A program made the position numbers and the translations under genes. From contig CATKHK010000059.1 in assembly GCA_949751835.1 (NCBI GenBank), forward strand, positions 186,001 to 250,000: a stretch of DNA of 64,000 nucleotides, read 5' to 3'. The notes beneath the pieces were generated by a model. It was not told the DNA's origin and did not search any database. It was given only the letters and a program-made list of their open reading frames with translations. Position 1 is the stretch's first letter. Every line of letters begins with the position of its first letter. This stretch comes from Blepharisma japonicum (taxonomy: Eukaryota; Ciliophora; Heterotrichea; Heterotrichida; Blepharismidae). Below, piece by piece: positions 1 through 64,000 of the stretch.

Positions 1-1
1 G

Positions 2-82
2 CAGATTTTAAGAAGAGCTACTGAGCTTTCTCAAGAGCAAAATAAAAGTGAAAGAAGGAGACTTTATGGCTTAAAGCTTTAA
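2..82 (+). CDS. C-terminal end of an unknown protein (partial)
   Basis: An open frame enters from the left edge in frame 2 and ends at TAA (80-82), giving 26 charged residues (QILRRATELSQEQNKSERRR...). The next gene on the minus strand ends at 129, so this would be a tail-to-tail pair with a 46-bp spacer, typical of this window. There is too little sequence to name the product; that it is coding rests only on the open frame, the helical charged composition and the spacing. Confidence 0.45.
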   Translation, partial: QILRRATELSQEQNKSERRRLYGLKL

Positions 83-128
83 TATTTTAAAAAGCCCAGC
101 AATTAATTATTTTTAGCTCTTCTTAAAA

Positions 129-1349
129 TTATTGTCTTTTAAATAGTTGTTTCAGGCTATGAAGCTCTTTCTTTTCCTTGCTCATGGTTTCAGCAAGGGA
201 ATCTAAATCTCTTCTCATTTCAATTAGACCGCTCGCACTGTCATTAGAAAGCTCAAATAATTTTTTGTGCTTTAATCCTAAATCGTTTAATTCATTTTCT
301 AGCTTTGTAATTGAAGCAGATAAAAATTCTTTTTCTTGCCCTTGCTGGGATTTGGGAGATAAGTGATATAAATTTCCTTTAGACTTTGGTTCACTTGTGG
401 GGCTTGCATAAGGAACAGAATATGAATAAAAATGAGAAGTTTTGGAATTCTTATGCTTATGGCTATTAGATTTCTTTTTCGCATGACGTTTAGCATTCTC
501 ATTTTTAGCATAATCGATTTGGTTTTCTTGAATTTCTTTAATTGCACTATGCAGACTACTGATTTCGTTATTTAGGCAGTCGATGTTTTCATCTTTTACT
601 TTTGCATATTCTTTCAGCTCTCTATTTATATTTTCAAGTTCTCCTAGCTGTGATAATAATTGGGATATTTTATTTGAGAATCCAATTTCTAATTGATGGG
701 CTCGAGTATCATATCAATCTTTTTGATCATTTATATTTTTCTTTAAATCTTTAATTTCTTCATATAATGAAATTCTCTTTCTCTTCTCTGCATCAAGCTC
801 TTCTTTAATAGCATTTTTATTGTTTTCAGCATCATTTATTATAAGTTTGAATCTTTCTATTTCATTATTTTTAGAAGAAATCTCTTTTTCCATGTTTTCA
901 ATGCGGATAAGCAAGCTCATTTTTTCTGATTTCAAAGAATTTACACTTTTTTGCATTTTAATCTCAACGGTTTTTAATTGATTTTGTTGCCTTTCAAATT
1001 CATTTTCCCATGTATCTCTCAATTTTTTCAGTGTTTTATTTTCTGCAATAAGCTCTTTTAATAATTCTTCGACATATTCTTTCTTTTGCCTTCTTCACGT
1101 CAATGCATTTTCATCAATTAATCCTGAATCCTTTTTTCTCAGTTTTTGATTTTTTTCATCTAAATTTCTTTCTTTATCTTTGCTATTATCCGAACTAAAA
1201 GTCTGCAAACATTGATCAACCTTGTCATATTCCTCAACTTTAGGTATTTCTGACTGCTCAGTGCCGAAATTTATTTGCTCAATTGAGTTATGTGGGCTCG
1301 CTATATATTTGCTGATGATAAAATTGATATCTTGATTTTCCATGACCAA
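129..1349 (-). CDS. Coiled-coil protein, 406 aa (UGA=Trp)
   Basis: One frame runs from ATG (1349; a second Met at 1343) to TAA (129-131) if TGA is read as Trp at 1095-1097 and 714-716. The protein is an acidic N-terminus followed by long heptad-rich helices (about residues 85-260) and a second helical stretch at the C-terminus, joined by a Ser/Lys/His-rich linker. No catalytic motif is visible and I do not recognise a family; a cytoskeletal or basal-body scaffold would be a guess. Its start codon lies 26 bp head to head from the next coiled-coil gene, so the two probably share a bidirectional promoter. A standard-code reading would break it into fragments at the two TGA codons. Confidence 0.75.
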
Positions 1350-1375
1350 TCTTTTTAAACAAACCCATTTAAATA

Positions 1376-3448
1376 ATGCACAACGAAGAAGAAGGAAGGT
1401 TAAATATTGGAGATTTAGATTTCAGCGGAGGAAGTCCGAAAGATGAGCTTGAATTTGAAGAAAGTTCAGTAGAAAGTAACAACTTGAGAATGGACATCGA
1501 AAAACTTCGTGCCGCAACTGAAGATGCAATTAGAAACATTAGAGAAAACTACCTATTCAGAGAATCAGAACTTATAAGCCAAATCCAAAGTGAAGATATG
1601 AAAAAAGCTCTACTAGAAAATAGGCCAGGGACTCTGGAAACTAATGATGACTTAAGTCTTGAAGAATTAAAGCAATTTGAAATTGCGAGAATGGAAGAAA
1701 TAGAAAATTTAAAAAGAATAGGCCACAAGGCGTCAAGCAAGGAAAGCATGTTTAACCTTTCCAGCAGTGAAGTGTCAAGCATATTTAGAAAAAGCCTAGA
1801 AAATCAAGGAGAAGATGTTGGCCCAATTGATCTTGAGAAGTGCTCAGAAGCTATTAAAGAAAAATACCAAAAAGAAATAGAAGATATGGAGAGAGCTGTC
1901 AGAGATGAATGTGAAATTGAATTCGACAAACAAAGAAAACAGCTGAGATTTGATTACGAAAATAAGATGAACCAAGAAATTTCAGAAGTCCAAAATAGAC
2001 TTAACGAATACTGGCAAGAGAGAGCTGAGGAACTTGAAGATAAAATAAAGCAGCTTTCAGAAGCAAGGCCACGCTCCACTTCAGAATTAGAAAAAATTTA
2101 TCAGTCACAATATGAAGAAAGATTAGCAGTAGAAACACAAAGACTTAAAGCAGAAATTGAAGTGTCATTAAGAAATGAGTACGAAATCATGCTTAACCAA
2201 AGAGTTGAAACAGCCAAAAAAGAGACCCAAGATCCTAATGATTTTCTTACTGACTTGCGACGTGAAATGGAGGATAAATTCCAGCAAAGGCTTGTAACAG
2301 AAAAGAATGAGTGGAAAGAAGAGATCCAGAGCATTATTCTGCCTGAGATAAGAAGCAAGCTTGAACCTTCATTAAAGGAAAAATTAGCTGAGGTAGAAAG
2401 CAAGGTAAAGCAAGACGCTGATGTAGAAATCAAAGCAAAAGTGGAATTAATCAAAAAGGAAGCTGAAGAGAGGATAAAAAATTATATTCAAAAAGTAGCT
2501 CAAAGAGACTATGAATCTCTAAAAGAAAAAATCAAAGAAGATATGAAAAAAGCACTTCGAAAGGAGCAAGAATCTAAACTGCAAACTGCACTGGATGCTG
2601 AAGTAAAACTGCAAATTGAAAGAGAAATAAGAAAAGAGCTAACTTTACAAATGGAATCTCAAGTTTATGAAGAGGTAGAAAGCAGAGTAAAGGAAGAAAT
2701 CAGAAACGAGTTGATTGATCTTTATAAAAATCGCCAAAAGCAAATAAGGCATGAGCTTAATGCAAAACTTAAAGCAGCACAAGAAAAGTATACGATTCAG
2801 CAAAAAAAAGAAGTGGCTAAGCAAGTAAATGAAATGCTCGAAAAAAGAGAAAAAGAAATAAAAAATAATTTAAGGAAAAAGTTAGAAAGGGACAAAAAAG
2901 AAATTGAAGCAGAATTGGCTAAAGAGTACGAAGGAAATCAAAGCTACCAAAGAGTAAAAACTACCAAAGAATTAACAGAAATATCAAAAACAAAAGCACA
3001 ACTGATTGTGCAGATTAAGAAAGTCAAACAGGAAAAGAAAGAAGAACTTAATATGATTAGAAAACAAAGAGAAGAGCTCGAACAAAAAATAAAAGATTTA
3101 GAACAAATTCAAGAAAAGAATTTTTTCCAAAATAAAACCCCTATGAGCCAGAGATCAACGATTTTCCAACCTGATATTGTTAATGAGGTCCATGCCCAAG
3201 ACATTGAAACTCCAAATGAAAATGTAATTCCTCATGAAAATATTGACCCGCCAAGAATGCAATCCCAAAGAAAATTGCTTTCTCATTACAATTCTCAAGA
3301 CTTGCTGAATCAAATTATTAGTAAAAACATACAAGAAACGCAAGATGCTTATAGGCTATTAGAAGAGACTAAAGATCCTCCATCATACTATAGAAGAAGT
3401 TTAAATGAATCTCCTGCGGATACTCCTCCAATTTATTATCGATCTTAA
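1376..3448 (+). CDS. Long coiled-coil protein, 690 aa
   Basis: An uninterrupted frame from ATG 1376 to TAA 3446-3448. Residues about 25-590 are nearly continuous Glu/Lys/Arg/Gln-rich coiled coil with few prolines. The last 100 residues are a Ser/Pro/Asn-rich tail ending with repeated SYYRRS/IYYRS-like segments (PPSYYRRSLNESP and PPIYYRS), which may be short linear motifs. No TGA codon occurs and there are few Trp. The family is not recognised; architecture resembles centrosomal, basal-body or filament proteins but that is inference only. It is divergently paired with the gene at 129-1349, 26 bp away. Confidence 0.85.
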   Translation: MHNEEEGRLNIGDLDFSGGSPKDELEFEESSVESNNLRMDIEKLRAATEDAIRNIRENYLFRESELISQIQSEDMKKALLENRPGTLETNDDLSLEELKQFEIARMEEIENLKRIGHKASSKESMFNLSSSEVSSIFRKSLENQGEDVGPIDLEKCSEAIKEKYQKEIEDMERAVRDECEIEFDKQRKQLRFDYENKMNQEISEVQNRLNEYWQERAEELEDKIKQLSEARPRSTSELEKIYQSQYEERLAVETQRLKAEIEVSLRNEYEIMLNQRVETAKKETQDPNDFLTDLRREMEDKFQQRLVTEKNEWKEEIQSIILPEIRSKLEPSLKEKLAEVESKVKQDADVEIKAKVELIKKEAEERIKNYIQKVAQRDYESLKEKIKEDMKKALRKEQESKLQTALDAEVKLQIEREIRKELTLQMESQVYEEVESRVKEEIRNELIDLYKNRQKQIRHELNAKLKAAQEKYTIQQKKEVAKQVNEMLEKREKEIKNNLRKKLERDKKEIEAELAKEYEGNQSYQRVKTTKELTEISKTKAQLIVQIKKVKQEKKEELNMIRKQREELEQKIKDLEQIQEKNFFQNKTPMSQRSTIFQPDIVNEVHAQDIETPNENVIPHENIDPPRMQSQRKLLSHYNSQDLLNQIISKNIQETQDAYRLLEETKDPPSYYRRSLNESPADTPPIYYRS

Positions 3449-3692
3449 TAACCTAGCTTAATTTTATTACTAAATGTAAAGTGCGAAAACTACTCGATAA
3501 ATATTTTTGAAAAATGGGGCTATAGGACGAAATGGAGGGAAATTTTATTTTACTATTTTCTGCTTAAAAAATGTTTAAAAAGCTTATAAAATCTCTTATT
3601 TCTTGTTTTAAAAGTTTAAAATCCTAAAATTTCTCAAAAAGCTTCTTAACTGTTAATTCTTCATATAGAAAATTCATAATTTAATTTCGTTA

Positions 3693-4961
3693 ATGGAAAG
3701 ATACTCTTTTCCAGATCTCGCCCCGGAAGATATATATACACAACTAAAAGATTCCCTTGGCATCACAATTTCATCTCTAGAAGAAATCCTTCGGCCAACC
3801 CCAAACGCAATCAAAAACATCTACATTCAACTGCTTCAAATTGTCTTCCACAAGCAAAGGGATGATTTTCTATTCATAAAATCATGCAATCCAAAGCTAA
3901 GCAAGAGTGTAGAACTTCACGACCATGCAATTTCCAATTTAAATCTTTACAAACACCTTTCTAAAGTCTTATCACAAATAGGCTGCAAAGCGGACCCATT
4001 CCGAATAACTGATTTAACTACTCCTGACCCTAGAAGGACAATAAGGTTTTTATCAGCATTTATAAACTTTATAAGGTTTATGATAGAAGAGCAAGAGCTT
4101 ATTTTTGTGCAAAATCCTGAAACGACACTATCAAAACTTGCTGCTGAAGAATGTAATAAAACTAAAGAGGAATATGAGAGAAAATCTGCCGAAGTACAAA
4201 TGTTGAAGAAAAAAAATCAGGAAAAGTTCCCAATAATAGAGCAGAAAAAAGTGAAAATCGAGCAATTGGGAAGAGAAAAAGAAAAAATTGAAAATGAAAG
4301 GAAAAAGATTGAAAAAGAAGTTGAAGTTTTAGAAGTGGAAGCGGCTGGACTGAATGAAGCAATGCTATACCTTAATAATTCTGATACGGAAATAAATCCA
4401 GAATACTCAAAATTGAGAAGTGAAAAAGAAGGAAATTGTGATGAAGAAGTTATGGAAAAAATAATATTTATGGAAAAAGTTATTAATATTGTAAAAGAAG
4501 CAAAAATACTTATAGAAAATTGTGAAGATTTGAGAAAAAAATGCGGTGAGCTTGAAAATCAAGTTTCTGTACAGAAAAAGCAGGCCAAAGATCTTGAAGA
4601 GTCTATTGCATTGATAAGAATGGATTTGCCATCTTTTGATAATATCGAAAGTCTGGCAAATGATGCTAGCCTACTCGGGATAGGAGACTTAATAAAAGAA
4701 AAGCAGACAGAAAAAACTTATCTTTTGCAGGAGAGAGAAAATTTGGAGCAAGAATTAGTTGATAAGCGAGACCAACTCTCACTATTAAAAGACCAATTTA
4801 GCTCGAAGAAAGCTAAATATCAAGAAGAAATAAAACTTTTAGAAACAGAGCACTCCAAGATAATAAAGAAAGCCGAAGAATATAAAGAAAAAGCCGTTAG
4901 CATGATTAAAAAATCCCAAGTAGAGCTTGAGAATAAAGAAAATTATTCATATAGTAAATAA
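3693..4961 (+). CDS. NUF2: Kinetochore protein NUF2 (NDC80 complex)
   Basis: 422 aa, close to the usual size of the family (about 450). The N-terminus carries the NUF2 calponin-homology-like domain: YSFPDLAPEDI at residues 3-13 and the family-typical TPDPRRTIRFLSAFINFIRF at about residues 109-128. From about residue 150 to the end it is coiled coil, as expected for the rod that pairs with NDC80. Role known for the family: the NDC80-NUF2 dimer binds spindle microtubules at the outer kinetochore; in a ciliate this would serve micronuclear division, since the macronucleus divides without a conventional mitotic apparatus. ATG 3693 is the first in-frame Met after an AT-rich leader. The stop is TAA. 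Confidence 0.88.
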   Translation: MERYSFPDLAPEDIYTQLKDSLGITISSLEEILRPTPNAIKNIYIQLLQIVFHKQRDDFLFIKSCNPKLSKSVELHDHAISNLNLYKHLSKVLSQIGCKADPFRITDLTTPDPRRTIRFLSAFINFIRFMIEEQELIFVQNPETTLSKLAAEECNKTKEEYERKSAEVQMLKKKNQEKFPIIEQKKVKIEQLGREKEKIENERKKIEKEVEVLEVEAAGLNEAMLYLNNSDTEINPEYSKLRSEKEGNCDEEVMEKIIFMEKVINIVKEAKILIENCEDLRKKCGELENQVSVQKKQAKDLEESIALIRMDLPSFDNIESLANDASLLGIGDLIKEKQTEKTYLLQERENLEQELVDKRDQLSLLKDQFSSKKAKYQEEIKLLETEHSKIIKKAEEYKEKAVSMIKKSQVELENKENYSYSK

Positions 4962-4984
4962 CTTTTATCTTTAAAGCCATTAAC

Positions 4985-5476
4985 TTATTTTATTTCTCTT
5001 AAAGCTTCATAATTCTCTTCCCTAATTGTAAACCAGTTAGGTGAATGCTCTTTTTGAGCCATTTGAAATCTTGCACCTGATCATAGTGGTTTAAACCTTT
5101 AAATCCACAATTTTCAAAATGAAGGTCTATATTTGGATATACAAATCTGTAGACTCCAAAGCCTAGCTCGCTCACGTTTTCTACGCGAGGACTAGTAGCG
5201 ACAAACACATAGAAATTACATCGATGAGTAGAGTGGATTCTCAATTGGTGCAGACTACATTAATTACATAATCTGTGCAATCAGTAATATGTGTAGCCCC
5301 TGATATAGCTCCATCATATATTTGGCAGTTTCTCAGTACAACGATATGTATTGCATTTAAACTCGAGTAAATAACTACCTCACAGTTTGATAAGTTCTCT
5401 AATTGGTAGCTACCCACTCCTTGTAGGTCAGCTTCACTTCTATAAAATGTTCTGCCATTTTGATTTCTAATATTAA
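4985..5476 (-). pseudogene. Tubulin-binding cofactor C (TBCC/C-CAP) relic, 5'-truncated and frameshifted
   Basis: On the minus strand three segments in different frames together spell a C-CAP/TBCC domain: RNQNGRTFYRSEADLQ...LENLSNCEVVIYSS...CTDYVINVVC (about 5464-5252), then QLRIHSTHRCNFY...FKGLNHYDQVQDFKWLKK (about 5250-5035), then EHSPNWFTIREENYEAL ending at TAA 4985-4987. Each junction (about 5250 and about 5033, the latter in an A run) needs one missing base. No in-frame ATG precedes the first segment, and the N-terminal half expected of TBCC (spectrin-like region, roughly 150 residues) is absent because CFAP47 ends directly upstream. TBCC is a GTPase activator for tubulin heterodimer assembly. 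No 15-nt GT...AG intron repairs either frame. It is either a pseudogene or an assembly with two single-base deletions; the missing 5' half favours the former. Confidence 0.7.
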
Positions 5477-5484
5477 ATAAATTA

Positions 5485-8400
5485 TTAAATTTCTGTTATT
5501 CTTTGTTGAGATGGCGCCTTTCTTGCTGGGGATAACGATTTCATTGAAGACTCCATTTTGGACCTAGTTGGCGAAAGTCCTTTGATGTTTTTCTTTATGA
5601 AATTTTTCTTTGAGCTCTGCTGAGGCTGTATTGATCTTTGAAGCTTATTATCAATTCTGCCACCACTAGCTTCAGGAGGTTGATAGCGAGGATGGGACCC
5701 TTTAACCAGATAAGTCCACATCATATCTTCTGTTTGAATTACAAGCTTTCCTACCTTAGGAGCTCCATACTCCACAGGAGTAAACGACACTATAAAAGTA
5801 GTCCCTTCTCTTCCATATGGCTCTAAAATACCTTGACTGGGCTGAATAGCAAAACAGGAGTCGCTTTCTGGTGTAAAAAATGCTTCAAACTCAGCAAAAG
5901 CTTTGAATTGATTGGTCAACTTGAAAGCAATGCTGGTTGTTTTATTTATTTGGGATTCTATATTGATTGTGTCATCAATATCTGGATCAAGAGCTTCAAG
6001 CATGATATTATATTTCCATCTTCCTCCAGATCCTTTGTAAATTAATAGCTCGACTTGTGTCTTAAATGGCCGTAATGGTTCAAATTTTACTGAAAATTCT
6101 AAAGCTTCTGCAGGGCTTGAAATAATGTTTTTGTGAGTTTCAATCTGCAAACTTTTGTCTACAAAATGCTTGACGGCCTGGTCTATGACGTTAATTTCAT
6201 TGGTGAAATTTTCTTCTTCTGTAAGATCGACTAAATCATTCAAAACAATATTTAGCGGCATTTCTAATGATGTTCTGCATTTTGTCTTGAAAGAATAATC
6301 AATGCGTGTAGAAGCATTCTCAGTGATGCCTTTAAGCGGGTATCTCCAAGTCAATTCATCTGTAATCGATACTAGCAGAACAGCAGTGTGCTCATCCATT
6401 GATGTTGGAATAAAAGCTACAGGGATTAGTAAAGATCCTAAAGGCCCTATTGCATATTTATTTTTCCTCACAAGCAACTGAAATACGTTCTCACTGGTTT
6501 CTAAAGAAATAGAAATAACAATGTTTTCCCTAAATGGATTTTTAAATGTTATCTGTGTAGAGCTTGTTTCTCCAATAGTTGCAGCAATTTCAAGAGGCTC
6601 CATAAGTGTAGGTGGACGTCCTTTACCTCTCAGCTTGAAGATCCAGTCTCCAAGAGCTTTGCTACTGAGCTTGATTTCTCCAGTTTCTACATGTTTTAGT
6701 GTAGAAGGAGAATACTTGACTGTAGCTTCTATAGTTTCATAAGGAGGTAGAATGATGCGCTCAGGGACTAATTCAAAGTTTAGAGGGTTAGAGCAGCTGT
6801 AATCTAAAATGACTTCTTCGTTTGTAGGGTTCTCTAATGCAATGTGCTGGGTTTCTGATTTTCCAAGCTCGCATTCAAAAATTTCTAGCTCAAATGGTTC
6901 AGGTGGCAAAGCGATGAGCTTAAGCTTGTACCAAAATTCGCCTGTTTTTTCGCTGACGAAGGAAATTGTTCCATATGATTCGCCAGGGAGTAGTGGAGAG
7001 TAGAGGAGTTCATAAGTGCCTAGCTCTTTGGCAGCAACATAAAACATGTTGTCACCCATAAGTCCGTGGCCTTGGATATTGACTTCAAAAGTAGTGTTTT
7101 CTGGATATGGATTATAAACGGTAAGTTTTAATTCGACAGCTTTTCTGCACTGAGTCATCAATATTTTTTCATCTTCAGGCTCAGGTTCTTGGGCCCTAAC
7201 TTCTAGTGTATACCAATAAAATTTGCCTTGATTATCATAAAATGTAATGGCTCCAGAGTACATGCCACTTTGTATAGGCTTTACTTGAAGTTCATATTGC
7301 CCTTTAGTTTTGGCTGGAACTTGTATTTGTGGATCTCCAGAAGCAATTCCTAAATCAGATTCCACCTTATAAACGACTGGGAAATCGTTAGGATTCATAA
7401 TAGGAATCAGCTGATAATAAGTTTCCTTAACCTTGCAGTCTATTGTAATGTGTTCTTCAGCATTTGGCTCTTCTCCAATCCCTCTGAGGTTAAACTCATA
7501 TAAATCTCCTGTAAGTGGGATATCGAGTAGCAGCTTTCCTTTAACATCACAAGTCCAAATTGGCTTGAAAACTAATGGACAATATCCAGTTGATTTTCTT
7601 CTTACCACAAAGTCTTTAGAAACGCTGAATTCTTTAGCATCTTGGGTTAAGTTTACTTTGACTGGCCAATCTTTATCTGAGTTATTTATAATTGGGATGT
7701 CTTGCTTTACCTCACCTCTAGCAGGAGCAGTCATTTCTAATGTGACCACATTTTTCTTTGGCTTTACTGCTACAACGATTTCATATATTCTGATGTCAGT
7801 TTTTCTTGTAGATGTTAAGGTCACAAAGCAAGGATACTCGCCTGGGGTCTTTGGAGAAAAACTGAGTTGAAGTTTATTTTGAGCATCTTGGCCAGAAGAG
7901 GAATTTCCTGCAGGTGCTTGGCTGGTATGCGAACTTCTGCTTGGTGTTTTCTTACTTCTTTGCAAGGAAATTTCTTGCTTGGAGACGTCACTTACTTGTG
8001 AAGTATCGAGGCCTCCTTTGCCGCCTTTACTTTTGCTGAACTCTGTTAAAGATATGGTGTTAGGGCCTCCAAAGAAAGGAGAGCTTAAAACAACATCATA
8101 CGTGTTTGTGTCTTCTGTGTGTAGTTTCTTAAAGATTTCATTTAAAGTGTCTCTTTCTCGAGTTTTGTGTGAAGCTTGGTATCTTTCTCTGCATTTTGAC
8201 TTCGCAAATTCTAACTGCTCATTCTTTGACTTCAAAGGCACTACAACTTGCATGGAATCCCCCATTTCTTGCTTCATCGTAATCAGCTGCGATTCTGGCA
8301 TGCTCACATTCGCAACTAGCAAGTAATGGATTTCTCCTACTTTTTCGTCACACAAAATCAGCTCAGCTTTATGGGTTTTCATTTCAAAAGGTAAAAATTG

Positions 8401-11400
8401 GACACCTATGAAGCTGACTGAGTTTTTCTTGACTTTTACTTTTTCGTTTTTAATATAAAAAGGTGGCGGGAATTGCAGAGGAGGAGGATCTGGTGGGCCT
8501 TTCTTCTTATTTGCAGGAGGCTTCTTTGGTGGGTCTTCAATTGGGTTTAGCTGAATTACGAATTCTGCCTCTTGGGAATAATTGTTTTTTATTTCTACTT
8601 CTTTATTAAACAGCTTATAAAGCGGAGTTTCAAAATCTATTTGCATCACATTTATAGGCGCCTTTACGTCAGAAATTAACTCGAAAACAAGAGCTGCACC
8701 TTGAGCACCACCGTCTGTAGTTCGATTTGTAAAGCTTAACTTAGCTTTTTGCACCGGGACAGTGACTCTGCTTTGGAAAGTGACTGGGAATTGTACTGTT
8801 GACTTGGATGGAAGTGTTATTGACTCTTGAGCTTCGAATGTGTAATCAGAGCTGCCTTCAATTCTAACCCAATAATTCACAGATTTGTTAGAAGGGTTGG
8901 TGAGTTCAATGTTTTTTACGATTTTTTCACTGAGCGGGCATGAAAAAACGATTTTACATTTTGGAATGTAGTGGGGAAGACCCTGATATAACTGTAAAGT
9001 AAAGAGCAAAGCTTCTCGCGCACTAGGACGAACGAGATCATTTGCAGTAAAGTGGGTGGGTAACCCTATTTCGCTGAGTCCTGCGATTACTTTTTCACAG
9101 TTTTGGCTTCTTTGCTCTTCACTGTTAGGATTGACTTTGATATTACCTAAAGCTTTGACATTTCCGATATGAGATTGAATGACAGAAGATATCACAGTGC
9201 CATCTGATAAGTCAGACTCAAAGTTGGAGATTTTCTTTGGAGTGTGTGGATGAACGCACTCATAGTGATAGCTTAGCCACTTAAGTAAAATGCATTCAGA
9301 TACAGAGTAAATGTTTGAAGTAGTCATCCCTGCATCTATATTAGCTTCTTCTGGATTCATTCCAGGCAAGTTTTTGAAACTTTTAGGTGTAACCCTATTA
9401 AGCAGATACAGCTTGACAATTTGGAAAATCAAGGTTGTCCAAGAATCCATAGAAAGATATGGCCACCTATGCTGGATTTGCTTGGGTCTTAACTGGAGCT
9501 CTAACGGTGTTGACTTCAAAAACCTTGCAAAGTCATTTTGGCTTAATAAAAACTCAGGTCTAAGCGTGTTTAGCATTGCTCCATTTTTCTTCAAATATTC
9601 AATTAAGTCATCATATTGTTTAAAAAGCTGCCTTGCTAGTTCTTTTGGAGCTAATGAATTCGGATTTTTAACTTGTCCTGGAGGGTATTTGCCTGATAAT
9701 GCAAAAACCAATTCATAAAGGGGTGCTCCATGCTGATTAACAAAATCATCAGGGAATTTGTTAATGGTAGAACTGAGGACGCTATGGTTTAGCCATCTAT
9801 TTAAGTGGTCTAACCCTTTTTCAAGCAAAAACTGAGGGACAGGCTGATATCCTACAATACTCTTAGCAGATCTGGAATACACAGAACTTGCTGCACTGGT
9901 TCTGGGAGCTCCTCCTGGGCCTCCAGTTCCCCATCTTCCTGAAGCCTCATCTCCATCTGAAACTTCTTCGTACTCCAATTTCATTGCTCCATTTTCATCA
10001 ACATTAAATCTAATATCTTCTTGGTGACTTTGAATAAAGGGAAAAGAGGTAAACAAGCAATTATCAGCTGTACCTGAAACTGGTATTGTGAATTTATTGC
10101 CTTCGTTGTCAAAAAAGTCTAAATTTGCTGTAAAAGACAAGGCACGATCAGAGTTGAAAACTATTTCCACTGGGATTTTTTGCTTTGTCGATCCTAGAGT
10201 TTGGCCATCAGGGAAATTTAATTGCAATGGAATCCTGCCAGCATCTTTTGGAAGTCTATATTTTAATTCTACATTTTGATAGCCCTCATTATTGATTTTA
10301 AAGATGGATTTTGAAGAAATTCCCAGCGGAGTTATAGGGAGAATCACATACCGTCTGTCAAATGAGATGCGTGGGATTGAGCCTTCTCCTCTAAGAGTAA
10401 GTGTTAAGTAAGGCTCTGTTGAATTGTCAATGAACAAATTAATTTTTTCTTCGTAATCAATAGCTTGATTAGGATTAAAGCTTGCTCTTACTGTTACTGA
10501 GGCAGCTGGTTCTAAATACCCTTCAAGTGGCCTTATGGTAAATATTTTGGTTGAGTCAATTGTAGAAGTATCAAGCTTCCATCTCAGCGGATAAATGTCA
10601 GGATTTGAAAATATAACATCTTTGTAATCTGGGAAGGATTTTTCTCCAGCTGTGATGTATTTCTTTTTGAAGTCAACTATAGCAGGCTCTATTAAGAATT
10701 TCGGCTGCAGTCCTTCTCCTGATACAGGTCTCGTTAAGGATTTTAATGTCTCATTTACTCCAGCCATCATGACAGGCAAATCAAACAAATAGGTCTCAGT
10801 ATCACTAGGCGTAAATTTAAGCTGAAGTGTTATTGATGTGCTTGGATGAAGATTTAGCCTAAAAGTTCTTGCCACCTCTTCTTCCTCTTCTTCAGAATCA
10901 TCTTCTTCCTGCATTCCAGCTTCCATTTTGATATCTTCCAGCTCATCGTGCTCATCTCTAAGTACAAACGGATTCCCTCTGTCTGACGCAGCTCCCATAA
11001 GCACAGTACTTTCACATTCTCCTTCTCCAAGGTGATCAGCTGGCAATGATACTTCAAATTCTGGGTGCTCCTGAAGGCTGATATAGAGAACGCAAGCAAT
11101 TGGACTTTCGTTGACCACCGTAAACTTTCGATAAGCACTGCATTTGTAGGTGACCCCTCCAAAGTCAATTTCTGGCTCCTGGATGTAGACCTTCGGAATA
11201 ATTGCAGAAGCATGAATAGAAAGGACAAGAGGCTTTCCACCTCTGATTAGGACTTCAAGCTCTCCATGAAGTTCTTGTTCTTCGAAGCTACAAAACTCGA
11301 TTTTTAGGTTTGCTCTGCCATCTCCTGAAATTTTTCCTCTGGTAGGGGTTACAGTAATTTCTGTTGGGCATTTTTTGACATGATAAATAGCTGTGGATCT

Positions 11401-14172
11401 CAGCAGATTTTTGATTGTGACGGACTTTTCATGCTTAATCCCGACTGCTACAACTTCAAAGTCTAGCTGTTTTTGTAAAAATTGGCATTTAGCTTCAGTA
11501 AATTCACCTTTGCATCTGAGCGTGCACTTCTCCCCATTTTGGACTTTCATTACTAGATTTTCTTCATCATTTCTATTTGCTCCTATAGAAGGTGTAAACT
11601 TTACGATCACTGGTCTCGTTTTTCCAGCTTCTACCAAATCTTCAAGAGGCTCCACTTCAAAATTTGAATTTGGTGGGACAACCCAAACAAATCTTGTATC
11701 AGCGTTGCAGCCATTTTCAACGAAAAGTTTTTCACATAAGCTTTCTTCCATATTATCATCATCAAATACAAATTTTAAGTAGTTCTTTGATATTCTGAGT
11801 TCAGCTGGCTCTACCTTTGCTATAATTCTGAAGTTAAAAGTATGCTCTCCATTGATTTTATATGTAACAATCCCTTCCAATTCTTGAGCTCTTGATGAAA
11901 GGAGTCCAAGCTTAAAGCCTCCTTTAAGTCCTGGCGGGATCACCAATGAATTTGGTTCCATAGTATTAATTTCTGAAACAGCTGAAACTAGCTCTACAAA
12001 GATATTCTGCTTTAAATCATTAGCAACACTAAACCATTTAAATGAAGGAGAGTTCATCACAACCTTCCCAAAATCAAGGTTTTTTGGCCCGGCTGATATA
12101 AATTGTAGCTCTTCTGCTGACAGCTTTTTTGAGCATTCTCTAATTTCAACCTGCTTAGTTGGTGTTAGTGAGTAAGGGACTTCTTTAAATTTTTTTCGAT
12201 CAATGGCTTTTTTCCTCACGTTTTTTATTGCACGGTCAGGGTCGTGCATATTGTCGTTGCTGTGAGAATTTTCATATATCCCAATTTGCTTGTTTACAAA
12301 TAGCTGATCTGAAGCGTTTGGAAGGCTAAGCATAGGCTCTTTTAGAAGATCGCGACTAATACCAAGATCTGGGTCTATTTTTATTTCTTCTATTGTAAGT
12401 GGGACTATTTTCCCAGTCCTTTGTAGTTCGCTTTGCTTTTCTTTTGCTAAGCGTTCTTTTCTTTGTGTTCTTAAGAAGTCAACATATTGTTTTTTAACAA
12501 AATCCTGAAGGATTGCTTGGTCCATCTGTAAAGAATAATCAGTCTTAAGCGTATCACCTTCTGCTTTTATCTTCGTTTTGTTCATTTTTGCAAGATCGCT
12601 TTCACTCACGTATTTTCTTGCAGGCTCAAAATCCTTAACAGTGCTTTCAGGACCTCTAATTTCTTTGACTTTTTCAGTTATCCCAGTGGATTTGCCATAA
12701 AGATGGATAGGGACTTTATAAGCTTCTTTTATAAAATGAAGAGTCATAACTGAGTGGAAAATCCCAAGGTTTTTAGGGATGAAGGAAAAATTTATAGACT
12801 TGCTTTGGAGTGGGAGTAAAACACCTTGGACAGGATCAACTGAGAATTGAGATACTTGGTTAAAGCTGAAATCGACTGATAGCTCATCATTCATGTTTTC
12901 TATTTTAACTAGCACATCTCTTCTGTCATTCACTGCACACTGTGGAAAAAACACTGCATTTTGCGAAACTTTGATATTTGGAATTACAGCAGTAGCTTGG
13001 AGTTGGAGAGGAAGCTTACTATCGAGCTCTTGAAAGTTGAAAATTGCAGTATAAAAGTAGTTAATCATGTTATCTACAATATAAGATGCATTCATGTCTC
13101 CTGACGCTGCGTTTCCGTTTTCCATCATATTGGAAGAATGGCCTTTAACTTTGTCTAGGACTTTGCTGTGGCAGGTAAATAAAATATGAAGTTGGGAGTA
13201 AGCATCAACAATCCCATGGCTTGGCTCTGCTTTCATTACTCGTTTTAGCTCTTGCTTAGCTTGCTCTTGAGGGGTGTATACAAGTTGGTCCGATTCTGCT
13301 TCTTCTTCAGACCCCAAAATAAATCTAATCGAAAAGTGAACCTTAACAGGTCCATTATTTACTAAATAAGAGTCGAGTGATTTCATTTCTCCATGATACA
13401 TATGTCCAAAATTTAAATTAGTAGTCACCGCCATGTTATTCCCAAGCCCAATATCTGAATCTGAATTTAACTTGTCCACATTTGCTGCGACAATCGACAT
13501 TTGATGCTCCACACAAGTTCCATTCACATCAATGTGCCTTATTTTTTCTTGACCTTCTACATTGACTTCGACAGGGCATCTAAAAACTCCTACTTCTCTG
13601 GGAGTATAAGTGAATTTTATATCAATTTCATTCCTTGGGTCAAGAGTGAAGTTTTCTGGCTCAATAGAGAGCTCTGGGCTGATGGTTTTGTCATAATTCA
13701 AACTAATTTTGCCTTGGCGGCTTCCTTCGTTTCTGAAGAGGATAAGAGTGGATTTTGACTTGTAGACGGAGGTTAAACCTAAATTAATGAAAGGCTCAAA
13801 TGCGATTTCTGGAGAAGGCTGGTAGGCGTGGAGGAAAAGAGTATAAGAGGAGTCTTCTGAAACTATTGTCATTTCATCATGGAAATCAGCGACATGATCA
13901 GTTTCGAAAGAAATAACGATGCTTGTTTGGGTGCCGCCGGCGATTGCTCCAAGTGTTTCGTATTCTGCTAAGAATTTCGAAGTTTTTGGAGGAATAAATC
14001 GAATTCTTCTCACAACTGAGCAGAGGTTACGCACACTAACTGTAACTTCATAAGTTTGGTCAGGCTCTATATCTTTAAACACAATTTCTGGAGGGAATAT
14101 TTCTAGCGGTTCTTCCTTTGTGAGCCTGATACCTTTCTGGTCTTTCTTTTTTGTAAGACTTTTTGAAGTCAA
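5485..14172 (-). CDS. CFAP47: Cilia- and flagella-associated protein 47 (CFAP47), 2,895 aa
   Basis: A single frame from ATG 14172 to TAA 5485, comparable to the human protein of about 3,200 aa. It is built of repeated Ig-like ASH/MSP-type beta-sandwich units (recurring patterns such as LDFGKV, IDFGGVTYK, VTVRASFNP and VIVKFTPS) along nearly the full length, as in HYDIN/SPAG17-class axonemal proteins. A calponin-homology domain lies around residues 1575-1740 (SECILLKWLSYHYECV...DGTVISSVIQSHIG), the arrangement characteristic of CFAP47. A Pro/Lys-rich linker sits near residue 1880 and a basic tail (SPTRSKMESSMKSLSPARK) ends the protein. CFAP47 is a central-apparatus protein of motile cilia. An upstream TAG near 14186 supports the start. 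All roughly 17 Trp codons are TGG; none is TGA, unlike many neighbours. Confidence 0.9.
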   Translation of the reverse strand: MTSKSLTKKKDQKGIRLTKEEPLEIFPPEIVFKDIEPDQTYEVTVSVRNLCSVVRRIRFIPPKTSKFLAEYETLGAIAGGTQTSIVISFETDHVADFHDEMTIVSEDSSYTLFLHAYQPSPEIAFEPFINLGLTSVYKSKSTLILFRNEGSRQGKISLNYDKTISPELSIEPENFTLDPRNEIDIKFTYTPREVGVFRCPVEVNVEGQEKIRHIDVNGTCVEHQMSIVAANVDKLNSDSDIGLGNNMAVTTNLNFGHMYHGEMKSLDSYLVNNGPVKVHFSIRFILGSEEEAESDQLVYTPQEQAKQELKRVMKAEPSHGIVDAYSQLHILFTCHSKVLDKVKGHSSNMMENGNAASGDMNASYIVDNMINYFYTAIFNFQELDSKLPLQLQATAVIPNIKVSQNAVFFPQCAVNDRRDVLVKIENMNDELSVDFSFNQVSQFSVDPVQGVLLPLQSKSINFSFIPKNLGIFHSVMTLHFIKEAYKVPIHLYGKSTGITEKVKEIRGPESTVKDFEPARKYVSESDLAKMNKTKIKAEGDTLKTDYSLQMDQAILQDFVKKQYVDFLRTQRKERLAKEKQSELQRTGKIVPLTIEEIKIDPDLGISRDLLKEPMLSLPNASDQLFVNKQIGIYENSHSNDNMHDPDRAIKNVRKKAIDRKKFKEVPYSLTPTKQVEIRECSKKLSAEELQFISAGPKNLDFGKVVMNSPSFKWFSVANDLKQNIFVELVSAVSEINTMEPNSLVIPPGLKGGFKLGLLSSRAQELEGIVTYKINGEHTFNFRIIAKVEPAELRISKNYLKFVFDDDNMEESLCEKLFVENGCNADTRFVWVVPPNSNFEVEPLEDLVEAGKTRPVIVKFTPSIGANRNDEENLVMKVQNGEKCTLRCKGEFTEAKCQFLQKQLDFEVVAVGIKHEKSVTIKNLLRSTAIYHVKKCPTEITVTPTRGKISGDGRANLKIEFCSFEEQELHGELEVLIRGGKPLVLSIHASAIIPKVYIQEPEIDFGGVTYKCSAYRKFTVVNESPIACVLYISLQEHPEFEVSLPADHLGEGECESTVLMGAASDRGNPFVLRDEHDELEDIKMEAGMQEEDDSEEEEEEVARTFRLNLHPSTSITLQLKFTPSDTETYLFDLPVMMAGVNETLKSLTRPVSGEGLQPKFLIEPAIVDFKKKYITAGEKSFPDYKDVIFSNPDIYPLRWKLDTSTIDSTKIFTIRPLEGYLEPAASVTVRASFNPNQAIDYEEKINLFIDNSTEPYLTLTLRGEGSIPRISFDRRYVILPITPLGISSKSIFKINNEGYQNVELKYRLPKDAGRIPLQLNFPDGQTLGSTKQKIPVEIVFNSDRALSFTANLDFFDNEGNKFTIPVSGTADNCLFTSFPFIQSHQEDIRFNVDENGAMKLEYEEVSDGDEASGRWGTGGPGGAPRTSAASSVYSRSAKSIVGYQPVPQFLLEKGLDHLNRWLNHSVLSSTINKFPDDFVNQHGAPLYELVFALSGKYPPGQVKNPNSLAPKELARQLFKQYDDLIEYLKKNGAMLNTLRPEFLLSQNDFARFLKSTPLELQLRPKQIQHRWPYLSMDSWTTLIFQIVKLYLLNRVTPKSFKNLPGMNPEEANIDAGMTTSNIYSVSECILLKWLSYHYECVHPHTPKKISNFESDLSDGTVISSVIQSHIGNVKALGNIKVNPNSEEQRSQNCEKVIAGLSEIGLPTHFTANDLVRPSAREALLFTLQLYQGLPHYIPKCKIVFSCPLSEKIVKNIELTNPSNKSVNYWVRIEGSSDYTFEAQESITLPSKSTVQFPVTFQSRVTVPVQKAKLSFTNRTTDGGAQGAALVFELISDVKAPINVMQIDFETPLYKLFNKEVEIKNNYSQEAEFVIQLNPIEDPPKKPPANKKKGPPDPPPLQFPPPFYIKNEKVKVKKNSVSFIGVQFLPFEMKTHKAELILCDEKVGEIHYLLVANVSMPESQLITMKQEMGDSMQVVVPLKSKNEQLEFAKSKCRERYQASHKTRERDTLNEIFKKLHTEDTNTYDVVLSSPFFGGPNTISLTEFSKSKGGKGGLDTSQVSDVSKQEISLQRSKKTPSRSSHTSQAPAGNSSSGQDAQNKLQLSFSPKTPGEYPCFVTLTSTRKTDIRIYEIVVAVKPKKNVVTLEMTAPARGEVKQDIPIINNSDKDWPVKVNLTQDAKEFSVSKDFVVRRKSTGYCPLVFKPIWTCDVKGKLLLDIPLTGDLYEFNLRGIGEEPNAEEHITIDCKVKETYYQLIPIMNPNDFPVVYKVESDLGIASGDPQIQVPAKTKGQYELQVKPIQSGMYSGAITFYDNQGKFYWYTLEVRAQEPEPEDEKILMTQCRKAVELKLTVYNPYPENTTFEVNIQGHGLMGDNMFYVAAKELGTYELLYSPLLPGESYGTISFVSEKTGEFWYKLKLIALPPEPFELEIFECELGKSETQHIALENPTNEEVILDYSCSNPLNFELVPERIILPPYETIEATVKYSPSTLKHVETGEIKLSSKALGDWIFKLRGKGRPPTLMEPLEIAATIGETSSTQITFKNPFRENIVISISLETSENVFQLLVRKNKYAIGPLGSLLIPVAFIPTSMDEHTAVLLVSITDELTWRYPLKGITENASTRIDYSFKTKCRTSLEMPLNIVLNDLVDLTEEENFTNEINVIDQAVKHFVDKSLQIETHKNIISSPAEALEFSVKFEPLRPFKTQVELLIYKGSGGRWKYNIMLEALDPDIDDTINIESQINKTTSIAFKLTNQFKAFAEFEAFFTPESDSCFAIQPSQGILEPYGREGTTFIVSFTPVEYGAPKVGKLVIQTEDMMWTYLVKGSHPRYQPPEASGGRIDNKLQRSIQPQQSSKKNFIKKNIKGLSPTRSKMESSMKSLSPARKAPSQQRITEI

Positions 14173-14637
14173 AGTCTTAGGAGTTCATAGAACTGACATT
14201 TATTATGATAATTTTTACAATTTTCATGCAAATCTCTTTTTACTCTTATTTTCTAAGAAAATTAGCAAATTATAGATCTTCAATTATTTGTTGACTATAC
14301 AGACTAATAGAATTATCTGATAATCAACTTGAACTAGGGTTTTATAATTTTCTTATTAGTGAAATATATTACCAAAATAGATTTATAATTAATTACCAAA
14401 ATGTAATAATAGGAAATTATAAGTTTCAGAAAATGGGGAAATTTTGAAACCATTTAATCAAATTTACGATATAGCATAATATTTCTTTAACAGAGGGCTA
14501 ATAACTTGCACAAATTAATCATTTAATCTGAAAAAAATAACTTATATTAATAATCTTAGCATCACAAACTAATCTGAAACTTTTTAAGTTTTATATATTT
14601 TATATAAATTTAAAGTTAATATTAGTGCTTAGCATGC
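14173..14637. other. AT-rich spacer, no gene seen
   Basis: This 465-bp stretch between the CFAP47 start and the end of the small gene at 14638 is mostly A/T with stops in all frames. It should hold the CFAP47 promoter, but I see no recognisable motif, repeat or RNA gene. Confidence 0.6.
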
Positions 14638-14901
14638 TTATAGCTTTATAAGCTGAACTTGGCTTAATCTTCGACTGTATAGATCACTTTTGGATAAAGA
14701 CAGCGAAGGAGCTTCTTTAGCTTTTTTTCTAAGGAGTTGCTCTTTCATAAGTTGATGGATGAATTCATCTATCATAATTACTTTATTTTTGTTATAATTG
14801 TCACGAGTATTATTTGGGTCTATCTCCAAGTCAGACTCTGTCGGAGGAGTTGATTTTTTTTTGTTAGCTTGAGTATAAGAAATAGATGTACATGAACCCA
14901 T
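14638..14901 (-). CDS. Small hypothetical protein, 87 aa, MGSCTS N-terminus
   Basis: A short frame from ATG 14901 to TAA 14638-14640. It begins MGSCTSIS, a good N-myristoylation consensus (Gly2, Ser at position 6) with an adjacent Cys4 that could be palmitoylated, so membrane attachment is plausible. The rest is polar and helical (DEFIHQLMKEQLLRKKAKEAP), with no known domain. Coding status is uncertain: it stands alone in the gene-poor 14.2-16.4 kb stretch, but its composition is less A/T-rich than the flanks and the lipidation signal lies exactly at the start. Confidence 0.5.
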   Translation of the reverse strand: MGSCTSISYTQANKKKSTPPTESDLEIDPNNTRDNYNKNKVIMIDEFIHQLMKEQLLRKKAKEAPSLSLSKSDLYSRRLSQVQLIKL

Positions 14902-16430
14902 TTTTATTATGCTGAAACAACATTCATTGAAATCAGTATGACACGTAAATGGGATTTAAATAAATAAGCAAACTACTAAAAAAATTATGAAAAGAAATAA
15001 AATATCAAGATCTGAGGATATTTAAAATACCAAGTTTAAGAATTTTAAAGAAATTATCGACTCTTACTAGATGATTGACTTTTTCAATTATTTCTGATCT
15101 GTTATTACTTTTGATAGTTAAATTTTAACGCTATTTATTAGTAATCATATTCAGAACTCTTAAAGTGTTTAAGCATTAGAAAAGCATAAGCCTAATTCTT
15201 TATAGTCCAAAACTGATTAAAAAAAAAAATTTAAAATTGAGGAGATAAAAAAATTAGTCATATGAGATAAAATGCTTTAACTAAATATTTTGAGAGATAT
15301 TATTCTAGAAAATGCATGGTGCTTTCTTCAAATTAAAGCATTATTTGATTGATATCAAGTATTCATAATAGATTATTTTTCCTTAATTCTTACTTGCTGA
15401 TTATTTGTATATAGCTGAGAAAAATCAGAGTTACTACAGCCAAAAATCTTATTTAAGCTTTGAATCTTAATAATTGTTTTAAAGAAGTAATCAATAATAA
15501 ATAAACATAGTAAAGGCGCCACTAATTTTCAGGCTGATTGATTTGATCTATTATGAAGATTTTATCTTGATTTATATTATTAAATTGCAAGTATATATTT
15601 TAATTTCTTTATATTGTCTCTGTAAATAATTATTATCTCGTTCAATATTATATTAACATTTTTACAAATTCATGCTACTCATAAAATCCGAAGTACAAAG
15701 ATGTCTAAAAATTCTAATAAAAAGCTTTATTTCTTAGAGAGATTTAAAATTATTGATTTTAAAGTTATTCTTAGAAGTCTGATGCATTTAGTTATTATAA
15801 ACAGCAATTTTTCTCTCTTCAAATAAATATAAGCATTGTTTTACTTGATATTAATGAGAATAGCTAATAAAATTTATGCTAATTATTAAATATTTCATGT
15901 AGATAATCATTGAAATATCCCAAAGGTATAGATTAAGTTTTATGGAGGAAAAATAATAAAAGTTGATCATAGGATAATTAATAAAAAGGTAATAAGACCT
16001 TTATATTGAGCACTCAATATATATTGAATAAAGAATTTAAATAAATTTCATAAAATTTATATAAAGAAAATGCAATCGACATCAATAATATTTAATTCTA
16101 TATTGAAAGTAAGATATTCTAAAGCTTCCTAATTTTTTTCTCTTTTTATAATAAATTTTTTATTGAGGGAGTAAGAAAAGGATACTCAATAATGGCAGGA
16201 CAAATTTATAAACTTGATTTCTTATATCAACTTGGTTTCACTTCATGAATTGAATAAATACTTGAAAAATTCTTCGTTCATTAAAATTATTTTAGTTCTA
16301 GATTTTAATTTAATTGAATAGATATTTTCAAGCTATAATTTTAATATTTTTATAACTCTATTAAAATCGAAACTATTCTTATATTTATCTAGAATTAATT
16401 TTCGAATATGAATAAAATTGAATTTCTAAA
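14902..16430. other. 1.5-kb AT-rich gene-free region
   Basis: The longest non-coding stretch in the window. It is strongly A/T-rich with dense stops in every frame on both strands and no ORF of useful length even when TGA is read as Trp. I found no tRNA-like or repeat structure by eye. Elsewhere spacers are mostly 30-300 bp, so this length is unusual; it could be a retained germline-limited segment, a decayed gene, or simply a large spacer. Confidence 0.6.
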
Positions 16431-17069
16431 ATGGGAAAATCTTTAACAGAAGAGCTTGTCCTCAGCAGAAGCAAAGCAGAAAGCCTTGACAGTGTTAAAA
16501 ATCTCAATCTCTGGGGAAATGACATAGATGATGTTAGAATTCTCAGGGAAATGCCAAATGTTGAAGTATTATCATTAAGTGTGAACAAAATTTCTAGCCT
16601 CAGGGAATTTAGAAATTGTCAAAAGCTCGCAGAGCTTTATTTAAGAAAAAATTTAATTGCAGATGTGAGTGAAATTCGATATCTACAAAATCTTCCAAAT
16701 TTGAAAGTCTTATGGTTGTGGGATAATCCATGTGCAGAAAATCCAAATTATAGACAATACATAATAAGTCATCTTCCTAATTTGTCAAAACTTGATAATC
16801 AAGCAGTGACCCCAGAAGAGCGGAATAGTGTAGGAGATCAGCAGCCTTCTCCTAGCCAAAATGCTCAAAATTTGGCACCGATAAAAAAGGAAGAACCAAA
16901 AAGACCTGCCACGAGCTCAGAGAGCAGAAACAGAGTTAAAAGAGGAAAGCCAGAAGGCGAAAGCAGGAGCGAGAATATTCTATGTGCAGTTTTAGCTCTC
17001 TTAAAAGAGCTTGATGAAGCAGGCTTAGAAATAGTTAAAAGAGACATCGAAAGAAAACTAAATCGGTAA
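16431..17069 (+). CDS. CFAP410: Leucine-rich-repeat ciliary protein CFAP410 (C21orf2)
   Basis: 212 aa. It starts MGKSLTEELVLSRSKAESL, matching the CFAP410 lead-in, followed by leucine-rich repeats (LNLWGNDIDDV, VLSLSVNKISSL, ELYLRKNLI, VLWLWDNPC) and the LRR cap with the family motif LPNLSKLDNQAVTPEE at about residues 116-131. A disordered Ser/Lys/Pro linker (residues 135-180) precedes a conserved C-terminal helix (ENILCAVLALLKELDEAGLE, about 181-200), the oligomerisation module known in CFAP410. The family is known to act at the ciliary base, with links to NEK1. All Trp codons are TGG and the stop is TAA. The other LRR protein in the window (52511-54085) lacks the C-terminal helix. Confidence 0.88.
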   Translation: MGKSLTEELVLSRSKAESLDSVKNLNLWGNDIDDVRILREMPNVEVLSLSVNKISSLREFRNCQKLAELYLRKNLIADVSEIRYLQNLPNLKVLWLWDNPCAENPNYRQYIISHLPNLSKLDNQAVTPEERNSVGDQQPSPSQNAQNLAPIKKEEPKRPATSSESRNRVKRGKPEGESRSENILCAVLALLKELDEAGLEIVKRDIERKLNR

Positions 17070-17150
17070 AATTTGATTATTTAATTATAAAAATCTTTGA
17101 TTTTTAGATGGTAATTCTTTTGATAATGAATTAATATTTTAAATAGATTC

Positions 17151-18095
17151 ATGCAAATATTTAATAAATCAACAATAAACATGACAAATTTGCTAGAAGA
17201 TGTAGGCCTTGACGATGAAAATTATATATACCTTGACAAGGACGGAATAGCTCAAAAAATGATAGAAGTAACTGTTCATTGAAATCCTATTCCAAAGCAA
17301 GTTATTTTAGTTACAGTTAATAGAAAGTATTTTCTAATCAGTGATTCATTATCCTATCTTTGCTTCCGTATTGGTGAAGCAATGGAAAAATACTCCACCT
17401 TCTCAGGGCTTACAAATCTAAGAGCGATAAACCTAATGAATAGCCAAGCACTCTTACCTAACGTAAGTCACACTTAGATTGGGACTATAGGAGATCATGT
17501 AAAAACAGGCGAGCATCTTACATGCGATATTGCCTCTAACGACATATGGCTTGACATCCACTTTGACTGCAGCTTAATCCAGCTAATTATTTCCTTTGAA
17601 ATCAAGGTTAATTTTAACATCACCATAGAAACACTTCAATATTCCTTAGTAGAAATTATTAACAAAGTTTTAAATACCAAAAATGTCCCTCTAGAATATG
17701 AAGAGTCTGACATAGAATTAAAAAAACTTGTTTTCGAGGATGCAAGCGAAGCCAGTCAAGATCACAAAAGAAGTTTAATGGATGTAAAGAATAAAAAAAC
17801 TTCTGATTTATACAAAAATCAACAAATAGGCGATGAGCTTGATTATTTAAACAGATATATTGTATGCATCCTAGAAAAGAGGAAGAAAAACGATATTGAG
17901 ATAGGCCATCCCAGCAATAGCTCGCATAGCTGTACTGTTAATGATACTTTTAATGACTTAGCTTGCACTTTTCCTATTAGGTCTCTAAAAGTTGAACCTA
18001 AGGTCTTGACCAATATGAATGAAGTGAAATCTCACAGTAAGGTGCAGAATGAGTCTATGAATAAGCAAAAAATGTGTAATTGCAGTGTCTTTTAA
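17151..18095 (+). CDS. Unknown protein, 309 aa, one 15-nt intron, CaaX-like end
   Basis: Joined from 17151-17462 and 17478-18095. The intron (17463-17477) contains an in-frame TAG, and one TGA (17280-17282) is read as Trp (VTVHWNPIP). An alternative start is ATG 17181. The N-terminal 150 residues look like a compact alpha/beta domain (VILVTVNRKYFLISDSLSYL; GDHVKTGEHLTCDI), possibly ubiquitin-like, but I cannot assign a family. The second half is polar and Asn/Lys-rich. It ends CNCSVF, so the last four residues CSVF fit a CaaX box and Cys-x-Cys could carry two lipids; that is inference. Stop TAA, tail to tail with the TTLL gene 67 bp away. Confidence 0.75.
17463..17477 (+). other. 15-nt intron (GTAAGTCACACTTAG)
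   Basis: GT...AG, exactly 15 nt, phase 0, ending in an in-frame TAG that would otherwise truncate the protein. Removal joins ...LLPN to IGTIGDH in the same frame. Confidence 0.85.
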
Positions 18096-18162
18096 TGTCG
18101 ATGATGTTGTTATTTATTAGTTTAGATGCCATTTAAGCTAATTATTTTGTTAATTGTGACAG

Positions 18163-20190
18163 TTAATTTTGCTTTTCCAGTCTAGTAATAACCTTTTTCC
18201 AATATGCAGGGTTTCGGAGGTTATTGGATTGCTTTCGAATATATTCAATTTGAGGGCATTTTATTTTTGGAATTTGCAAATCTTGGAACCCAGAAAGGTT
18301 AACTGAATTATCTTCTGAGTTATGACTCAATTGAACTGATTGAATTTTCAAAGGAGAGTTATAGTAGATTAACCTCTTTTTCAAGTTTTCAATAGCTTTT
18401 GACTCATTAATAAGCTCTTCGATTGTAGAATTTTGGGGTTTTCTACAAGGACTCTGGGATTTTTTGTTATTTTGAGAAGGTGCTTCAATTATAAGATTCT
18501 GCCTAACTGGGACTTCGGACTGATGAGACTTGTCTAAATGCACCATAGGAAATGAGCTCTGTAAGCCTTCATTTTTGTATGTCCTTTTAACAGGACTGTA
18601 CAGCCTATTATAAACACAAGGTGTTGTCGACCTCACTAATCCTTCAGCCATGGCTTCGCTATCAGTGTTACACATAATAATTGACATACTTCTTTGATTC
18701 TGACAATCAGCTTCTTTTTTCTGGAATCCTGATGCTTTTGTTCTCATAAGCTGCGATTTCGGCCTATTTAGTTCTTGAGCTTTCTCCTCTTTTTTATTAA
18801 CCTTTTTATAGCCTGCTCATTCTTCGTAGACTTGTCGTGAGGTTTCAATGACTTTTTCGTATTCTTTTGGGTTTGCAGTTGGATAAATTTTTGTGTAACC
18901 TCCTATATTATTCTGTTCCCATATATCTCTTTTCCTTTGGGCTCTTTTAATTTCATGCTTCTTAATTTCTTTTTTCTCTTGGGAGGTTGTAAAGGATCTG
19001 GTAAGTAAACTCTTTTTCCTTTTAGACTCTGCTGTTTTTCGATTGTTATAAGAAATATTCATTAAGGTAAGAGCTTGGCTGATCACTTCGAATTTTATTT
19101 TCCAATCAAGAGGGGAATCGGTGGTAAAGGAAGGAGAATGATTTACTTCTAGAAGCCATGGCTTTAGAGTGCTGTCCAGCATAACGTCGAGGCCAAGGAT
19201 TTCAAAGCACATGCTGTTAGAAGGGTCATCTGGTTGGCATGCTCTGTATGTATGAGACAGCGATGGCTGGGCTGCTATTAAAGTATTCACTATCATTGTT
19301 TTTATTTCATTTCAAAGTTTTTCTGTGTTGTGGCCTAAATCTTCAAGGTATTTCATTATAGAAGTCAAGCTTCGTTTATGGCCTACACCATCATTTTCTT
19401 CATTTTCATTAAATACAAAGTTTTCATTGTTCTTATTAATTGCGTAATTTGTTAGGTGCATACATGGTTTTGCTAAATTGCTTGCGTTTGGTTGAGAATA
19501 TGCTTCTGTAGCAAATCTTCCAAGTCCTTCTTTATGCAAATAAATCCTCAAAGGATCACATCCAGCAACAAGCACATATATTCTTAAATCAAATTTGAGC
19601 CCATCTATTAAAAATGGCTGCTTTAAGTATTCTTGAACCACATATCGGTCATCAAAAGAAAAATCATCAAATTTCTTCGTCAGAAAAATTCCTCTACCTT
19701 GACAGCTTGCTTCAGGCTTTACTATAAAAACTTGATTTTTTTCTTTGCTTGAATAAAGACGAAGATCAGATAGCTCTGCAGGAACAAGCCAAGTTTTAGG
19801 ATAATAATTATAGTCTTCTGGCAGCTGCTTTCTCATCCTATTTAAATTTTTAGCAAGATGATTTTTTCTAGTGAGGGCATACATTCCTGGAAAATGGTTG
19901 ATTTTTTGATAGATTTTCATTTTTGCAAGTTTTTCAGGCTCGACTGAAGCATCTGTTCAAAAAATATCTCAATTTTCATCGTCTTCTTTTTTTGTTAATT
20001 TTCAGCCAAAAAATTTACTTGCAGTCTTTTTAACAACCTGATATTTTGTAAGTGCGACATTCATTATTACTTTTTTGCCTTTCTTTTTCGGTCTTTTTGG
20101 CATTGGATTGTCGTTTTCACTCTCCTCACTTTTGTCTGGAGACTGAGTTTTAGAGCTTTCCTCTTCATTAACTAATTGATGATCAATCAT
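18163..20190 (-). CDS. Tubulin tyrosine ligase-like polyglutamylase, TTLL6/13 type
   Basis: 675 aa when TGA is read as Trp at several points (20002-20004, 19969-19971, 19957-19959, 19312-19314, 18817-18819). The TTL domain spans about residues 65-380: WTD...MKIYQKINHFPGM near residue 91, the ATP-grasp segment VKPEASCQGRGIF near 155, GLKFDLRIYVLVAGCDPLRI near 200, MHLTNYAINK near 246 and the Mg-binding LLEVNHSPSF near 348. The order and wording match the TTLL6/TTLL13 glutamylase branch, enzymes that add glutamate side chains to tubulin in cilia. The C-terminal 290 residues are basic then disordered, where microtubule-binding regions lie in the family. The acidic/basic N-terminal 60 residues are low complexity. 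Start ATG 20190; stop TAA. Confidence 0.88.
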
Positions 20191-20236
20191 ATTACTGTAA
20201 CTTAAACCATATTAGCACAAGATTCTAATTAATATC

Positions 20237-21466
20237 TTATAACTTTTCTCTAATTTGTAAGGAATCTTTAATCGCCCTTGCGACATGCTGATAATTTCTT
20301 GAGTTTAAGCCTGCCATAGAAATTCTTCCGTTTGTAAGCATATAGCAGTGCCACTTTTTAATCATGTTTTCACATTGGGCTGGGGATAATCCTGTAAAAG
20401 AAAACATTCCTATTTGGGAAGTAATATGGGTCCAGTCCCCAGGGGTTTCTATTCTAATGAGCTCTTCTAATAACACTCTTCTCATTTGAATTATCCGTTG
20501 AGAAACTTGTTCAAGTTCACTTAGCCATATATTCTTTAAAGCTGAATCTTCTAATACTTTTGCTGCAATAAGTGCTCCATGCATAGGTGGATTGGAATAC
20601 ATAGGCCTAATTACAATTTTCAGCTGGCTTAGAACCTTGCCAGCAATTTCACTTGTCCTGCACACTATATGCAGAGCCCCAATCCTTTCTCCATATAGTC
20701 CCATATTCTTAGCAAAGCTTTGGGAAATGACACATTGAAATCCTCTGCTTATGAACATTCTAATTGCGAATGCATCTCTTTCTACACTTCCTGTGGCAAA
20801 TCCTTGGTAAGCACTATCAAAATAAGGCAGCAAATCTTTTCTTGCCATAACATCAGCAATTCTTTCCCACTGTTCAGGTGTAGGATCAACGCCTGTAGGG
20901 TTATGCGCACAAGCATGCAATAAGACTATTGATTTTTCAGGAGCATCATTCAGAGTATTTATCATACCTTCAATATCTACTCCTTTAGTTTTTGGATTCC
21001 AATAAGGATAATACTTAACTGAAATTCTTGCTCTTTCGAATATTGTAATATGGTTTCCCCAGGTAGGACGACTAATAAGGACACATGAAGGATTATAAAA
21101 CATAGACAAAAATTCTGCTCCAATTCGCAAGCTGCCGGTGCCTGAAATTGTTTGGACTGATGCGACTCTTTTTTCAAGTACTGCTGAGCTAGACTCCCCT
21201 AGTAATAATTCTTGAGCTAGCTTATTGAACTTTAAGTGTCCATCAATGCCTAGATATTCCTTATTCATAGCTGGATCAGCTAAAATTTGCTTTTCTGCTT
21301 CTTTTACTGCCCGAAATAGCAAAGGTTTTCCTTCATCTGTTCTATAAGCTCCAACTCCAAGATTAACTTTGTCAGAATGTGGGTCATTTCTAAACGCAAT
21401 TGAAGTTTGAAGAATCGCATCATCAGGCGCTAGCTTAATATGTCCAAATTTATCTGATCCTAGCAT
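20237..21466 (-). CDS. Aspartate aminotransferase (class I, PLP-dependent)
   Basis: 409 aa, the normal size. It catalyses aspartate plus 2-oxoglutarate to oxaloacetate plus glutamate. Visible family motifs: VNLGVGAYRTDEGKP near residue 35, SGTGSLRIGAEF near 110, AHNPTGVDPTPEQW near 187, DSAYQGFATG near 217, and the PLP lysine in SFAKNMGLYGERIGA near residue 252. The N-terminus (MLGSDKFGHIKLAPDDAI) begins close to the conserved core with no clear mitochondrial presequence, so a cytosolic (GOT1-like) form is likelier, though this is not decisive. All six or so Trp codons are TGG. It lies in tandem with the TTLL gene, 46 bp upstream of the TTLL start codon; stop TAA. Confidence 0.93.
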   Translation of the reverse strand: MLGSDKFGHIKLAPDDAILQTSIAFRNDPHSDKVNLGVGAYRTDEGKPLLFRAVKEAEKQILADPAMNKEYLGIDGHLKFNKLAQELLLGESSSAVLEKRVASVQTISGTGSLRIGAEFLSMFYNPSCVLISRPTWGNHITIFERARISVKYYPYWNPKTKGVDIEGMINTLNDAPEKSIVLLHACAHNPTGVDPTPEQWERIADVMARKDLLPYFDSAYQGFATGSVERDAFAIRMFISRGFQCVISQSFAKNMGLYGERIGALHIVCRTSEIAGKVLSQLKIVIRPMYSNPPMHGALIAAKVLEDSALKNIWLSELEQVSQRIIQMRRVLLEELIRIETPGDWTHITSQIGMFSFTGLSPAQCENMIKKWHCYMLTNGRISMAGLNSRNYQHVARAIKDSLQIREKL

Positions 21467-21543
21467 CTAAATTATTCATTTTTTAAAGATGTCATCAATT
21501 TTTTTATGTATAGCATAATTAATTAATAAATGAAGCTAAGAAT

Positions 21544-24500
21544 TTAATAATAAGTCCTTAAATATTTTAGCAGCTCTTCTACGGGATTGGGTGTAAAAAT
21601 CATTCTATACGCAATGATTATAAAATCTGGGGTAAGAGCAATAAACGGTCCTATTAAAATCGTTATCCATACTTTTTCATTTGATAATAAATTGAAAAAT
21701 ATATATGGAGCTTCTTGCTGAAAAATATAGCCTACAGAAGGTGAATTTAAGACTATTACACAAAGATAATAAAAGGCTATACTTCCAAATCCAACAATTC
21801 TATATATATCTTACATGCTAATTTTGGTCCAGAAAAAGCTTTCTAAAAAAAGCTTTAAGGTAATAAGGTGGATTACAAGAGTAAATGATAATGTAGATGT
21901 TCAGCTAAACCCTCCGATATGGCCTTTATCATCTGTGGCTCCGGCAAGTCCATAAATAGGCACCCAATAACAGAATGCACCATGCCAGATAGCAAGGATC
22001 ACCCAAATCCAGAACCTTTTAAAGGTAAAGTATACACCTCTTTGTCCTGCAGCATAGATTAAAGGATATTTAATTGAATTTTTAGCATCAATGTCTTGCT
22101 CGAAAACATAAGTTACCATGCAAGGTCAACTGGTTCATAACGCATTGTAAAGCATAGGAAGTCAATCTAGCCAGTAGATTTGTCCGCTAAATCCATTGAA
22201 AAACGCAAATCATATTTCAGTAAACACAACTACAATGTTTTTATAAAAATAATAACAAATAAACCAAGATATTCTTCTATATGCCAGTCTTCCATGAACC
22301 AGCAAAAGCCTTCCTAAATACCTAAACTGAGAAAACGAGAAATCAGCTGCTTGTACAGCTTGTGTACCTTCAAGCCCCGCAATACCTACTCCTATGTGAG
22401 CTTCTTGGATCATACTTACATCATTTGCTCCGTCTCCAATTGAAAGAGTAATTCAAGAGCCGTTTCTTTTTGCAAGCTGCACGACCTGCATTTTTTGTCC
22501 AGGTGATACCCTGCAGCAAATGCAAGAAGCTGAAATATAGCCCATTTTAAAAAATAAAAGCTGCAATTTGCCAGACTTATCGCCAAAAACATACGCCAAT
22601 GTGCTTCCATTTATAACGAGTGCTATCTTCTTTTTAACATTTTTCTTAATATCGTCAAGTTCAGTAAAGGTAAGATGCTCTATCCCAAAAATTTGGTTCT
22701 TTTCCTTGAGCTTATTTGAAATTTCTTCAAAAGAACTTGATGAGAGCTCAATTAGTTCCATATCTTGCTGTATTAAGTTGCAGGATTTGCCAATTTCGAC
22801 AGCAGTTTCTTCTTTATCGCCTGTCAGGATTCATACTCTGATATCAGCTCGCATTAATAATTCTATTGTTGAAGGAACCCCATCTTGAAGCCTATCCTCG
22901 ATTGCAGAGCACCCAACAATTTCTAGGTTTTTTTCAAGCTGGGCGGCATGACGATCTAGTCTCTCTTCTTTATCTTTTGCATTGCTCAATTGTATGTCTT
23001 GTCAGTCGTAAAACCAAGGCTCAAATTCTTGCTCTGGAATTTCTCTTTGGGCCATCACCAGAGTCCTTAACCCTTCTACTGCAAAATCATATAAATGTTT
23101 TTCATAAATTTCTCTTAAATACGTCTCTTTCAGTAGTCCTAACATAATGGAATCAGCTCCTTTCACCATAAGTAGCAGCTTTTTGGTTTGAGGATGCCTG
23201 GTGATCACTGACATTCTTTTCCTTTCGCTGCTAAATGGAACTTCTACTAAAATATCCCACACTTCAGTTGTCCCATTCTCATAAGCTAAATACACTTTTC
23301 CATCATTTCTGTCATAGAATTTTATCCCTATAAATGAAGAGCATTCTACAAGGGCAAGCTCATCAGGCGATGCTGCTTGATAATGGATTTCGCCATTTGC
23401 TTTATCTTTAGCTGGGAATACAGAGTGACAGACTGCAAGAAGTTTAAAGAAATCGCTAACAACTTTATGCTCTTTGTGCTCTTTATCTGCTAAAATTAAG
23501 GTCGGACGAGAATCAAGCTGGCCGAACTTGCTTCCTGTGTTTCCATAAACTACACCATTGATAGAGCATTTTCTGAATTCCATGATGTTGCATGTAAGTG
23601 TTCCTGTTTTGTCACTAAACACAAATTCAACTTGTCCTAGTTCTTCTACTAAATCTGACGATCGACAGTTTGCAGGTTTATCGTTTGTTTCGTAATACAT
23701 TTCAAGGTCTTGATTAATCAAATAAGCAAGAAGCAACTTTATCACTTCGAGAGCAACATACAGAGAAATAGGAATCAAATGTGAATAAGCAACCCAATAT
23801 GTCAGAATTTGAATAAAAAATGCAGACCCACTTGACGAATTGCTTTGATGCAGATATTCATGCTTTTCAAGATTTTCACTGTTCCAAGTCATACTTAGCC
23901 CTGCAAATAAAACACAAATTCCAATTTGGAATGCAAAAACTGTATATAAAATTCTGTTCATTTTCCTCAAAACATTACTAACTTTGCTTGGAGCTTTTTT
24001 GCTGTTAAGCATGATTTTTGTATCATGGCCTGTATATACAGCAATTCCGTATATATATTCGACGTTTTTTAGCACACATCCTCTCATTAGAAGCTGCTTC
24101 ATACTCATTGGTTCTCATTCTTGAGCAGTTAATTTTATGTTGCAATTTCATTTTACCATTGAAATGTTGGGCTGGTCGCACCAAATTTCACAGGAAAGGG
24201 AGGAAATGTCTGATTGGGATTGACATATTTTAGTGCTTTCAAGCGCAACTCTTTCTTTTAAGTTTGTTTCTCCGTCTAGATTCATTGTGTTTACAAAAGC
24301 TAACCCATTTGGATCGCTAGAAGAAATAAACACTAAATCGGCTGGGAAAGTCTCCCCATCCTTAATTTGTAAAATATCGCCGACTTTTACATCTTTACAA
24401 TGGGCATTTTCAAATTTGTTATATTTTCTGTTTAAAATATGAGTCTCCATATTATTTACTGCATTGTCTTGCTTATGCCTAAAATAATCTTCATAAGCCT

Positions 24501-24888
24501 CTTTTATCATAGTAAATACAAGAACTGCTGCAAAAGTAGCACCAGTTGAAAAAGCATTTTTTGGGGAGAATGGCATTGCCGATAAGATAGAAATAATTAA
24601 GAAATATATATTCGCTACCCTCCTGAATTGTCATAGTAAGCTTTTAGGTGCTCATGTAATGATTGAGTATTTTGAAGTTCGCACTTTATTTGAGGGGAAA
24701 ATTTCATTTTGTTCAATTGAATTAACTCTGATTTTTCTTGCATTATCAACGTCTGGAGATTTCAAACTAAATTTTCTTGATGGCTTTCTTTTCTCTAATT
24801 TATCTAGAAAAGTCTCTTCGTTTGGGTTATTTTCGTATTCTTCGGCCCTAAGATCAGTAATAGATGCATCGACTGGATGAACTGACAT
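21544..24888 (-). CDS. P4-ATPase (phospholipid flippase), 1,109 aa, one 15-nt intron
   Basis: Exons 24888-21815 and 21799-21544 around an intron at 21814-21800; many TGA codons are read as Trp, one (22831-22833) at the conserved Trp of [13 protein letters not shown]. Signature elements in order: [18 protein letters not shown] near residue 80, the A-domain motif DGETNLK near 207, [15 protein letters not shown] just before the P-domain, the phosphorylation site FSDKTGTLT near 428, nucleotide-binding [15 protein letters not shown] near 690, [19 protein letters not shown] near 820, then the C-terminal membrane segments. The PISL motif and DGETNLK place it in the P4 lipid-flipping subfamily rather than cation pumps. 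The last exon encodes the final two membrane helices and a short tail ([16 protein letters not shown]). Stop TAA. A second, divergent P4-ATPase starts at 61752. Confidence 0.9.
21800..21814 (-). other. 15-nt intron (GTAAGATATATATAG)
   Basis: On the minus strand an in-frame TAA inside the intron would stop translation before the last membrane helices. Removing exactly 15 nt (phase 2, AT|A) restores a hydrophobic frame beginning [17 protein letters not shown]. Confidence 0.85.
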
Positions 24889-25163
24889 TATGTGATTTAT
24901 AAGTTAATAAGTTTTTATGGTTTTTTATTTTGGTATCTTATAGTAAAAGAGAGTATCTAATAAAAATATAAAATACAAATTTTTATTTAATTATCCTTAT
25001 AACTGTTATCAATAAAATAAGTCTAATAAAATTAAGAATTATTAAAATCGCTTGCATATAGCAAAACAAAAAATATTATAATAAGAAGTTTTTGATAACT
25101 TTAATAGTCATTTATATATTTATTAAGCATTTTTATTCCAATTTAAAGGTAGGAATAAGAATA

Positions 25164-28100
25164 TTATTGTTGAGCATTTTTCTTTGCTTGCTGAAGTACT
25201 GGTTGAAGGTTTGTCATAGAGCTTGTGCCTGCTTTTTTGCTTAGGGAAGGCTCTCCCAACTTCCTCAGAATTTCGTTTTTCTTTTGAAGGGTTTCAATAT
25301 CCTCTGTATAAGGTGACAGAACAGAAGTTTGAACTAATATTTGACTTGATATTGCTCTATTAAGTAGTCTAATCGATTCTCCTGGCCTATATCTGACATC
25401 TTGCTTCATTTCATTTTGCTTATTAATTGCATTAAGCCTAATTCTATTCATTTCTCCTCCAACTCGCTCATGAACATTGGAAATCGGAAGACCTCCATTA
25501 TTGTAGCCTAAGATTGGTCGTCGTTTTTTTAGCTGGTTCATTGCATTTATTGCTTTGTCCATAGAGAGTGGAACTTCAGTTTTTAGAGATGATTTTGTAG
25601 CTCCTAGTTTGGAAATTGCTGCTAAGTTTGTATTGGATTGAGTAGCTGATAGTTTCCTGGACTGTTTCATTTCTTCTTCCTCTTTGCTTGCTTTATTTTT
25701 GCTGCTTCTTTTCATGGAAGACATAAGAGCTTTTTCATTTTTAAGGCCTCTTGATTCCAAAGTCAATTTTCTATTTATGTCTTCGAAATTTATATCCCTT
25801 GGTGGCCTTTTTATATTTTGTGGCAGTTTTTTACTAGCCTGCTGCTTCGGATCTGTAATTTCTTTGAATCTTTTTTCATCTTCTTCGTCTAAAAGTTTTT
25901 TCAAATTCGCTGTAGACCCAACGTATTTTTTCTGTGTAAGCTGCGGTTTTTCATTTATTTCTTCTAAATCGTCATCTTGGTACTCATCGCTGAAGAAGTT
26001 TCCTTGGCTCACACTTCCTTGGAGTTTTTTATTTCCTGCTTGAGGTCTTGCTTTTGGTTTTTTCCCTTTAACTCTGCGGGTTTTTCTAGTAGTTTGGACT
26101 GGTGTAGGCCCTACTGGTAATGTTTTAGGATCTATATCAACTTTTTCATCAATTAGTGATAAGACTTCTATCACTTTCTGGATATCAGCTTGACGCTTGG
26201 CTTCCCAGTCAAAAGGAAAATACCATTTTTTAGGCAGTTCAGGGGAATTAAGATTGATTAATCCCCAAGGTTCACCTTCTCTGTTTCATATTTTTACAGT
26301 TTTATCCCCAGAACAAGAAAGTAGTCCTTTTGGATCAATTATTAATTTCAGACAGGTAACAGGCTCGTTGTGAGCTTTCCATTCTCTTGCTAACAAATCA
26401 ACTTCTGGATTGACTAATTCAGGAGGTTGCATTGTTTCTGCTTCTTTGATCCAAAATTTTACATCTGATTCTGCGTTTTTTTCATCTTTTCTTCGAGGGT
26501 TATAGCTCGGCTTGTCTCTTTCTGATCTTTCCAAAGGAATAATTCTATATCTTGCAATAACCGTCTCTAGTGACCATATCTTTATATAGCCTTTATTATC
26601 TCCCATATATAAATAGCATCTTTTTTTAACTTCTTCATTGCTAGGATCCTCAATAATTTCTGCATTTTTTTCTTCAACCCATTCAGTATCGCTATCCACA
26701 TCTTGATCTGATGACGAATGTGAACTGTCTCTAGGAGATCCTATGTGAGATGAAGGCAACCGATTCCCACTTATGCTTGTTCTCTCTATTTCTTTTGTCT
26801 TTGGCGCTGACACTGGAGGTAAGGAACTCGGATTTCCAGGAGTTTTAAGTCTTTCTTCAGGCTGCCCTTTTTTCGGAACTTTAAAATGCTTTTTTCTTTT
26901 ATATCGCTGCATGCCTTGTGCTCTTTCTTGGACACTAACAAACACGCTTGCAGGTGTTTTAGTATCACGACAGTTACCCCAGGAGCGGTTTATGACTTTC
27001 ATAAAGCACTGATAGCGCATTTTGCCAGTATGAGGCCTGACAGCCCAAAATCTGATTGTATTGTCACAAGATGCAGTCACCATAATAGGATATGGTTCAA
27101 TAAACACAATTGAGGTGATCTCTTTGGTGTGCCCAATGCAGGCGGCTTCAAGCTTTCCCATCTCAAAATCCCACACGGCCACAATACCATTGCTAGACCC
27201 AGATGCAAGCAGAGAAAGATGGGAAGAATAAGTCAGACAAGTAATATCCGATCCTTGATGGCCACCTGTCATGACTCTTAACAAGGAAGATTCTTCAAGA
27301 CTTTGCATATCATAAACACGAATTGTCGAATCCCAGCTTGATGCGATTAGAATTTTGTCTTCCATACAGAAGCAGAGGCTGGAGATCTCTGAATTTCAGT
27401 CGTCTCCTGAAAATAACTTGTGGCCTTCTCCAGCTTGCTCACTTTCAGTTTTTTCAGGGATTTTTTTTGCTTTAGATTTTGATTTGGGGGAAGAAATTTT
27501 ACTTGCTGGCTGTGGGTTTTCTTCAGTTTCTGAAGTGTTTAGATTCTTGTGCTCTTCAGTGTCTCCTTGGATAACTTTCATTAAAGCCCCATTAGAAAAG
27601 TTGTAAGCTCTAACTGAGCCTGAGTTATCTCCTACAATGAAAATCCTATGCCTGTGGTCTAGAGAAAATGCTGTGAGTTCCGATTCAGTTTTAGGGTCTT
27701 GGACTTCTGTATATATTTTTTTTAATTTTCCTGTAATTGAGTCATAAATTCTTATATCGTATTTTGTGACCACTACAAACTGTAAATAATATGAGTTAAA
27801 ATCTGCATAAACAGGAGAAACATCTTTACTATTGGTTTTGATGGCTGATTCTTTATGAAGTTCATACCATATAAGTCTTCTTCCTGCTACTACAAATTTA
27901 TCATGTTTTGTTACAGTTAGCAATTTCGCGACTTCTATTTTTCCTCTATCATGGCTAATAATCTGTAGGCATAAAAACTCTCTTACATCTCATAGCCTCA
28001 CATTCCCTTTTTCATCAACACTAACGCAAACTGGCCTTCCTCTAAAAAACTTGCAAGAAACAACAGGGCAGTTGTGTCCTTCTAGCTTTCCTGTGTAGCA

Positions 28101-29222
28101 TTTTGATATAGAGACTTCAGGGCTTCATACATGAATATCTCTTTCATATCCGACACTTACTATATTTCCCCCATAATCTGGGCTATAATCAATATTCCTA
28201 ACCCCCAAGGCGTGCTTTCCAGTAAGAACTCCTATATTTTTCTGTTCAGCTACATCTCAAAGCAAAATGCACCCATCCATAGAAGCTGAAGCTATGCATA
28301 GAGGGTTAAAAATTTCTATAGCATCCATAATAGTATTGGTATGACCTTTATATATTCCTATTTCTTGGCCATTTCTTACATTCCACTGTCTAAGTGTAAA
28401 GTCATCACAAGCTGAAACCCAAGCTTTGTGCTCTTCAAAATACCACAGAGCTAGATGGGTGCATTCTGTTTGAAAACTCTTAAAAAACCTGAATCCACTG
28501 CCATCTTTTTCATAGACATGCAAGCAGTTATCGCTGCCAATAATCACTAGTAAGTATTCTTTTTCAGAATAAGCAGCAGCCAGAACAAATGCATTTCTGG
28601 AAAAAGGCGGTGTGATAGCAAATTTTACTTCGCAGTTTACATTGTAAAGTCGGACACTTGGAGATCCCATTTCAACGACTGGGATTAAATCCAATGATGG
28701 ATAATATGAAATTTGCCGAATAATTCCTGTATGTAAGCTCCTATCAACAAGCTTGCTCAGCTGATATCTCCTCGATTTATGAGAATGAGCAAGCTCCATG
28801 ATTTCTGCAGGCGTCAATTCTTTGTCTTCTGATCTTTCTTTGCTTTGCTGTCCCATAACAGCATCAATAATATACTGCGTGAACTCTGATCACTCCATGT
28901 GCTCATCCCCATTAATGTCGATTTCTTGAAATAAATAATAAAGCCCAAGCACCAATTCGGCTTTTTCCTCAGGACTCACAGCCATTGCACACTTCATTAA
29001 TCACACAAAGCTGTGGAGCTCTATCCCATCTGGGTGGTCGTTGAATTCTTCTTCTAGGGCTTCAAGCTTTTCTTTGTCAAGCATCATCATTAAACGCTCA
29101 GCTGAATATTTTCCTTTGATTTTCAGTTGGTACTCTTCACGAGACTCGTCGGAAGAGGAAGACGATACTTCTTGGGTGTCTTCTTTGAAACGAGTAGGGA
29201 AAGGTTGGGTATTTGACATCAT
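25164..29222 (-). CDS. EF-hand and WD40-repeat protein, WDR49/CFAP337-like, 1,352 aa
   Basis: Five fragments in one frame join when TGA is Trp. The N-terminal 70 residues are acidic; a clear EF-hand follows near residues 98-115 (FQEIDINGDEHMEWSEF, Ca-ligand positions D, N, D, E), in which the Trp at 28890-28892 is a TGA. From about residue 140 to 1000 there are many WD40 blades (for example RQWNVRNGQEIGIYKGHTN, SASMDGCILLWDV, VAVWDFEMGKLEA, CSGDKTVKIW), enough for two propellers, with a long Ser/Lys-rich insertion near 770-850. The last 350 residues are basic and disordered. EF-hand plus tandem WD40 is the architecture of WDR49/WDR64/EFCAB8-type proteins, several of which are axonemal (CFAP337 in ciliates); the exact orthologue is not settled. 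Stop TAA. Confidence 0.82.
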
Positions 29223-29513
29223 AATTATAAACTTAAATTCGAATTAATAGAAACTGCCATCTCAGACATTATCAAGCACATTTCTTTATATAAACATATT
29301 GTATTTCTATTTTTTTAAACTAATATTGCGATAACTTAGGTTTGAATTAAAAAAAGACTGAATAAAAAGAATATCTTTTTAGACATTTATTTTAACTAGT
29401 TTTATATGCCAATTTCTTTTTAAGGCTCACATAAAAAGTGATAAAAGGATATTTTACTCCTTATATGATTTTAATCCATGCTCAATAAAGGTAATTAAAG
29501 AAGCTAAGAAAAT

Positions 29514-32500
29514 ATGAATCAGGACTTTGCTTTCAGAGTTGCAGATTTATTAAACAAAACTTTCACCACAAATAACAGTTCTGAAAGAAAAGCCGCTGAA
29601 GAAGAACTTGAGACTTTGTCTAAAAATGAAGGTGACTATTTACAAGCGTTGCTAAATATCATTGCATCAGACAACCCAAGTGTTTCTTTACAAATCAAAA
29701 ACTCAGCAGCCCTTAATGTGAAAAAATTAATTAAACTAAAGGATGATGAAGGAAAAATTAAGGAAAATGCTCTAGCTGTTGCCCAGCTTATATTTGCGGT
29801 GCTAATAAGTCCAAATATTGAAATCCAAATTAGAGCCTCTCTAGGGTATGCTCTAACTCCAATTTTTAGTCATGAAAATGAGCTGCTTTTATCTCAAATG
29901 ATTCCTTATGTTTTCACGGCTCTTGATGGGCTAGAATGCTCTGTTTTAGGCGCTTTCAGAGCTTTAAGAGCAATCTTTAATGATGCTGTTCACATGCCCT
30001 CACTTATCGTCTATTTCAAGCATCTGCTGGAGCCAGTTCTACTTATAACAGATAAAACCATCCAAAATTTAAAGCTAAATAGTGAAAACGTAGCTCTGGC
30101 TGATGTTTTGTGTGAGGTATCTGGATGGTTGACAATTGCTATTGAGCACTTTGAGATCACATCCAGGTCTGCATTAGAAGAAATAAAAGATATGAGCCTC
30201 CTTTTCCAAATCTACTACAACATCTTAAGCTTTGTGCCTGCTGATAACTCTTTAGGCCGAAATACCCTTATAAGCATAGATAAAAAGCCTTTACACATCA
30301 AGCTTAACAATTCTAAATCCCAGCTTCTACAAGGCCTTAACCTCATTTTACAGTTTGCAGAAGATACAAAAATAAAAGAGTTTCTTATAGAAGAGCCTGA
30401 TTCCTATTTAGTCCAATTCTTAAAACAAATCGTAGAGCCACTCACCTTATCCTTGCATACGGTTGCAATACGGTCTGACTATGAAGCCATATTAGACGAC
30501 AATTATATAAAAGAGTATTTTGTTGAGTCTTTGATCGTTCTCAGCAAGCTTGCATATGAAAACAAATTCTTATGGTTTTTTATCCAAAATTTTAAAGGAA
30601 TTATTGTCGAAATTTGTCTACCTCTAATTAAAGCATTTAGAGAAGATTACGAATCAATTGACTTATACCCTGAAGAGTTCATCAACGCTTCTTTAGAAAT
30701 CTGTGAAAAGCAAGAATCGGACACTTTTAAAACCTCAGCGGTGGTTCTTTTAGAGGCTTTAGCAGAAAGAGTTGATGGAGCTTTAAGCTTTTTAGTGAGT
30801 TTTGCTTGCCAAGTAATAAGCTGGACTCTAACACAGATAAAACATGAGACTTATACATATTTAGATGAATTCCAGCAAAGCAAGATAATGCAGTCTTCTG
30901 GCGAGCAGCGAATAGAGGTTTGCTTATTAATGCTGTGTGCTTTATCTAATTATGTGACCTCAAGAAGAGATTTATTTACAACAGTAGAAATATTGATAAA
31001 AGCACACCTGGCTCCTTTGACACAAACAAATTCTAATATAATTCATCAAAGATTATGCATGATTATTCGGTATTATTTAGGGTTTCTATATGAAAAAGAC
31101 AATGAGACTTTTATGAAGCTCGTTGAAATTCTGCTCGGATACTGCAACCCTACAAATAACCATCAAATAGTATCAATGCAAGGCTCAGAAGCTTTTTGCC
31201 ATATATTAGAAACCCAAGAGACTATGGAAAGACTTGAACCTTTGTTTTCGCCTATTATAAGCTCAATGATTCTGCTTATTCCTCACCAAAGGTCAAAAAC
31301 CTTTTTTGAGTGCATCCAGGAAATCCTTTCCAGCAATATCGAAATTGTGTTACCTCATTTAGGCACCTTAATCCCTCTTTTGGTCCAAAAAATCCAAAAT
31401 GAACTGCCAAGCTTGATTGAGTCTGGGGAAAGTAAAAAGAAAAAGAAAACAAATATCATCATAATTAAATGCTGAAATATGATAAGATTTATTGCTGATG
31501 TCAAAGAGACGACTCCTGAGCAAGTCCTTGAGATTGAAAAACAGCTGATCCCACTGTTTGAGTATATGAAAAATCCTAATGATATAGAATTTGATGAAGA
31601 CATTTATTTATTTGAAACATCTCTTATGAGGAAAACTAAATCTGTAAGCGAAGCTGGATGGGTTCTCTTTAACTGTTTAACTCTAGTTCAAGAGAAATTT
31701 GACAACACCTTTATTCAGCTTTTTGAAGCGATAAATTGTTACTTAGAATTTGGGGCTACTGCTTTTATTGGGAACCCTGAATTGCTCGGAAAATTGACGG
31801 AAATGTGTAGAAAATGCCTATTTGCCAAATATAAAAAGAAAACCTCAGAGAGAGAAAACATGGAAGCAGCATTAATATATCAGCAACTCTTGCAGTCATT
31901 TCCACAAGTTTTAGACACCATTTTACCTTCAATTTTGAGTTCAGCAATGGAGCGCCTAAACAGCCGTATAACAAAAGACTATTTCCGAGTTAGACTTTTA
32001 GGAATAATTTTGGCTTCTTTTGACTACAACTGTCAACTTTCCATCTCCATTCTTTCAAGCGCTATGACCCCCAATAATGATACATGCTTGGACAATGCTT
32101 TAAAGCAAATCCTTGCCTCTATCAGTCACTTTAAAGAGCCATATGATAAAAAAGTTGCTGTGAAAGGACTTTGCAACCTCTTAGTTCTCCAAGACCTTCC
32201 TCAAGGAATGGCAATAGGGCATGAAATTATATTCAAAATGATAATCCAAATATTATCTGGGGTAGTGCCAATCGAAGAAAACAAAATGGCTTTAGAGGGA
32301 GTTAAAAAGAAAAAGAAGCAAAAATCAGAAGAGCAAGAAGCTAATATGATTTTGAAGACATTTTTATCCCCTATGAGCCAATTTGATGAGTATCATCATT
32401 TCAAAGAAACTATTAAGTACATTCAAACTGCAACTCCTTCCAAAGTTGAAGGACTTATAAGAAATTTAGATCAAGCTCAGGCAGAAACATTAAAAAGTAT

Positions 32501-32597
32501 TGTGAAAAAGCAAAGAGTCAGCATTGCAGGCCGTCAAATGCCGATATCATCAGTTAGATCGATTCTTAAACCAAAATACAAAGCAGCTCATAATTAA
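29514..32597 (+). CDS. Karyopherin-beta, importin-7/8-like, 1,027 aa
   Basis: Two frames join through one TGA (31473-31475, read as Trp). The N-terminus fits an importin-beta N-terminal HEAT domain (DLLNKTFTTNNSSERKAAEEELE; QIKNSAALNVKKLIKLK, residues about 10-75) and the remainder is helical HEAT-like repeats. Length (human IPO7/IPO8 about 1,040) and the segment YMKNPNDIEFDEDIYLF near residue 690 resemble importin-7/8 and the CSE1 branch. Such proteins carry cargo through nuclear pores in a Ran-dependent way. A Lys-rich patch with poly-Ile (KKKKKTNIIIIK) lies just before the Trp-TGA and another basic/acidic loop (KKKKKQKSEEQEAN) near residue 935. Cargo and exact paralogue cannot be read from sequence. 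Confidence 0.75.
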
Positions 32598-32685
32598 CAA
32601 TTCTTATCAATATTTCGTATAATTAGCTATTAACTATTTCTTTTTGCATAAAACTTTATTAACTTGAATATTACTAATTACTTAC

Positions 32686-34683
32686 CTAAATAAAGATTTG
32701 GATTGCCAATAATGAAGCCAGGGTAGCTATAATCCCTGACGAATGGTCATATGATTCTTTCATCCATCTCCAAAAGTCCTCCGTATAAATCGACTTCACG
32801 CATTCAGTGTTCGCTTGCAGAGCTGGAAGCTGCAAATACATCGTAAAGTTAGTCGCATAGAAATAATAGGTTTCTAAATTATTCAGGTCTCTCAAGAAGC
32901 ATCTTTCTTCGAACCTGGATTCAGTGTTACAAATCTTATTTTTCGTCATAAGTGTTTTCATATGAATAATTGAGTTCTTTAAGTATATGTCGCCTTCAAA
33001 TGATGGGCAATAGGCGGTGCCAAATTCGTTAAGACCACAGGAGCAGATTTTAGAATAAGTCCCAGTTTTATCAAGACATTTAGCGCCAGGCTGACATTGG
33101 ATTGGATCTGCACTTGGTGACACCGGAGGCTTAGCACAAATTCCTTTTAATGGAGCTGTGGTCGTTGTTAAGTTAGCGAATCCGAAATTGCAAGCTCTTG
33201 AAAACCCAGCTGAGTTTACGTTATTGGTAACGCTCCCTACTGGCAATGAGTAATAAGGAATACAGATTCCAAGGTTACAGGTCATATTGTTCAAACATTC
33301 ATAATCAGAAGCACAGCTGGCGGCTTCAATTTTTTGAGATTCACACACTTTAGAAGTGATGTTGCAGTAAAGGCCTGGATTGCAGTCTTGAACATTTGTA
33401 CAGGCACCTGCTAGAGCCACTCCTGAGCATACCTTATTTTTGCAGGTTCCTGATGCACAGTCTTCATTTTTCTTGCAGTAATCACCAGCGTAGGAAAGCT
33501 GAACAGTAATAGCTGTGCATGTAGAATTTTGATTGGCTTGTGAAGTTGGGCATGCAGTTCCAGTTGAGCATGGATTTAAAGAAAGAATCTCAGTTACCAT
33601 GTAATTAAGCTCTGCCTTTTCGTAGAAAATACATTGCTGAGCATCCCAATTTGTTTTATCAGTTCCACAGAAATAAACCGGACATTGCATAGATGCTGAA
33701 GATGCTGAAAGAGCCGACAGAATATTCCAATAGCTAGAAGTCTCTATCTGCTTTGTGCAGTCTTGGTTTTCCTGTATTAAAGGATATAATTCATTATAAT
33801 AAAGACTATAATTCGCAGCCCATGTGTACCATTGCACCTGGTTTGCTGGGCTCTGAGTAGCAAAGCATTGGTATCCCCACCTTCTGTAGCTATTGCAACC
33901 TGAATTAAGGCTTGCTATTGCTTTCCAAGAGGTAATCATGCTTTGGACGTAGCTATCTCCTTCGAATAGTGGGCAGAAGCTGTCTCCATTTTGATTAAGG
34001 CCACAAGTACAATTTTTATCATACCTACTATCTGAAGAGATGCATTTAGACCCAGGTTTGCATTTCATAGGAAGGGCATTTTCGCTGTGAGGAGCTTTGG
34101 TACATAGAGAAATCTGGTCATCTTCGTTATATACAGCATAGCCTGTGGCACAGGCCATAGAAAAGCCTGTGTCTTTATTCACAAAGTCATTATCTACTTG
34201 AACGCCAGTAGCGACCGAAAAAAGAGACAAACAGACTTGATTAATACAGATAAAACCATTTGCACACTGATCATTGTGGGAGCAAGCGCTTCCTGACTTA
34301 ACTTGGTTAGTGCAAATCTTTTTGACATTATCACAATACATACCTGGCCCGCAATCATATGGATTTACGCATTGCTGGCCTACTGATAAACCTTTGCAGA
34401 TGAATGCTACTTGGTCGCAGCTGCCACTTGTACATTGACTGTTAGTGCTGCAAAACTCTCCTGGATAATTTATAGATGGTTGACGAAGGGAGCAATTTGT
34501 TGATGATCCAGATGGTGTGCATACGTATTCAGGGTAGCAAAGGGTTTGATCGTAACTAGTTGAAGAGTCTTCTCCTGTAGATTCTGAAATACACTCGCCT
34601 TTAGTGTAGCCTTCATTGCATTTATAAGTGGAGCATTGAGAACTCGCTGAAGTAAGGGTGAAGATGAAACATAATAGCCACAT
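32686..34683 (-). CDS. Cysteine-rich secreted or GPI-type surface protein, 665 aa
   Basis: The N-terminus (MWLLCFIFTLTSASSQC) is a good signal peptide. The C-terminus ends in a hydrophobic segment (IIATLASLLAIQIFI) with no charged tail, the layout of a GPI-anchor signal. Between them the protein is Cys-rich and consists of two similar halves (about residues 17-330 and 331-650), each with the order C-x(n)-CxSGxC, GxYC/GxMYCD, a SLxVGxxVxN...AC-G segment and a CxPGxKC...CxCGLNxxG block. Ciliates carry many such surface proteins, but no function can be stated. All Trp are TGG; the stop is TAG, one of only two TAG stops found. A hydrophobic-lined, disulfide-rich ectodomain is inferred. Confidence 0.85.
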   Translation of the reverse strand: MWLLCFIFTLTSASSQCSTYKCNEGYTKGECISESTGEDSSTSYDQTLCYPEYVCTPSGSSTNCSLRQPSINYPGEFCSTNSQCTSGSCDQVAFICKGLSVGQQCVNPYDCGPGMYCDNVKKICTNQVKSGSACSHNDQCANGFICINQVCLSLFSVATGVQVDNDFVNKDTGFSMACATGYAVYNEDDQISLCTKAPHSENALPMKCKPGSKCISSDSRYDKNCTCGLNQNGDSFCPLFEGDSYVQSMITSWKAIASLNSGCNSYRRWGYQCFATQSPANQVQWYTWAANYSLYYNELYPLIQENQDCTKQIETSSYWNILSALSASSASMQCPVYFCGTDKTNWDAQQCIFYEKAELNYMVTEILSLNPCSTGTACPTSQANQNSTCTAITVQLSYAGDYCKKNEDCASGTCKNKVCSGVALAGACTNVQDCNPGLYCNITSKVCESQKIEAASCASDYECLNNMTCNLGICIPYYSLPVGSVTNNVNSAGFSRACNFGFANLTTTTAPLKGICAKPPVSPSADPIQCQPGAKCLDKTGTYSKICSCGLNEFGTAYCPSFEGDIYLKNSIIHMKTLMTKNKICNTESRFEERCFLRDLNNLETYYFYATNFTMYLQLPALQANTECVKSIYTEDFWRWMKESYDHSSGIIATLASLLAIQIFI

Positions 34684-35184
34684 CTGCTGTAATGCTATTT
34701 ATTAGAATTTTTGAAAATTTAATTAAATTAGCCAAAGCTTATGATGAAATAGGCATTTTGATTTAAAACTAAATTTTAAGTCAATATAGAATGTAGAGCT
34801 TTCCTCTACAAAAACATAAAAGTATTTATAAGCCTATGCAAAGAAATTCGATTAAGGCTTTTAGTTTAAATTATTAATATATAGGGAAAAGGTATTGTTA
34901 TAACAGGCCTTAGTCATTTATTATTGAGTCAAACTGATGAATTGTATGAGATAATTAAATTGAATAATAAGATTTATCTCTGATGCATAAGTGTTATTAT
35001 AATTTGAAGTATCATTTGTATCGATTGGCAGTTCTGCACACAGAAGAGGAATATAATGGCGTTTTAGATAAATAGATAATAGGATCATCATATTTATATC
35101 GATTTTATTTAGTCTGCATACACATTATTGAGGTAAAATATTTTAATATAAATTTAGTATCTAATAACTAACTTTTATATGTGA
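34684..35184. other. AT-rich spacer, no gene seen
   Basis: About 500 bp between the surface-protein start and the end of the next minus-strand gene. It has stops in all frames and no repeat or RNA-like structure that I can see; it should contain the surface-protein promoter. Confidence 0.6.
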
Positions 35185-35583
35185 TTAGTATTTTTTGCAA
35201 TTTTCGACAATTTCTAGCCTTCTTTTTTCAAAGTCTTGATTTTCTTTAATAATCCCAATATTATTCAGGACATAAGGTTTCCCAACATCAAGCGCAATTA
35301 CACCTCCTAAAAAGTAAGCTAGACTCATCCCAATAAGAATTCCGGCATAATGAGGCTTGGCATTCTGAGCCTTAATATATGTAAAGGCTATTGTTGATCC
35401 AACTAGTAGCATTCCGTATCCACTCCCTTGTCTTTTTATTGAAACCAGCTCTTTTCTTACACAATCTCGAATTTCTCTATTTGGATTATTGTTGCTAATC
35501 ATATCTCTAAGGAGATCTTGCCTCAATTTATCGCATTGAGCTGCTGTGTAAGGCATCCCAGCCATGATGTCAGGCCTTGACAT
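35185..35583 (-). CDS. Small membrane protein, two predicted helices, 132 aa
   Basis: A frame from ATG 35583 (MSRPDIMAGMPYT; the internal Met at residue 7 or 10 could also start) to TAA 35185. Two hydrophobic segments, about residues 55-70 (GMLLVGSTIAFTYI) and 78-97 (HYAGILIGMSLAYFLGGVIA), suggest a hairpin membrane protein with a charged C-terminal tail (ENQDFEKRRLEIVENCKKY). Small-residue packing (GxxxG-like GILIGMSLAYFLGG) is typical of mitochondrial or ER small membrane proteins. No family is recognised. Its start is head to head with PTPA, 31 bp apart. Confidence 0.75.
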   Translation of the reverse strand: MSRPDIMAGMPYTAAQCDKLRQDLLRDMISNNNPNREIRDCVRKELVSIKRQGSGYGMLLVGSTIAFTYIKAQNAKPHYAGILIGMSLAYFLGGVIALDVGKPYVLNNIGIIKENQDFEKRRLEIVENCKKY

Positions 35584-35614
35584 TATGCTATATTTAATAA
35601 CATTTCACGCGAAA

Positions 35615-36553
35615 ATGGACAATCCCAGGCCAACTTTTGGAGTCCCACAAAAAACTATCACAACAGATCAGCACCTTGCCCAATTCCAAGCATCAGACTG
35701 CAAGAGAAACTTACTTGGTTTTATTTTGAGCCTACAAGATGGTGTTCAAGGTAAGGGAAGATCTCGAACTCAGTGCACACCTAATTGTACAAATATTATT
35801 GCTATAACTGATGCTATTAGCAAATGGGTAGACGAAACACCGCCTCTGGAGAGCCCTCAAAGATACGGAAATAAAGCTTTTACTACGCTTCAACAAAGAA
35901 TTGTGGACTCAGGAAGAGAATTGATTAGGACTCTTCTTTTAACAAAACCATTCGGACAAGAGCTAATTGACAGTCAAGCAGATTTGGAGATTAATACTTA
36001 TCTATCGCAGTCATTTGGAGATCCAATCAGGATTGATTATGGCACAGGGCATGAGCTTAATTTTGTTTCGCTTTTACTTGTGCTGTTTTGTTTGGGGTAC
36101 TTAGAAGACACTGACAGAGCTGCAATAATACATCATATTTTTTGGAGTTATATAACTCTTATGAGAAAAATTCAAACTACTTATAGATTGGAACCTGCTG
36201 GGTCACATGGCGTATGGGGATTAGATGACTATCATTTCCTTCCTTTTTTGTTTGGAGCTTCAGAACTGATTGGAAATGACCAATACACCCCAAACTCAAT
36301 TCATGATGATTTTGCAGTCCAAAGAGAAGCAAATGAATACTTGTATTTCCATTGCATTGATTTCATCAAAAAAGTCAAATCATCAGGACACTTTGGGGAG
36401 CACTCACCTATGCTGAATGATATAAGTGGAGTACCTAATTGGGGAAAAGTCTCAACAGGACTTATCAAGATGTACCAAGCTGAAGTTTTAAACAAGCTCC
36501 CTGTGATGAAGCATTTCTTGTTTGGAAATGTTATAGCCTTTACGCCTAGTTAA
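35615..36553 (+). CDS. PTPA: PP2A phosphatase activator (PTPA)
   Basis: 312 aa from the second candidate ATG (MDNPRPTFGVPQK, 35615). The frame is open from 35564, but that earlier Met lies inside the divergent neighbour's coding region, and the family homology begins at the later one. Conserved PTPA blocks: NKAFTTLQQRI near residue 87, IDYGTGHELNFV near 140, GSHGVWGLDDYHFLPFLFG near 196 (the nucleotide-binding and PP2A-contacting region) and HSPMLNDISGVPNWGKV near 270. PTPA is a prolyl-isomerase-like chaperone that activates the PP2A catalytic subunit with ATP/Mg. All Trp codons are TGG; TAA stop, 29 bp tail to tail with CDC5L. Confidence 0.93.
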   Translation: MDNPRPTFGVPQKTITTDQHLAQFQASDCKRNLLGFILSLQDGVQGKGRSRTQCTPNCTNIIAITDAISKWVDETPPLESPQRYGNKAFTTLQQRIVDSGRELIRTLLLTKPFGQELIDSQADLEINTYLSQSFGDPIRIDYGTGHELNFVSLLLVLFCLGYLEDTDRAAIIHHIFWSYITLMRKIQTTYRLEPAGSHGVWGLDDYHFLPFLFGASELIGNDQYTPNSIHDDFAVQREANEYLYFHCIDFIKKVKSSGHFGEHSPMLNDISGVPNWGKVSTGLIKMYQAEVLNKLPVMKHFLFGNVIAFTPS

Positions 36554-36582
36554 TTTTAAACATATTCTTTAATTAGCTCTAT

Positions 36583-38775
<2,193 letters not shown>

Positions 38776-38904
38776 TTATAATGAAATATAATTTAGCATA
38801 GATTAATAATGTCTTTAAGTATTTACAATTTTAGCTGGGCTCAAAATCATAAACTCTAAAAAATAATAAACTTGCTAAAGAGATATAATAAAATTTGTTA
38901 ATAA

Positions 38905-39255
38905 ATGAATTATTTAGAAATAGGGAAAAGAGAAGTATTTTTTATCTAGCTTTATAAATTTCGAGCAGAAAAATCACTGAATTTTGTTCCAGACCCACCT
39001 AATCCTGTAATTGAATCTCCACAATTTGAAAATGATTATCCTACAAAGATACTGGAGCTTGAATCAGAAATTAAGCGCTTGAATGAAGAAAATCTACGAT
39101 TGAGAGCTCAACTAGCAGAGAAAAACCAGCCAGATTTAAGAATTGAGCTTAAAGATCCTCAAGAATTTTTAAAAGAAGAAAAAGTATTCTACGAAAATAT
39201 TATAAAGGAGCTTTCTCGAGAAATAGTAAAGCTAACTCCTCCTAGAAGGAAATAG
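38905..39255 (+). CDS. Small coiled-coil protein, 111 aa, 10-codon first exon
   Basis: Joined from 38905-38934 and 38950-39255 across a 15-nt intron whose last codon is an in-frame TAG. The product begins MNYLEIGKRE|LYKFRAEKSL, has a Pro-rich stretch (FVPDPPNPVIESP), then a leucine-heptad coiled coil (KILELESEIKRLNEENLRLR) and a second helix near the end. The exon 2 frame is open for 101 codons with clear coding composition compared with its flanks, but has no internal ATG until the intron is removed, so standard gene finding misses it. Function unknown. Stop TAG. It lies between CDC5L (start 38766, divergent) and NAXD (convergent). Confidence 0.78.
38935..38949 (+). other. 15-nt intron (GTATTTTTTATCTAG)
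   Basis: Phase 0, GT...AG, with an in-frame TAG at its 3' end. Removing it links the only nearby ATG to the 101-codon coiled-coil frame. Confidence 0.8.
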
Positions 39256-39373
39256 TTCAATTGCCAAAACATTAAATTTATTGCAGAAGAGTTATATTTA
39301 TTAGTAAAAACAAAACTTATATTGATAATCAGAACTTTAATAGTTTCAGAAACATATATTTCTTTCTTTAAAA

Positions 39374-40360
39374 TTATAAGCTAGGATCTAAAGATAGTGC
39401 TTCAGCTACAACTTCTGGCAGCACTTTTATAATATCTGGCGCTGTTAATGATCTTCCTCTTTTGCAGAAAGCAACATAAGCGCATCTCTTCATAAGCATG
39501 CTTGCTGCTACAACTCCATCGATCATTTCTAAAGAGTTTCTAACAGCATTGTGGCTTAAAGTAGCTATGATTCCAGCTAAAATATCACCTTGACCTCCAC
39601 ATCTTTTTCGACTTCCTGGAGTGCTTACGCATACAACTTTTTCTCCGTTTGTGATTATATCGATTTGTCCTTTCTGGAAAATGATATTTCCTAGTCTTCT
39701 TGCAAGCCTTACGGTGCTGGAGACCATTGGATCATTGGCTGGAAGCTCTGTAATTTCTCTTTCTAAGCACCTGTATTCTTGATTTGGCAAAGGCTCATTA
39801 ATATAAGCATCCCACAGTCGCTTGAACTCGTTCGGGTTTGGTGTTATCACTGCAGATTGATGTCCAGCTAAAATATCAATATTTTTGCACAGAATTGTGA
39901 TCCCATCAGCATCAACTACAATGATTTTTCCTTGCTCTTTTCCAAGAGTCAGAAGCCTTGGTGTTAGATGATCTGCTAAAAATACGTCTTTTCCTAATCC
40001 GCAGCCTACAATCAATGTATGCATTGAAGGATACCACCTAGACACTTCTTCAGATATTTTTTCTACTGCTTTAGGCCACAAACTTTGGTCGGAAAGTTCA
40101 GGGTTTTCGTTGGCAGCTTTTAGAACTGGGTGGACAATGATTTCCGGAGAATAGCATTTAATTGGAATCCCAGCATTAGAAGTACAGAAAAGATGTGCAA
40201 GATCAGCGCCTGACCTCAAACACGAAGCTGCTGCATAATAAGGAGCTCCTGTGTACTCTAGACATCCACCTATGACTGAAATTTTACCATTAGCTCCTTT
40301 TTGCTGCCCAAGTTCACCGTAAATAGCTCTTATCATCTTTGGGAATATAAAATTACGCAT
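39374..40360 (-). CDS. NAXD: ATP-dependent NAD(P)H-hydrate dehydratase
   Basis: 328 aa of the ribokinase-like YjeF C-terminal family. It repairs damaged hydrated NADH/NADPH using ATP or ADP. Motifs: GKISVIGGCLEYTGAPYYAA near residue 24, the SGADLAHLFC strand, CYSPEIIVHP, VGCGLGKD near 117, ITPNPNEFKRLW near 170 and the catalytic CGGQGDILAGIIAT near 252, where the Asp is the general base. A Met at residue 9 (MIRAIYGELG) is an alternative start; the first nine residues (MRNFIFPKM) do not form an obvious long presequence. No epimerase (NAXE) domain is fused. Trp are TGG, stop TAA. Confidence 0.93.
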   Translation of the reverse strand: MRNFIFPKMIRAIYGELGQQKGANGKISVIGGCLEYTGAPYYAAASCLRSGADLAHLFCTSNAGIPIKCYSPEIIVHPVLKAANENPELSDQSLWPKAVEKISEEVSRWYPSMHTLIVGCGLGKDVFLADHLTPRLLTLGKEQGKIIVVDADGITILCKNIDILAGHQSAVITPNPNEFKRLWDAYINEPLPNQEYRCLEREITELPANDPMVSSTVRLARRLGNIIFQKGQIDIITNGEKVVCVSTPGSRKRCGGQGDILAGIIATLSHNAVRNSLEMIDGVVAASMLMKRCAYVAFCKRGRSLTAPDIIKVLPEVVAEALSLDPSL

Positions 40361-40514
40361 TTATCAACAATCCAGAAGTTGAAAAAGCTGATACTATATC
40401 TTACAAGCCTTTTTCTTTAAAAAAAAACGTATATGGTTAAAGAGAATAAAATTTTGCTAACACCATAGATATGGTGATAAAAAATCTGTAAAATGACTCT
40501 CTTATATTTAAAAG

Positions 40515-41039
40515 ATGGAGCAGGTCAAAGTTTCAAACATTATTCGAGACGAATTACTAATTCAAGCAACAAACCTTCAATCAAGAGGTAAGATATTAAG
40601 CTACTGTGATTTATGCGGCAAATCTTTCAATAGTCTAATGATATTGAGAGACCATATGATCAATGAATTTGCAATTGAAAGAGAAATGATTACAATTCTT
40701 AATACAGAATTAGGGTTAGACCCTAATACGCCTTCACCAAAAGGTGAACTCTATGGAGAGCAAGGCCTAAAAACGCCTTACAGATGCGCCACTTGTCACA
40801 AAATTTTTGAAAGTCGTCAAGGCTTGAATCAGCATGTAGGGAAAAAGCATACAATTAATGCAAAAAACTCCATATGCGAGGTATGTGGAAAGCTTTTTAC
40901 ACACAAGTATGCGTTGAAATTTCACTGTGATCAAGTGCACGAAACAGCAAAAAGAGTCAACTGTAAACTCTGCGGATACATGGCTTATAACAAGTATAAG
41001 CTGAAGAAACATGTACAAAAACGTCATGCAAATATTTAA
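40515..41039 (+). CDS. C2H2 zinc-finger protein, 174 aa
   Basis: Four fingers are visible: CDLCGKSFNSLMILRDH near residue 34 (the second His is not at the normal spacing), CATCHKIFESRQGLNQHVGKKH near 93, CEVCGKLFTHKYALKFHCDQVH near 122 and CKLCGYMAYNKYKLKKHVQKRH near 151. The last three are regular C-x2-C-x12-H-x3/4-H fingers in tandem, typical of nucleic-acid binding. An acidic/polar linker of about 40 residues separates finger 1 from finger 2. Whether it is a transcription factor, RNA-binding or chromatin protein cannot be told. TAA stop. Confidence 0.85.
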   Translation: MEQVKVSNIIRDELLIQATNLQSRGKILSYCDLCGKSFNSLMILRDHMINEFAIEREMITILNTELGLDPNTPSPKGELYGEQGLKTPYRCATCHKIFESRQGLNQHVGKKHTINAKNSICEVCGKLFTHKYALKFHCDQVHETAKRVNCKLCGYMAYNKYKLKKHVQKRHANI

Positions 41040-41088
41040 ATTAACAATTTTCTTTACTTATATTGAAATTTTTTAATTGATTTTATAA

Positions 41089-41736
41089 ATGTCCATATTT
41101 GATGAATATGAAGAAATAGAGTTTGAAGGAAAAAACCCTGAATTTTCGAAAATTGAAACCAAGCAGAATACATCAAAATTGGCTCCAAAAATCTTAAAAA
41201 TACCAAGTTTGCCTATAATTGCTACAGATAAGAACACATATGACTATGAAAGTTTGTTGAATCAAGTGTCACCGAGACTATTAAAGCAATCTTTTATGAG
41301 TGAAATTACAAAGGGCAAGCCAAAAACAATTAGTAAAGCCAAAACAAAGGAAATTGTAGATAGGCTCTATAATGAGAGGAATTTAAACCCAAGAAAGATA
41401 GTTGAAAAAGGCTTACGTAAACAATTTAGCAAAACGAAATGAACTTCTTTTTCGCCTCTCAGGAATCAGAGTCCTAAGCCTTTGGTTGAAGGTCTTTCAC
41501 CGATCCACGAAAATCCAGAGAGTTCTTTAAAATCTTTTACTGATGCAAGTAATACAAAAAAGAAATTTGATTATTTGGGCGAATTTGAAGCAGAATTTCC
41601 TATTTTTGAAGAAAAGTGCAAACCCAAGCAGCTTGGAAGCAAGCCTGCATATTTGCGGCTGTATGAAGACTCTATATGAAAGAGAAAATTAAAGCTTTAT
41701 CAATGCAATTCAAATGCTAGAATTTTGACTAAGTAA
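41089..41736 (+). CDS. Unknown basic protein, 215 aa (UGA=Trp)
   Basis: From ATG 41089 to TAA 41734-41736 with TGA read as Trp at 41440-41442 (SKTKWTSFSP) and 41677-41679 (EDSIWKRKL). The N-terminus is acidic (MSIFDEYEEIEFEGKNPEF); the middle is Lys-rich and predicted helical (KAKTKEIVDRLYNERNLNP); the C-terminal part is disordered. No domain is recognised. Without reassigning TGA the frame would end at residue 117. It lies in tandem 49 bp after the zinc-finger gene. Confidence 0.72.
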
Positions 41737-42058
41737 GTTACCTTATAATAAATTTATATTTTAATATTAGAAATAATACAAACATTTATTGGTATGATTT
41801 TATGTAGAAAAACATAATTATATAAAATAATATAGTAATCCTAAGGATTTCACTAATATATAGTAATTAGCAATAGCAGAACTAAGAATAAGCTTTATAC
41901 TTTGGCAAATGTAATTATCAAATAAATAATTTAATTTCACCTTAATTAATATTCTAGCTCTTAAGTTAATTCTAGCCACATTAAAATGTGAAGCAAATTA
42001 GCAAGTCCCAATAGCTTGACATTTATAAATTTACCTTCTTTTGAATATTGAGATTTAA
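41737..42058. other. AT-rich spacer, no gene seen
   Basis: About 320 bp of A/T-rich sequence between the unknown basic protein and the cyclase relic. Stops occur in all frames; the 5' part expected of the cyclase (membrane region) is not detectable here. Confidence 0.55.
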
Positions 42059-42998
42059 ATGGCCAAAATAAGTAATGAAAACTGGAGAGAGATTGAATTG
42101 TCAGGGAGCTCTCCAATAATATCATTGCTTTTTATGGAAAACAATGCTAGTTCTGGGGATACACCTTAGTAAGCTTTCTCCCTCAGGGATTTTCATTTTT
42201 GGGTGACTTTAGCGTTTTTTAACACGAATCTATCTTTAAGTATAGCAAAAGCACTTCTTGTCTTAGGATTTTCTATTATAAATACCTCAGCTGCGTTTGG
42301 AAGAGAAAAAAATTTGAGGACTTATTTTAACAAGCAGATATTGGCTGAGAAAGAAATAGAAAAGACTGATAAGCTACTCACACAAATGATGCCTCATGTA
42401 ACAGAAAATATGAAACAAGGAAAAGCTATTACAGATAGGTTGTTTAGGATAAATTCACATTTTGCTGATATTGCTGGCTTTACAGTTTGAAGTTCTAATA
42501 AAACTCCCAAAGACGTAGTAGGGAATGCTTTCTGAGCGTTTACCAGATTTGATAAAATGTGTGCAAATCATAATGTTTATAAAGTTCATACTATTGGAGA
42601 TTGCTATGTAGTTATGGGGTATAATGGGAATGAATCAAGAGACTCAGCACAGGAATGCTTGAATATGATCAATATGGTAAAGCCATGATAGAAATTATAG
42701 AAGAGGTTAATAGAGAAAATAATAGCAAATTAAAAATGAGAATTGGGCTGCATACTGTTGAAGTCATAGCTGGGATCATTGGAACTACTATTGTTAGATA
42801 TGATATATATAGCCCTGATGTTTTGATAACAAATAAAATGGAAAGTTGAGGATTGGTAGGCTCTATTAATGTTCGCGATATTACCAGAGAAAATTGGAAG
42901 AAAGGTATCCATCTATGTTTTCATATGAATTCAATAAGGAAATTAAAGCAAAGTCTATTAAAAGAAAGCACAAGAGTTATTTCATTGAGTTCAAATAA
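42059..42998 (+). pseudogene. Class III nucleotide (guanylyl/adenylyl) cyclase relic
   Basis: The frame at 42059 shows cyclase blocks in order: a hydrophobic helix (SIAKALLVLGFSII), a dimerisation helix (EKEIEKTDKLLTQMMPHV), FADIAGF, FTRFDKMC, YKVHTIGDCYVVMGY, MRIGLHT, TTIVRYDIYSPDVLI and NKMES. It is broken by two adjacent in-frame stops (TAG 42167-42169, TAA 42170-42172), a +1 then -1 shift near 42520-42536 that scrambles MLSE before FTRFDK, a -1 shift near 42676, and a -1 shift near 42890; after the last the expected ending (LEERYPSMFSYEFNKEIKAK, stop TAA 42996-42998) is in another frame. The usual HTG(D/E) is HTVE. The multi-span N-terminus of ciliate cyclases is missing. No 15-nt intron repairs these breaks. 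Confidence 0.82.
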
Positions 42999-43208
42999 AA
43001 AAAGTAATTATAATATGAAAATTAGATCAAGAAGCAATTAATAAATTGCTTGTTTATTTTTTTTCTACTATCTCTATGTGTTGACTACTATGCAATTTTT
43101 TTAAGATTATTAGCTTTTACATAATATCTCATTAAAACTTTGTTTAGGATTCCAATTGGGTGAAATAGTTATTTAAAAATTATGACTTCTAATTATAAAA
43201 TAAAATAG

Positions 43209-43409
43209 ATGGAAGTACAAAAAAGAAGCAACCAGTTTGAAGATGAAGCAAGAAAAAAGCTTCAAGGTTTGGATGTTGGTAAATTACGACAAAGACTTCA
43301 AGCAGTAGAAGGAGACATTAAAAATTTAGAGGATGAGCTTGGGCAAAGAGAAGATCTCTTGCACTTTATTGACGAACTCATAAAAAATAAGAGAAAGAAG
43401 CATAGCTAA
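43209..43409 (+). CDS. Small coiled-coil protein, 66 aa
   Basis: ATG 43209 to TAA 43407-43409. The whole product is one helix with heptads (LDVGKLRQRLQAVEGDIKNLEDELGQ is the core, residues about 21-46) and a basic end (KNKRKKHS). Composition is clearly more coding-like than the A/T flanks. No family is assigned; small helical subunits of larger ciliary or vesicle complexes look like this, but that is a guess. Confidence 0.6.
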   Translation: MEVQKRSNQFEDEARKKLQGLDVGKLRQRLQAVEGDIKNLEDELGQREDLLHFIDELIKNKRKKHS

Positions 43410-43601
43410 AATCTCTAAACGAATAAATTTAAATTTATATGAAATATAATAAAATTTATAGCTAAAACAAGCTAAAGTCCTCATCTAAATTATGGAGAAA
43501 TTAAATGAGTTTTCGAGCAATATAGAACTCAGTATTTATCTTTAAACGCATAAGGTTTAGCTTTTGACTAGAGATGAATAATTTCGAAATTCAATTCAAA
43601 T

Positions 43602-44621
43602 ATGACGAATCTTGACGGACCTCAGCAAATATATCATAATATTCCAAGCCTATATACTCTCAATCCTGAATTTCAGAGAAATCAAACTTCAATTGATTCA
43701 TCTCAATCAATATCATGCAAAAATTTAAAAAATAGTCAGAATAATAGCAAGAAAAAAGTATTTCGATATAATAAAGAAAATGATAAATTCGATTATTTTG
43801 CTCAACTAGATTCTTTACAAAGAGAAATTGAAAGGCTAAAAGATCATATTGAGAATAAAAAATCTGCTTGCAGTAAAGAAATTAATGATTTAAAACTCTC
43901 TTATGAAATCAAAATCCAAACGTTTGGAGAGGCACACAAAAAACAATTTTCTTTAATCAATACGCAAATTGACGAAAAAAATAAGAATTTGGATAAGATA
44001 AGAACAGAAATCAGCAACGAGAAAACTCAATTAGAAAAACAGCTAAAAGAACTAAGGCATGTGTGCCTACATATGGAGTCTGAAAATAAAGAGATAAAAA
44101 AAGAGCTGGAATGCCTAAAAGAAAGAAATCGAGCTCTAGCTCAGGAAGAAATCCCTAACTTAAGAGCAAGTATTTTTAATATGAAAGATTATTATAATAT
44201 AGAGTTGCAAAATTTAAACAAACAAAAAGAAAAAGAGCATGAAGATTGTAAGAGAGAAATTGACGGTACTCAAGCGGAAATACTAAAATTAATAACTGAT
44301 TTGAATGAAACAAAAAATAACCACAAAAAAAAAGAAAAAATAAGGAGTCAAGAAATTTTGAAATTAAAAGAAAAGCTGATGGCAACGTCAAAAGAAGTAA
44401 TGGATAAAGAAAAAGAAATTAAAGATACATTAATATCTCTTGAAACGTATAAAGAAGAAGGAGGGAGATTTTCTCAAGAAGCAAGGAAATTGGAAAGAAC
44501 TCTAAATACTGAGATGAAAATAAAAGAAAAATTAAGCAGAAAAATATCAAAACTCACAAAATTAGTATATGGAAATACTGATAAGTCTCCTCGTCGGCAG
44601 CCAAATGGTGGTAAATCGTAA
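43602..44621 (+). CDS. Coiled-coil protein, 339 aa
   Basis: ATG 43602 to TAA 44619-44621. A 60-residue polar N-terminus is followed by near-continuous coiled coil (about residues 65-325) rich in Lys/Glu/Leu, and a short basic tail (NTDKSPRRQPNGGKS). No enzyme motif and no Trp codon are seen. Function unknown. An upstream ATG at about 43574 is in another frame and is closed by a stop, so the start at 43602 is preferred. Confidence 0.78.
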   Translation: MTNLDGPQQIYHNIPSLYTLNPEFQRNQTSIDSSQSISCKNLKNSQNNSKKKVFRYNKENDKFDYFAQLDSLQREIERLKDHIENKKSACSKEINDLKLSYEIKIQTFGEAHKKQFSLINTQIDEKNKNLDKIRTEISNEKTQLEKQLKELRHVCLHMESENKEIKKELECLKERNRALAQEEIPNLRASIFNMKDYYNIELQNLNKQKEKEHEDCKREIDGTQAEILKLITDLNETKNNHKKKEKIRSQEILKLKEKLMATSKEVMDKEKEIKDTLISLETYKEEGGRFSQEARKLERTLNTEMKIKEKLSRKISKLTKLVYGNTDKSPRRQPNGGKS

Positions 44622-44695
44622 TTGAAAAGAATTTTATATAGCATAGATAATTTTATAATATCATATGATATCAGTCTTATAAAATTGATTTTTTA

Positions 44696-44917
44696 ATGGG
44701 AAATTTGCTAGAAGGAATGAAAGAGAACAATACATTAGAAGTGCTAGTGGACGATTTGCAAAACATGGAATTTCCTACAATACCTTCAGCTATTTCTAAT
44801 TTTCAAAAGCGACTTAATGAGGCTGTCGAAGTAAACAGAGGTTTAGCAGTGCCTTCAATTGAGCCTTCTAGTGAAGCTGAATTATCAGAAGAACGATCCA
44901 ATTTATCATCCAGCTAA
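44696..44917 (+). CDS. Small hypothetical protein, 73 aa
   Basis: ATG 44696 to TAA 44915-44917, 74 bp after the preceding gene on the same strand. It starts MGNLLEGMKEN, so Gly2 could be myristoylated although the residues at positions 5-6 are not ideal. The remainder is acidic and Ser-rich (SSEAELSEERSNLSSS). No family is recognised; coding status rests on composition and a clean frame. Confidence 0.5.
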   Translation: MGNLLEGMKENNTLEVLVDDLQNMEFPTIPSAISNFQKRLNEAVEVNRGLAVPSIEPSSEAELSEERSNLSSS

Positions 44918-45060
44918 TAATGAAATTAATGTTTCGAGCCTAATCTGTGATTTAAAAAATAGTGTGATATAATCATATTTCTATACATTCTTTTAAAAAT
45001 AAACTATAATAAAAATCTATATTGTTTTTAAAAAGGGTTTTAACATTAATAAAACATACA

Positions 45061-47517
45061 TTATCTTAAACTTACCAAAAAGGTATCACCATCTTTGTAT
45101 AAAGTGCTCGATGCTAGCGTTTTATTGACCCTTGCCGATCTTTTATTGTATAAATCAAATTCTTGCCGTATTTTATTTATTTTTGATAAAGGCGATACAC
45201 TTCTATCTCTTTGAACACTTCTTACTCTTTTTCTCAAGTTACCTCCTGTAAATTTTTTCATTGAAGTGACTGCACGATTGATTTTAATTTTATCAGATAC
45301 TTCTAAATTGTTAAGCAATTTTGATACGCTTTCGATTTCTTTTGTTCCTTTTCTTATCGAATTTGATGACTTTGCTCTACTCTCATCCTGGATTTTTTTA
45401 TATAATTCAAGTTCGGATCGATGATTTTGAGCTTTTACAATTGATAGCCTATCCATATCTAAAGATGATAAGAGCATTTTTGCATTAAGGCCTTGTCTTC
45501 TTTGTTTTACTTTTTCAAGCTTCTCAGAATAGTCATCTAAAAGCGATTCAGACTGAATTTTTGATAAACTAAAATTATTAGACTGAGGGACTTGAGGTAA
45601 ATATTGATCTAACTTTCTCTCTCTTTCTGTTCTGCTGTTATAAATATCTTTTATCATATCAAGCCTAACCTTAGAGTCCTCTTTTTCTCTTAATTTTATA
45701 ATTTCTTTTTTTCAGCTATTTTTCCCTTTAGAGTGAATTTCCTTGGTTTCTTTATTCAATTTGTTTATATAATAAAATGCTTTATTATCTTTAATTTTCT
45801 CTTCGGACGGATAATTTTTTAATGCTTTATATAGACCCTTATTTGACTTTACAGCTGAAGTTGCATTTTGGTCTATAAATTCTCCATTTGAATGAATACT
45901 ACATTCTAATGAACTTTCACTCATATCCACTATAAAGCTGCTATTGTTTTCACTCTCTGAGCTATCAGAAATTTCTGCAACATAATTTTCTTGGTTTGGA
46001 TGATCCCCCTTTTCATTCTTTAAGTCTCATGATGAATTATATGAGTGATAGCCGATATGGTTAAGAGTATAAGAATGAGTTACCTTGGACTCGATTGCCT
46101 TTATGTTTAAAGCTGAAATTGATAAAACTCTGATACTTTTCTCCCAATGTGGCATATCCAAACCTGTTTCTTCAATAGTCATTTTCATTGCATCAATAAG
46201 CTGCTTTCTTGAGTCTACAAGATTAGATGCAATTGAATGAAGCTGGAGCCTTTTTAGAAGTTGAGATTTCATATGCAAACTTCTATAGACTGGGATACTT
46301 TGCATTCTTTTTTTAAATAAAACCTCAGAGTCATAGTTTGCCTTGGTAGCTTCTCTAAGCTCATTCAACCCAATTTCAACTATAGGCTTAAATAGTTCAA
46401 TAAATTTTCAAAGATGCTCTTCTTGCTTTTCTGATGGAGGCTTATAGTTGTGATCTGTACAAGAATCAATAGCCTGAACGATATTATTGATAAATTGCAA
46501 TAAATTATTGCATTTTTGCAAGATTGATGAATCTTTTTCTGAAGAGAACTCTTCATACTTTAAAGGGATACAAGTGTCTCTAGATGATTTTAACTGTAGA
46601 GGAATGTACTTTATATGGCTTTCTAGCTTGAGATATTCAACCTTTATAAGTTTTCTAATTTGAATAAGTCTATCTATGAAGTTTGATTCATGCTCAATGT
46701 CTCAAATTTCCAGCTTGTCTTTGTCTGAGAATATAGATTTATAATAATATTTTTTAAATTTCAAATCGCCCTGCTTCATCAGGTCTTTAAAACATTTTTC
46801 CAGCTTCTCCAAATACAAGCCAATATATAAAGATGTCTTGTGCAAATGGTTTATATTGCACAGAATTTGCGAGTTGTAATTGAATAAATTTTCAATATGC
46901 TCGAACTTGTCACGACAGCTTGGAACTCCTTTCATTCTTGTCCCCGTGCATCTTTGTTGCAATTCAGGCACAGGAGCTGAAAAATTTGATGCAATTGAGT
47001 TAGAAAAGCGGACTTCAACTGTAGTCTGTGGCCTTTTATATATTTGGACACTAGCAGCGTGATCGTCTTCTTTTCATATTAGAATTCTTTTTCTTCATCT
47101 AGAGCTATGAATAATTTGGGTGACTTCTTGAGTAAATTCTCTGGTTTCTGAATTTAAATATTCACTAGTGCTCATTCTAATGTATTTGGTATCGTCTAGG
47201 GATAAGCGAATATTTTTAATAGCTTTGAAGATATAAGAGTCCATGTCTTTTGCAATGGAGTCCGCATGGAGAAATGCTTTTGAAAATTCAGTTTCTAAAC
47301 CATAGGCTGAAGCAAGAGAAGATTTCGCTTTTTCAATTAATTCTTCATGAGTTTGTTTGAATGCTCTATTTATTTCAGCAAGATTCAGCAATGAGGTTAT
47401 TTCTTGAGCAAAATAGTTAATTATTTCATTGAATTCCACAAACTGTTCATGCAGTAAAGCTGATATATCGCTAAATAAGTTGCATTGCAAAATTTCTTGT
47501 TTGACCTTTTTCTTCAT
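45061..47517 (-). CDS. Unknown helical protein, 818 aa (many UGA=Trp)
   Basis: Five fragments fall in one frame and join when TGA is Trp (for example 47095-47097, 47074-47076 and the fragment junctions near 46700, 46410, 46027 and 45712). Start ATG 47517, stop TAA 45061. Residues 1-140 are helical with possible coiled coil; the middle (about 180-500) is a mixed helical domain (DKFEHIENLFNYNSQILCN; SLHMKSQLLKRLQLHSIASN); the C-terminal part is acidic Ser-rich and then basic (RKRVRSVQRDRSVSPLSK). No family is recognised. This gene shows how badly the standard code fragments a large protein in this genome. Confidence 0.75.
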
Positions 47518-47654
47518 TTCTAATCAAAATTTTCAAGTTATCTGTCTATTTACTGTTATCAATATTATTAAACTCGTATGTGATATAGAAAGATTATGCT
47601 AAGGATAATAAAAATTTGAAAGCAAGCGAAAACAGCTGAATTGCATTTTTATAT

Positions 47655-48725
47655 TTAATTCGTTAATACTATATTGCTATAATATGAGCTCGAAATCTGA
47701 ACTACTCCATTCAGATTATCAATTGCTCTTGGAAGAGGCTCTTTATAAAGATATCTATGTCCCTGAACTTCTGGGTGTCCAAGTCTTCCATCACTTCCAC
47801 AACCCCAAGTGAAGAGCCTTCCATCACCTATTGCTAATGAGTGGATTCCTCCACACTCCACATAGTCAGCTTTGAAATTTTGAATTATCTCTGGGATATA
47901 CCGGTCTGCCGGATCTTCATGGCTTCAATGAGCATCTAGCCCTAATTTTCCTTTATATCCGCTTCCTCACATATAAACATTCCTATCATTATCTACACAT
48001 CCTGTATGCCCATACTTTTCTCCTTTGGAGCAGGAAACCTGTCTTATTTGTATATGAGCTAATGATGCCACAGCAATTGGACTTGAACTTGAAACCGTAT
48101 TACCGTTCCCTAATTGGCCTCAGGTATTATTTCCCCACATATAAAGTTGGCCTTGGCTTATACACCCTGCATGAACCATTCCAATATCAATATATTCTAC
48201 GTTTTGCATCACTGGTGCAAAAGTAAGACGATCTTGGTTATTTGCATTTAATTCTCGGATTCCACAGGAGATTAATGTGTTGTCTTGAGTTATGGCAAAT
48301 GATGCATGCCCTCCTGCCTTTATTATCTTTGCTTGTGTGTTAGTTGGGGTGAATTTTGACTCTTCTTGAGTGCTGCCTAATCCGAGCTGACCATGCGAAT
48401 TATAGCCTGAAGCCATTATCAAGCCGTTTTCAGTCAATGCTAATGAGTGCCAATATCCGCAAGCAATCATAACAATCTTAGGTAAATAACTTAGATGTCT
48501 TGGCACAGGGGAATCGATATTCAAGCCACCTCTTGCATTTTTTCCTTTTCCAAAAAAATATACATTTCCATTGCTCTGTAAACAAAGTGCATAGCTGCCT
48601 CCATTTCCAACTTGCATGATACTAGAAAGTTCTCTTATTCTGAATGGAATTATCTCTTTATTGCTTCTCGACCCAAGCTCGCCGCTTTTTCCAGTCCCAA
48701 AAGTATAAACATTTCCGGCTATCAT
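47655..48725 (-). CDS. RCC1-repeat protein, 356 aa
   Basis: A seven-bladed RCC1-type propeller from ATG 48725 to TAA 47655. Blades show the signatures FGTGKSGELG, FFGKGKNARGG, GYWHSLALTENG, GYNSHGQLGLG, LYMWGNNTWGQLGNG, VYMWGSGYKGKLG and HSLAIGDGRLFTWG. The second Trp in NNTWGQLG is a TGA (48120-48122), at a position normally Trp in RCC1 repeats; further TGAs occur in the next blade. The protein is propeller only, without added domains, so it may be a Ran exchange factor or, more likely, one of the many RCC1-like proteins with other roles; the name RCC1 is not assigned. Confidence 0.88.
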
Positions 48726-48984
48726 TTTTAAATACTGAAATTAACTCATGTATAATAAAAAAGAAATGAATGACAAATCTATCGAACTTGCAGTCCAACC
48801 ATAAGCAAAACTGTTAAAGTTATTGAAAATATGCTAACCATCGGCTTCGTAAATAGATTGCTTATTATGTGGCTTTTAAAAGCGTATATCCATAGACAAG
48901 TTATTCACTATTTATTTAGATCTTTATATACATAACGGAACATAAACAAATTGAATTTTTTGGAAATTAATTTATATAATTAAA

Positions 48985-49875
48985 ATGGCAGTTTCAACAT
49001 TAAGAGTTACACCTAGCTGGAGAAAGTTAAATCTGGACATCGATATCCCAGATATAGATACTGAATACCGACGAAAGAAAATGAAATTTTCCTACGATAC
49101 GTGGGAAGACACCACAGTCCCAGGCAGTAGCCATGGCGTCTGTATGAAGAAAGGCTTACGACCTCATATGGAGGATGCTTACCGAATCATCGAAAACTTC
49201 CAAAACAAGCCACATTGCAGTGCCTTTGGAGTTTTTGATGGCCATTCAGGCAACACAGCATCAAAATTTGCTTCAAAACGACTCCTAGAAAATCTTGAAA
49301 AAAATGACAATGAAGGCTTAAGAAAAGCGTTTGAAACCACAGACAAAGCTTACTGTTCCCTTAATTCAAGCCAAGATGGAGGCTCTACAGCAGCAGTAGC
49401 AATCATAGAAGACAATACTCTGCGAATCGCTAACGTGGGAGATTCAAAAATTTTACTAATCGGTGATGAAGAAACCGAACTTCTCACTCATGACCATTTA
49501 GCATCAGATCAAAGTGAACAAATCCGAATCGAAGAAGCAGGTGGATATGTCTTTCCTGTTGGAAAAGTGTTAAGAGTGCACGGACAGTTAGCACTTTCCC
49601 GCAGTCTAGGACACTCCAAGCTTAAAGATTATGTGATTTCAGAGCCATATGTAACTGAAAGGCAGATTTCTAAAAATGATCTGGCTTTAGTTATAGCGAC
49701 AGACGGACTTTTTGACACCCTAAACAAAGAAGAAATAGGGAAAATTTTTAGGAGTAGACAAGATTTGCAGCCTTTTGAAATGGCTGAGTTGTTGGTCCAA
49801 GAAGCAATAATGAAAGGATCAAAGGACAACATTACTTGTATTGTAGTAAATTTGAGAGAGTACAGTCTTAAATAA
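48985..49875 (+). CDS. PP2C-family (PPM) Ser/Thr protein phosphatase
   Basis: 296 aa. Metal-ligand motifs of the PP2C fold are intact: GLRPHMEDAY near residue 57, FGVFDGHSGNTASKF near 81, DGGSTAAVAII near 131, LRIANVGDSKILLIG near 150, HLASDQSE near 172, ATDGLFDTLN near 237 and GSKDNITCIVV near 281. It would dephosphorylate phospho-Ser/Thr with Mg or Mn. The N-terminal 40 residues (LDIDIPDIDTEYRRKK) are outside the fold. There is no myristoylation signal or membrane segment. Trp are TGG; TAA stop, 36 bp tail to tail with the next gene. Confidence 0.93.
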   Translation: MAVSTLRVTPSWRKLNLDIDIPDIDTEYRRKKMKFSYDTWEDTTVPGSSHGVCMKKGLRPHMEDAYRIIENFQNKPHCSAFGVFDGHSGNTASKFASKRLLENLEKNDNEGLRKAFETTDKAYCSLNSSQDGGSTAAVAIIEDNTLRIANVGDSKILLIGDEETELLTHDHLASDQSEQIRIEEAGGYVFPVGKVLRVHGQLALSRSLGHSKLKDYVISEPYVTERQISKNDLALVIATDGLFDTLNKEEIGKIFRSRQDLQPFEMAELLVQEAIMKGSKDNITCIVVNLREYSLK

Positions 49876-49911
49876 GTGATAAACTATGTAAATTACTCTA
49901 TAAACATCTTT

Positions 49912-50229
49912 TTAAAAAGCCTTGTTTATTTTCTTTTCAAGTTCTTCGCAATATCTTCTCATGAAATTGATTTGTTTTGCAAGCTTATCAACATTTTGTA
50001 GGTTCTCTTCTAATGTTTCACATTTTAAAATAAAGTCTTTTGTCATATCAACTGTGCTGTCTGATTTTGTAGTAATATTGCATAAATGCGATGCATATAG
50101 AGACATTAGATTCATTGTAGTTTCAGCCGCTTCTCTAAAATCAATTGCTAACGTATTAACTAAATTTTCAATTTCATCTGGAATTGTCTGCTGCAATGTT
50201 TCGAGTTCATCAATATCAACAAAAGACAT
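49912..50229 (-). CDS. Small helical protein, 105 aa, BORC/BLOC-subunit-like
   Basis: ATG 50229 to TAA 49912. An all-helical acidic protein: ELETLQQTIPDEIENLVNTL, then a helix with the pattern TVDMTKDFILKCETLEENL and a final amphipathic helix (QINFMRRYCEELEKKI). Size and the alternating hydrophobic pattern resemble BORC/BLOC-1 subunits (BORCS6-like), small helical proteins that act on lysosome positioning, but the match is by pattern only. No TGA or Trp codon. Confidence 0.6.
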   Translation of the reverse strand: MSFVDIDELETLQQTIPDEIENLVNTLAIDFREAAETTMNLMSLYASHLCNITTKSDSTVDMTKDFILKCETLEENLQNVDKLAKQINFMRRYCEELEKKINKAF

Positions 50230-50547
50230 TTATATTTCGAAGAAATTTTGGTTTAATAATCAGAATAATGATGCCTTTATTTCGTTTGTGTTAAAGCAAA
50301 AATAACTAACTGTAAATCGAAGAAAAATATTTATTTAATGAATTAATGCAAATAAATAAGTCGATTTTATTGCTCTTTTGAATAATTATTTATCTCAATA
50401 TTTAATAAAATTTAATTAATATCTTCATAAATAATTTGCAGTATCGAAAATAATCTATTTTTGAATCAATTGAGATGTTCGCAAAGAGTTATAACTCAGA
50501 AGAAAGCTAGTGCAAATTCATATTAATTTATTTCTTATCTCACTTCA
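50230..50547. other. AT-rich spacer between divergent genes
   Basis: About 318 bp separating the starts of the small helical gene and the intron-bearing gene at 50548. It has stops in all frames and no motif I can point to; it presumably holds both promoters. Confidence 0.55.
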
Positions 50548-51216
50548 ATGCTGCCATCTCCACCTAAACGCCCATTTAAACCCTCATATAGAAGCTCAAG
50601 AAAAATATGCTATCAAAATGCATCACCCTCATGTTTACCTCATAGTGTAACTTTTATTTAGGTAACTAACACAATGCAAAAATTTATGTTCAAAATAATT
50701 TATAAAAAATTTAAACGGATTATCTTTGCCTTATGCAGAGGTATGGATTCAAACGCTTTTCAAAAAATAAGCCCTCAGCTTGCAGCACTTATCAAAAACA
50801 GAAAAAATAGTGTAGAAGTAATGTTTAGACTGTATGGAGAAACTTGGCCTCCTATGATTGTTTACAAAGCTAAGGCTGAGCATTTTAAAGTTATTGGATT
50901 TAAATATCAGGAACTGAATTTCGATTATAAATGAAATATATTATTTTCTGATACCCCAATAGAGAGAAGCAAATCATCACTGCCTCCTCTACGAAATATA
51001 AGAATATCTAGGGCGAGAACTAGAAATTATGATAGAGAAATAAACAAAAAATATCACATATGATCGAGGAATCCAGTTGCAGCATATATACGAAGAAGCC
51101 TTTCTGTTCAGTTGGAAACTAGAATTGATATTGAATACCGAAATTATTGAAAAAAATTAGGAGTTCTAGTAATAAAATGGCATGAATCAAGAAAAATTGA
51201 TCAGGGCGTTGTTTAA
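50548..51216 (+). CDS. Unknown basic protein, 217 aa, one 15-nt intron
   Basis: Exons 50548-50646 and 50662-51216; the intron (50647-50661) ends in an in-frame TAG. TGA is Trp at 50932-50934 (NFDYKWNILF), and twice more in YHIWSRNP and RNYWKKLG. The N-terminal exon is Pro/Ser/Arg-rich (MLPSPPKRPFKPSYRSSRK), followed by a helical basic segment and a compact region (VEVMFRLYGETWPPMIVYKAK). No family recognised. Without the intron, translation would appear to start only at 50674, inside the gene. TAA stop. Confidence 0.75.
50647..50661 (+). other. 15-nt intron (GTAACTTTTATTTAG)
   Basis: Phase 0, GT...AG. It ends with an in-frame TAG, and excision joins PHS to VTNTMQKF in frame. The intron is followed by a second GTAACT, a local duplication of the donor sequence. 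Confidence 0.82.
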
Positions 51217-51553
51217 TTATAAATTTAATGGGTATTTAACAAATAAAAAATGATAATGTCAGAATATATTGTATTTTTAAAAACTATCTAATAAAAATTA
51301 TTTATTAGGTTAGTTAGATTCCTTAAGAATTAATATGATTAAATCACCCACAATAATTTTTCCCTTTGAAAGGCCTCAGCTTCCTCTAAATAAAAATAAA
51401 TTTCTATCATAGATTTTAAGATCAGACCATAATCAGAAATCTTTACATAAAAATAAAATAAATTTTCAACCATTTTCTAATCAGATCAATTTGAGATTCA
51501 CATGTAAATTGATTGACCACTTGGTCATAGCTTAGGAAATTTAATATACATAA
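51217..51553. other. AT-rich spacer, no supported gene
   Basis: About 337 bp. A 25-codon open frame (ATG 51333, MIKSPTIIFPFERPQLP...) is present but too short to support. No intron, repeat or RNA gene is seen. Confidence 0.5.
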
Positions 51554-52441
51554 ATGGAGTCAAAAACTAGTGCTTTAGTAGATTTTGCATCAGGTGTCTG
51601 TGCAGGAGTCGCTAATGTCATTGTCTGCGCTCCTTTAGATACTGCCCGTACTCGACTTCAAACCCAAAATATTTATGAAAAGAAATACAATGGAATTATA
51701 TCAGCCTTAAGTAAAACGTACAGAGAAGAAGGCCTGAAAAGTTTGTATCAAGGTTTAAATGCATCATTAATTGCTTATCCCTCATCATGAAGTATTTATT
51801 TCATGCTTTATAACAGAATCCGAATTTATTTTGGCGATCTTTTTCATAGTGATACCCTAGGAAATATTGCAGGAGCATCTATAGCTGGATTAACAGGAAG
51901 CATCATTACCAATCCTTTATGATTGATAAGAGCTCGCATGCAAGTACAGAGTGGTAATAACAAATACACAAGTGTAGCAGATTCTCTTAGACTTATCATA
52001 AAAGAAGAAGGTTTTTTGGCATTATTTAATGGGTGTAAAGCATCCATGCTTGGAACCATTCATGTAGTGGTTCAGTTTCCTCTATATGAATTCACAAAAA
52101 AGCTAATAGAAAGAGAGCATGAGCCTCCTCATATCTTAGAAATGATTTTGTGCACAATTTTCCCGAAGTTCATGGCAAGTTTATGCTCTTATCCTCATGA
52201 AGTTTTAAGGGCAAGGCTTTTCATGAGCCAAAAAGACACTGATCAGATGTTCACAGGCTTATGGAGCCTTATGAAATATACATGAAAGAATGAAGGAATA
52301 AAAGGATTTTATTCAGGATTTTCAGTCAACTTGCTGAGAGTCATGCCATCCACTTTTGTTACTCTATACACTTATGAGCATGTTTCTTACTTTTTGAGTA
52401 CACATAAAATAGCAGATTACATAGGTTTAAAACGACTTTAA
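51554..52441 (+). CDS. Mitochondrial carrier (SLC25), NAD/nucleotide-carrier branch
   Basis: 295 aa, the normal carrier length, with three repeats carrying the Px(D/E)xx(K/R) signatures: APLDTARTRLQ near residue 26, NPLWLIRARMQ near 119 and YPHEVLRARLF near 214. The Trp in NPLWLIRARMQ is a TGA (51920-51922); PxW in repeat 2 is typical of the SLC25A32/33/36 and yeast NDT1 branch, which carries NAD, folate or pyrimidine nucleotides. Other Trp-TGAs are at 51788-51790 (PSSWSIYF) and 52283-52285 (KYTWKNEG). A standard-code reading splits it in four. TAA stop, 69 bp tail to tail with the LRR gene. Substrate cannot be fixed from sequence. Confidence 0.9.
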
Positions 52442-52510
52442 ATTATTTAATTTTTATTTTTTTCATTATATATAATTATTTTTATATAAAATTTACATTA
52501 ATTAAACAGT

Positions 52511-54085
52511 TTATCCCATTGATTTTACTCTATTCCTAGCATTTGTGGCAGGCTTAATCATCATGGCGGCGACTGGGTTTCCGTACCCTATTTTCATAGA
52601 GTTGGTAATTGTTTCACTATTGATTACACTTACTTTGCTTGCATTTGAAAAATTCAGGTAAGATTCATCAGCTTCGTTTATCCTTGCTGTAGTCACTAAG
52701 CTAGATCTAAGTAATTTATTAGATTTTCCTGGGGTTCTGAACTGCTTATTAGCACCTACTTTTCCTGGCCTAGGCGACGCATTATTGCTTCTTGATATTT
52801 TCTTCTTATCAGTTGATACAGGTGAGCCTGGCCTTGTATAAGTTTTTGGGGTCGAAATTTTTGACGAATTCAAAATTGCTGAGCAGCTTATTTGGCTTAA
52901 GTCAATTTTATGGGTCTCTGAGAGCTCACTAAAATATTTTTGGGGAGGTTTAGAAGGAACTGGGGTTTCATGAATATTTATAGGACATATATGAATTGGA
53001 GTTGATGGCAAACTTTGATGTTTTTTATGATGGAAACCAATATTATAGGTAGTTGGAAATAAAAAGTCGGGTAATTGGCATTGAGACAAGGAAAAAATGT
53101 CAGGAGGGTCAATATACCTGAGTTTCGGTAATAATTGAGGAATAAATTCTTGGTAGTTTGATGCCTCAGTAATATTATTCCCTTTTAAATTTAACGTTTG
53201 CAATTTCATACTAAGCGCCAAAGGCGCAACATCTTCATATTTTTCTATTAAATTATCTGCAGCATCAATGATTTTTAAATTGCTAATTTTGCATAAACCA
53301 CCAATGTTTGCGATTGAATTTTTTTTAATATAAATTTCCAATAGTGCTTTAAACCCAACAAAACCTTCAATATAGCTGAGCTGATTTTCATTAAAATTTA
53401 AATACTGCAAATTAAAAAGCGGCACTGAATTAGAAAATTCTGTCAATAAATTGTTGCTCAAATTAAGCAAAATCAAAGATTGTGGGATATTTCACTTTAT
53501 TTCTGAAATATTATTTGATGATAAATTTAAATAGAGAATTTGCGCTGGAAGTTGAGGCATAGCGAATCCTTGGGATATATTTGTAATTGATAAAGAATTA
53601 GATGATGAAGGTTTTACATATCTTGTAGCTGTGTCATTTTGAGAGATTAACAGTCTAGTTACATCAAATTTCCCAGCATCTTGCAAGCCGCTGATATTTA
53701 AGGTACTAGTATTTTCATCTTTGTGTGGATAGCTTTCTTTTATGTCAATCAATGCATCAAGGAGTTCATCGCAGTCGAATTCTTGGTTAAATTCCAATAT
53801 CTTTTTTACTACTTCATTATAGGAGTATGCCATCAGCTGCTTGGTCGCGCGGTATTTGGATGGAGAAATCAATGGGAGCTTTGATGAAATCTTTTCAAGG
53901 GATTTCACTGCTTGAAAAGCATTTACCTTTAACGATTTCGGATTGGATTTGGCAGAGTTGAATATCTCTTCAACATATAGAAATCAATCTAATCTGCTCA
54001 TGACCCAGCTTTGACTAGGCTTAAGATCTTCAGCTGAATGCTTCTGTATTTGTTTTTGTGAGTAATTCGTTTTGCTTGATTTCAT
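52511..54085 (-). CDS. Leucine-rich-repeat protein, 524 aa
   Basis: Start ATG 54085 (MKSSKTNYSQKQ), stop TAA 52511. TGA codons are Trp, for example in SRLDWFLYVEEIF and in SEIKWNIPQS. After a helical N-terminus (about residues 1-190) come SDS22-type repeats (ILYLNLSSNNI, LILLNLSNNLL, YLNFNENQL, EIYIKKNSI, IIDAADNL, TLNLKGNNI, residues about 190-320) capped by LLPKLRYIDPP. The remaining 200 residues are Ser/Pro/Lys-rich and disordered (SPRPGKVGANKQFRTPGKSN). SDS22-type LRRs are common in ciliary and centrosomal proteins, but no orthologue is assigned. Confidence 0.82.
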
Positions 54086-54320
54086 TATAAGTTATAAATT
54101 AATAAATTGGCAATGAGCTTTGAAGAACCTTATATAAACGCTTAGTTAACTCTTTAATGTTTTAACAATTATAAAAATGAAATAATGGCATTAAATCTAA
54201 ATTACAAGTGATTGAATCTTATGAGTTGCTTCTCATACGGCAAGAAGCAAGTGGATCGGCCATTCAAATTAAATCCATTATTCTGTTCATATTTTCTTGT
54301 TGACAATTATCAGTAGAGAA

Positions 54321-55661
54321 ATGAAACTGAGTGTATATCAGAAGTGGCAAATTGTTATTTTTGTTGTATCATATCTATGCATAGTTGCCAGACATGCTGG
54401 GCTTGAAGGATGATTTATGGTGAAATCAGATGTCAACGACGACTTGGGCTTTTCAACGACCTGACTAGGAGCCATGGACTCAACTTATTTATTCTGCTAT
54501 GCTACTGGCAATTACATTAGCGGAATTCTTGGAGATAAATTCCCTATACGCTTTGTGGTTCCTATGGGGATGGCTTTAGGTAGTTTCTGCTATGTTATTA
54601 TTGCTATTCTTGGATTTTCGAATTATGACAACCCTTGGCTTTTTGTAATATTATTTGGGGCAATTGGTCTTACATTATCTACTGTATGGCCAGGCACAGT
54701 ATCACTTATGGGTCGTTGGTATTCTCAAAAACACACAGGTAAAATTTTGGGCTTATGGAGCTCTAACTCCCAAGTTGGAAATATTCTGGGAGCCCAGATT
54801 GCGTCTATTATCTTATCAGTAATCAATGCTTCGTGGGAAGTTGTAACAATAACAACAACGATATTCCTAATAAGTATTGGTGTGCTATTTTTGACTCTTG
54901 CAAAAGAAAAGCCTAACCCAGAATGGCAATTAGAAGAATCTCAAGCGTTTTATGAAATAAAAGACCAAGGACCTTCAAACCAAGACAAAAGATCAATTTC
55001 ATTTCTACAAGCTTGGATGCTGCCCAGGGTAGCAATTTATGCATTTACATATGCTTGTGTAAAACTCCTTAATATGTCATTGGTCATGTGGCTGCCATTC
55101 TTTTTGGATAAACAAATACATGTCGATAAATCGTTAATTGGAACAATTGCAAACCTTTATGATATAGGAGGACTGGTAGGAGGCTTTATATTTGGCTGGG
55201 TGACAGATAAGATGGGATTCAGAGCCCCAGCTCTGTGCGTAATGCTTATTGGAGGTCTTCCAATTTTTGGAATAATTCAGCTTATGAATTCAGATATATG
55301 ATGGATTTTCTTTTTTATAACTTTCTTATTAGGCACCCTTATTGCTTCTTCAGATAATTTGATTTCAGGTGCTGTAGCAACAGATTTAGGGAGAAGTGAC
55401 AGCAGTCTGGGAAATAATGAAAATGTGATAGCAACTGTTGCTGGAATTATTGATGGGACTGGGGCTTTAGGAGCAGCCAGTGGACAGATTTTTATTGGAT
55501 ATCTAGCTGGCGTCAGTTGAACTTATGTGTTTATTTTTATGTTGGGTGTTAACTGCTGCGCTGTTATGCTTCTAATGAAATTTGCACTAAAAGACACTAA
55601 AACTATTCGCGCGGAACGAAAGAAAACTAAAAATTCAATAAGCACTAAGCAAGGTGAATAA
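54321..55661 (+). CDS. SLC37-like sugar-phosphate/organophosphate antiporter (MFS), 446 aa
   Basis: Reading TGA as Trp extends the frame to ATG 54321 (MKLSVYQKWQIVIFVVSYLC) and to TAA 55659-55661, giving the full 12-helix fold. Family features: YLCIVARHAGLEGWFMVKSDVN in the first helices, GNYISGILGDKFPIR near residue 60 (the MFS loop 2-3 motif), TLSTVWPGTVSLMGRWYSQKHTG near 115, GLWSSNSQVGNILGAQIA near 142 and GGLVGGFIFGWVTDKMGF near 285. This is the OPA/SLC37 branch (glycerol-3-phosphate or glucose-6-phosphate exchange). Trp-TGA codons lie inside membrane helices. The C-terminus is short and basic (KTKNSISTKQGE). Confidence 0.88.
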
Positions 55662-55710
55662 TATAGCTAAATTCTTTAATTAATAAATATAATTTAATAA
55701 TTTATATAAA

Positions 55711-57378
55711 TTATTTTAAATCCCTCGCAGATAATTTTTGATAAATTTTTTCAAGCTTTTCAAGTTTCTTCTTTTTCTTATCCAGCTTGCTGTGTCTTTT
55801 TACTGTTTTTTGGCTGATCTTTTGCTCTTCCTCTTCTTCTTTTGTTTTCATATCCAAAATTTTTTGCCTAATGCTTGATTCCATCGCAAGCGATTTTTTG
55901 GTTGATTTAGGGGAAAGCTGAAGCTCAGATATTGATTTAGTTCTTGTCTTTGAATTTGACCTTGACCTCGATCTTGACCTTGATTTTGATGAAGATTTTG
56001 ACCTTTTTCTGTCTGGAGTCAAACTGCTTGTGGATTTTACTTTTTTACTTAATTTTAGTTTTGGTGACTTTGATCTTGATTTATGTTTTAATTCATGAGA
56101 ATCATCATCTTTGCTGCGTTTTTCTGCATCTGAACTAACTGATCTTTTATGCCTACTTTGGTTAAGAGATGTGTCAAGCTCTTGAAGTGTTTTTGTAAGA
56201 GGAGAAATCGGTGGTTTGTCAGGCTTTTCAGTTTTTCTTATTGAAGACTTGAATTTAGGAGATAGTGGAGGAACTGAATTTTTTCCATAAAATTTAGAAG
56301 CTAAGGATTTGACTTCTTTTTTTAGATCTTGCTGAGAATTAAAATATTTTTTAACTAAATCGCCAATCTTATTGACTGTTTCAGTTACTTTTTCAGTTAT
56401 ATTTTTCTCAATTTCATCAGTATCAATAGGACGAATTCCTTGAGCAATTTCTATTTTTTTAATTTCTTTTGCAGTGGCCACAAGAAATTGCTCTAAATCT
56501 TTCACTGCTCTTTCACAGTCAGAAATTTTACTTGTACAATCTTCAGCCAGTCTATTGCAAGTTCTTTCTGAAGCCCAAACCATTTCAGTGGCTTCTTTAA
56601 TTTCAGCATCCTTTTCCATCACTATTTTTTCAATGTAATCTTTGAAGTTTCCAAACTCTTCAAGCTTGACTCATATTTGCTTTAATTCCGGCATATCCCC
56701 TTCTGCTCCAAAACTCATTAACCCTCTAATTTCTTTATTTCTTTCTGATTTCAGTTGAAACTCATTTAATTCTTCTTCTAATCCTTTATCCCCTTCATCA
56801 GTTAATCCTTCAAAATTCTTTTTGATGCTACTTTTTCTAATTTCTGTATTATTTATTGCATGCGTAAGATAGCTCATAACTTTTTCTTCTGTTGCTTTTA
56901 AAGCAGAGTTCACATCTTTGATAAATTTTTCATAAGATTTATTTCTTTGATCTTCAGAATTTTCTGTCTTCAGAAGAACAATTTTTAGTTTTTCTTCCAA
57001 TTGAGAAATTTCTTCTTCAATATGATAGCTCCTATCTTTATTTTTGGGTCCTTCCAATCCATAATATCCGCCACCGCCATCTATTCCTTCAAGCCGAGCT
57101 TTCATTGAATTAATTTCTTCTTCTTGGGTTTCTGCATAATTCTGTTGAAGCTTCACCAGTCGTGTCAAGTTAATAATTTTTTCTTCAGCAGAATTTAGTT
57201 GTGACTGCACATTTTCTATTCTTTCACTGAAGTTTTGAGTCAATAATACAGCTTGTGAAACCCTTTCCAGCTGAACTTCTAGGAACGAAATATAGGATTG
57301 TTTGTCGATAAGATTTTCAGGGTTTTCCACTTTATGTCTTTCTCTATATTTATCCCAATATTTGGTCACTGTTGACAT
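55711..57378 (-). CDS. Coiled-coil protein with SR-rich segment, 555 aa
   Basis: One frame from ATG 57378 (MSTVTKYWDKYRERHK) to TAA 55711, with TGA as Trp near 56671 (LKQIWVKLEEF). Coiled coil covers about residues 30-350 with a Gly-rich break near 105. It is followed by an Arg/Ser-rich segment (SKSRSRSRSRSNSKTRTKS, about residues 466-484) and a Lys/Glu helix to the end. RS-rich segments recur in splicing and nuclear-speckle proteins, but the coiled-coil part has no recognised family, so the role is open. Its start codon is 12 bp head to head from the GTPase gene. Confidence 0.8.
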
Positions 57379-57390
57379 TTAAATTAATGA

Positions 57391-57900
57391 ATGAATAAAA
57401 TGGAGCACCCTACTCTTAAGCGGATCATATTTATAGGAGATTGTCAAGTTGGCAAAACTAGCATTATACATCGGTACCAGCAGCATACTTTTTCTGAACC
57501 TTATGTCCCTACATATGGGCTTGATTTTTATTCTTTAGGAATAGAAAGAAATGAAGAGATCATTCATTTGCAAATTTGAGACTCTTCGGGATCTCCAAGA
57601 TTTATTAATCAGATTAAAAATTATATGAGCAATTCAGAAATTATTGTCGTTGTTTATGATATACAAAATCGCCAGAGCTTTGAAAATACTGTATTTTGGA
57701 TCGAAAAACAAATTGATAGAAATATGCAGTATAAATTGTTTATTGTTGGAAATAAAAGTGATCCTGGAGCACAAGAAAGAGTATTTTGAGAAGAAGGCTC
57801 TATTCGTGCGAAGCAGTATAATGCTTTTTTTATGGAGGTGAGCTCTAAGTCGGGAGAAAATATTAATCATCTTTTTCAATGTCTCGCTTTTAATGTATAA
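57391..57900 (+). CDS. Rab-like small GTPase, 169 aa, no prenylation motif
   Basis: G-motifs: P-loop IFIGDCQVGKTS near residue 12, switch I Thr in YVPTYGLDF near 43, the W-D-x-x-G box LQIWDSSGSPRF near 60 (its Trp is TGA 57577-57579; the usual Gln after Gly is Ser), NKSD (VGNKSD) near 123 and the SSKSG box near 152. The order matches Rab/Rab6-type Ras-superfamily proteins. The protein stops at ...FQCLAFNV with no C-terminal CC, CxC or CaaX, so it lacks the lipid anchor expected of a Rab, and loss of the catalytic Gln suggests slow GTP hydrolysis. Either a real divergent GTPase (RJL/Rab-like) or a gene whose end is incomplete. Start could also be ATG 57400. TAA stop. Confidence 0.85.
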
Positions 57901-57936
57901 GGCAAATCCTAACTTTTTAATAATCCTAGAATAAAA

Positions 57937-60486
57937 ATGCTTCGCTATGCAAGATGTTTGGGCCGCAGGTTTTTCAGAGACTATTCTTCGGCATCTGACA
58001 TTGAAGAAGCTATACCTCCACCAAAAGCAGACAAAATGGGTGTCGTTATAAGGCATCTCCCCAGAGGCTACTCTCAGCAATCATTATCTACCCATCTTTC
58101 GGCCCTTTTCAATTCAAATGATGTTTCCCTCTTTCCTAATATCAAAGGTGAGCCTGCATATGCAGTCGTAAAATTCGATGACCCAGTTCGCTTGGAGCAG
58201 GCTTTAAGCTTAAACAAAAGGCCCTTCCTCGGAAGAAAAATCTACCTTCAAGTAATTCCCAATTAGACAATTGAAGAATTTGTGGCGGCTAGCCCTGAAA
58301 TCGCAGGAGGATTTGACCCTCGAAAAGTGATTGCATACCATTTAAGTCCACTTATGAACGAAGAAGAAATATATAAGATGTTCTCTCAAGTAGGCGACAT
58401 CATGGGGATGCACTTGCCTAGAGACTACAATACTCCTCCAATGATGATCGATGGTGGCATTAATATCCCAGAATCATTGAAAAAATTCCATTTAAGGACA
58501 GAAAAGCAAACCGATTTTAGTGGGTTTACCTCAAGGCACACTTTAAATGATGTTAGGGTTTATATTAAAGATGAAATTTCCAACCTTCAGTACAGACTAG
58601 AAGAGCAAGATATAAGTGAAGAAGTCAAAGGAATTTTTGAAGACATGTATGACCTTTGGGACTATATTCGAGCTGTCAAAGACTCTCTACACACAAACGC
58701 ATCAGATATGGAAAAAGAAATTGAGGAAAAATTCAATAATTTGTTGGGGAAAAAGGCTTCAGCCAGTCTAAGAAATGAATTGCTTGACATTTTGATGATG
58801 ATGAAACTTGACTCTAAAAAATTTATTGACTATTGGTTTATGACTAGAGGGTATGTGCATATCACATATGCCACAAGAAAACAAGCAGAAAGAGCCATTT
58901 ATTTTGGAGCTGTGGCCAGACCAGAAGGTCGCAATCTAGAAGTAGCTTTTGATAGAGGAGTTCCTGGATATTTTTACTGTGATAAACTCGTAGGAGAAGC
59001 ATTTTTCCAAGAATTCACTAAACAGAAAGATACAGAGAGAAAAGATATGCAAAGAACCTTAATTTCTCAAAAGCACCATGAAACAGCATTCAAAGACATT
59101 TTTTATAAAAAAATTGCTCAACAAACCCACTATTATGGGAGTGACGAAGAAAGAGATCCAGTTTTACAAAAAATTGTAGACAGCTATGAAGATTCAAATG
59201 AAATAAGAGAAGCTATTGATCATATTTACCCATATGGTGCAAACGAAAGAGAAGAAAAAACTAAATTTAGCAGCCCTGTAACTGATCTTGCATCTTCTGA
59301 TGACGAAATTCTTAAATTGCCTGAAGAGACAGAATATTTTGAAGATCAAAGCAGAGGAAGGCTTAATGATCCAAACCATCCTTACACTAAAAGGCTTATG
59401 GATAAATACCTTATTAATAATAGCAGCTTGCCAAAAACCACTGATGAAATTAATATGATGAGGATAAGCCCTGACTTTTTTGGCCCAAGAAAAATTCCTC
59501 CAAAGTCTGTCTGGGCAAATTTATCTGAGAAAGAAGAATTCGGAACTAGGATAATGGATATCGAACAATTCTTCCACGAAGCAATACCAAGTGAACTGAA
59601 ATTATCTCCTGAGCTCCTCACGAAAGCAAGATTTAGCGATTATCCAGAAGTCCGATATGTCTATAAGAGACCATTTAACTACTCAGATATGCCTGCTCCT
59701 AAAATGTCATCAGACACAGCTAGTAGATCTGCAGTTAAAGAAGAAATGATGACCTTTTTAAGAAGCTTGACCAGTGAGAATGCTCCTTCTGAAAAAACCC
59801 CTGAACCTCGCAACTTGTTTGGAGAAGAAGAAAATAAATTATTTAACCAAGAAACATGCAAACAACTAAGTATCCACACCGATTCTGATGAAGAAGAAAA
59901 ATTCCAAGCATGGATTAAAACAAACGTAGTTTCAGATACAAACACAAAGGACATAAGAGTGCAAATAGCACAAAATTATATGGAAATTGAAGGGTTTTTG
60001 GCAGAAATCGTTACGAAAAGTGACGTTGCCTATACAAAAAGATATATTTATGAAGGTGACGACGTGGAGGAGCATGTTAAAAATGTCAAAGAAAAATTCC
60101 CTGAGTTAGATATTACACATGCCAAGGACAAATTTGACCAGAATGTCGTCTTATTAAAATATGAGAAAAAATTCAAATTAAATCTAGACGAGGTTGAAAA
60201 AATGCACAGAAAATATTTCCAGCAGGTAAAAAACAACCCTGATGAGCTAGAGATTGATGAAGAAGATGAAGAACTTGTGCAAAAATTCAATAACATTGAA
60301 ATGAATACAGTGGATATTTGCAATGACTTGATGAATCAAATTTATGAAAAGGCATGCAGAGAACATATGGCAAGTGAGTACAATATGGAAGATCTTGATA
60401 AATGGGGCTCAATAATTAAGGACTTAAAAGAGCATGCAGAGAAATTGGATGCAGAAACATTTGTGGAGTTTTTGAGAAATAGATAA
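57937..60486 (+). CDS. Mitochondrial RRM protein with split RNA-recognition motif, 844 aa
   Basis: Joined from 57937-58251 and 58267-60486 across a 15-nt intron; the upstream frame alone would end after 109 codons. The N-terminus (MLRYARCLGRRFFRDYSS) is a good mitochondrial presequence. RRM1 covers about residues 34-105 (GVVIRHLPRGYSQQSL; PAYAVVKFDDPVRLEQAL). RRM2 seems split: its first half is KVIAYHLSPLMNEEEIYKMF (about 124-143), its second half GYVHITYATRKQAERAIYFG (about 300-319), with roughly 140 helical residues between. The rest is acidic/helical (EELVQKFNNIEMNTVDICN) with no known domain. A mitochondrial RNA or ribosome factor is inferred, not shown. Trp are TGG; TAA stop. Confidence 0.82.
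58252..58266 (+). other. 15-nt intron (GTAATTCCCAATTAG)
   Basis: Phase 0, GT...AG, ending in an in-frame TAG. Removal links the RRM1 end (KIYLQ) to TIEEFVAASPEI without changing frame. Confidence 0.88.
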
Positions 60487-60693
60487 ACTAGGTTAAAATA
60501 GAATCTTAATATATCAGTTGCTCTTTTTCAATTAAACTTAATTATCAATTCAGCACATTAACTACCAATAGTAATGAATTAGCATCAATTGTCTTTAGAT
60601 CCTACTAAATTGCAAGATAAAAATTATACTCAGACTGATTTTTATAAAAAATTCAAGCTTCCTAATTTTTCTTGTTTCAAAACAGCTATATAA

Positions 60694-61686
60694 ATGGATC
60701 AAGAGCGTGTAATAGAGCATGAACGAACAATAGTTGAATTAGATGCAAATGTTTTTGCTGTGAAATGGAGCATGGATGATTCGCAAATTGCGACAGCAGG
60801 CTCAAATGGCACTATCAAAATTTATTCTGCAGCTACCGGGAACTGGATCAGAACCTTAAATTGTCGAATAGGAATAGATGCCTTACCAGTTACATCGATT
60901 CAATTCCGACCCTTAATATCTCAAGCTAAAACTAAACATATTCTAGTAGCAACTACAGCTGAAGGATATATTATCCATTGGCATTCTACTTCAGGGAAAA
61001 TCCTGCATACAATTGGTGTGGAAAACAGTCAAGTGCTTTCTGTCAATTATGACTCCGAAGGCAAATATTTCGCAGTGGGCTGTGAAGATATGCACGTTAG
61101 AGTTTATGATGAATCAACAAAAACTCTTATTTCTGATATGCTACCTGGCGAAGGAGAAAGATCTGGGCACGGAAATAGAATATTTAAAGTCAGATGGTTT
61201 GGAGACCAAACTGTTATCAGCGGTGGATGGGATAATAATGTTTTGATATGGGATGTCAGAACCCATAGAGCGCAAAAGTGTATTTATGGACCTCATATAT
61301 GTGGAGACGCTATTGATGTGAAAGGAAATGAACTATTAACAGGCAGCTATACAAATAATGACCAAATCCAAATCTGGACTCTTCCTAATGGAGAAAATGT
61401 ATTCACATCCACTCTCCGAAATGAAAATAAGCCTTGCATGCTTTATGCAGCTCAATACAGCAAGTTTGATAGTGGTGCTATTTTTGCTGTGGGTGGATCA
61501 GGCAGTAACGAGGCTTACTTTTATGACTCATTGACTCTGAGACCATTTGCAGTGCTTTCGAACTTAACTAAGTCAGTTTATGGGATTGACTTTGCCAATA
61601 CATCAAATAGGGCAGCTATATGCAGTGGAGACGACACTGTGCGAGTATTTGAAATAAGTAAATCTCGGATTGTCTCAGAAGTTTAA
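60694..61686 (+). CDS. WD40-repeat protein, 330 aa
   Basis: A single seven-bladed propeller: FAVKWSMDDSQIATAGSNGT near residue 22, SIQFRPL near 69, HWHSTSGKILHTIG near 96, VNYDSEGKYFAVGCEDMHV near 115, VRWFGDQTVISGGWDNNVLI near 166, WDVRTHRAQKC near 186 and GIDFANTSNRAAICSGDDTV near 297. No extra domain. The blades are regular and there is no TGA codon. Many ciliate WD40 proteins of this size are scaffolds, so no specific function is claimed. ATG 60694 directly follows an in-frame-like TAA of a short leader. TAA stop. Confidence 0.87.
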   Translation: MDQERVIEHERTIVELDANVFAVKWSMDDSQIATAGSNGTIKIYSAATGNWIRTLNCRIGIDALPVTSIQFRPLISQAKTKHILVATTAEGYIIHWHSTSGKILHTIGVENSQVLSVNYDSEGKYFAVGCEDMHVRVYDESTKTLISDMLPGEGERSGHGNRIFKVRWFGDQTVISGGWDNNVLIWDVRTHRAQKCIYGPHICGDAIDVKGNELLTGSYTNNDQIQIWTLPNGENVFTSTLRNENKPCMLYAAQYSKFDSGAIFAVGGSGSNEAYFYDSLTLRPFAVLSNLTKSVYGIDFANTSNRAAICSGDDTVRVFEISKSRIVSEV

Positions 61687-61751
61687 GGTGAATTCATTAA
61701 AACTAATCCTTAATATACTAATTAGCTTAAAAGCTCTCATATTTGTTTTAA

Positions 61752-64000
61752 ATGGCCGAAGTTTCTGATTCAAATACAAAGCGCATTCTTTATGTCAATG
61801 GTTTTGAACTCAATCAAATCCATGATTTCCAGTCAAATTATGTAAGCACAACCAAGTACAACCTAGTGACCTTTTTCCCACTGAGTCTTTTGGAGCAATA
61901 TAAAAGACTCCCAAATGTGTATTTCCTCATTATTGTAATTCTTCAATCAATTCCTCAGATTACTCCTTTGAGGTCTTGATCAGGCTTGGTTGCAGTTGTA
62001 TTTATTTTGGCAGTCAGCATGATTAGAGAAGGGTTTGAAGACTATCTGAGGTATAAATCAGATAAAGAAACTAACTCAGCCAAGACTATGATTTACCTTA
62101 ATGGGAAATTTGAAGAAGCAACCTTTAAAGAAGTGCAAGTAGGCAATGTAGTTTTAGTGCAGAAAGATGAAGCTTTCCCATGCGACCTCGTTATGCTATC
62201 TTCTTCAGCTGATAATGGCATTGCGTATATTGAAACGTCAAGCCTGGATGGAGAAAAAACTTTAAAACCGAGGCAGGCGGTAATTGCTACAATGAATGAT
62301 ACGAGAAAAGATGATATCATAAGGATTTTTTCACTTATTGAGTGTGAACATCCCAATGCAAGGCTTTACCACTTTTCAGGATCTTTGGATTACAACGATA
62401 AAAAGCAACCTCTCGATAAAAACAATTTGCTGCTAGCTGGAGCATTTCTTAGAAACACTGCATGGGTAGTTGGAGCAGCTGTTTATACTGGAAAAGAGAC
62501 AAAGTTAAGACAAAACCTTATGTCGAGAAAATCAAAGCAGAGCTTTATTGAAAGGAAGACTAATCAATATATTGTAGGCATTTTAGCAGCCCAGACTGGA
62601 TTTTGTGTGATCATGGCTATTTTATATGGAGTTTGGAGCTATCAAGAATATGATGACCACTACTACCTGTCAGATCCTGACTATAACGCAGGTCTTCAAG
62701 GTTTCTTGAATTATTTTACTTATTTTTTGCTTTTGAATACGATGCTTCCAATATCATTAATAGTTTCTTTGGAAATAATCAAAATAGCGCAAGGGTTCTT
62801 TATGCAGCAAGATCTCGAGATGTATAGCACTATTAGAGACCGCCCCTGCCATGTATCTGCATTCTCGCTAAACGAAGAGCTCGGGATGATTGAGCATATT
62901 TTTTCTGATAAAACTGGCACCTTGACGTCTAACAGGATGCAATTCAAGCTCTGCACTGTTGGGAATAAAATGTATGGGGAGAAGCAATTCTTAATCAGTC
63001 GACAATATAGCTCAAAAGTAACTAGAAAAACCAATCAAATTATTTTTACATTTAAAGTTGAAGAAATAGAGAATGATTTATATGGAAAAGAAGGAGATGC
63101 TCCCTTGAGTACTCCAGTGGTTATGGAAATGTCATATGGAAAAGAGGGACTTTATAGCCAAAAAGAGCTGCTTGATCAATTTGTCAAGTGTATGTCGATT
63201 TGCCATGAATGCTTAATTGAAGAAAATGAAAATAAAGAAAGCAATTATATAGGTCAAAGTCCTGATGAGATCGTACTTGTAGACTTTGCAGCACACATAG
63301 GCTATAAATATGATAAGCTAAAAGCAGGGGTTATGGATATAAAGAGGCTCCATTTTGGTATGGAAGATCAATGCGATTTACTGCGGTTTGAAAAGTGTGC
63401 TACGCTGGAATTCAATTCTGACAGAAAAAGAAATTCGGTTATAGTTAAAGATTTACAGACAAATAAAATTATTCTTTACACAAAAGGAGCAGATAATGAG
63501 ATAAAGAAGCGTTTATCTCATGAAAATCTTAAAGCTTACCTTGATAAAGTTTCTAATGATTTACAGACATACTCAGAAAGAGGATATCGTACGCTGATGT
63601 TTACATATAAAATATTAGAGGAAGCAAACTATATAGAGTGAAAGCGACGATTTGACGAAGCAAGCACCTCAATTGAAGGAAGAGAAGAAAGAATCGACAA
63701 GCTTGCAGAAGAAATTGAGCAGGATTTATTCTTATTAGGCTGTACTGCAGTTGAAGATTCTTTGCAAGATGATGTCCCTCAAACTATCCAAGCACTTCTT
63801 TCGGCTGGAATCAACGTTTGGATGTTAACTGGTGATAAGCTAGAAACTGCAGAAAATATTGGCAAAACCTGCTCATTAGTTGATGAAAACATGGTTGTCG
63901 AAAGATGTCCAGGAAATTTATCTTTAGATGATTGTTTAGAATGTATGATATACATAAACAATAGATTTGAAAGTGAGAAAAAAGATAAACCCGCAGCTTT
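61752..64000 (+). CDS. P4-ATPase (phospholipid flippase), 5' part, runs off the window
   Basis: About 750 residues from ATG 61752, open to the right edge when TGA is Trp (61977-61979, RSWSGL; 63639-63641, YIEWKRRF). Motifs: NYVSTTKYNLVTFFPLSLLEQ near residue 30, the A-domain loop SSLDGEKTLKPRQA near 165 (canonical DGETNLK, so Thr-Asn is replaced by Lys-Thr), MLPISLIVSLEIIK near 335, the phosphorylation site [15 protein letters not shown] near 386, IGQSPDEIVLV near 500, KGADNEI near 580 and NVWMLTGDKLETAENI near 690. The invariant Glu of the A-loop and the phosphorylated Asp are kept. The C-terminal membrane region lies outside the window. It is clearly a different paralogue from the flippase at 21544-24888. 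Confidence 0.9.

Follow-up and report, generated by a model that had tools for sequence, protein, structure and literature searches.

Five 15-nt stretches in the window (the whole 64,000-nt stretch of DNA that was analysed) are, on the evidence of sequence comparison, very probably real spliceosomal introns of the tiny heterotrich kind, a phenomenon that has already been published. The original prediction had described five stretches of this length that begin with GTA, end with TAG and hold an in-frame stop codon, and these were found where it had placed them. As it had also proposed, removal of the stretch restores a longer frame, in that two open frames are joined at each of the five sites. 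The five, with a sixth from the site 1 gene, are as follows.

17463-17477, + strand: site 1, predicted 15-nt intron GTAAGTCACACTTAG, phase 0, in-frame stop TAG
21800-21814, − strand: site 2, predicted 15-nt intron GTAAGATATATATAG, phase 2, in-frame stop TAA
38935-38949, + strand: site 3, predicted 15-nt intron GTATTTTTTATCTAG, phase 0, in-frame stop TAG
50647-50661, + strand: site 4, predicted 15-nt intron GTAACTTTTATTTAG, phase 0, in-frame stop TAG
58252-58266, + strand: site 5, predicted 15-nt intron GTAATTCCCAATTAG, phase 0, in-frame stop TAG
17327-17341, + strand: sixth predicted 15-nt intron GTATTTTCTAATCAG, phase 2, no in-frame stop; in the site 1 gene

GT-AG ends and an A at position 10 are present at all five sites (5/5), and the in-frame stop is TAG at the four phase 0 sites and TAA at 21800, where the phase is 2. 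The interpretation that these are spliceosomal introns is supported by this A, by the recovery of all five with a gene finder, and by paralogues at sites 1, 2 and 4. The original list held up for its five members; it had missed the stop-free 17327-17341, and 16-nt introns also occur in the genome.

We have little doubt that the five are ordinary tiny introns of the heterotrich type, in what appears to be a macronuclear genome from Blepharisma or a close relative, and that their stops are not a separate feature. Such an intron would be almost wholly signal: it usually begins with GUAA, carries the branch-point A at position 10, and finishes with UAG or, in some cases, CAG or AAG. Pairing of U2 snRNA at the branch point and lariat formation on A10 would be expected from work on Stentor and from the conserved U2 snRNA here (three places above the Rfam cut-off, with GTAGTA in the one copy read). 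Other introns, in which neither splice signal gives a stop, would coexist with these, namely most phase 1 introns, phase 0 introns ending in CAG or AAG, and phase 2 introns starting with GUAU.

Paralogues of the site 1 and site 2 genes

17181-18095, + strand: site 1 gene with two predicted introns, 294 aa; one of five family loci, function unassigned
21544-24888, − strand: site 2 gene, P4-ATPase (phospholipid flippase), 1109 aa after intron removal

The site 1 protein matched no Pfam family above the cut-off. It gave 7 matches at five loci in the genome, and all five loci were aligned (the window and C2, C43, C3 and C10, which are contigs of the same genome). At the first intron position (17327-17341), the insert was found to be 15 nt and stop-free in the window and C2, 15 nt with TAA in C43 and C3, and absent from C10. 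At the second position, it was 15 nt with TAG in the window and C10, 15 nt and stop-free in C2, and 16 nt in C43 and C3, where the frame shifts by one at the insert. This variation at the same positions, in presence or absence, in stop or no stop, and between 15 and 16 nt, is strong evidence that the inserts are introns. Because the family varies in length, stop and presence, there is no rule of a 15-nt length combined with a stop, and the length of exactly 15 nt that had been claimed for these introns does not hold at the position homologous to site 1 in two of the four paralogues, which have 16-nt introns there.

When the flippase was compared with the PDB by phmmer, the best chain was 6k7g_A (E 4.6e-232), with residues 41-1086 aligned as one continuous stretch; in the last printed block, the query and the match line cross the site 2 junction, and the partner line is incomplete there. 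The genome holds 95 matches to the flippase, of varying strength and including the gene itself. In the best 3 other matches of the 95, the site 2 position has the insert GTAATTTTTATTTAG on C50 and no insert on C8 and C48. Among the flippase matches listed, TAA or TAG occurs inside only in the two intron-bearing copies.

These comparisons bear on the view that the stretches are not introns and belong instead to broken genes or to genes whose stops undergo readthrough. Stop codon reassignment occurs in ciliates, and UGA is reassigned here, but we regard this view as very improbable because readthrough would leave unexplained why the corresponding position in paralogues carries an insert of different sequence, one of 16 nt, or none at all.

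A second P-type ATPase gene of the flippase kind is present in the same window, from 61752 to the window end (+ strand).

Sites 3, 4 and 5

38905-39255, + strand: site 3 gene, 111 aa, from the gene finder
50548-51216, + strand: site 4 gene, 217 aa, from the gene finder
57937-60486, + strand: site 5 gene, RRM protein, 844 aa

The frame downstream of the site 3 insert has no Met of its own, and therefore a start codon has to come from the short first exon; no paralogue of this gene was found in the genome. The first exon of site 4 is also short (33 codons). The single other genome match of the site 4 protein (C15:454840) is without the 15-nt insert and aligns on either side of the junction, with one single-residue gap and weakly before the junction, and this apparently intronless paralogue supports the predicted intron. 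In the neighbouring frame, removal of the site 4 stretch would leave a stop (GTG TAA); the frame in which a codon begins at 50647 is favoured by both the gene finder and the paralogue. At site 5, the insert follows residue 105, just past the RRM at residues 36-102 in the first exon, and no paralogue was found in the genome with residues 1-268 as the query.

Site 4 also has a feature that would suit germline DNA segments (IESs) remaining in the assembly, in that the first five letters of the insert, GTAAC, are repeated just after it. Blepharisma is reported to have approximately 40,000 IESs, of which approximately 70% lie within genes (PMC9942856). All five sites nevertheless share a fixed length, GT-AG ends and an A at position 10, which fit introns, and it is improbable in the extreme that the stretches are IESs.

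Gene finding and chance levels

A two-strand gene finder was trained on the window and four 50-kb blocks of the same genome (264 kb), to which a fifth block was later added (314 kb). In a length-blind run on the 264 kb, in which GT...AG introns of 12-40 nt were equally likely and no further motif was used, 43 introns were called, 16 of them 15 nt and 4 of them 16 nt long, with no more than 3 at any other length. This run recovered three of the five sites and missed sites 2 (21800) and 4 (50647). With a motif learned from 27 introns outside the window, all five sites were recovered, as were 17327-17341 and two calls that were dismissed; the window had contributed to setting the coding model of this run and its length prior, which favours 15 and 16 nt. 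When flat lengths of 11-30 nt were combined with end motifs, there were 52 calls, of which 33 were 15 nt, 5 were 16 nt, and one each was 12 and 24 nt, with none of 18 or 21 nt.

Among genes lying over 400 nt away from the block ends, the model calls comprised 44 introns of 15 nt and 7 of 16 nt, with a further 8 outside these two lengths. An A was found at position 10 in 43 of the 44 (which is partly built into the model) and at position 11 in only 3 of the 7 16-nt calls, and in both of the 16-nt homologues of site 1 (2/2). A called intron of any length was present in 49 of 191 predicted genes, false calls included.

Chance levels were evaluated on the 314 kb with seven decoy motifs, which gave 1, 0, 0, 0, 1, 7 and 1 stop-containing 15-nt calls, versus 30 for the real motif. 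The real 3′ end is retained in the decoy with 7 calls and in one of the decoys with 1 call. The stop-free 15-nt calls numbered 3 to 15 with the decoys versus 14 with the real motif, and therefore, with stop-free model calls near background, only homology-supported stop-free introns are relied on here; the fraction of stop-free calls (14/44) was abandoned for the same reason.

The pattern GTA N6 A N2 TAG occurs 9 times on the two strands of the window, 5 of these being the reported sites, and by itself it is insufficient to call introns. The gene finder called none of the pattern matches at 21178, 43074 and 5399 as an intron. The call at 5255-5267 (13 nt) was dropped since it sits in an unsupported 101-aa model, and that at 63897-63912 (16 nt) was dropped since its gene is cut by the window end and the ATPase match continues beyond. 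A gene-blind count of GTA...A..TAG by length gave 40 at 15 nt, compared to 22 at 12 nt, 20 at 18 nt, 23 at 21 nt and 28 at 24 nt, yet 49 at 22 nt and 38 at 25 nt; this count was not relied on because coding periodicity shows at 22 and 25 nt. A reversed-pattern control was judged unfair because stop codons are rare in genes.

In-frame stops and intron phase

Each of the five stretches owes its stop to the splice signal itself, namely the 3′ TAG in phase 0 at four sites and the 5′ G|TAA in phase 2 at one. When a 15-nt intron is read through, its last three letters form a codon in phase 0 and letters 2-4 do so in phase 2, and neither is read as a codon in phase 1. Because the stops are splice-site letters, they are no independent sign of selection for decay. 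A search by broken frames would be expected to show only stop-containing introns. The suggestion that the noticed introns may represent just the subset under selection to trigger decay is unsupported, though not refuted, the stops being consensus splice letters.

The corresponding rival explanation is that the stretches are introns with in-frame stops kept by selection, such that unspliced RNA is subject to nonsense-mediated decay (NMD), as argued for Paramecium. It would agree with the description of other ciliates in PMC5014332, where short introns of 3n length are mostly depleted and stop-rich. Parts of the NMD machinery appear to be encoded in this genome, with matches to the UPF1 zinc-binding domain in two places and to UPF3 in one.

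The 44 model-called 15-nt introns were used to compare splice letters between phases. Introns with and without a stop numbered 18 and 6 in phase 0, 1 and 7 in phase 1, and 11 and 1 in phase 2. GTAA was somewhat commoner where it is a stop (11/12 in phase 2 versus 25/32 in phases 0 and 1, P 0.41), in the direction that selection would give, whereas the 3′ TAG was no commoner where it is a stop (18/24 in phase 0 versus 16/20 in phases 1 and 2, Fisher P 0.73). Exchange of the intron sequences among positions gave an expected 30.7 stop-containing introns of 44, and 30 were observed (P 0.71), in a sample that is small and probably contaminated; this comparison is weak because false stop-free calls are probably among the 44. 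When the stop was altered in a copy of the sequence, 10 of 18 of the resulting stop-free introns were recovered in phase 0 and 10 of 11 in phase 2. Selection for decay is also disfavoured by the identity of all five stops with consensus splice letters and by the existence of homology-supported stop-free 15-nt introns, and we consider it unlikely.

The splice signals of 15-nt introns give stops in two of three phases, and therefore stop content is no sign of selection for decay unless phase is controlled; gene families such as the five-locus family of site 1 permit such control. A wider reading, which we regard as plausible without leaning towards it, is that the main intron class of heterotrichs is 3n with stops that are a mere by-product of splice letters and phase, that, in contrast to Paramecium, stops are not under selection, and that splicing accuracy rather than decay carries quality control. 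If this were true, a retained stop-free 15-nt intron would add five residues to the protein. In the titles and opening lines of abstracts of listed papers that concern stops or decay for short introns or those of heterotrichs, nothing on selection for stops in heterotrich introns was found.

The two UPF1 zinc-binding domain matches are separate (C32:96935-97393 and C54:277779-278231), and there are possibly two UPF1 genes.

Stop-free introns supported by homology

It had been anticipated that 15-nt introns without a stop would stay invisible, and the predicted intron at 17327-17341 bears this out: it ends 121 nt upstream of site 1 and had gone unnoticed. This intron and both introns of the C2 member of the site 1 family are stop-free cases backed by homology.

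Other cases came from proteins elsewhere in the genome. For a DYRK-like kinase on C5, the unspliced protein has a 5-residue gap at the insert in its alignment with DYRK2, and the better-scoring DYRK3 alignment has gaps elsewhere (two alignments printed). In two of three printed alignments of an aspartic protease on C30, a gap of 6 residues falls on the insert, directly behind a DTG-like motif, and the third has no gap there; a paralogue has a different stop-free insert at the same position. Two cysteine-rich paralogues on C15 have one common position with different inserts, and one of them carries a further insert that is absent from the other. For a Rab-like pair on C5, the evidence goes no further than compatibility with a stop-free intron.

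In the window, GTACACATAAAATAG at 52398-52412 is in phase 1, stop-free, and has an A at position 10. It lies near the end of a frame that, by its look, we take to be mitochondrial-carrier-like, and could be a hidden intron or coding sequence.

Genome traits and comparison with known systems

The expectation of a Blepharisma-like genome with UGA read as Trp was supported. TGA and TGG exchange at homologous Trp positions of four flippase copies. The 65,835 predicted codons include 292 TGA and 466 TGG, and the 139 genes end in TAA (129) or TAG (10), the only two ends that the model permits. Three repeats of the telomere repeat CCCTAACA gave 168 overlapping matches, compared to 0 for the reversed control. 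Among the matches listed, it is located within the first 421 bases of C11, C36, C47, C69, C78, C80 and C89. Further listed matches lie at the extreme end of C5 and have high coordinates on C4, C6, C7, C17 and C38. The GC content of the window is 34.3%.

Heterotrich introns are reported to be approximately 95% 15 bp long, with the remainder 16 bp (PMC11441545). Blepharisma stoltei is described as having a gene-dense somatic genome of 66% AT, with introns mostly of 15 and 16 bp and UGA for Trp (PMC9942806). The present genome is alike in these respects and in its telomere repeat, that of B. stoltei being a permutation of CCCTAACA; the B. stoltei assembly comprises 41 Mb in 64 contigs according to the same paper, whereas that used here comprises 45.2 Mb in 224, and the two may belong to one species.

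For Stentor coeruleus, 8173 of 8806 annotated introns (92.81%) are given as 15 nt and the rest as 16 nt; introns occur in 18.14% of genes, and the branch point is almost invariably an A at position 10 or 11 (PMC9505925). The place reported for the branch point in the 15-nt introns of Stentor is that of the A10 in all five sites here, whereas an A at position 11 of the 16-nt introns, found in the 3 of 7 model calls above, is less frequent than in Stentor. The genetic code also differs, being given as standard for S. coeruleus. Very short introns are shared with Paramecium and other ciliates; in contrast to the 3n lengths described for these, which are mostly depleted and rich in stops (PMC5014332), the main class here is 3n, and its stops come from splice letters.

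A single 2904-aa open frame without a called intron occupies 5485-14199 (− strand) of the window. On C1, at approximately 56314-59002, two neighbouring predicted genes (336 and 337 aa) share two 15-nt introns of identical sequence, which is suggestive of recent tandem duplication.
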